The position numbers and the translations under genes are program-made. The notes beneath the pieces were generated by a model that saw only the letters and a list, made by a program, of their open reading frames with translations, was not told where the DNA came from and searched no databases. Below, piece after piece: positions 1 to 35,000 of a stretch of 35,000 nucleotides of DNA. The number at the start of each line of letters is the position of its first letter. The first letter of the stretch is position 1. Origin of the DNA: Boothiomyces macroporosus (taxonomy: Eukaryota > Chytridiomycota > Chytridiomycetes > Rhizophydiales > Terramycetaceae); assembly GCA_027604185.1 (NCBI GenBank), contig JADGKB010000126.1, forward strand, positions 1-35,000, read 5' to 3'.

Positions 1-1458
1 TTGTGCAGAAGTAGTTGAAGTCACGGTGGTCATTGATGAGGATGAACTTGATGCACTGGTGGACGTAGGAGCTGGAGTCCAAGTCCAGCCATTCGGTGCA
101 GTAGTTGGGGCATGAGTCCAAGTGAAACCATTCGGTGCAGTAGTTGGAGCATGAGTCCAAGTGAAACCATTTGGTGCAGTAGTTGGAGCTGGAGTCCAAG
201 TGAAGCCATTTGGAGTGGTAGTTGGAGCCTGCCATGTCCAACTATAGACAGGATTTGCAGTTGAACTAGTCACAGTAGAAGCGCTTGAAACCGTTGCACT
301 AGATAATGCAGTGGTGGATGTAGTTGTTGAGCTTGATGTTCCCACAAGACTAACGGTTGAGATCGAGTTTGTAGTTGAACTAAAAGTCGAATGAGTAGAA
401 GTTACTGAGGGGGAAGGGATAGTAGAGGCAATACTGGAGTATACGCTTGCGGTGGTTGAGGTGGTCAAAGTTGCTACTGAACTTGAGCTGCTCGAAGTAG
501 TTGTACTGGCAATGCTATTCAAAGTTGAGCTAATATAAGCACTGGTGGCAGCACCAGTAGTTGTACTGGTACTGGCGGTTGAACTACCAGTGCTTGACTG
601 AGAGACTGTCGAACTGATTAAAGTTACAGGCGTGGAGGAGGATATTGAGGTCGAAAAAGAGGATTGAGCAGATACTGTAGTTGAAGAGGTGGAGGAGGTA
701 CTGGTGGCTGTAGAGCTCGAAATAGGTGTACTTGAGATGTAAACAGCAGTAGTGGTGGAGCTAACTGTTGAACTGGTTGTAGTTGCAGATTGTACCGTAG
801 GAGAAGGTGTTGTGTGGTGATGTGGCCTAGTTACAGGAAATCCACCACCATTCCACCAATTAGTGACAACAGCTTCGGCACTTGAAGAGGTTGCCATTGA
901 TGAAACAGAACCAGTAGCAACAGCAGTTCCAGAGGTACTTTGAGGTGTTAAATTTCCAATTGGCCAGTATGGATTATCGCACCAACCATCTGGGTAAGGA
1001 CTCCAATAGTTGTCATAAAAGTTTAGCAACCGCTTGAGCTTTTCGCAAATAAACAGCCAATCGTCATCGTCCCAGTCCCAACCACTAGGATTCCAGCCAT
1101 CGTCGTAGTATGGTATTCCAGAATAAGGCTCTTCATGGCAATCATCATCCCAATCAGAGTCATATCCCATAGGAAGATATACTGTTGCAGTTACAGCAGC
1201 GCATGATGAAGCAGATGAAGCGGAAGAGACAGAAGAGGCAGAAGAGACGGAAGAGGTGGGTGAGGCAGTAGAAATCGCGCTGTATGACGTGCTTGTTATC
1301 GTTTGAGGGTTTGCTGTCCTCCAATGGTGACACCTACGTCGGGTGGTAGTAGCTGAGGTAGATGAAGTTGGCTGAACAGTGGAATAGGCGGTATCCGCAT
1401 TAACCAACTTGAATTGGACAAGCAGTAGCAAACTGTTATGGTACGCTTTTAGAATCAT
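1..1458 (-). CDS. Secreted Ser/Thr-rich protein, 5' part (runs off left edge)
   Basis: One frame stays open from an ATG at 1458 to base 1, giving 486 codons with no stop or intron. Residues 1-21 look like a signal peptide, with a run of Leu ending in VNA before DTA. A Ser/Thr-rich linker follows, then a Trp/Asp/Tyr-rich core at about residues 93-165 with four Cys, then a long Ser/Thr-rich stretch typical of O-glycosylated wall or surface proteins. Near the left edge are four copies of a 13-residue repeat, APTTAPNGFTWTH. The C-terminus is outside the window, so a GPI site or further domain cannot be judged. I do not recognise the core domain. A cell-surface or adhesin-like role is inferred from composition only. 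Confidence 0.8.
   Translation of the reverse strand, partial: MILKAYHNSLLLLVQFKLVNADTAYSTVQPTSSTSATTTRRRCHHWRTANPQTITSTSYSAISTASPTSSVSSASSVSSASSASSCAAVTATVYLPMGYDSDWDDDCHEEPYSGIPYYDDGWNPSGWDWDDDDWLFICEKLKRLLNFYDNYWSPYPDGWCDNPYWPIGNLTPQSTSGTAVATGSVSSMATSSSAEAVVTNWWNGGGFPVTRPHHHTTPSPTVQSATTTSSTVSSTTTAVYISSTPISSSTATSTSSTSSTTVSAQSSFSTSISSSTPVTLISSTVSQSSTGSSTASTSTTTGAATSAYISSTLNSIASTTTSSSSSSVATLTTSTTASVYSSIASTIPSPSVTSTHSTFSSTTNSISTVSLVGTSSSTTTSTTALSSATVSSASTVTSSTANPVYSWTWQAPTTTPNGFTWTPAPTTAPNGFTWTHAPTTAPNGFTWTHAPTTAPNGWTWTPAPTSTSASSSSSSMTTVTSTTSAQ
71..226 (-). repeat. Four tandem 39-bp coding repeats
   Basis: Units at 71-109, 110-148, 149-187 and 188-226 each encode a variant of APTTAPNGFTWTH in the Ser/Thr-rich protein. 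Units 2 and 3 are nearly identical in DNA. The outer units differ at FTWTH (WTWTP or FTWTP). The next bases to the right look like a decayed fifth unit. Confidence 0.9.
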
Positions 1459-1485
1459 TCGGAAGAACGCGTGGAAACAACAAAC

Positions 1486-1496
1486 TATTTATAGGC
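1486..1496 (-). promoter_or_regulatory. TATA-box-like element of the Ser/Thr-rich gene
   Basis: On the minus strand the sequence reads GCCTATAAATA, 28 nt before the start codon at 1458. The same 11 bases lie 31 nt before the ricin-B/CAP gene (23288-23298), which also encodes a secreted protein. An ACGCGT sits between this box and the ATG, at 1467-1472. Confidence 0.5.
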
Positions 1497-1694
1497 ATTT
1501 ATTTGCATAACCAATCATAAATTTTACCCATCAATCATATAAACAAACAAATAAATTGCATAATTCTACCAATAAATTTGCTTGGTAATGCAAGTACCTA
1601 TTTTTGTTTGTTATTCCAGCACAGCCTATTATCCATACTAGAGTTTACCAGTAATATATAATAAAAGCATTAAAAAATAATTGTATTAAGCTAT

Positions 1695-2889
1695 TCAGCA
1701 GGTTGAATATTTACCCATATAGGTGCATGCGCGGGATATAAAAGTTCCTTTAGGAATACAAAACGAATTCTTGAAAGGCGCATCGCATTCATAGATAGTA
1801 CTATTCGCCGGAATGGTAAACGGCCCTTTTAAGTTGTTTCCACTGATATACCTATGTCAGTCTACCCTTACAGGTTTTTCAATTTTGGGTATCCTTGGGA
1901 TTGATCGAAACCGGTAAATTTGTTGTTATTTAACGACAGGACCATTAAACTAGTCGGCAAAGGTGGAATGGTCCCATCTAACTGATTGTACTCCACTCGT
2001 CTATGTTTTAGAGCGTCTTACAATGATTTCAGCCATTTGTACTTTGGGAAAGATGGGAGCGGACCGGTCAATTTATTATTGCCTAGTTTACTACGTCAAT
2101 ACTAGATTACATGGTATCCATTGACCAAAAGATCCAGTTTGGAATTGTTCCAGAAAGCTGATTGTAGCTTATTTCCATGTAGCTGAGACTTATTAGGTTG
2201 GTAAACATGGGAAGTTGGCCAGAAAACCTATTGCCATTCAAAATTCTATGTTATCATATCCTTACAAGTATTTCAACTTTGGTAGATTTAAATCAGGCAC
2301 TTTACCACTTAGACCTCCACCAAGGAAAAAGTTGTATTCAACATTAATGTAGATCATGTTTGAGGGCCAAACAGAAGGTAAGGGTCCGGTAAAGTTGTTG
2401 AGTTCCAAGTGAATGTAGTTTAGATTTGGTAGATAGCTTAGAGATGGAATCCAACCAGCCAACTTGTTGAATTGCAAATCCAAAAAGTATAAATTGGTCA
2501 ATCCAGATAACGAAGGAAATTTACCGCGCAATCCATTGTATCCCAAACGGCTGGGTTAGTTAAGCTTACAGTTCCTTTAGATATTGCAGTCCTCCAGTGA
2601 ATACACCGATATTTGAGTCTAGCCCTGCAAATTGTGAGGTCCAATCTCTAGGGTTAACGGTATTTACAATACGCTAACACGTCCATTTATACAAGATATT
2701 CCGGTGAATGAGCAACAATTTGAAGAAGTGGAGGTTGGTGTATAAACTGCATCACCACCCATAGCCAACCAAGCTTTATTCAAGATGGCACAGTCTACAT
2801 TAGTATAAAGTACCATTAGTCAATGAAGATACTGACCGTTGCTCAATTGAACACTCAACCAGTAAAAGTAGCAATGGCAATACAAGCAT
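1695..2889 (-). CDS. Secreted plant-type LRR protein B (8 exons, 351 aa)
   Basis: Splicing seven introns gives an open 1056-nt frame ending in TGA at 1695. Introns are 2795-2813, 2648-2667, 2551-2569, 2246-2265, 2091-2110, 2001-2021 and 1852-1871 (19 to 21 nt). The protein has a hydrophobic leader (about residues 1-15), a cysteine-containing N-cap with NCCSFTGISC, about ten LRRs of the LxGxIP type, and a Cys-rich C-terminal cap. No transmembrane segment follows, so it is probably secreted; the ligand is unknown. It is a tandem paralog of the LRR gene 75 bp upstream. Both have exactly the same spliced length, but this copy has three introns the other lacks and lacks one that the other has. All introns in the LRR region split a codon after its second base at the same point of the repeat. 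Confidence 0.85.
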
Positions 2890-2964
2890 TTTGTAAAGTT
2901 TGAAACGCGTAGAGCAACAATTAAACAAACAAGCATTGTAAAAAAATGAAAATAGATTGAAAAA

Positions 2965-4122
2965 TCAACAGGTATAAAAGCTGCCGTCATATGAGCAGCT
3001 TCTTGGAATACTTGACCCTTTTGGAACGCAGAAAGAGTTCTTAAAGAGAGCATCACATTCGTAGATGCTGTTTGTTGAAGGTAACGTAAGTGGACCTTTC
3101 AGGTTGTTGTTTCCAATATATAAAGTTTCCAATTTTGAAGTAATTTGAGTTTGGTTGAACCCAGTAAATTTGTTATCATTCACAGCTCTACTTTCAGGTT
3201 GAGATTACAATAATATCAGCGAAGTTGGCAGCGCTGGTATAACACCACTTAATTGATTGTTATTTACGCGTAGAGATCGCAACCACTTGAACTTTGGAAA
3301 CGATGGAAGTGGACCAGTCAGTTTATTATGACTTAGTTTGCTAATGTAAGATATAAATTACATGCTGTCCATTGACCAAAAGACCCAATTTGGAATGGAG
3401 CCAGAGAGTTGGTTGTAACTCAGGTCTAAAAAGCTGAGACTAGGCAGGTTTGAGAATAACGGAATACTCCCTGAAAGTCTGTTTCCATCCAATATACTAA
3501 ATTAGCACCATTTACAGATATTTTAGTTTAGGAAGGGCCAGGTCTGGAATGGAACCACTCAATCCGCCTCCCATAAAGAAATTGTATTCAATATTGATAT
3601 ATGTAATGTTGACAGGCCAAGCAGTAGGTAATGTGCCAGTAAAGTTGTTTAGTTCTAAATGGACATAGTTTAAATTAGTAAGGAAAGTCAAAGCAGGGAT
3701 AGAACCGGTTAATTGGTTTTGTTGCAAATCCAGATAGGTAAGGCTGCTTAGTCCTCCAAGAGAAGGAAAGTGGCCACGGAGATTATTATATCCCAAATAC
3801 AAATATTGTAGGTATTGTAACCCTCCACTAAAACTTCCAATCCAGGCATTCTTTCCAGAAAACTTTCCTCTCCAATCGCTTGCATTAGTTTAATTATTAC
3901 AGTATCGAAACTCGTCCATTCACACAGCTTATCCCAGTGAATGAACAGCAGTTGGATGAAGTACTGGTCGGAGTGCTTGTTTTGCTTCCTCCCATATGCA
4001 GCCAAGCAGTGTTAAGAATAGCACAATCTAGTTAGCAAAAAGATACCATTGGCCAATGATGAAGTTCTCTTTTCGACAGTGGAGCATTCGCAAAGCAATG
4101 CAAGCAGAAACAACGATTTCAT
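2965..4122 (-). CDS. Secreted plant-type LRR protein A (6 exons, 351 aa)
   Basis: The start is the ATG at 4122. Five introns are at 4028-4046, 3879-3900, 3497-3515, 3341-3361 and 3188-3208 (19, 22, 19, 21, 21 nt). The exons sum to 1056 nt and end in TGA at 2965. The leader (MKSLFLLALLCECS) suggests secretion. The N-cap carries NCCSFTGISC, and LRRs such as LSGSIP and LTGPLP fill about residues 80-320. The tail has five cysteines, ending in YTC. There is no kinase, membrane segment or GPI-type end. It is clearly homologous to LRR protein B along its whole length. Such LRR folds bind proteins or glycans outside the cell; the partner is not known. Introns 1 to 4 are at the same coding positions as in B, while intron 5 is private. 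Confidence 0.87.
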
Positions 4123-4558
4123 ACGCGGAAAGTTTAGCTATGCGCGTTCATAAACAAACTGCACTTGTCCAAATATGAACAATGGATTTATGCAAACACT
4201 TTGGTAGCAGACCAGCTGGATATTTATGGATATATACATATTCGCACAGCCATATTGCCTTTTGCCAATTGAGTGAGGCCATGTCAAAATTTTTCCGGAC
4301 TCTTAAGGTTTCAATTGGCAAATTTTGTGGCGGAATGTCTTTGATTTCAGTAAGAGAAAATCCACCACAAATCTTGCCGAAACCAATGGATTATTTACCG
4401 CCTGTTGCTCTGTAATCGCTTCCACCCTTGATCAGTCTCTTAAAGTTCTCTCTGGTAAGATTTAATCTTGTTTTTGTTTTTTGTGATCACAGCCACCCAG
4501 CTTGAATCATAAAAAGGGCTGTAACTTTTTACAGTATAAAAGTGAAAAACTCACAACA
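4123..4558. other. Divergent intergenic region, LRR A / cyclin
   Basis: It separates two divergently transcribed genes and should hold both promoters. I see AT-rich stretches and a short plus-strand open frame (4182-4415) with no recognisable domain. I do not call that frame a gene. Confidence 0.5.
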
Positions 4559-5143
4559 ATGTCAATGATTCAAAATACTCTGAATGAGAGTGAATTTATA
4601 TGCTATGCAATGTACAGAATCACTCAGTCGAATTACAACAAGCTGCGAACAAGACAATACAAAAAAATAGAATTGGAACCAATGTACGAAAGCATAATTT
4701 CACCGCCAGGTTCGGAAGGGTGGTTTCCAAACTTCTGTCGCAATGTGCATATCCTTCAGTACGAAGCCAAGTTCTCACTCCCAATCATTGTCGTTGCTCT
4801 TATTTACATTTCAAGGATTAAACAGGCTATACCAGGCAACCCAGAAAGAGGAGTCATGTTCTCCTTTTTTGTAGTCGCACTTATACTATCAAGGAAAATG
4901 TACAATGATAATCAATTAACTGCCAAGTGGTGGGCTCAAAAGACTAGATTTACAACCAAGCAGCTAAAGAACATGGAGCGCTTATTCCTAGAGCGACTGG
5001 GAGATAGACTGTATGTGTCTGGCGAAGAGTATCAGCAGTGGTTGAATGCCTTACAGATACTAAAGAGAGATCATCAATTTCTAAAAAGCTCAAAGCAACT
5101 AGATAGAGCACACCTTCAAGATAGAGCTGTTCCTAATTATTAA
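4559..5143 (+). CDS. Pho80/PCL-like cyclin (194 aa)
   Basis: I start at the ATG at 4559; the frame is open further upstream but without an ATG. The protein matches the compact cyclin box of the Pho80/PCL group. Helix 1 is near residues 74-84 (LPIIVVALIYI), helix 2 near 105-117 (VVALILSRKMYND), and the Trp-containing turn (KWW) leads to the closing helices with FLERLGDRLYVSGEEYQQW at 143-161. Such cyclins bind and direct a Pho85/Cdk5-type kinase in phosphate sensing, glycogen control or cell-cycle entry. The sequence does not tell which. There is no long N- or C-terminal extension and no intron. It lies 98 bp before the reductase gene on the same strand. Confidence 0.75.
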   Translation: MSMIQNTLNESEFICYAMYRITQSNYNKLRTRQYKKIELEPMYESIISPPGSEGWFPNFCRNVHILQYEAKFSLPIIVVALIYISRIKQAIPGNPERGVMFSFFVVALILSRKMYNDNQLTAKWWAQKTRFTTKQLKNMERLFLERLGDRLYVSGEEYQQWLNALQILKRDHQFLKSSKQLDRAHLQDRAVPNY

Positions 5144-5241
5144 TATATATTATTTATTTATCGAATGGGGGCTTCTCGGAGTTTGTGTTTCCGTAAAAGA
5201 GCCACCCACTATTAAAAACCCAACACCAAAATCAAGCACTA

Positions 5242-6300
5242 ATGAAAAATATCACAATTTTTGGGTCTGGATTGATCGGAATGTATGTAGGCCTTCATCT
5301 AAAGGCTGAAAACAATGTACAGTTTCTTGGTAGAAGCAAATCTTGGAAACAGCTATTGGAAAATGCAAAGTCACTCACTACATCCAAACTGGAGCAAAAA
5401 GAAACCACTACTGCTTCAAATGTATCGACTTTTATCTCCTACGAAGATGTAGAGCGGGAAGCTCCACCAGATATGGTCATTTTTACCTTGAAGCGGCTCT
5501 CAATAGACTCTGCTCTTGAACCGTTCGTTACTGCGCTAAAGAATTCCGCAAAGAAGAGAAAGATTGTTGTTGTTACTTTGATGAACGGTGTTGGTGCTGC
5601 AGATCAGATTAAACGGATCCTGGATAAACATGATACTGGGTTTGAATTTGAATACGTTGAAGGAATGTGGTCTACAAACGTCGTACAACAAGAGGCGGGT
5701 GGTAATATCAACTGGCATCAAGGATCATCTGGGGATTGCTATTTCTCGAATAATGATGGTGGAAAGTATCTTTGCGAGTGCTTATCAAAAACAGCAATTA
5801 CTGTAAAACTATCTGATGAAATGAGCAATGTCCAATATGGTAAATTGCTTTTGAATCTCAATAATGCTGTAAATGCCCTATCAGGCATCCCACTCAGCCA
5901 AGAACTTATGAATGGCGGATATAGACAGATATTTGCCAATTGCATGCTTGAAGCACTCCAAGTATACAATAAAGCAGGTATTAAGCCTGTTGCTGCTACT
6001 GCGCTACCACCTTGGCTGCTTGCAAACACGCTGGCAATCGCACCAACTATGTTGCTGGAATTAGTTCGTCCTCTAATTGTCAAAGTTGATGAACACGCAA
6101 CATCCTCCTCTTTTGAAGATTTGAAAAACAACCGAAAGACAGAGATTGATTATTTGCAAGGTGAAATCATTCGGTTAGCAAAAGAGCACAATGTACAAGC
6201 TCCAACATGTCAACTGGTTTACGATCAAATCAAAAAGAGGGAAGCAGAAGGATTTGGAATCATTCCATTGACCCCAGAACAAATTCTGAATAAACAATAG
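5242..6300 (+). CDS. Ketopantoate reductase family (ApbA/PanE), 352 aa
   Basis: The N-terminus begins at once with a Rossmann fold: a beta strand and GSGLIG at residues 8-13, the dinucleotide-binding loop. NGVGAAD at 115-121 corresponds to the family's NG(L/V)G segment. K201 in the stretch GKLLLNLNNAVNAL is the expected catalytic lysine, with the family asparagines just after it. The C-terminal helical domain has a Ser-rich stretch, then KTEIDYLQGEI, the usual substrate-side motif. Family members reduce 2-dehydropantoate to pantoate with NADPH, a step of coenzyme A synthesis, but fungal genomes carry several paralogs of other or unknown substrate. There is no targeting signal and no intron. 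A tight 43-bp gap precedes the next gene. Confidence 0.85.
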   Translation: MKNITIFGSGLIGMYVGLHLKAENNVQFLGRSKSWKQLLENAKSLTTSKLEQKETTTASNVSTFISYEDVEREAPPDMVIFTLKRLSIDSALEPFVTALKNSAKKRKIVVVTLMNGVGAADQIKRILDKHDTGFEFEYVEGMWSTNVVQQEAGGNINWHQGSSGDCYFSNNDGGKYLCECLSKTAITVKLSDEMSNVQYGKLLLNLNNAVNALSGIPLSQELMNGGYRQIFANCMLEALQVYNKAGIKPVAATALPPWLLANTLAIAPTMLLELVRPLIVKVDEHATSSSFEDLKNNRKTEIDYLQGEIIRLAKEHNVQAPTCQLVYDQIKKREAEGFGIIPLTPEQILNKQ

Positions 6301-6343
6301 CACTTTTTTCGTAATTTCCTATCCACGATTTTTTATCTTTCCA

Positions 6344-7240
6344 ATGACATTCAACGGGCAGTACGATTCTGCAGTCCTAAGTGTAGAAATAATAATGCTA
6401 ATACTGTTGACAGCGCAATTCACAAGGTTGTTTATTCACAAACATGAAAAGACAATGCTGATCTCACTATCGATAATAATACGGACAATATTTTTGATGA
6501 TATACCAAGAACGAGCAGTAGATGATTTAGCGGGAATAGTTTGTAAATGGTTTTCAGCAATGTCACTGTACATTGCGATTTTCCTGTCAGTGTATTTTCA
6601 AACAGATTTTTTGTACAAGATTGTAATCATTTCGAATTTCCCCAGGTATTACATTGAAATCATCAAAAAAGTGCTCGCATCTTTGGCTCTATTTACGTTA
6701 TTCCCACCAATCATTTGCATGTTCATTTTTACCCTCGGTGGAGAATCAACAACATACCTCGCATGGCAGGACGCGGAAGGTTACATTTCCATTATATACA
6801 GTGCCATGCTGTTGTCATATGAGCTACTTCAGTGCTTTTTCTTATTGCGGATAGTTAATGACTATGTGGAAACAAAGTATATACAGCATCAATATGAAAG
6901 CGAAAGAAAAATGATTGAATCTGCATTATCGACACACAATTTGAAAATGCTAAGGCTATCACTAGTTGCGATTATTAGTAACGACATAATTTGCTTTACT
7001 CTCTATGCATTAGGGTACGTCTACAACAATGATCTTGGAAGAGCACTAGAAACAATTGGCTCAGTAATCGTGTCTATCCATGTTTTTGCCTTGGAATTCC
7101 TTTTGACGATAGTGACAAATGTTTTGCTGCCAAAGAACAGTATCAAGGATGAACTGCTTTTGGAACCAATCAAACAAGAAAAGATTGCAGATAGCGTGCT
7201 GAATTGCGATACGATTAGCCCTGAAATTCCACTAGAATAA
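6344..7240 (+). CDS. Seven-transmembrane orphan protein (298 aa)
   Basis: I do not recognise the family. Hydrophobic segments at about residues 13-30, 37-54, 67-86, 109-128, 148-171, 204-226 and 237-261 give a 7-TM topology with a short N-terminus. A charged, basic loop lies between TM5 and TM6 (about 172-203), and a cytosolic-looking acidic/basic tail follows TM7. This is receptor-like in outline, but no G-protein-coupled receptor signature (DRY, NPxxY) is visible, so signalling is only a possibility. There is no intron. It lies 43 bp after the reductase on the same strand. Confidence 0.7.
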   Translation: MTFNGQYDSAVLSVEIIMLILLTAQFTRLFIHKHEKTMLISLSIIIRTIFLMIYQERAVDDLAGIVCKWFSAMSLYIAIFLSVYFQTDFLYKIVIISNFPRYYIEIIKKVLASLALFTLFPPIICMFIFTLGGESTTYLAWQDAEGYISIIYSAMLLSYELLQCFFLLRIVNDYVETKYIQHQYESERKMIESALSTHNLKMLRLSLVAIISNDIICFTLYALGYVYNNDLGRALETIGSVIVSIHVFALEFLLTIVTNVLLPKNSIKDELLLEPIKQEKIADSVLNCDTISPEIPLE

Positions 7241-8146
7241 ATGAATACTATTTATGTTTTCAGAAATTAAATCAACCAATCTCAAGAATGTATTAGAGGA
7301 TTAGACTTGTGTTCTTTGATGTGCAAATTGATTACCGTTATGAACTATTTTGTGTAACTTGATAAGAACGATAGTCAATGAGGATTCATTGCGGCTAATT
7401 GCACAAATTGGAAACTGGAGAACGAGCCATGAGCAACTTGCGAATTGTAAATTTCCAGAGTAGATATGTGCTAACCACTCCCACTCCAATCAAACTGCTT
7501 CGCCTTCATAAACACTGCCTCTCAATCCCAAGTACCAGTTTTAATTGCCCTTTGGCAGCAACCAACTATTCCCAATCAAAAAGGCATCTATTTTGATCAG
7601 TTCAACCTTGTTAATCTCAGCGCTTTAATTTTTGTAGCGCATGTGGTATGTAGCGTGTGGTCTGTGCGGGGTGGTGGAACCTTTCCGTTCCCCAAATTCT
7701 TAATTCCAGTCTAAGCGCCGCAATAAAAAAAGTCCTTTAGTTGATTAATTTAAACGCCATCCGTTTATTGCATTTGGGTGAAACATGCGATAATTTAACA
7801 ATGAGATTGGGATGTGAATTTCATAAAGTTGCCAGGTTGATGGGCAAAACGCAGAATTGACTTTGTCCGTGACACTCGCCATATTCGTCCCACACATGGT
7901 TTTCATTGATAAAAAAAATGGTTGGGAATGGTTCTCACAATATTAGTTTCCAAGGGCTTTGCTGCTGGCGTGCAATAACATAATTTGGCCGTCACGCCAT
8001 ATGATTCGTTTTAATCCTCTCTTGGTGTAGCCTAAGAGAGTCACAGACCTCGTTGAGTGGATCATTTGGGTGAAGCCACCTCCCAAATTAGCAACACAAG
8101 GAAATATATAAAAGCAATAAAATTAAAAAAAATCCTTAGCCAAAGC
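7241..8146. other. Long intergenic region upstream of the peptide transporter
   Basis: No gene is convincing here. Short frames on both strands lack an ATG start or domain similarity. Around 7636-7690 the plus strand is unusually G/T-rich with two near-repeats of TAGCG followed by TGTGG, then GGAAC and GTTCC as a small inverted repeat. This could be an upstream control region of the transporter, but nothing proves it. Confidence 0.4.
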
Positions 8147-9916
8147 ATGTCTGCACTTGAAGAACTTGATGTGGAATCGCGAATGGAGTTGATCCATAGA
8201 CAACATCGCGAAGAAGAAATCAGAATAAATGCCAAGATCGACGCTGAAATTGAAAAGTACATCGACAATCCAATTCTTGGAATCCAACTGAAAAGCCCTT
8301 TCATTTCCCGTCCATCGAACCCTTCGTTGTTCTTTATCGTCCCTAACGAATTTGCCGAAAGATTTTGCTACTATGGTTTCTCGCCATTGCTAAAAAATTT
8401 GTTTGGTCAAGTTTTAGGGTTGACCACTTACTACTATGGCTTGGATGGAAAGCTCACTGGGGAGCCAAACAACTCTGCTGTCAACCAATTAAAATTGAAC
8501 TTTGATTTTGCTACCTATCTCACTCCTTTGATTGGTGCCTTTGTATCTGACTCTTTCTTGGACAAATACAAGACTATTATGCTCTTCAGTTCTTTGTACA
8601 TGGTTGGAATGTATTTACTCTCTTTCGGAACTAACCCACACATTTTAGGCTTCCAGGCTGTATTTGCCCCTATCACAACTGCAACTCCTCTAAACGACAC
8701 TGTTGCACAATCTGGTGTGCAATTTGCTGCTGATCCTAATGTTTCTCATGTTAATCCATCTATTATCTACAGTGCCTTGGCATTCTTGGCTCTTGGAACT
8801 GGTGGTATCAAAGCTTGTGTTTCTGCTCACGGCGGTGATCAATTCTTGGAAAAGCAAACCTGGGGATTGAACACTTTCTACACTATTTTCTACATTGCTA
8901 TTAATGTTGGTGCTATGATCTCTGGATTTGTTACTCCAAATGTTAAAAAGCAAAACTGCTTTGGGGTTGAAGGAGATTGCTACAGTAACGCTTTCTTTAT
9001 TTGCGCTGGTGTATTCACTTTTGCCTACTTTATTTTCGGAATTGGTGTTCGCTACTACCGTGTCGTTCCACCAGCTGGCAGATTTATTATTTGGGATTTG
9101 ATTTGCGCAGGAACCACTAGATTGGTCAAGGGAGAAGAATATGCCAGGAAGAAGTATGGGAAGGCTCTTTTGGTCGAGGCTGCCGATTTGGCCAAAGTAT
9201 TGGTTGCAATTTTACCAACGCCAATTTTCTGGATGGGTTTCAATCAAAACTCCAATATTTGGCAAGACAGCACTGATCGTTTGGGAACTGCTGTCATGCT
9301 ATCGGAAACTTTGAACTCGGTTGTCAATCCAATCTTCATTGTCTTGCTTGCACCAATCTTCAACAACTACATCTATCCACACGTTCCAAAGAAGTATGGG
9401 CTTTTGCACCGAATGTGTGTGGGATACTTGTTTGCAGCTGCTTCTTTTGTTGCTTGCGCTTTGATTGAAAACTATGTGGAAGATCGCTGTACCATTAATA
9501 CTTCCTTGACAAAGAATGACTACTACTTTGGCAAGTGCGCTTATCCTCAAATTGACAATATGATATGGGCCATCCCATACTTCCTTATTACTACTGGGGA
9601 GGTCCTAGTCTCCATTTCTGGATTAAACTTTATGTACGAAGAAGTAGGAAAGAGAACAAAGTCCTCGTCACTTGCCCTATGGTTGCTCACTTCCTCTATT
9701 GGCTCCTTTATTGCATCTTGCTTGTTGAAGGCGGTCAACCCAGTTCTCAAAAGCGAATCTGGAAACTCTTATGTCTACTTTTACTACCTCTGCGCAGTCA
9801 TCATCATGTGCGCATTTGTACTACAATGTTTTTTGACTTGGTGGTATGTCCCAAAAGCAATGCGAAAAGAACAAGAAGTAGTCGAAGAGATTGAAGTCTC
9901 AAAGGAAAAACCATAG
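8147..9916 (+). CDS. PTR2: PTR2-type proton/oligopeptide symporter (589 aa)
   Basis: I use the ATG at 8147. The frame extends upstream only with non-ATG codons, and the start gives a soluble N-terminus of about 60 residues before the first membrane helix, as in fungal PTR2. Family marks are ERFCYYG at 71-77 (the ExxERFxYY proton-coupling motif), GTGGIKACVSAHGGDQF at about 217-233, and FYTIFYIAINVGAMIS at about 243-258 (the second PTR2 signature). Near the end, a GEVLVSISGLNFMYEE segment matches the conserved helix 10 region. About 12 membrane helices are expected in the plasma membrane, importing di- and tripeptides with protons. There is no intron. It converges with SCAR over a 76-bp gap. 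Confidence 0.95.
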   Translation: MSALEELDVESRMELIHRQHREEEIRINAKIDAEIEKYIDNPILGIQLKSPFISRPSNPSLFFIVPNEFAERFCYYGFSPLLKNLFGQVLGLTTYYYGLDGKLTGEPNNSAVNQLKLNFDFATYLTPLIGAFVSDSFLDKYKTIMLFSSLYMVGMYLLSFGTNPHILGFQAVFAPITTATPLNDTVAQSGVQFAADPNVSHVNPSIIYSALAFLALGTGGIKACVSAHGGDQFLEKQTWGLNTFYTIFYIAINVGAMISGFVTPNVKKQNCFGVEGDCYSNAFFICAGVFTFAYFIFGIGVRYYRVVPPAGRFIIWDLICAGTTRLVKGEEYARKKYGKALLVEAADLAKVLVAILPTPIFWMGFNQNSNIWQDSTDRLGTAVMLSETLNSVVNPIFIVLLAPIFNNYIYPHVPKKYGLLHRMCVGYLFAAASFVACALIENYVEDRCTINTSLTKNDYYFGKCAYPQIDNMIWAIPYFLITTGEVLVSISGLNFMYEEVGKRTKSSSLALWLLTSSIGSFIASCLLKAVNPVLKSESGNSYVYFYYLCAVIIMCAFVLQCFLTWWYVPKAMRKEQEVVEEIEVSKEKP

Positions 9917-9992
9917 ACATTTTGTGAAATACATTCCTTTAACTGTACTTTTTATCTACTTTGGATTTAAAGCCGTACTACAAACATCTATT

Positions 9993-11207
9993 CTAATCCC
10001 ATCCCTCGTCATCTTCATCTTCATCTAAAATGAACTGAAAAATACCTTGGTCACTTTCACTAGCTTCTACTGCTGCTCTTCTCATTAGTATGGCGGCAAC
10101 TTCTGACGGTTCGCTCGCTTTTTTCTTTTCTTTCTGAGACAATTCTGGCCCTGTTGTTTTCTTTAGCACAAACTGTATTAGCAATTAGTACTTGTTTGCT
10201 TCGAATGTCGCCTAGGAACCCGTTTATGTTGGAAGAAGTCTCTGACGTACCTGCTGCTGGAGTAGCTGGAGTAGCTGGAGTAGCTGGTGTTCCAGGAGCT
10301 GGTGGTGCACCTCCAGGTGGTGGAGGGGGTGGTGCAAGCATTGCTGGAGGACTATATTAAAATAAAAGTACGGTGGTGGAGGAGGAGGTGCTGCTTTTGG
10401 TGGAGGAGCAGCTTTAAACGCACTCGCAGGACTGGGAATATTTGGTGTGGAGGGTGTATCAGCTTTAACCCTTTCTCTAGTCTTTGCAGTGCTAGTAAAC
10501 AACCCAGGCGACTTTGGCGCATTATCTGGTGTTTGGTCATCTCTATCCAACGTAATCGACAATCTTCGCATATCGGTACTAGTCTTGACTCTTCTCTTTG
10601 CTCTCTTGCTATCTTGATCCTTTTGCAGCAGAATTTTCCATTCTTCAACAAAGAATTCTGGGTACGAGAATAGTTTCATGCATGATATTCCGTCTGTCCT
10701 GAATTGATCAAGTACTTCTAATGGCGGAACTGGCGGACACGATTCTAGATAGGTTGTGACAAATGTGGGTTTGGTTTTTGGAACAAAGACGTTGCTAGTA
10801 ATAAAATGCTGCGATTTCCAACAGTTTCCTGGGTTAATTAGTCTTACTTTCTCTATTAATTGGTTTAACTTCTGTAGAAACGCCTTTCTGGAATTCATTG
10901 ACTTTATCTCCTATTAAATCCAGCTTTGTTTGTAAATGATTGATCCTGTTTGATATCCTGATGGTGTGATTCGCCAAATCTTTTCATTATTTCGGAATTA
11001 CCTACAAATAACTCGCTAGCATGAGATGAAAAGTCTGATAACTGATCCAGTAAGCGTGTTAGTTGCATGAATGGCATCTGGATTAATCAAAAGTACTTTT
11101 TTTAATGCAAAAAGGTAGGGCGGATCAACGCCCACTCCAGAAGTATCTAGTTCTGGGATATTTAGCGATATTGGGCCTGCTGCAATTACTCTGTGTGGGA
11201 ATGCCAT
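9993..11207 (-). CDS. SCAR: SCAR/WAVE actin-nucleation promoting factor (6-7 exons)
   Basis: Removing introns 11078-11096, 10980-11001, 10829-10847, 10352-10371 and 10173-10191 (19 to 22 nt) gives 371 aa. The N-terminal SCAR homology domain includes a coiled-coil-like part (about residues 63-100) and CPPVPPLEVLDQFR at 137-150, followed by LFSYPEFFVEEW. A Pro-rich region spans about 240-290. A WH2 motif, FLGDIRSKQFVLKK, is at about 304-317 and is formed only after splicing. Central and acidic parts follow (VAAILMRRAAVEASESD, then DEDEDDEGWD with the final Trp). A possible sixth 21-nt intron at 10025-10045 would remove seven hydrophobic residues from the acidic tail and improve the match. SCAR activates Arp2/3 within the WAVE complex for branched actin. 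Its retention suggests crawling cells. Confidence 0.92.
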
Positions 11208-11333
11208 TTACGAAAAAGTTCAGACGCGTTTTTTCATGTTTCAAAGTCAGCCACACCACTATGGGTTCACTTCAAAGAACAAAAGGTACATTAAAAATGA
11301 ATATATTAAAAACAAGAATGAAAATATAATAGC

Positions 11334-11891
11334 TTATTCGGCAGTGGAATCTCCGCTATTATCGTTTTGACCAGAATCAGCAGGCGATTCATATTCATCG
11401 GTTTTTTGATATTTCTGGAAGCGCTCTCCAGTCTGGAACTGTCTTATCAGTTCAGCTTCAGCTTCAATGTTGGATATAGCTTTGGTTCTAGCTTCAATCC
11501 TGATATGCTTTGCCCATTCAATTCCACACCGCTATTGTTAGTTAAATCTTACATTGCACAGGCTTCTAGCTCCGGTCGGACCTTTTCTCCATTGAGCCGT
11601 TTTATGACATTTGCACCACAAACATTCCCCAATTGAGGCAGTATGCTGGGCGACTTTACGTTTCTTGCCCATCTTTGGCTTCCTTTCAATCTTTTTAGCT
11701 TTGCTGTTAATTACTCTATTCATTCTGTTCATTCTCTTGATCAAAGATGACGAATTAATTTTGTGCACTGCAGGTTGTAGTGTATATCCGTACGCTGGAG
11801 CCGGCTGTTCGACAATCTCGATCGAGAATGTGATACCCATCATATTGCGGATCAAGTCAGATGGATGCGGAGGGTTTTTTCTTGGAGCCAT
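11334..11891 (-). CDS. GATA zinc-finger factor 1 (2 exons, 178 aa)
   Basis: Exon 1 (11553-11891) and exon 2 (11334-11531) are separated by a 21-nt intron at 11532-11552, inside the zinc finger. The finger reads CLWC, an 18-residue loop with [14 protein letters not shown], then CNRCGIEWAKH: a CX2CX18CX2C finger most like the white-collar/plant type. The N-terminus carries MAPRK, then GITFSIEI, then VHKINSSSLIKRM, all shared with the two GATA genes at 15180 and 16194. A basic patch (KKRK) precedes the finger. The C-terminal tail is acidic. It should bind GATA sites in DNA; targets are unknown. No PAS domain is present, so it is not a full photoreceptor. Confidence 0.9.
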
Positions 11892-11952
11892 GATAGATTA
11901 ATTAGTTGGGGTGGAAGTTTTAAAAGAAGCTTTTGAAACTTTTTCACAGCAG

Positions 11953-11966
11953 TGCATTTTGATTGG
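11953..11966 (-). promoter_or_regulatory. CCAAT-containing element shared by two GATA promoters
   Basis: The minus strand reads CCAATCAAAATGCA, 62 nt before the start of GATA factor 1. The identical 14 bases occur in the same orientation upstream of GATA factor 2 (14901-14914). It contains a CCAAT box and may bind a HAP/NF-Y complex. The rest of this divergent 300-bp region (11892-12191) shows nothing else I can identify. Confidence 0.5.
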
Positions 11967-12191
11967 CTGAAAACAGTGCCCGAACTTTCGAGTGTGGCGA
12001 TGAGGAATTGCAAGTCGCCAAAAACTGTTTGAGATTTAACTAGTTTGGGATGGGCAGATAAATCGAAATAGGGATGGAATTCACCGCATCGTCCTGTATT
12101 ATCAGAGAATAATTCACTGCGATTGATTGCTGTGCAGTGACTCATCTCTGGAAACAGACTTTTAGTTTTTCCTCAAGGTGAAACAGAAAGC

Positions 12192-12479
12192 ATGACTTTT
12201 CAAGAACACAAGATTTACGCACCTCCACTTACATCAAAGTGGACCCATGACCAGTCGATGTCATTTGATTCATCGCAAATTAAACTCGTAATCGCAATCA
12301 TTCTCAAATGTTCTATTGTAATCTGCTTTTTACTCTTATGTAATTCCAAATATAGCAACCTAAAGAGAACCGTCGGAGATTTAAAAAAAGGAGCGCTTCA
12401 ACTGGAAGATGAAATCTCTATCATGTTGATTCAACGGGTTTGTTTCGGGTTAAAAGTACTCAGTTGTCAATCAGTTTAA
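12192..12479 (+). CDS. Small single-pass membrane protein, hypothetical (95 aa)
   Basis: The ATG-started frame encodes a polar N-terminus, one clear membrane helix at residues 30-50 (rich in Ile, Leu, Val and Cys) and a charged, possibly coiled C-terminal part. No family is recognised. A 19-nt GT-AG stretch at 12439-12457 resembles the local introns. If spliced, the tail would change and run on to about 12532. As written, the end overlaps the tail of the Rxt2-like gene by four bases. It could also be a chance frame. Confidence 0.4.
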   Translation: MTFQEHKIYAPPLTSKWTHDQSMSFDSSQIKLVIAIILKCSIVICFLLLCNSKYSNLKRTVGDLKKGALQLEDEISIMLIQRVCFGLKVLSCQSV

Positions 12480-13132
12480 ATTCCTAGTTTATTCGCCAAA
12501 TCTTTCTTTTGCAGATGCGCTTTGATCAGCAGCTTCCTAATATCCTGTACTTTTTCAATATGCTCATTCACCACACACGTAAACTCCTAAATTAGAATCA
12601 ATTACATCTGCAACTTCCTTGAATTCCACTAAATCGTCAACAGGAATCGATTGAAATAATCCTTCGGTTTCTGGATCAATACCTTCCAATATTCTATCAA
12701 GAATCAGCAAATCGCGATGTAAATGCCCCTCAACTTCCACTTGTCGCATCAGTTCTCGAGAGAGCAAATCCACAATCCTAGATTTCAAAGTCTTTTTTAT
12801 CGATTCAATGTATCTACAATCCTCCAACTTTTCAGGAATCTGCCATATATCTATATTAACTGCGATAACCTTCAATTTTGATATTGTTGTATGGATCTTC
12901 ATCCGGATTCTTTCTTTTTTTCACAATCGCTTTTCGTTTGCCAAATGGTTGGATCTATATTAATGAGTAATACATCTTGGTCTTCATCTGGTGGTGTTAG
13001 CGGCCAGAGGGATGGTCGTGATATTATATCCGTTCCTGGCAATAGCGCAACTCGTAGTTTATTGCCTCTGTTGTTGGGTCTGTACAAGTGGGACAAGTCT
13101 ATTTCGTTTGATTCCGTTTTGCTTTCTGTCAT
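12476..13132 (-). CDS. RXT2: Rxt2-like subunit of the Rpd3L histone deacetylase complex (4 exons, 199 aa)
   Basis: Introns at 12955-12973, 12851-12869 and 12587-12605 are all 19 nt. Their removal gives a single 600-nt frame from ATG 13132. The N-terminus has NRGNKLR at residues 21-27, then a basic stretch (KRKAIVKKRKN) and EDPYNNIKIEDIWQIP at about 72-87. This order of RGNKL, basic patch and DPY..I.IE.I(L) is what I know from the Rxt2 N-terminal domain. The rest is helical, with a Glu/Leu-rich region and a basic C-terminal helix. In yeast Rxt2 is a structural part of the large Rpd3 deacetylase complex in the nucleus. The match is by motif only, so the family call is tentative. The gene model is firmer. 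Confidence 0.6.
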
Positions 13133-13547
13133 TTATGAAAAAACATTTTTTCAAATTGAATTACACGAGTTGAGCATGGGGCTTGAATTGGTTGGAATTT
13201 CATCTTGGAGATAATTGCTATTTGATTTTGAAATCTTTATTGATTTGGCTTTGCAATAGTTGGGTGGACTGTCTTATTTTGGAATGCTTGAGTTTGATTT
13301 GCAGGACTGTAGAATTTTGGATTCGGGTTGTTTTATTGACGGGATTATGAATCATGTTCGCTTTCTATTGTGTGGATGAACTAAAACTTGAGAACAGCCA
13401 AATGTATAATCGTTAATTTTATGCGATCCTAATGTAATACACTACCGAGGTATACTTTGGTAATGGCGATTTGTATTCAAAGATTTGAAATATTTAACTA
13501 GCGATATTCACAAGATGGTAGAATTACAGATTTATTATTGGTATGGA

Positions 13548-13778
13548 CTATACTTCAACAACAACTCTGTGCAATTCCATACCACTCCTGTTGAATTCAC
13601 CAGCAATCCCCAAATGATTAATCGCACTATTAATTTCAGATAATAAATCAGTTCTATCGATGGTTGGTAGAAATATCAATTCTTTTCGTTGGGAAAATTT
13701 ATAGATGAGAATAGAGTTGAGTAGAATTGAAACCAAAAGCAAGCTGGAGATTATACATAGAATGCTTATTTCATTCAT
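13548..13778 (-). CDS. Small membrane-anchored ORF, hypothetical (76 aa)
   Basis: The first in-frame ATG is at 13778. Residues 5-27 form a strong hydrophobic helix, followed by a basic stop-transfer stretch (KFSQRKE) and a polar domain with regular helix-like spacing. No homology is recognised and no intron is apparent. The clean membrane helix plus positive-inside pattern is the only support. Confidence 0.35.
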   Translation of the reverse strand: MNEISILCIISSLLLVSILLNSILIYKFSQRKELIFLPTIDRTDLLSEINSAINHLGIAGEFNRSGMELHRVVVEV

Positions 13779-14052
13779 TGATATCCACAGCAAATCTCTT
13801 GTTTTTAATGAGTGTTGGTCATAGTCACTGTCAAAAATAGAACAGCCTGCAAAGAGACCTGCAAAGAGAAACTTTAATCAAAACTGCTTTGTGGCCTGAA
13901 ATAGATCCAGTTGTTGTATAAGCTATTCAGCTTTTGTTCGAGTTTTGAAAGTAAACTCACTGAATCACAAAGTAGAGCTAAAAGTAGAAATCGTGGATCT
14001 TGAACATTGATTACCCTTCCATTCTAATTTGAATAATGATAGTCCTTCCAGT

Positions 14053-14283
14053 CTAGTTTAATTGCTTCAGTGGAGAAACCATTTCAACATGAAATTCAAA
14101 CTTGGCAATCCAACTTTGGGGTACAAATCGAAACGTTGGCCTATCATTACTCGCTATCAAGCACGGTTTGCCCATTGATGAGAGGCTTTCAATAGTATTG
14201 ATGCAGCGCTCTAGCAATCGAATCAATCGACTATTGCAGTATCTTATTGTGATCGCTACGTCAGTGGGCAAGTAGATAAACAT
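14053..14283 (-). CDS. Small ORF, hypothetical (76 aa)
   Basis: An ATG-started frame of 76 codons with mixed composition (three Cys, several aromatic residues, no membrane helix). I recognise no domain. It could be one exon of a gene with micro-introns, but I found no neighbouring frame that joins by a GT-AG segment of 18 to 22 nt. A chance frame is quite possible. Confidence 0.25.
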   Translation of the reverse strand: MFIYLPTDVAITIRYCNSRLIRLLERCINTIESLSSMGKPCLIASNDRPTFRFVPQSWIAKFEFHVEMVSPLKQLN

Positions 14284-14900
14284 CTTTGATAGTACAGCAA
14301 ATCTCCATCTCTTAATGAGGCGTCACTAATGAATTAAGGGACCTATTGCATAATAGCTCCCAGACGGAACAATTATAGTACTGATAAGCATATTTTAGCC
14401 TCACTATTGCTTTATCGCTCCTGCATCTATAGACTGCTCTGCTTTATTTACAACTCAAGATTGACATGAGATCTCAAATAAGCTATTCCCTGTCAAAGCC
14501 CGCCAATCCGTAGAAAAAGATCAACTTTGGTTTGATTTTTGAATTTCCGCACCTCAATTGACGATTTACAAATCTAAATCGGGCTAGTAATAATGAGAAA
14601 TGCTTGCGAAATATGGTTTTTCAATTTAACAATCACAAGGGAAGACTGTGAAAAAGAAAATTGCCTTTTTAGAAGATTTTTCATTCAAAGATCCACGAGG
14701 TCTTTCCAGTGCGGTGATTTAATCCGGGGTTACGTTCAGGTGCTTGTGCTATGCCTAGTTCTATTATTAATATCGTTATCCTCTTGGATTTTTGATTCAA
14801 TCAAAGTTTATCCTTTGCTCATTTGTATTTTCTCTTCACGTTTATCTTCACGTTTCTCTTGGGGGTAATCAGGCCCCAGACTTGAGCGATTAAATTTCAT

Positions 14901-14914
14901 CCAATCAAAATGCA
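14901..14914 (+). promoter_or_regulatory. CCAAT-containing element upstream of GATA factor 2
   Basis: CCAATCAAAATGCA, identical to the element before GATA factor 1 and in the same orientation relative to its gene, but 266 nt before the start codon instead of 62. Confidence 0.5.
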
Positions 14915-15179
14915 ATGTTTTTCTTTCAACAGTGACCAGACCCCACGTTTCTCTAGATATTTACCATTAAACATCCAAATGCTTGGGTAGTCGCCTTGTA
15001 TTTTTACGTGCGGATTGGAATTATTTTGCTTTATCCTTTGGGAAAAAGTCTGGTCGGTTTAGGTGGGAAAAGCACTCTTTTAAGCTCTTTATAATGGAGA
15101 TGAGTGGCACTCCCACTTTAAGCCTGTGGTTCCTGACAAAGACTATTTAATCCCACATAATTCGCCCAGATTTATCAAC

Positions 15180-15764
15180 ATGGCACCAAGGAAAATCACT
15201 CCAGTATCGCAGCAACAGCTTAAATCTTTAAAGGGCATCACATTCTCATTTGACCTGTCGCCTGTTAGAACTACTATCATCAAGTCTGATGGTTACTTGC
15301 CTCCAATAGAACCTATTTCTCCCCCACCTTCTCCTTCTTCCACTACTACTTGTGTTGCACCAAGCCCATCTACGTACAGTCTTAAGCCAAATGTACACCG
15401 TATTACCGTTGAATCGCTGTTGAATAGACTAGACTCTGGTGACGAAACTACAGAAATCGGCTCTGATAGATCTCCACCTTCGCCAAAATGTGAAATCCTG
15501 ATTCCTTTGAAGCGAGAATCTGGTGTTGGCCGCAAACGCAAATTATCTTACTCTCCTTCTGCAAATCACTGTGGATGGTGCCAATCAAACAAAACTGCGC
15601 AGTGGAGAAAAGGACCTGCTGGCCCTAGAACGCTATGTAACGCTTGTGGCCTTGAATGGGCCAAGCAAATCAGACAGGCGTCTACTCGCTACGCTGTCTC
15701 ACTCAAGGAAGCTGAAAATAGACTTGTATCCAATCCAGAACTCATCCGCATTGTAACTAATTGA
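15180..15764 (+). CDS. GATA zinc-finger factor 2 (intronless, 194 aa)
   Basis: I start at the ATG at 15180 because MAPRK there matches the starts of both paralogs; the frame is open further upstream without an [11 protein letters not shown] lies near residue 20, a Pro/Ser-rich linker follows, then [14 protein letters not shown], a basic GRKRK patch and the finger: CGWC, an 18-residue loop with [18 protein letters not shown], then GLEWAKQ. It differs from GATA 1 and 3 by having no intron in the finger, so the CNAC codons are continuous. The finger type resembles white-collar proteins; no PAS domain is present. It is a probable nuclear transcription factor with unknown targets. Confidence 0.92.
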
Positions 15765-16193
15765 TTTCTTTTTTTAAAAATGTAAAATAAAAGCTCTATA
15801 TTTATACCTAACCTTTAATTCATTGCTCATCTCCAATGTTACTAATTTAGAAGCGCACTATCGCGGATTGCTCAATCTTATGGACAGCAATTTAATTCTA
15901 ATTCGGGCTGGGTTTTCATCTCCCATTCTACATGTAAATTAAATTGACCGCACTTGAACCTTGTGATTCAAAAATATCAGAGATTTTGTCCGCCGGACAG
16001 ACAAACGCAGAAACGCTCTTGGTGGGTATGTATTTCCTGCAGTTTATCCCTACACCACCACAGGTCTCACCACTGGTAACTCACACTCTGAACAAGTACT
16101 CTTTTGCAGTTGGAAAACGGCAAATTTCCGAAATGGTAAGTCTCGTACCAACCGCAAGAGGTGAAAATATTTTTCTCTGTAGTATTGTAGATA
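15765..16193. other. Intergenic region between GATA factors 2 and 3
   Basis: Just after the GATA 2 stop is an AATAAA (about 15786), a likely polyadenylation signal. A plus-strand frame from 15944 runs into the start of GATA 3 in another phase and has no domain similarity, so I treat it as chance. Confidence 0.5.
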
Positions 16194-16717
16194 ATGGCTC
16201 CAAGGAAACAGAAGCCGTTAGCACAAGATATAGTGAAGAACACTAGAGGAATAACATTCTCTTTTCAGTTACAACAAGAACAAACACCTGCCTCATCGCC
16301 CACAGTTACACCAGTCTCTTCTCCAAAAGAAGAAACTGAATACAATCTATCAGTCAATGTACATACAATCACATCAACATCGCTATTGAATAGACTTCAA
16401 AGTGAACCTGAATCCAGACCTCGTAAACGAAAGATTACCCAATCAACATCACAACCAGGAGAATGCCAATGGTGTTTCACTAAAAAAACTGCCCAATGGC
16501 GAAAAGGCCCAACTGGTGCTCGCGGGCTTTGCAACGTAAAATAAACTAATTATAGAGATGCGGAATCGAATGGGCCAAACAGATTAAGCAAGAAGCTAAA
16601 CAATTTGGAATTAGTAATACTGAGGCTGAACAGCGCTTGGTCGGTACTTACAGGACCAGCGAGAGGTTTATTAAATTCTCCAAGGAGCATTTGGAGAATA
16701 ATGATAATTTAGAATAG
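16194..16717 (+). CDS. GATA zinc-finger factor 3 (2 exons, 167 aa)
   Basis: Exon 1 is 16194-16535. A 20-nt intron (16536-16555) interrupts the finger directly after CN, and exon 2 runs 16556-16717. Spliced, the finger reads CQWC, an 18-residue loop with [14 protein letters not shown], then CNRCGIEWAKQ. MAPRK, GITFSFQL and NVHTITSTSLLNRL are in the same order as in the paralogs, then PRKRK. The intron sits at exactly the same codon boundary as in GATA 1. Without splicing the frame ends inside the finger and would lose the last zinc ligand. Expected role: nuclear DNA binding at GATA sites. Confidence 0.92.
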
Positions 16718-17190
16718 GTTTTTAAATAGATTTTTTTATTATTTTCTTCCTAATTTGCTTTAATTACTTGGGCTTCAAGATGTGGTCGTATGACCAACTG
16801 CGGAATGTGTGGAATTGTGTGCAATAACAACGCAAAGCTGCGTGCTCATCAGCTACTATATTATTCCGTTTCGATAAATTATCAGATAGATCCAACTCTT
16901 TGACAGCTAGGCGGCTATGACGTACTATTGCATCAAGAGGATTAGCAGTAATGCAAAGCCAAATTTGAAAAAGTGCGATGGTGGTTTGGTCGCCTGGTTG
17001 CTGCACTGTGATCAGACAATCAAAATTCAAACTGGATGGTATCCATCTAAGCAGAACCTAACCGCACTGTAGCACCGAAATGATAACAGCTATCAATTTC
17101 AATGTCTATTGTTCCTGTTGATCTTGTACCACCTTTGGCTGGCTTGATTGCCACGTCTTTTTTTTCCAGTTTTTTCTTAATTAAAAAGCA
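16718..17190. other. Region crossing the left duplication breakpoint
   Basis: The direct repeat begins at 16818 inside this stretch. A minus-strand frame of 88 codons (16764-17030) crosses the breakpoint but has no ATG, no upstream exon I can join and no known domain. The right part, just before the MBOAT start, is rich in poly-T and poly-A. Confidence 0.5.
16764..17030 (-). pseudogene. Possible remnant ORF spanning the repeat start
   Basis: 88 codons open on the minus strand without an ATG; the only nearby ATG (17049) leads to a quick stop. In copy 2 the matching region (25909-26122) lacks the 3' end, carries a 1-nt insertion that breaks the frame and one synonymous change. This fits a truncated duplicate losing its frame, but a chance frame is equally possible. 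Confidence 0.2.
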
Positions 17191-18252
17191 ATGGAGCAAC
17201 AGATAAAAACACTGCTATTAATCACAACATTCAATTACTTGCTCGGCATTATTTATAACAAGATTAACATACTCAAATGGCGTCATTATTACTCGCCGCT
17301 TGTCGTCGCTATACCTTTTGTACTCACTAATAACATTCCTAGCTATCTGTTGATCCTATCGCTTGGGTACTTGTCGTATTATTTGATCAAATACAATGCG
17401 CATGCTTATTGGATGCCTTACCTGGTGTATATGCTCTGTGCTGCTGGAATGGCGCTTGGATGCTGGTCAGATTTTGTGGTCAAACTAGGGCTAGTTCATG
17501 TAATCAAGAAAATCATTGGATTCTGTTGGAACGTTTACGACTCTGCGGAGCCTGTGTATCATTTAGAAATCAAGGACTTGTCTGAAAGTCATGAACTGGT
17601 GGAAACCAAACCGAAACCACGGAATGTGAATGAAAAGGAAGTGATTTATGATATCCCTCGATGTAGGGAGTACCTCGGCTACTTGTTTTTCTTTCCTTCC
17701 TTTTATTTCGGGCCTTCACTCACATTCAATCAGTACCGGAAATCAATAGAAAAGAAGTCAGTGTCATTTGTGATTCCGATTATAGAAACCTTTTTCACTA
17801 CACTTGCAGCTTGTCTGTTTCTGATCAAGTTTGGCAAGGGATCTCTGGGATACGTTCTAGTTGGAGGATTAGTAGTTAGAATTGGGATGTTTGTCTTTTA
17901 CAAGGCAAGCGAAGGCGTAATGATCCTGTGTGGTGTCGAAAGCGACGAACCTGTGGATCGTATTGGTTTCTTGACAAACACATATCTGTACGGACCGCTT
18001 TTCTCATCATCTCTAGCCCTCGTGAATGAAATCAAAATGCAAAACAGAATATTAAACTATGTAATCAGGGAGCTGTACTTGAACTACTGCTTCTATTCTG
18101 TAGTATATCCAGGATTCGACGGTTACTCGGGAGTGTATTTTGTTGGGCACTTGATGGTCTTTGGGCTTTTGCTTTGGAGACTGGCGAGCCATGGAGAAAA
18201 GAGTGCGAGCACTGGTATTGAATGGGTCTGTAAAAAGCTAATATCTTTATAA
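17191..18252 (+). CDS. Divergent MBOAT-like membrane protein, copy 1 (353 aa)
   Basis: A very hydrophobic protein with about eight membrane segments. The best family match is the MBOAT lysophospholipid acyltransferase (ALE1/LPCAT) group: FFPSFYFGPSLTFNQYRK at about 167-184 matches the conserved F(P/S)..GP....Y segment, and the end has the layout of the active-site region. It is short (353 versus roughly 450-620 residues). Where the family has SAxWHGxxPGYY, this protein has SVVYPGFDGYSG at 303-314, so the catalytic His appears replaced by Pro307. The upstream WN motif also seems lost (IKMQN at 281-285). It may be a non-catalytic relative or act differently. There is no intron. Only 25 bp separate it from DLH1. 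Confidence 0.55.
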   Translation: MEQQIKTLLLITTFNYLLGIIYNKINILKWRHYYSPLVVAIPFVLTNNIPSYLLILSLGYLSYYLIKYNAHAYWMPYLVYMLCAAGMALGCWSDFVVKLGLVHVIKKIIGFCWNVYDSAEPVYHLEIKDLSESHELVETKPKPRNVNEKEVIYDIPRCREYLGYLFFFPSFYFGPSLTFNQYRKSIEKKSVSFVIPIIETFFTTLAACLFLIKFGKGSLGYVLVGGLVVRIGMFVFYKASEGVMILCGVESDEPVDRIGFLTNTYLYGPLFSSSLALVNEIKMQNRILNYVIRELYLNYCFYSVVYPGFDGYSGVYFVGHLMVFGLLLWRLASHGEKSASTGIEWVCKKLISL

Positions 18253-18277
18253 AGTAATTCAATTTTTTCAATTTTTC

Positions 18278-19111
18278 ATGTCTTCGTTGGCTTGTTGTGA
18301 AGGCTTTGTTGATAGGTAGACTTTACTAATACAGCGGCACACCAATCGGACAGGAACGCACCATTAATGGGATCAAGTGCTACGTCAGCGAGCCAAAGGA
18401 GCACAACCAGAAGGCAATTATATTGGCTACCGATGTCTTTGGATTCAAAGTCCCTAATATCAGGCTAATGGCCGATGCCTATGCTGCATTAGGCTACTAC
18501 TGTATCATTCCCGATTTCTTTAATGATACTCAACCCCCAGCGGACCTAATGGGAGACTTGAACAAAATGGAGGACAAGGAAAGCACTATTGGGCATAAAC
18601 TGTATACGTACGGGCGAATGCTTTACAACTTCCCAAAGTTTCTCATCCTCAACTCGCAAACTCATTCAATCAATATGGTTAAATCCTTGATCCCTTATTT
18701 GAAGGAAAGAAATACAAAGATTGGTGTGCAAGGTAAGGATTTGCTTACTCTGGTTTCTGCTGGGGTGGAAAAGTGTCAGTGTATATTGCTCATGAAGAGT
18801 TGGTCGATGCCTGTGTTGCTTGTCATGCAGGTAATCTCTACTAACAAGGTATCCTAAGTGTCCCAAAAGATATTCAGAAAATCAAGACACCGACTTTCTT
18901 TATCAATGCGGAAATTGACAGTTTGCTGTCTGTAGACCAAGCTAAACGAATCGAGGAAATTATGAAGGAGAAGCAAGGTGGGGCAAAACTTTATCCTGGT
19001 GTCAAGCATGGATTCGCTGTAAGGGGTGATGAGAATGACGAGCATGTCCGCAAGCAGCGAGCGGAAGCTTTCAATGACGCAGTAGCATTTTTCAAACAGT
19101 ATCTGCAATAA
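18278..19111 (+). CDS. Dienelactone hydrolase-like protein DLH1, copy 1 (noncanonical intron)
   Basis: Exons 18278-18315, 18335-18732, 18753-18830 and 18849-19111 give 258 aa. Introns 1 (19 nt) and 3 (18 nt, with TACTAAC) are normal. Intron 2 (18733-18752, 20 nt) starts GTAAGG but ends TG, not AG. Removing it restores GVQGFCWGGKV with nucleophile Cys148. The other catalytic residues are Asp in INAEID and His in YPGVKHGFAVRG. Without this splice the frame shifts just before the Cys and the product is dead, so the gene may be broken or may use a rare acceptor. Alpha/beta hydrolases of this family open lactone or related ester bonds; fungal members are mostly of unknown substrate. It lacks the intron that DLH2 and DLH3 share in the middle. 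Confidence 0.75.
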
Positions 19112-19515
19112 AAGTCTTGATTCTGTCTAGTAACCTAGTCACTGGTGCAGCCAATTGTGCTGAAGTAGTGTTTCCAATTCTGCTGGAAGTACTCTTACAC
19201 TCTTCTATAAAGAGAATATCTTATTTCATAAATTATTGGTGTTAAACATTCTCCAGGATATCACATACCCCAAACCCAACAACTCTAATGATTATGAATA
19301 CTTGAAGCGGGATTTAAACCCCAATCCTCAGAGATTTCTCTTCTATAAATTGTCTTTTTAGCTCTAAATTTCTTTACATGTGATGCCAAGTGCTTTTTGA
19401 AGCAGCTGCCTCCTTATACTGCATTTAGAGCACACTGTCCGGTGTTTAAATGGTATTCCATATCATGAATTCATTGAGTTTTTCATTATATCCGATCGTG
19501 TATTTTTCCACCAAA
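19112..19515. other. Intergenic region DLH1-DLH2 (also 28204-28607)
   Basis: 404 bp without a supported gene. It should hold the DLH1 terminator and DLH2 promoter. I see only AT-rich sequence and no repeat or remnant DLH exon. Confidence 0.45.
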
Positions 19516-20378
19516 ATGACTTCTATCGCTTGCTGCTCCGGATTCATTGATAGGTTATTAATACTAATTCAGCGGTGTTCCAACTGGAACTGAAGAAACT
19601 ATAAACGGAGTTAAATGTTATGTTGCCAAACCAGCAACTCCTAATTCCCATGCTATTATTCTTGCAACTGATGTTTTTGGATACAAGCTACCAAACGCAC
19701 GCCTAATTGCAGATTCGTTCGCAAAGGAAGGTTTCTACACTGTTGTTCCGGATCTCTTCAACAATACCGAACCACCAGCCGACTGTTTGAATGATATTGA
19801 AACTCTATCTTCAAAGTACTGTAATGCTAACACAGAAATGCAGGATATCTGCAAAAAGCATATGGGTTTGGAAGAATGCTGTACTATTTCCCTTATTTCA
19901 TGATGTTCAACTCACCTGCATCTGGAATCAAGATTGTCAAAGATGTATTGCAGGAATTGAAAAGGACCCACAAAAAAGTTGGGGTTCAAGGTGCTTTAAT
20001 CTAATGGTAGGTTATTGCTGGGGAGGCCGTATAGCGGCATTGTTAGCTCAAGAAGATGACTTGATTGATGCCGCGTGTCCGGCTCATGCAGGTAAGCAGA
20101 TTTAACAAGGTGGGCTAAAGTATCCTGATGATATTGAAAAGATCAAGAAACCAACATTTTTTGTCAACGCTGAGATTGATATGTCAATGACTAAAGAACA
20201 AGCCCAGAGTGTCAGTGAAATTATGCAAAAAAAGGGTGACAAGTTTGGAGCAAAGCTCTATCCTGGTGTCAAGCATGGATTTGCTGTTAGGGGGGATGAG
20301 AATGATGAGCATGTAAAGAACCAACGCGTTGAAGCGTTTGGTGATGCTGTTGCTTTCTTTAAACGCATTTTCGCTTGA
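19516..20378 (+). CDS. Dienelactone hydrolase-like protein DLH2, copy 1 (5 exons, 261 aa)
   Basis: Introns at 19554-19572 (19), 19816-19835 (20), 19991-20010 (20) and 20092-20109 (18 nt) are all GT-AG. Spliced, the 786-nt frame runs from an N-terminal CC-containing segment through LATDVFGYKLPNAR and VVPDLFNNTEPPAD. It reaches GVQGYCWGGR with nucleophile Cys148, then VNAEID (Asp196) and YPGVKHGFAVRGDEND (His228), the Cys-Asp-His triad of the family. The length is normal. It is cytosolic by appearance; the substrate is unknown. This is the most intron-rich of the three paralogs and probably closest to the ancestral structure. It lies between DLH1 and DLH3, all on the plus strand. Confidence 0.88.
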
Positions 20379-20745
20379 CCAATAAACCATTTTTTTGCTT
20401 TATTTCAGCTGGCCAAAGTTCAACTTTTCTACTTGAATCATGAATGGATAATTTTGGATGCTTTAGTTCAATGTTTGGGGGTTTCTTACCGAAATACATT
20501 AAATAGTGATAATTATGCACAATGCAGATTTGCTAAACTGATTGGTAATTTTACACAATTTCAATTCCTAATCCAAGAACCGAATGCATCTAATTACCTC
20601 TATTCACCTGATTGAATTGTATTATTATATCTGTAAACCAGAAAGACACTTAATGCCTCAAGCTGTAGCCAAATTAAAACCCGACGGGTTCCGAATCTGG
20701 CTCGCAAACCACAACTATAAATTTCGAAAAAATAAAAAAACAGTC
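20379..20745. other. Intergenic region DLH2-DLH3 (also 29471-29837)
   Basis: 367 bp without a gene. A TATAAAT at 20716-20722, 30 nt before the DLH3 start, is a plausible core promoter. Two short frames here have no ATG or domain support. Confidence 0.45.
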
Positions 20746-21588
20746 ATGTCTTCAATTACTTGCTGTACCGGTTTCATTCATTCGTAAATGATTCTAATCT
20801 AGTGGCAAACCATCCGGAGATGAGGAAAGCATAAATGGAGTGAAATGTTATGTTGCCAAACCAAAAGTTTCCAACTCACATGCAATCGTAATTGCAACAG
20901 ATATATTTGGATACACACTTCCCAACTCGCGATTAATTGCGGATTCATTTGCAAAGGAGGGATATTACTGTGTCGTTCCGGATCTGTTTGAAGGGACAGA
21001 GCCGCCAGCGGATGTAATGACTGATTTTGATAATCTAATGTCAAAGTAACTCGAAACTAACCAGAACTGCGACTTTATCTCAAAAGGTTTATGCCTTCTT
21101 TAGAGTATTGTGGTATGGACCAAAATTCCTCTTATTCAATTCAGCTTCGTCTGGGATCAAAATCATTGAAAAAGTACTGCCAGATGTAAAGAAATCCTAT
21201 ACTAAAGTTGGAGTGCAAGGATATTGTTGGGGAGGCAAGATTGCAGCACTGATGGCCCATCACGATGGGTTAATAGACGCTGCGACAGCTGCTCATGCAG
21301 GTACCTAATTCTTACATAGGCGGATTAACGTACCCTACCGATATCCAAAATATCAAAGTGCCTACATTCTTTATGAATGCTGAAGAAGACCATGCAATTA
21401 CAGTCGAGCAAAAACAAACTATTGAGCGTATAATGAATGAAAAAGGGTCCAAGTTTGGATCAAAGATATATCCAGGAGTAAAGCACGGGTTTGCTGTTAG
21501 AGGGAATGAAAATGATGGGAACGATAAGACCCAAAGAGCTCAAGCTTTCTTGGATTCTGTATCTTTTTACAAGAGAATATGGGAATAA
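20746..21588 (+). CDS. Dienelactone hydrolase-like protein DLH3, copy 1 (4 exons, 261 aa)
   Basis: Introns at 20784-20802, 21046-21064 and 21301-21319 are each exactly 19 nt. The spliced frame is 786 nt, the same as DLH2. The nucleophile region GVQGYCWGGK is continuous: the intron DLH2 has just before the Cys is absent. YPGVKHGFAVRGNEND supplies the His, and the Asp position has FFMNAEEDHA. The middle reads SKTATLSQKVYAFFR, visible only after splicing. Enzyme class is as for DLH2 (alpha/beta hydrolase, Cys nucleophile); the substrate is unknown. The 3' end has AATAAATAAAG right at the stop, a likely polyadenylation signal. Confidence 0.88.
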
Positions 21589-21811
21589 ATAAAGTTTTGA
21601 GTTGGATTATCTTTTTGTAAGGCAATCAAGAGAGTTACGCGCCATAAAGTGTGAGATTGTAACTTGTTTGACGGGAAATCGCCCACCGGAATGTGATTCA
21701 AGTATGCAACACTATAAAGTATGGATAGTGACTGAGACTGGAATGTGGCTGGACAGCATGTGGCATTTCACTTTGTACCATTTGGCTGTGGGGTAGAAGC
21801 TTCCTTCCACA

Positions 21812-22393
21812 ATGACAGTAGACGCACCACCAGAGTATAGCGAGCTTCCATCATATAGCGAAGCACAAGGACATATCTCTGTATTTGAAATTCATCACCA
21901 GCCGCATTCGTTTGATGTCTCAATCAAGAAGGAAAATAATCCAAACACAGTGTACTATGGCCATTACAGAAAGTCAGCAGCAACTCCAAGCCTAGTAATT
22001 AACTTTTCTTATCGATTTGCTTGGACCTTTACCTTTAAAGAAGGCGGGAAGCATGGCCACACTGTAGCAACGTTGCAGCCAGACTCTCTGTTCAATTTGA
22101 AATTTGATGGAAAAGAAATACATATTAAATCAGTCAATAATCACTTTCAATGGCAGTACGGTAATCAAGAATATGTATGGACAAAGGGTGAACCAAATAG
22201 ATATAATTTGAAGCCTCTAAATTCTGAATTGATAATTGCTGAATATAACAGTTTAAGCTCAACGAAAATACCAGGAACCGTGATTATCAAAGAAAGGCAT
22301 GGCATTGCTGATTTGATCTTGTTCACTGGTGTAGCAATTGCTTCCAAACTAAACGAAAATGTTCCAATGGCAGCGTTTAATATCATGGTTTGA
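21812..22393 (+). CDS. Tubby-like-fold protein 1, copy 1 (193 aa)
   Basis: It begins with a Pro/Tyr-rich leader containing PPEYSELPSYSEA, a PPxY-type motif that could bind WW domains. A beta-rich domain of about 150 residues follows with alternating strands, repeated Trp (FAWTFTF, HFQWQYG, EYVWTKG) and a hydrophobic closing helix near LILFTGVAIASKL. That pattern is what I would expect of the tubby C-terminal/LURP-one-related fold of membrane- or lipid-associated proteins. It is the most divergent of three such genes in the block. There is no signal peptide and no intron. The fold assignment is inference from strand pattern and from similarity to the other two. Confidence 0.5.
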   Translation: MTVDAPPEYSELPSYSEAQGHISVFEIHHQPHSFDVSIKKENNPNTVYYGHYRKSAATPSLVINFSYRFAWTFTFKEGGKHGHTVATLQPDSLFNLKFDGKEIHIKSVNNHFQWQYGNQEYVWTKGEPNRYNLKPLNSELIIAEYNSLSSTKIPGTVIIKERHGIADLILFTGVAIASKLNENVPMAAFNIMV

Positions 22394-22483
22394 TTTACAA
22401 TATATTGCAAAGATATTCAAATTCCGCTGTCTGTATTTAGTTTAATCTAAACCAATTGGAAAGTATAATAGTATATCTTTATT

Positions 22484-23257
22484 TTAAGCAAAATCACAAA
22501 CAATAACGTCTCCTGATTGAGCGCATCCAACTTGAGTAGCCCCGCTGTCAAGGATAATAGAGCAGTGAGTAGTGGTTGCTGGTGCTACTGGTGCAGCGCA
22601 AACACCTGGAGAGCTCATTTCATTTTCTACCCACAGGCCAACAGCTTGACTGCAATCACTAACTCCTGGACCAGCTTCAATTTGGCCAGTGACGAATCCA
22701 CCAGGTCCGTCTCCTAATCCCCAGTGTCCTACCCATGGATTGGCGACTTGCAATGATCTTTGTGCAAAAGCGTCATTCCAGTTGAGAGGAGTGTTAATTC
22801 CTCTGTATTGTTGGCGCTTGGCATTCAATTCAGCAGTACATAATCCTTGAGCGGGTTGCTGTTGGCACCAGTCAATAACAACTGGCGCATTGTTGCCTTG
22901 TCCTCTAATACATTTGCCTGTTGAAGTAGCCATCTGCCACTGGTTAAAGTTGCTGTTCCATTGAATCAATTGCCCAGTAGCTTTTCCACAAGGATGCAGG
23001 AGGATGGTTGAGCCAATTGAAGGATCGTTGCTTTCAGCAGACCAACAAAGTCCGCGGTTAGCTTGGGATACTACCCATGCAGCACCGTCAGCAGTAAACC
23101 ATTGTTGAGTAGCATCGCCAGCACAGTTTCGTAACCATAGCTGGTTTCCATCGCCAATGTTGGAGGTAAGACATGCACCTCCGATCTGTTCTTGTTGCGG
23201 AGACAAGAGACCGTGAGATTGAGCGAGAGCAGCAGTGAATAATAGAGCAAGAGACAT
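22484..23257 (-). CDS. Secreted ricin-B-type lectin / CAP domain fusion, copy 1 (257 aa)
   Basis: A short signal peptide (MSLALLFTAALA) precedes a beta-trefoil lectin region at about 17-135, with QxW-type repeats (QQWFTADG, IQWNSN, QWQMATS) and paired Cys. The second half is a compact CAP/SCP domain: LNAKRQQYRGINTPLNWND, then GHWG, LWVENE and a final THCSIIL...TQVGCAQSG...VVCDF-like block, as at the end of CAP proteins. The protein is thus a sugar-binding module joined to a CAP domain, exported from the cell. No catalytic toxin domain is present, only the lectin fold. There is no intron. It converges with tubby-like 1 over 90 bp. A GCCTATAAATA lies 31 nt before the ATG. Confidence 0.82.
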   Translation of the reverse strand: MSLALLFTAALAQSHGLLSPQQEQIGGACLTSNIGDGNQLWLRNCAGDATQQWFTADGAAWVVSQANRGLCWSAESNDPSIGSTILLHPCGKATGQLIQWNSNFNQWQMATSTGKCIRGQGNNAPVVIDWCQQQPAQGLCTAELNAKRQQYRGINTPLNWNDAFAQRSLQVANPWVGHWGLGDGPGGFVTGQIEAGPGVSDCSQAVGLWVENEMSSPGVCAAPVAPATTTHCSIILDSGATQVGCAQSGDVIVCDFA

Positions 23258-23873
23258 TTAGTTTATGATAGCCATTAGATTGGACGGTATTTATAGGCGA
23301 TTCGGTGCCGAACACGGATCAACCCCTTAATAACGGTCTTTTTCTTTGAATTCTTTGTTTCTATTTACAGTAGTGTTACAATTTCCTGGTCTATATTTGG
23401 TTGCTAATTCGGATTTTGCAGCAGGGTTTGAAAGGGATTTTTCGGCATGTTTGATTGACACCGAATTATTCAGGGTCTCGATTGAGCTCAAAGAGCTTGA
23501 AAAAGGTTTGCTAAATTCAGCGACACTTATAGTTGTTGTCACACCTACTTTGGTCAAAGATACCAGAATTCAATGTCAATTGATAAAGAATGGATCGCAG
23601 GGGGCTTTGTATTGAAGTTTACCACATTAATCCTCATTATTAATCGCAACTGCAACGGTGGCTATAGTGCCAATTTGTATGGCTGTTTCTTCAGCACTAC
23701 CAACATTTCCTCATGATACATTGTGACTTTCCAAAGTGCCGATCGATATTAAATTTAATTTCAGCAATTCTCTGGCCAATTACCATCACAAAAGACAAAT
23801 CATTAAATCTTTGTGTCAACCGCGTGTGTGGCTTTGGGCAGTGGATTTAAAGCCCAAACTGAGTTTGAAATTA
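23258..23873. other. Intergenic region upstream of ricin-B/CAP and tubby-like 2 (also 32350-32965)
   Basis: 616 bp between divergent genes. Overlapping plus and minus frames at 23327-23615 lack ATG starts. A 19-nt GT-AG segment on the minus strand near 23546 does not join them into a convincing product. I see no domain. Confidence 0.45.
23288..23298 (-). promoter_or_regulatory. TATA-box-like element of ricin-B/CAP, copy 1
   Basis: GCCTATAAATA on the minus strand, 31 nt before the ATG at 23257; the same 11-mer precedes the Ser/Thr-rich secreted gene. It is repeated at 32380-32390. Confidence 0.5.
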
Positions 23874-24548
23874 ATGACCATTCCCCTACCTCAGTACCAA
23901 GACAGCCCCCCAGATTATCCTCCAGAAGCGCAGTCAAGTCCATTTGCTGCCCCAGGGTATAACCAAGTTTCGACTACACAATGGTACCATATTTACAGAG
24001 AGAGCATTTATGATCGAAACGCTCATGTTAAACATCAAGATAAAACGGAACACAAGTTTTATGTACATTTCCATTATGAAAGACCTCAAAAGCAAGTGGG
24101 ATATATAGTAGTTGTACGTCCATGGAAGTACGATTTCCACTGGGTGGACAAGAACGGTCCTATCGCAATGTCAATTGAACCAATATTGCAGAGTGCCAAG
24201 CAATTCCCAGACTTTTTAATCAAGGATAATGCAACCAGAAAAGAAATTATCATTGACAGAGGATCTTCTTTTAGTAGGAAATACAAATGGGAATTGGATG
24301 GTGTAACATACTGCTGGAAAGGAATGACGCTTTCTGCTAATATGCAGCTGTTGCAATACCCGGAAAAGAAAGTTGTTGCAATGTACCATAGAAATTCTCG
24401 TTTTTCTTTCAAGAAAGAAGGCAAGATGGCCATTGAACCAGAGTACTATGGAATGACTAATATCATTATCGTCACTGGAATGGCAGCAGAAATTTGGGAG
24501 TATGGCGATGAGGATGATCTTGACACTGGGTTGTCTGTTGGGAAATGA
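23874..24548 (+). CDS. Tubby-like-fold protein 2, copy 1 (224 aa)
   Basis: I start at the ATG at 23874, giving MTIPLPQYQDSPPDYPPEA. This Pro/Tyr-rich leader with a PPxY motif (PPDY) matches the paralogs, while the longer upstream frame has no ATG and no similar sequence. The domain shares long blocks with tubby-like 3: QWYHIYRESI, WVDKNGP, EIIIDRGSSFSRKY, LPEKKVVA-type and RFSFKKEGK. The end has MAAEIWEYGDEDD. There is no signal peptide, membrane helix or intron. Function is unknown; a phospholipid-scramblase/tubby-like beta-barrel is my best guess. Confidence 0.6.
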   Translation: MTIPLPQYQDSPPDYPPEAQSSPFAAPGYNQVSTTQWYHIYRESIYDRNAHVKHQDKTEHKFYVHFHYERPQKQVGYIVVVRPWKYDFHWVDKNGPIAMSIEPILQSAKQFPDFLIKDNATRKEIIIDRGSSFSRKYKWELDGVTYCWKGMTLSANMQLLQYPEKKVVAMYHRNSRFSFKKEGKMAIEPEYYGMTNIIIVTGMAAEIWEYGDEDDLDTGLSVGK

Positions 24549-25124
24549 ATAAAAATATCTAGAATATTTATCACGAAAGATTCATTAGGAAGAATTTGTT
24601 GGCAGTTACAGTCTGCTCTCATTGATCATTACTGATTAGAAGCATGACTTCAGCGTGCCATTGATTATTTCCACCAAGAAACTCTCAAATACACGCTTTT
24701 AAATTAGCAAATGGGTTAATGTGATTGTCATGGTCCTAATTCAAGACTTAAATGAAATATAGAGAAATTTTATGCAAATTGTTTCAGGTTAACCTCTGCA
24801 ATGATTGCCATTGGAACAATAAGATTAATTAAAGATAAAATTCAGGCTATTGTATGCTGTGTGTTGTTTGCCACTGACGCTCGGGATTTGGTCTTTTTTA
24901 AGTTAATTTTCGGCGAGGAATGGCTTGATTAATATTGATATAATCCAGGCTAAACATAGTAATCAATAGACACCACAAGTTCCTGGTGTCGTTATTTTCA
25001 ATCATCCAGCTGTCCTAATACAGTACTGGTAGGTCTTAAATATTTTACAAAAAGCCTGCTTTTCGGTGGCCATGCTTGAAGAAACCATTAAAAGCTCCAA
25101 CAAAATCACTTTATCCACCTAAAG
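24549..25124. other. Intergenic region tubby-like 2-3 (also 33641-34216)
   Basis: 576 bp, AT-rich. It holds a small perfect inverted repeat, GACACCA-8 nt-TGGTGTC, at 24969-24990 (copy at 34061-34082), which could be an operator or a weak hairpin. No gene is apparent. Confidence 0.45.
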
Positions 25125-25772
25125 ATGGCCGCCAAAATTGAACAAGAGCTCTCACGATATAATCAATTCACCGACTCGTCAACGCTACCTCCTGCTCCTG
25201 CCTATCAAGCAGCAGCGACATCTCAATGGTTTCATATCTACAGGGAAAGCATTACCGATAGAAATGCCTTTGTCAAACATCAAGACAAGAATGAAGTCAA
25301 ATTTTATGTAGAATTCCATTACCGAAGTATTGCCAACATTGGATCTCAATTTAGTAGGCTTACATACAGAAGATTTGAATTCAACTTCTATTGGTTAGAC
25401 AAGAATGGACCGAAAGCATTTACCATTAAGCCGATTTTACAAAAAACGAATCTGCTTACAGATTTGCTCATCACCGACTTTTCAACAGGCAAAGAAATTA
25501 TAATTAATCGAGGATCCATTTTTGGCAGAAAATACCTTTGGGAAATAGATGGAATCCAGTACCAATGGAAAGGGGCTCTATTTAACACGAATCTAGAATT
25601 AACCCAACTCCCAGAGAAAAAAGTTGTTGCAGTGTACCATCGAGCAGCTAGGTTTTCGTTCAAGAAAGAAGGAAAGCTGGAAGTCAAACCAGAGTACAAT
25701 TCCAACTGCAACTTGATTATAGCCACTGCTTTTGCTGCGGAATTATGGGAAGATGGTGATAATGTCGAATAA
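25125..25772 (+). CDS. Tubby-like-fold protein 3, copy 1 (215 aa)
   Basis: A start ATG follows directly on an AAAG context, with a leader containing LPPAPAYQAAA (Pro/Tyr-rich but without a strict PPxY). The remaining ~185 residues align end to end with tubby-like 2: QWFHIYRESITDRNAF, WLDKNGPKAF, KEIIINRGSIFGRKY, LPEKKVVAVYHR, RFSFKKEGK and FAAELWEDGD. It is probably cytosolic. Strong conservation of the KEGK and RGSxFxRKY blocks argues for a real fold under selection. There is no intron. It lies 136 bp before the repeat junction. Confidence 0.62.
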   Translation: MAAKIEQELSRYNQFTDSSTLPPAPAYQAAATSQWFHIYRESITDRNAFVKHQDKNEVKFYVEFHYRSIANIGSQFSRLTYRRFEFNFYWLDKNGPKAFTIKPILQKTNLLTDLLITDFSTGKEIIINRGSIFGRKYLWEIDGIQYQWKGALFNTNLELTQLPEKKVVAVYHRAARFSFKKEGKLEVKPEYNSNCNLIIATAFAAELWEDGDNVE

Positions 25773-25869
25773 AATTTCATAGAAACTACCGTATGTCTAA
25801 AAACACCTTTAAGTCCGATAAAACAGTTAAAGGAAATACAGAATATTACTGATATAATTATTTTTATTA

Positions 25870-25885
25870 AGTGTTAAAGAACACT
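25870..25885. repeat. Short inverted repeat near the unit end
   Basis: AGTGTT-AAAG-AACACT, a 6-bp stem with a 4-nt loop, 23 nt before the duplication junction; repeated at 34962-34977. It could be a transcript end hairpin for tubby-like 3. A link to the breakpoint is only a guess. Confidence 0.3.
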
Positions 25886-25908
25886 ATTAGATTAACCACC
25901 GAAACCGT

Positions 25909-26122
25909 TGTGCAATAACAACGCAAAGCTGCGTGCTCATCAGCTACTATATTATTCCGTTTCGATAAATTATCAGATAGATCCAACTCCTTGACAGCTA
26001 GGCGGCTATGACGTACTATTGCATCAAGAGGATTAGCAGTAATGCAAAGCCAAATTTGAAAAAAGTGCGATGGTGGTTTGGTCGCCTGGTTGCTGCACTG
26101 TGATCAGACAATCAAAATTCAA
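25909..26122 (-). pseudogene. Truncated, frameshifted copy of the ORF at 16764
   Basis: The unit start removes the last ~18 codons of the minus-strand frame, and the extra A at 26059-26064 shifts it. What remains has no start and no proper end. If the parent was never a gene, this is just flanking DNA. Confidence 0.2.
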
Positions 26123-26282
26123 ACTGGATGGTATCCATCTAAGCAGAACCTAACCGCACTGTAGCACCGAAATGATAACAGCTATCAATTTCAATGTCTA
26201 TTGTTCCTGTTGATCTTGTACCACCTTTGGCTGGCTTGATTGCCACGTCTTTTTTTTCCAGTTTTTTCTTAATTAAAAAGCA

Positions 26283-27344
26283 ATGGAGCAACAGATAAAA
26301 ACACTGCTATTAATCACAACATTCAATTACTTGCTCGGCATTATTTATAACAAGATTAACATACTCAAATGGCGTCATTATTACTCGCCGCTTGTCGTCG
26401 CTATACCTTTTGTACTCACTAATAACATTCCTAGCTATCTGTTGATCCTATCGCTTGGGTACTTGTCGTATTATTTGATCAAATACAATGCGCATGCTTA
26501 TTGGATGCCTTACCTGGTGTATATGCTCTGTGCTGCTGGAATGGCGCTTGGATGCTGGTCAGATTTTGTGGTCAAACTAGGGCTAGTTCATGTAATCAAG
26601 AAAATCATTGGATTCTGTTGGAACGTTTACGACTCTGCGGAGCCTGTGTATCATTTAGAAATCAAGGACTTGTCTGAAAGTCATGAACTGGTGGAAACCA
26701 AACCGAAACCACGGAATGTGAATGAAAAGGAAGTGATTTATGATATCCCTCGATGTAGGGAGTACCTCGGCTACTTGTTTTTCTTTCCTTCCTTTTATTT
26801 CGGGCCTTCACTCACATTCAATCAGTACCGGAAATCAATAGAAAAGAAGTCAGTGTCATTTGTGATTCCGATTATAGAAACCTTTTTCACTACACTTGCA
26901 GCTTGTCTGTTTCTGATCAAGTTTGGCAAGGGATCTCTGGGATACGTTCTAGTTGGAGGATTAGTAGTTAGAATTGGGATGTTTGTCTTTTACAAGGCAA
27001 GCGAAGGCGTAATGATCCTGTGTGGTGTCGAAAGCGACGAACCTGTGGATCGTATTGGTTTCTTGACAAACACATATCTGTACGGACCGCTTTTCTCATC
27101 ATCTCTAGCCCTCGTGAATGAAATCAAAATGCAAAACAGAATATTAAACTATGTAATCAGGGAGCTGTACTTGAACTACTGCTTCTATTCTGTAGTATAT
27201 CCAGGATTCGACGGTTACTCGGGAGTGTATTTTGTTGGGCACTTGATGGTCTTTGGGCTTTTGCTTTGGAGACTGGCGAGCCATGGAGAAAAGAGTGCGA
27301 GCACTGGTATTGAATGGGTCTGTAAAAAGCTAATATCTTTATAA
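26283..27344 (+). CDS. Divergent MBOAT-like membrane protein, copy 2 (353 aa)
   Basis: The translation is identical to copy 1 at 17191, including Pro in place of the expected catalytic His and the lost WN motif. The upstream ~150 bp differ from copy 1 by one substitution and one indel, so the promoter is nearly the same. Confidence 0.55.
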   Translation: MEQQIKTLLLITTFNYLLGIIYNKINILKWRHYYSPLVVAIPFVLTNNIPSYLLILSLGYLSYYLIKYNAHAYWMPYLVYMLCAAGMALGCWSDFVVKLGLVHVIKKIIGFCWNVYDSAEPVYHLEIKDLSESHELVETKPKPRNVNEKEVIYDIPRCREYLGYLFFFPSFYFGPSLTFNQYRKSIEKKSVSFVIPIIETFFTTLAACLFLIKFGKGSLGYVLVGGLVVRIGMFVFYKASEGVMILCGVESDEPVDRIGFLTNTYLYGPLFSSSLALVNEIKMQNRILNYVIRELYLNYCFYSVVYPGFDGYSGVYFVGHLMVFGLLLWRLASHGEKSASTGIEWVCKKLISL

Positions 27345-27369
27345 AGTAATTCAATTTTTTCAATTTTTC

Positions 27370-28203
27370 ATGTCTTCGTTGGCTTGTTGTGAAGGCTTTG
27401 TTGATAGGTAGACTTTACTAATACAGCGGCACACCAATCGGACAGGAACGCACCATTAATGGGATCAAGTGCTACGTCAGCGAGCCAAAGGAGCACAACC
27501 AGAAGGCAATTATATTGGCTACCGATGTCTTTGGATTCAAAGTCCCTAATATCAGGCTAATGGCCGATGCCTATGCTGCATTAGGCTACTACTGTATCAT
27601 TCCCGATTTCTTTAATGATACTCAACCCCCAGCGGACCTAATGGGAGACTTGAACAAAATGGAGGACAAGGAAAGCACTATTGGGCATAAACTGTATACG
27701 TACGGGCGAATGCTTTACAACTTCCCAAAGTTTCTCATCCTCAACTCGCAAACTCATTCAATCAATATGGTTAAATCCTTGATCCCTTATTTGAAGGAAA
27801 GAAATACAAAGATTGGTGTGCAAGGTAAGGATTTGCTTACTCTGGTTTCTGCTGGGGTGGAAAAGTGTCAGTGTATATTGCTCATGAAGAGTTGGTCGAT
27901 GCCTGTGTTGCTTGTCATGCAGGTAATCTCTACTAACAAGGTATCCTAAGTGTCCCAAAAGATATTCAGAAAATCAAGACACCGACTTTCTTTATCAATG
28001 CGGAAATTGACAGTTTGCTGTCTGTAGACCAAGCTAAACGAATCGAGGAAATTATGAAGGAGAAGCAAGGTGGGGCAAAACTTTATCCTGGTGTCAAGCA
28101 TGGATTCGCTGTAAGGGGTGATGAGAATGACGAGCATGTCCGCAAGCAGCGAGCGGAAGCTTTCAATGACGCAGTAGCATTTTTCAAACAGTATCTGCAA
28201 TAA
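27370..28203 (+). CDS. Dienelactone hydrolase-like DLH1, copy 2
   Basis: Same exon structure as copy 1. Introns are at 27408-27426, 27825-27844 and 27923-27940. The unusual GT...TG intron is present here too, so the change predates the block duplication or was copied with it. The product, if spliced, is 258 aa with the Cys-Asp-His triad. Confidence 0.75.
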
Positions 28204-28607
28204 AAGTCTTGATTCTGTCTAGTAACCTAGTCACTGGTGCAGCCAATTGTGCTGAAGTAGTGTTTCCAATTCTGCTGGAAGTACTCTTACACTCTTCTAT
28301 AAAGAGAATATCTTATTTCATAAATTATTGGTGTTAAACATTCTCCAGGATATCACATACCCCAAACCCAACAACTCTAATGATTATGAATACTTGAAGC
28401 GGGATTTAAACCCCAATCCTCAGAGATTTCTCTTCTATAAATTGTCTTTTTAGCTCTAAATTTCTTTACATGTGATGCCAAGTGCTTTTTGAAGCAGCTG
28501 CCTCCTTATACTGCATTTAGAGCACACTGTCCGGTGTTTAAATGGTATTCCATATCATGAATTCATTGAGTTTTTCATTATATCCGATCGTGTATTTTTC
28601 CACCAAA

Positions 28608-29470
28608 ATGACTTCTATCGCTTGCTGCTCCGGATTCATTGATAGGTTATTAATACTAATTCAGCGGTGTTCCAACTGGAACTGAAGAAACTATAAACGG
28701 AGTTAAATGTTATGTTGCCAAACCAGCAACTCCTAATTCCCATGCTATTATTCTTGCAACTGATGTTTTTGGATACAAGCTACCAAACGCACGCCTAATT
28801 GCAGATTCGTTCGCAAAGGAAGGTTTCTACACTGTTGTTCCGGATCTCTTCAACAATACCGAACCACCAGCCGACTGTTTGAATGATATTGAAACTCTAT
28901 CTTCAAAGTACTGTAATGCTAACACAGAAATGCAGGATATCTGCAAAAAGCATATGGGTTTGGAAGAATGCTGTACTATTTCCCTTATTTCATGATGTTC
29001 AACTCACCTGCATCTGGAATCAAGATTGTCAAAGATGTATTGCAGGAATTGAAAAGGACCCACAAAAAAGTTGGGGTTCAAGGTGCTTTAATCTAATGGT
29101 AGGTTATTGCTGGGGAGGCCGTATAGCGGCATTGTTAGCTCAAGAAGATGACTTGATTGATGCCGCGTGTCCGGCTCATGCAGGTAAGCAGATTTAACAA
29201 GGTGGGCTAAAGTATCCTGATGATATTGAAAAGATCAAGAAACCAACATTTTTTGTCAACGCTGAGATTGATATGTCAATGACTAAAGAACAAGCCCAGA
29301 GTGTCAGTGAAATTATGCAAAAAAAGGGTGACAAGTTTGGAGCAAAGCTCTATCCTGGTGTCAAGCATGGATTTGCTGTTAGGGGGGATGAGAATGATGA
29401 GCATGTAAAGAACCAACGCGTTGAAGCGTTTGGTGATGCTGTTGCTTTCTTTAAACGCATTTTCGCTTGA
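28608..29470 (+). CDS. Dienelactone hydrolase-like DLH2, copy 2 (261 aa)
   Basis: Introns at 28646-28664, 28908-28927, 29083-29102 and 29184-29201. The sequence matches copy 1 in all exons I compared. Confidence 0.88.
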
Positions 29471-29837
29471 CCAATAAACCATTTTTTTGCTTTATTTCAG
29501 CTGGCCAAAGTTCAACTTTTCTACTTGAATCATGAATGGATAATTTTGGATGCTTTAGTTCAATGTTTGGGGGTTTCTTACCGAAATACATTAAATAGTG
29601 ATAATTATGCACAATGCAGATTTGCTAAACTGATTGGTAATTTTACACAATTTCAATTCCTAATCCAAGAACCGAATGCATCTAATTACCTCTATTCACC
29701 TGATTGAATTGTATTATTATATCTGTAAACCAGAAAGACACTTAATGCCTCAAGCTGTAGCCAAATTAAAACCCGACGGGTTCCGAATCTGGCTCGCAAA
29801 CCACAACTATAAATTTCGAAAAAATAAAAAAACAGTC

Positions 29838-30680
29838 ATGTCTTCAATTACTTGCTGTACCGGTTTCATTCATTCGTAAATGATTCTAATCTAGTGGCAA
29901 ACCATCCGGAGATGAGGAAAGCATAAATGGAGTGAAATGTTATGTTGCCAAACCAAAAGTTTCCAACTCACATGCAATCGTAATTGCAACAGATATATTT
30001 GGATACACACTTCCCAACTCGCGATTAATTGCGGATTCATTTGCAAAGGAGGGATATTACTGTGTCGTTCCGGATCTGTTTGAAGGGACAGAGCCGCCAG
30101 CGGATGTAATGACTGATTTTGATAATCTAATGTCAAAGTAACTCGAAACTAACCAGAACTGCGACTTTATCTCAAAAGGTTTATGCCTTCTTTAGAGTAT
30201 TGTGGTATGGACCAAAATTCCTCTTATTCAATTCAGCTTCGTCTGGGATCAAAATCATTGAAAAAGTACTGCCAGATGTAAAGAAATCCTATACTAAAGT
30301 TGGAGTGCAAGGATATTGTTGGGGAGGCAAGATTGCAGCACTGATGGCCCATCACGATGGGTTAATAGACGCTGCGACAGCTGCTCATGCAGGTACCTAA
30401 TTCTTACATAGGCGGATTAACGTACCCTACCGATATCCAAAATATCAAAGTGCCTACATTCTTTATGAATGCTGAAGAAGACCATGCAATTACAGTCGAG
30501 CAAAAACAAACTATTGAGCGTATAATGAATGAAAAAGGGTCCAAGTTTGGATCAAAGATATATCCAGGAGTAAAGCACGGGTTTGCTGTTAGAGGGAATG
30601 AAAATGATGGGAACGATAAGACCCAAAGAGCTCAAGCTTTCTTGGATTCTGTATCTTTTTACAAGAGAATATGGGAATAA
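29838..30680 (+). CDS. Dienelactone hydrolase-like DLH3, copy 2 (261 aa)
   Basis: Introns at 29876-29894, 30138-30156 and 30393-30411, each 19 nt. Otherwise as copy 1. Confidence 0.88.
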
Positions 30681-30903
30681 ATAAAGTTTTGAGTTGGATT
30701 ATCTTTTTGTAAGGCAATCAAGAGAGTTACGCGCCATAAAGTGTGAGATTGTAACTTGTTTGACGGGAAATCGCCCACCGGAATGTGATTCAAGTATGCA
30801 ACACTATAAAGTATGGATAGTGACTGAGACTGGAATGTGGCTGGACAGCATGTGGCATTTCACTTTGTACCATTTGGCTGTGGGGTAGAAGCTTCCTTCC
30901 ACA

Positions 30904-31485
30904 ATGACAGTAGACGCACCACCAGAGTATAGCGAGCTTCCATCATATAGCGAAGCACAAGGACATATCTCTGTATTTGAAATTCATCACCAGCCGCATT
31001 CGTTTGATGTCTCAATCAAGAAGGAAAATAATCCAAACACAGTGTACTATGGCCATTACAGAAAGTCAGCAGCAACTCCAAGCCTAGTAATTAACTTTTC
31101 TTATCGATTTGCTTGGACCTTTACCTTTAAAGAAGGCGGGAAGCATGGCCACACTGTAGCAACGTTGCAGCCAGACTCTCTGTTCAATTTGAAATTTGAT
31201 GGAAAAGAAATACATATTAAATCAGTCAATAATCACTTTCAATGGCAGTACGGTAATCAAGAATATGTATGGACAAAGGGTGAACCAAATAGATATAATT
31301 TGAAGCCTCTAAATTCTGAATTGATAATTGCTGAATATAACAGTTTAAGCTCAACGAAAATACCAGGAACCGTGATTATCAAAGAAAGGCATGGCATTGC
31401 TGATTTGATCTTGTTCACTGGTGTAGCAATTGCTTCCAAACTAAACGAAAATGTTCCAATGGCAGCGTTTAATATCATGGTTTGA
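30904..31485 (+). CDS. Tubby-like-fold protein 1, copy 2 (193 aa)
   Basis: Identical translation to 21812-22393. PPEY leader and Trp-rich beta domain are unchanged. Confidence 0.5.
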   Translation: MTVDAPPEYSELPSYSEAQGHISVFEIHHQPHSFDVSIKKENNPNTVYYGHYRKSAATPSLVINFSYRFAWTFTFKEGGKHGHTVATLQPDSLFNLKFDGKEIHIKSVNNHFQWQYGNQEYVWTKGEPNRYNLKPLNSELIIAEYNSLSSTKIPGTVIIKERHGIADLILFTGVAIASKLNENVPMAAFNIMV

Positions 31486-31575
31486 TTTACAATATATTGC
31501 AAAGATATTCAAATTCCGCTGTCTGTATTTAGTTTAATCTAAACCAATTGGAAAGTATAATAGTATATCTTTATT

Positions 31576-32349
31576 TTAAGCAAAATCACAAACAATAACG
31601 TCTCCTGATTGAGCGCATCCAACTTGAGTAGCCCCGCTGTCAAGGATAATAGAGCAGTGAGTAGTGGTTGCTGGTGCTACTGGTGCAGCGCAAACACCTG
31701 GAGAGCTCATTTCATTTTCTACCCACAGGCCAACAGCTTGACTGCAATCACTAACTCCTGGACCAGCTTCAATTTGGCCAGTGACGAATCCACCAGGTCC
31801 GTCTCCTAATCCCCAGTGTCCTACCCATGGATTGGCGACTTGCAATGATCTTTGTGCAAAAGCGTCATTCCAGTTGAGAGGAGTGTTAATTCCTCTGTAT
31901 TGTTGGCGCTTGGCATTCAATTCAGCAGTACATAATCCTTGAGCGGGTTGCTGTTGGCACCAGTCAATAACAACTGGCGCATTGTTGCCTTGTCCTCTAA
32001 TACATTTGCCTGTTGAAGTAGCCATCTGCCACTGGTTAAAGTTGCTGTTCCATTGAATCAATTGCCCAGTAGCTTTTCCACAAGGATGCAGGAGGATGGT
32101 TGAGCCAATTGAAGGATCGTTGCTTTCAGCAGACCAACAAAGTCCGCGGTTAGCTTGGGATACTACCCATGCAGCACCGTCAGCAGTAAACCATTGTTGA
32201 GTAGCATCGCCAGCACAGTTTCGTAACCATAGCTGGTTTCCATCGCCAATGTTGGAGGTAAGACATGCACCTCCGATCTGTTCTTGTTGCGGAGACAAGA
32301 GACCGTGAGATTGAGCGAGAGCAGCAGTGAATAATAGAGCAAGAGACAT
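31576..32349 (-). CDS. Secreted ricin-B-type lectin / CAP fusion, copy 2 (257 aa)
   Basis: Identical translation to 22484-23257, with the same TATA-like element at 32380-32390. Gene dosage of this secreted lectin is doubled if the duplication is real. Confidence 0.82.
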   Translation of the reverse strand: MSLALLFTAALAQSHGLLSPQQEQIGGACLTSNIGDGNQLWLRNCAGDATQQWFTADGAAWVVSQANRGLCWSAESNDPSIGSTILLHPCGKATGQLIQWNSNFNQWQMATSTGKCIRGQGNNAPVVIDWCQQQPAQGLCTAELNAKRQQYRGINTPLNWNDAFAQRSLQVANPWVGHWGLGDGPGGFVTGQIEAGPGVSDCSQAVGLWVENEMSSPGVCAAPVAPATTTHCSIILDSGATQVGCAQSGDVIVCDFA

Positions 32350-32965
32350 TTAGTTTATGATAGCCATTAGATTGGACGGTATTTATAGGCGATTCGGTGC
32401 CGAACACGGATCAACCCCTTAATAACGGTCTTTTTCTTTGAATTCTTTGTTTCTATTTACAGTAGTGTTACAATTTCCTGGTCTATATTTGGTTGCTAAT
32501 TCGGATTTTGCAGCAGGGTTTGAAAGGGATTTTTCGGCATGTTTGATTGACACCGAATTATTCAGGGTCTCGATTGAGCTCAAAGAGCTTGAAAAAGGTT
32601 TGCTAAATTCAGCGACACTTATAGTTGTTGTCACACCTACTTTGGTCAAAGATACCAGAATTCAATGTCAATTGATAAAGAATGGATCGCAGGGGGCTTT
32701 GTATTGAAGTTTACCACATTAATCCTCATTATTAATCGCAACTGCAACGGTGGCTATAGTGCCAATTTGTATGGCTGTTTCTTCAGCACTACCAACATTT
32801 CCTCATGATACATTGTGACTTTCCAAAGTGCCGATCGATATTAAATTTAATTTCAGCAATTCTCTGGCCAATTACCATCACAAAAGACAAATCATTAAAT
32901 CTTTGTGTCAACCGCGTGTGTGGCTTTGGGCAGTGGATTTAAAGCCCAAACTGAGTTTGAAATTA

Positions 32966-33640
32966 ATGACCATTCCCCTACCTCAGTACCAAGACAGCCC
33001 CCCAGATTATCCTCCAGAAGCGCAGTCAAGTCCATTTGCTGCCCCAGGGTATAACCAAGTTTCGACTACACAATGGTACCATATTTACAGAGAGAGCATT
33101 TATGATCGAAACGCTCATGTTAAACATCAAGATAAAACGGAACACAAGTTTTATGTACATTTCCATTATGAAAGACCTCAAAAGCAAGTGGGATATATAG
33201 TAGTTGTACGTCCATGGAAGTACGATTTCCACTGGGTGGACAAGAACGGTCCTATCGCAATGTCAATTGAACCAATATTGCAGAGTGCCAAGCAATTCCC
33301 AGACTTTTTAATCAAGGATAATGCAACCAGAAAAGAAATTATCATTGACAGAGGATCTTCTTTTAGTAGGAAATACAAATGGGAATTGGATGGTGTAACA
33401 TACTGCTGGAAAGGAATGACGCTTTCTGCTAATATGCAGCTGTTGCAATACCCGGAAAAGAAAGTTGTTGCAATGTACCATAGAAATTCTCGTTTTTCTT
33501 TCAAGAAAGAAGGCAAGATGGCCATTGAACCAGAGTACTATGGAATGACTAATATCATTATCGTCACTGGAATGGCAGCAGAAATTTGGGAGTATGGCGA
33601 TGAGGATGATCTTGACACTGGGTTGTCTGTTGGGAAATGA
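32966..33640 (+). CDS. Tubby-like-fold protein 2, copy 2 (224 aa)
   Basis: Identical translation to 23874-24548; the start is chosen by the same argument (first ATG, Pro/Tyr-rich leader). Confidence 0.6.
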   Translation: MTIPLPQYQDSPPDYPPEAQSSPFAAPGYNQVSTTQWYHIYRESIYDRNAHVKHQDKTEHKFYVHFHYERPQKQVGYIVVVRPWKYDFHWVDKNGPIAMSIEPILQSAKQFPDFLIKDNATRKEIIIDRGSSFSRKYKWELDGVTYCWKGMTLSANMQLLQYPEKKVVAMYHRNSRFSFKKEGKMAIEPEYYGMTNIIIVTGMAAEIWEYGDEDDLDTGLSVGK

Positions 33641-34216
33641 ATAAAAATATCTAGAATATTTATCACGAAAGATTCATTAGGAAGAATTTGTTGGCAGTTA
33701 CAGTCTGCTCTCATTGATCATTACTGATTAGAAGCATGACTTCAGCGTGCCATTGATTATTTCCACCAAGAAACTCTCAAATACACGCTTTTAAATTAGC
33801 AAATGGGTTAATGTGATTGTCATGGTCCTAATTCAAGACTTAAATGAAATATAGAGAAATTTTATGCAAATTGTTTCAGGTTAACCTCTGCAATGATTGC
33901 CATTGGAACAATAAGATTAATTAAAGATAAAATTCAGGCTATTGTATGCTGTGTGTTGTTTGCCACTGACGCTCGGGATTTGGTCTTTTTTAAGTTAATT
34001 TTCGGCGAGGAATGGCTTGATTAATATTGATATAATCCAGGCTAAACATAGTAATCAATAGACACCACAAGTTCCTGGTGTCGTTATTTTCAATCATCCA
34101 GCTGTCCTAATACAGTACTGGTAGGTCTTAAATATTTTACAAAAAGCCTGCTTTTCGGTGGCCATGCTTGAAGAAACCATTAAAAGCTCCAACAAAATCA
34201 CTTTATCCACCTAAAG

Positions 34217-34864
34217 ATGGCCGCCAAAATTGAACAAGAGCTCTCACGATATAATCAATTCACCGACTCGTCAACGCTACCTCCTGCTCCTGCCTATCAA
34301 GCAGCAGCGACATCTCAATGGTTTCATATCTACAGGGAAAGCATTACCGATAGAAATGCCTTTGTCAAACATCAAGACAAGAATGAAGTCAAATTTTATG
34401 TAGAATTCCATTACCGAAGTATTGCCAACATTGGATCTCAATTTAGTAGGCTTACATACAGAAGATTTGAATTCAACTTCTATTGGTTAGACAAGAATGG
34501 ACCGAAAGCATTTACCATTAAGCCGATTTTACAAAAAACGAATCTGCTTACAGATTTGCTCATCACCGACTTTTCAACAGGCAAAGAAATTATAATTAAT
34601 CGAGGATCCATTTTTGGCAGAAAATACCTTTGGGAAATAGATGGAATCCAGTACCAATGGAAAGGGGCTCTATTTAACACGAATCTAGAATTAACCCAAC
34701 TCCCAGAGAAAAAAGTTGTTGCAGTGTACCATCGAGCAGCTAGGTTTTCGTTCAAGAAAGAAGGAAAGCTGGAAGTCAAACCAGAGTACAATTCCAACTG
34801 CAACTTGATTATAGCCACTGCTTTTGCTGCGGAATTATGGGAAGATGGTGATAATGTCGAATAA
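34217..34864 (+). CDS. Tubby-like-fold protein 3, copy 2 (215 aa)
   Basis: Identical translation to 25125-25772. The 136 bp after it also match copy 1, up to the window end. Confidence 0.62.
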   Translation: MAAKIEQELSRYNQFTDSSTLPPAPAYQAAATSQWFHIYRESITDRNAFVKHQDKNEVKFYVEFHYRSIANIGSQFSRLTYRRFEFNFYWLDKNGPKAFTIKPILQKTNLLTDLLITDFSTGKEIIINRGSIFGRKYLWEIDGIQYQWKGALFNTNLELTQLPEKKVVAVYHRAARFSFKKEGKLEVKPEYNSNCNLIIATAFAAELWEDGDNVE

Positions 34865-35000
34865 AATTTCATAGAAACTACCGTATGTCTAAAAACACCT
34901 TTAAGTCCGATAAAACAGTTAAAGGAAATACAGAATATTACTGATATAATTATTTTTATTAAGTGTTAAAGAACACTATTAGATTAACCACCGAAACCGT

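Follow-up and report, generated by a model that had tools for sequence, protein, structure and literature searches.

Genomes with tiny spliceosomal introns have been described from a ciliate group, a rhizarian parasite and the relic nucleus of an alga. The chlorarachniophyte nucleomorph is reported to contain more than 800 introns of 18-21 nt in about 300 genes, and the parasite Mikrocytos mackini 224 introns of 16-17 nt that are served by a spliceosome cut to 17-19 proteins (PMC10245619). For Stentor coeruleus, introns of 15-16 nt are given, with 18% of genes bearing introns, a Cwc25 without its GGG plug, and Slu7 and Prp18 listed as not found (PMC9505925). Paramecium introns measure about 25 nt (PMC5014332), and the type-B introns of Trichomonas 23-25 nt; a second class there spans 56-196 nt, and introns are few overall (PMC12316389). 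No fungus with introns as short as those considered here, which belong to the chytrid Boothiomyces macroporosus, turned up in our literature searches. Protein similarity likewise makes the source a true fungus, a chytrid of the Rhizophydiales with Boothiomyces and Terramyces as its nearest genera.

The window, a stretch of 35,000 nt, yielded nine spliced gene models when rebuilt from its sequence, with 32 distinct canonical GT-AG introns of 18 (two), 19 (15), 20 (eight), 21 (five) and 22 nt (two). On the reverse strand, the LRR1 gene (1695-2889; 351 aa after removal of seven introns) is interrupted at 1852-1871, 2091-2110, 2246-2265 and 2648-2667 (20 nt each), at 2001-2021 (21 nt), and at 2551-2569 and 2795-2813 (19 nt each). 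The adjacent LRR2 gene (2965-4122) has five introns, at 3188-3208 and 3341-3361 (21 nt), 3497-3515 and 4028-4046 (19 nt) and 3879-3900 (22 nt). The SCAR/WAVE gene (9993-11207; 364 aa) contains six, at 10025-10045 (21 nt), 10173-10191, 10829-10847 and 11078-11096 (19 nt), 10352-10371 (20 nt) and 10980-11001 (22 nt). The same strand carries a GATA-like gene (11334-11891; 178 aa) with a single 21-nt intron within the finger (11532-11552), and a gene that the original prediction had called Rxt2-like (12476-13132; 199 aa), with three 19-nt introns at 12587-12605, 12851-12869 and 12955-12973. The forward strand carries GATA2 (16194-16717; 167 aa), again with one intron inside the finger (16536-16555, 20 nt), and three DLH paralogues. 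DLH1 (18278-19111) has introns at 18316-18334 (19 nt) and 18831-18848 (18 nt); DLH2 (19516-20378; 261 aa) at 19554-19572 (19 nt), 19816-19835 and 19991-20010 (20 nt each) and 20092-20109 (18 nt); and DLH3 (20746-21588; 261 aa) at 20784-20802, 21046-21064 and 21301-21319 (19 nt each). Intron sites are common to these paralogues at positions 12.7 (all three), 172.3 (all three, at 171.3 in DLH1) and 93.7 (DLH2 and DLH3).

Number, gene assignment and lengths of the introns are thus exactly as had been claimed, and the CTAAC or CTAAT said to lie close to the AG in most of them was recovered as a YTAAY branch motif in 23 of the 32; the claimed mode of 19 nt holds in the window and gives way to 20 nt in the wider sample below. 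The statement that each splice restores the frame stands for eight of the nine models, which run from ATG to stop in a single frame. The exception is DLH1, whose frame and GFCWGGK motif are kept only when another 20 nt bounded by GT...TG (18733-18752, outside the 32) are removed as well, giving 258 aa; DLH2 has a canonical intron at this place. Of the eight proteins submitted to it, Pfam confirmed the family assignment of the three DLH, two GATA and LRR1 proteins. The Rxt2-like and SCAR proteins matched no Pfam family at E ≤ 0.001; homologues support the identity of SCAR, the best named one being Wiskott-Aldrich syndrome protein member 1 of Kappamyces. Positions 16968-25908 and 26060-35000 are 100% identical. 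This exact 8.9-kb tandem repeat, possibly an artefact of the assembly, places second copies of DLH1-3 and their introns at 27370-30680 on the forward strand, and the right-hand boundary of 30411 originally given for the feature lies within them. Because the tandem copies are identical, the nine DLH introns of the second copy are repeats and add no evidence.

For a view beyond the window, we used a gene-finder based on codon usage and agnostic to length, with a flat prior from 10 to 300 nt and only GT and AG required, on positions 1-26000 of the window and 20 further ten-kb stretches, in total 226 kb from 21 contigs of the 15.2-Mb genome. Decoy introns were given the ends GA..TG or CT..AC, and GA..TG only at a stricter penalty. 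The lengths of the GT-AG introns pile up at 19-22 nt, with 81 of 197 falling between 18 and 22 nt, as against 6 of 197 for GA..TG and 6 of 177 for CT..AC; at the stricter penalty the counts were 37 of 81 versus 3 of 46. Since the decoys lack this peak, chance is ruled out as its source. Once trained, the finder called 390 introns, 309 of them 18-23 nt long (mode 20) and distributed over all 21 stretches and 70 of 85 predicted genes, in a set from a model that was trained on its own output and favours the motifs and lengths it has learned. This corresponds to about 3.6 such introns per predicted gene and, by extrapolation, to about 20,000 in the genome; other chytrids have 4.7-6 exons per gene.

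The same data bear on whether the tiny introns merely dominate a mixed population, with an overlooked minority of a few percent or more at 40-300 nt. The trained model called 73 of its 390 introns at 41-300 nt (30 at 41-100 and 43 at 101-300, next to 2 below 18 and 6 at 24-40 nt), and a finder that relies on codon usage has limited sensitivity to long introns flanked by short exons. The 75 calls of at least 28 nt, however, had a mean splice-site score of 7.16 against 9.53, and ten of them have one end in common with a good intron of 18-23 nt. Several long calls in the window look wrong: those of 217, 230, 265 and 290 nt fuse adjacent genes, that of 93 nt interrupts an intact open frame, and that of 94 nt displaces a SCAR intron of 22 nt, the splicing of which agrees with the Kappamyces homologue. 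With the flat prior, 92 GT-AG introns of 41-300 nt were found in the 226 kb, fewer than with either decoy (144 and 134); at the stricter penalty 34 stood against 30 for GA..TG, which leaves room for a few. As these counts do not clearly top the decoys, there is no clear excess of conventional-length introns in the 226 kb; many introns of 50-100 nt elsewhere in the genome were what the original prediction had named as speaking against it. Independently of any gene-finder, searches of the whole genome with protein profiles gave within-gene gaps of 19-23 nt in 14 of 19 cases for Ras (with pairs considered to a distance of 1,500 nt) and in 13 of 17 for TCP-1. The others measured 16, 25, 29, 40 and 46 nt for Ras and 34, 43, 44 and 114 nt for TCP-1. 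In both families gaps of 40-46 nt could each represent two introns; the 114-nt gap, the only one between 50 and 300 nt, appears to sit in one open frame. The introns thus have a narrow single length mode below 25 nt, in the 226 kb and in two protein families genome-wide, and no conventional class clearly exceeds the decoys in the 226 kb, with room left for a small minority. A mixed population is on this basis unlikely, if still worth some weight, and the narrow class near the lower limit that had been predicted for a fungus-like genome extends beyond the window.

Removal of the segments restores proteins. A retained intron would lead to a frameshift or a stop in 295 of the 309 cases. U2AF65 passes its family cut-off (310.3 bits) only as a spliced protein, scoring 342.7 bits with four introns of 19-20 nt taken out and 230.7 bits for its best six-frame piece. 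Eight hand-picked spliced proteins all contained Pfam domains, with 18 of 30 junctions inside the matched stretch, and spliced eS4, NDUFS4 and Ste24 aligned well to solved structures; the first eS4 junction directly follows the start Met and its alignment is tested solely by the junction at residue 87, and small gaps in the alignment occur close to the Ste24 junction at 158. A spliced model with seven introns aligned without gaps at all its junctions to a 96% identical, 700-aa protein of Boothiomyces sp. JEL0866, the deposited Boothiomyces and Globomyces proteins being apparently predictions themselves. At three of these junctions the deposited protein of Globomyces sp. JEL0801 lacks the preceding 14, 12 and 15 aa, stretches that G. 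pollinis-pini retains; such losses would be expected from a gene-finder that lengthened introns below its size limit. Globomyces therefore probably has the same tiny-intron trait, and three intron positions would be common to it and the present fungus. With the sites common to the DLH paralogues, these positions point to conservation between homologues. Against it, three proteins of other relatives continue without interruption through junctions 178, 282, 396 and 439, and the introns would be missing there if these proteins represent unspliced open frames.

Assembly frameshift errors or decayed genes could in principle produce short interruptions, and the tandem repeat described above, as well as the presence of CWC25 in two contigs with identical scores, might be cited in favour. 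Neither source would be expected to create a common GT...YTAAY...AG arrangement of one length, the interrupted genes include core ones such as eS4, NDUFS4, SF1, Slu7 and U2AF65, and the alignment to the Boothiomyces protein is gap-free over 700 columns. We regard this explanation as exceedingly improbable.

The introns have a relaxed 5′ splice site, (A)AG/GTAATT, and end in (T/C)AG, and the branch A comes 14-16 nt after the 5′ splice site, with 5-6 nt to follow. The GT and AG ends were a condition of the search. In the trained set YTAAY occurs in 191 of 309 introns, and some branch-like motif in 288, leaving 21 with none. With the flat model, in which motif preference is absent, 54 of 92 introns contain YTAAY; among these the branch A lies at 14-16 nt in 50 and at 14 nt or beyond in 53, with 23 at exactly 14. 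At position +5, T makes up 46% and G only 22%, despite a canonical U1 5′ end, and +6 is weakly conserved too. The ends, together with the branch motif upstream of the AG, point to introns of U2 type.

The pairing regions of the snRNAs are canonical, with AUACUUACCUG at the 5′ end of U1, the GUAGUA region in U2 and ACAGAGA in U6. U1 scored 68.8 bits, slightly under the Rfam cut-off of 69.5, and the U5 search gave no match here or in any control genome. Each of the six protein families looked for is present (SF1, Slu7, Prp18, Cwc25, U2AF65 and Yju2). The original prediction had suggested a check for losses among U1, U2AF and SF1; U1, U2AF65 and SF1 were all found. CWC25 is found in two contigs with the same scores. 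Cwc25 reads MGGGDLNLKKSWHP at its presumed start and would keep the GGG plug if translation begins at that Met; the gene model extends further upstream. A reduced spliceosome of the Mikrocytos kind is not what the six families indicate, and remodelled branching factors of the Stentor kind are not indicated either, given Slu7, Prp18 and the presumed plug. The tested splicing parts, U1, U2, U6 and six protein families, look ordinary.

Lengths of 18-22 nt are far below those of most spliceosomal introns, and removal by other means could be considered, namely DNA elimination, an enzyme of the Ire1 or tRNA type, or ribosome hopping, as at the byp elements of yeast mitochondria. Such routes are very improbable in view of the GT-AG ends, the branch motif at a fixed distance from the AG, and the canonical U1, U2 and U6 pairing regions and splicing factors; the comparable Mikrocytos case was moreover published with transcriptome support for splicing (PMC10245619). 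We infer that the spliceosome excises these segments from RNA. Our main reading, to which we assign a probability of roughly 0.94 from sequence evidence, is that these are genuine U2-type introns, and that essentially all of them have been reduced to 18-23 nt (mode 20) with a chytrid-typical number and ordinary tested splicing parts.

Compared with the chlorarachniophyte nucleomorph, the length range is nearly identical and similarly narrow, with many introns in a compact genome, but the host there is a relic algal nucleus and here the fungus's own genome. Mikrocytos resembles it in its narrow, spliceosomal length class and differs in that introns here are dense, with no loss among the families searched. 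As described, Stentor has genome-wide tiny, AT-rich GT-AG introns with a fixed branch A and a 5-nt tail, and snRNAs resembling those of other eukaryotes, all as here; its loop is 10-11 nt rather than 14-16, Slu7, Prp18 and the presumed plug occur here, and its share of intron-bearing genes is far from 70 of 85. Paramecium and Trichomonas also have short spliceosomal introns, with a branch motif near the AG in Trichomonas, but these are longer, and Trichomonas has its second class and few introns. The inference of a spliceosome near its physical minimum accordingly holds as far as closeness to the lower limit goes; Stentor and Mikrocytos introns are reported to be shorter still.

Under our main reading, deletion bias may have shrunk introns down to a floor that reflects the room required by a standard spliceosome, with the branch A at nt 14 or later and about 5 nt after it; excision would release a lariat whose loop measures about 14-16 nt and whose tail 5-6 nt. 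We tentatively extend this, at slightly less than even odds, to a chytrid clade of at least Boothiomyces, Terramyces and Globomyces in which all or nearly all of the tens of thousands of introns are about 20 nt long and the spliceosome is unmodified. The edges would then be a true geometric minimum, and the shorter Stentor introns could have arisen only after loss of the Cwc25 plug, possibly with Slu7 and Prp18. A plausible competitor, although we would not bet on it, is that the 14-nt floor arises as a side effect of selection for clear signals, the 5′ and branch motifs needing room, and does not mark a physical limit of the spliceosome. The pairing sites of U1 and U2 jointly occupy about 12-14 nt, and Mikrocytos and Stentor are described as splicing shorter introns; against this, the edge is sharp even though +5 and +6 are weakly conserved.

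This chytrid appears to carry thousands of introns of about 20 nt, approaching the shortest known for any organism, and it is a new lineage for a known kind of tiny-intron genome, previously represented by Stentor, Mikrocytos and the chlorarachniophyte nucleomorph. Exon ends in the deposited proteomes of these fungi may be clipped by gene-finders that impose a minimum intron length, as seems to have happened to the JEL0801 protein, and this would distort comparative work on early fungi. The normal-looking splicing genes tested and the ordinary intron number suggest that intron size is separable from intron loss and from factor loss. Because the splicing parts checked look ordinary, this fungus could reveal the minimal intron length that a normal spliceosome is able to handle, and thereby offers a lower limit for the standard spliceosome.

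Re-derivation from the raw sequence, with the nine window genes rebuilt, returned the 32 distinct introns of the original prediction, all with GT-AG ends and all within the claimed range of 18 to 22 nt, with a mode of 19 nt (two introns of 18 nt, 15 of 19, eight of 20, five of 21 and two of 22). Their removal was said to restore the reading frames, which is the case for eight of the nine spliced models, each running unbroken from ATG to stop. DLH1, however, needs one further removal, of a 20-nt segment with GT...TG ends at 18733–18752. The nucleophile motif GFCWGGK of DLH1 is kept only with this segment removed, and a second copy of the segment lies at 27825–27844; the same site carries a canonical intron in DLH2 and none in DLH3. 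It is possible that the segment has a non-AG 3′ splice site, or that the gene is broken. The family assignments stood for the DLH (three of three), GATA (two of two) and LRR (one of one) proteins submitted to Pfam, which returned no family at E ≤ 0.001 for the ‘Rxt2-like’ and SCAR proteins. The identity of SCAR is instead backed by homologues, with the best support from Kappamyces, where a protein annotated as Wiskott-Aldrich syndrome protein member 1 matches at 97% coverage; homologues from Batrachochytrium salamandrivorans were found too. The alignment with the Kappamyces protein is unbroken at junction residues 37, 62 and 106 and continuous at junction 312, where a minor gap lies several residues off; junction 258.7 lies within a proline run and junction 354 within the poorly conserved tail.

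The window contains a tandem duplication, in which 16968–25908 and 26060–35000 (8,941 nt, offset 9,092) are 100% identical, reflecting either a very recent event or an assembly artefact. As the interval first assigned to the introns ended inside the second copy, the introns there add no new evidence. On the minus strand, 22484–23257 forms one uninterrupted open frame, whose sole Pfam match is a beta-trefoil (ricin-type) carbohydrate-binding lectin domain.

For the genome-wide length distribution, 20 ten-kb stretches of the 20 largest contigs were combined with window positions 1–26000, giving 226 kb in total. Positions 26001–35000, which repeat the preceding part, were excluded from all gene-finder counts; the first spacing test used the whole window. 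The gene-finder was trained solely on codon usage in 30 long open frames; it treated all intron lengths from 10 to 300 nt as equally probable and required nothing but GT and AG at the ends. Under this flat model, 81 of 197 GT-AG introns are 18–22 nt long, compared to 6 of 197 and 6 of 177 for decoys with GA..TG and CT..AC ends, respectively, and a stiffer penalty yielded 37 of 81 for GT-AG versus 3 of 46 for GA..TG. Many conventional introns elsewhere in the genome had been named as one observation that would speak against the claim. In the 226 kb, calls of 41–300 nt show no clear excess over decoys: GT-AG gave 92 such calls where the two decoys gave 144 and 134, and under the stiffer penalty it gave 34, compared to 30. 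The long introns of the flat model were not accepted as real, since decoys yield about equal or greater numbers.

When the same model was trained on its own output, 309 of 390 introns fell at 18–23 nt (2, 51, 128, 72, 45 and 11 by increasing length), distributed over 70 of 85 predicted genes and all 21 stretches. The remaining 81 comprise two below 18 nt, six of 24–40 nt, 30 of 41–100 nt and 43 of 101–300 nt. Several long calls in the window look wrong: those of 217, 230, 265 and 290 nt each join neighbouring genes, one of 93 nt falls inside an open frame that is intact without it, and one of 94 nt replaces the 22-nt SCAR intron. The density is about 3.6 introns of this class per predicted gene, which extrapolates to roughly 20,800 in the genome if the sample is typical, an uncertain figure given that the assembly holds duplicates.

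A measure independent of the gene-finder was obtained from exon-by-exon profile matches to Ras and TCP-1 across the whole genome, where the excess gap length serves as the intron estimate and introns read through by a match go undetected. Ras matches were paired at distances of up to 1,500 nt, with at most 15 missing or doubled residues; two pairs on contig C4 of the assembly (705 and 824 nt) join neighbouring tandem copies and were dropped. Within Ras genes, 14 of 19 gaps measure 19–23 nt, the rest being 16, 25, 29, 40 and 46 nt. The TCP-1 gaps are similar, with 13 of 17 at 19–23 nt and others of 34, 43, 44 and 114 nt, the last lying inside one open frame. Gaps of 40–46 nt would be the value expected from two introns.

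The best six-frame piece of the U2AF large subunit scores 230.7 bits, below the family cut-off of 310.3, whereas the model with four introns of 19–20 nt removed scores 342.7 bits in one stretch covering residues 15–446. Spliced eS4, from which introns of 22 and 21 nt were removed, matches a solved ribosomal eS4 over residues 1–262, with a single one-residue gap distant from both junctions; since the first junction directly follows the start methionine, only that at residue 87 counts as a test. Spliced NDUFS4 and Ste24 also align well, although junction 158 of Ste24 adjoins small gaps. Pfam scans were run on two sets of eight hand-chosen spliced proteins, the first drawn from 32 genes with all introns at 17–24 nt and hence no random sample. 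Domains were found in eight of eight hand-picked proteins, with 18 of 30 junctions inside the matched stretch. A seven-intron RhoGAP gene elsewhere in the genome (L021:5409–7658) gives a 700-residue model that aligns without gaps across all seven junctions to a 700-residue Boothiomyces protein, itself a database prediction. Retention would introduce a frame shift or stop in 295 of the 309 cases in the trained set.

The introns share a consensus of exon AAG/AAA, GTAATT, an AT-rich spacer, YTAAY, 2–4 nt and (T/C)AG, and their AT content is 70.6%, compared to 60.1% for coding sequence. In the unbiased set, YTAAY is present in 54 of 92 introns of 15–25 nt, with the branch adenosine at position 14 in 23 of these, 15 in 21, 16 in six, 17 in three and 11 in one. 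The trained set agrees (88, 72, 21, 7 and 3 of 191 introns with YTAAY), and in 170 of these 191 the tail past the branch adenosine is 5 or 6 nt. At position +5, 46% of the 309 introns carry T and 22% carry G; the 5′ end of U1 is nonetheless ordinary (AUACUUACCUG). No trade-off was detected between −1G and +5G (p 0.78), +4A and +5G (p 0.16), or +5G and a strong branch motif (p 0.48). A weakly negative association of −1G with +4A (p 0.014, uncorrected for four tests) was not taken as real.

Inspection of the splicing machinery for losses in U1, U2AF and SF1 had been suggested; all three are present. The U1 snRNA scores 68.8 bits, just under the curated 69.5; U2, in two copies, and U6 have ordinary pairing regions, and a search for U5 gave no match here, nor in any control genome. 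All six protein families searched were found (SF1, Slu7, Prp18, Cwc25, U2AF65 and Yju2). Five of the six gene models carry introns themselves, nearly all of 19–24 nt, and Yju2 has none. The Cwc25 model includes one 31-nt intron call, and its part upstream of MGGG is doubtful; the glycine plug is intact (MGGGDLNLKKSWHP) if translation starts at this methionine. CWC25 occurs with identical scores in two contigs (C49:3194–3481 and C100:4789–5076), either as a duplicated stretch or as a second haplotype in the assembly.

The source, at first described as ‘fungus-like’, is very probably a true fungus, a chytrid, given its protein matches and the placement of the Boothiomyces lineage in Terramycetaceae, Rhizophydiales, Chytridiomycota. 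At 8147–9913 lies an intronless PTR2-type transporter with 99% identity to a protein whose source is labelled only ‘lgn’; its identity is 87% with a Terramyces sp. JEL0728 protein and 57% with one from Globomyces pollinis-pini. The RhoGAP protein is 96% identical to that of Boothiomyces sp. JEL0866. The assembly comprises 15,203,306 bases in 216 contigs, and the fungus is presumably free-living, as judged from its relatives.

The deposited RhoGAP protein of Globomyces sp. JEL0801 is without 14, 12 and 15 residues present in G. pollinis-pini, and these pieces end at, or within one residue of, RhoGAP junctions 59.3, 282.0 and 396.0. The simplest reading of this one protein is that Globomyces has introns at the three sites, and that the upstream exon was clipped because they fall below the minimum length of the gene-finder. 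Short introns would then be shared by Globomyces. Speaking against conserved positions across the whole order, P0130, P0132 and P0136, three proteins from further relatives (labelled jgi and lgn), are uninterrupted at four of the seven junctions (178, 282, 396 and 439); their alignment fails just after position 480. If the uninterrupted proteins represent unspliced open frames, introns were gained or lost at those positions, making gain or loss inside the order possible.

The short introns are most likely ordinary U2-type introns, presumably removed by the spliceosome, that would have been worn by deletion down to a functional floor. Shrinkage to such a floor is argued likewise for Mikrocytos (PMC10245619). 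For Stentor, the 10-nt lariat loop is proposed to need room; Cwc25 is without the glycine plug, and Slu7 and Prp18 are marked as not found in a table (PMC9505925). Here, in contrast, the loop is 14–16 nt, and because the plug is intact and both Slu7 and Prp18 are present, 14-nt loops seem to need no such change. The floor at 14, if a physical limit, may be where the standard spliceosome stops.

Known ultrashort populations include those of Stentor (15–16 nt)(PMC9505925), Mikrocytos (16–17 nt) and the chlorarachniophyte nucleomorph (18–21 nt)(PMC10245619). Among the open-licence papers listed, judged largely by titles and the opening lines of abstracts, none turned up that reports introns of around 20 nt in chytrids or other fungi. 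We regard this chytrid as a new, independent case of an ultrashort-intron population, with a distinctive setting: a chytrid fungus in which introns are dense and no loss is seen among the splicing factors tested.
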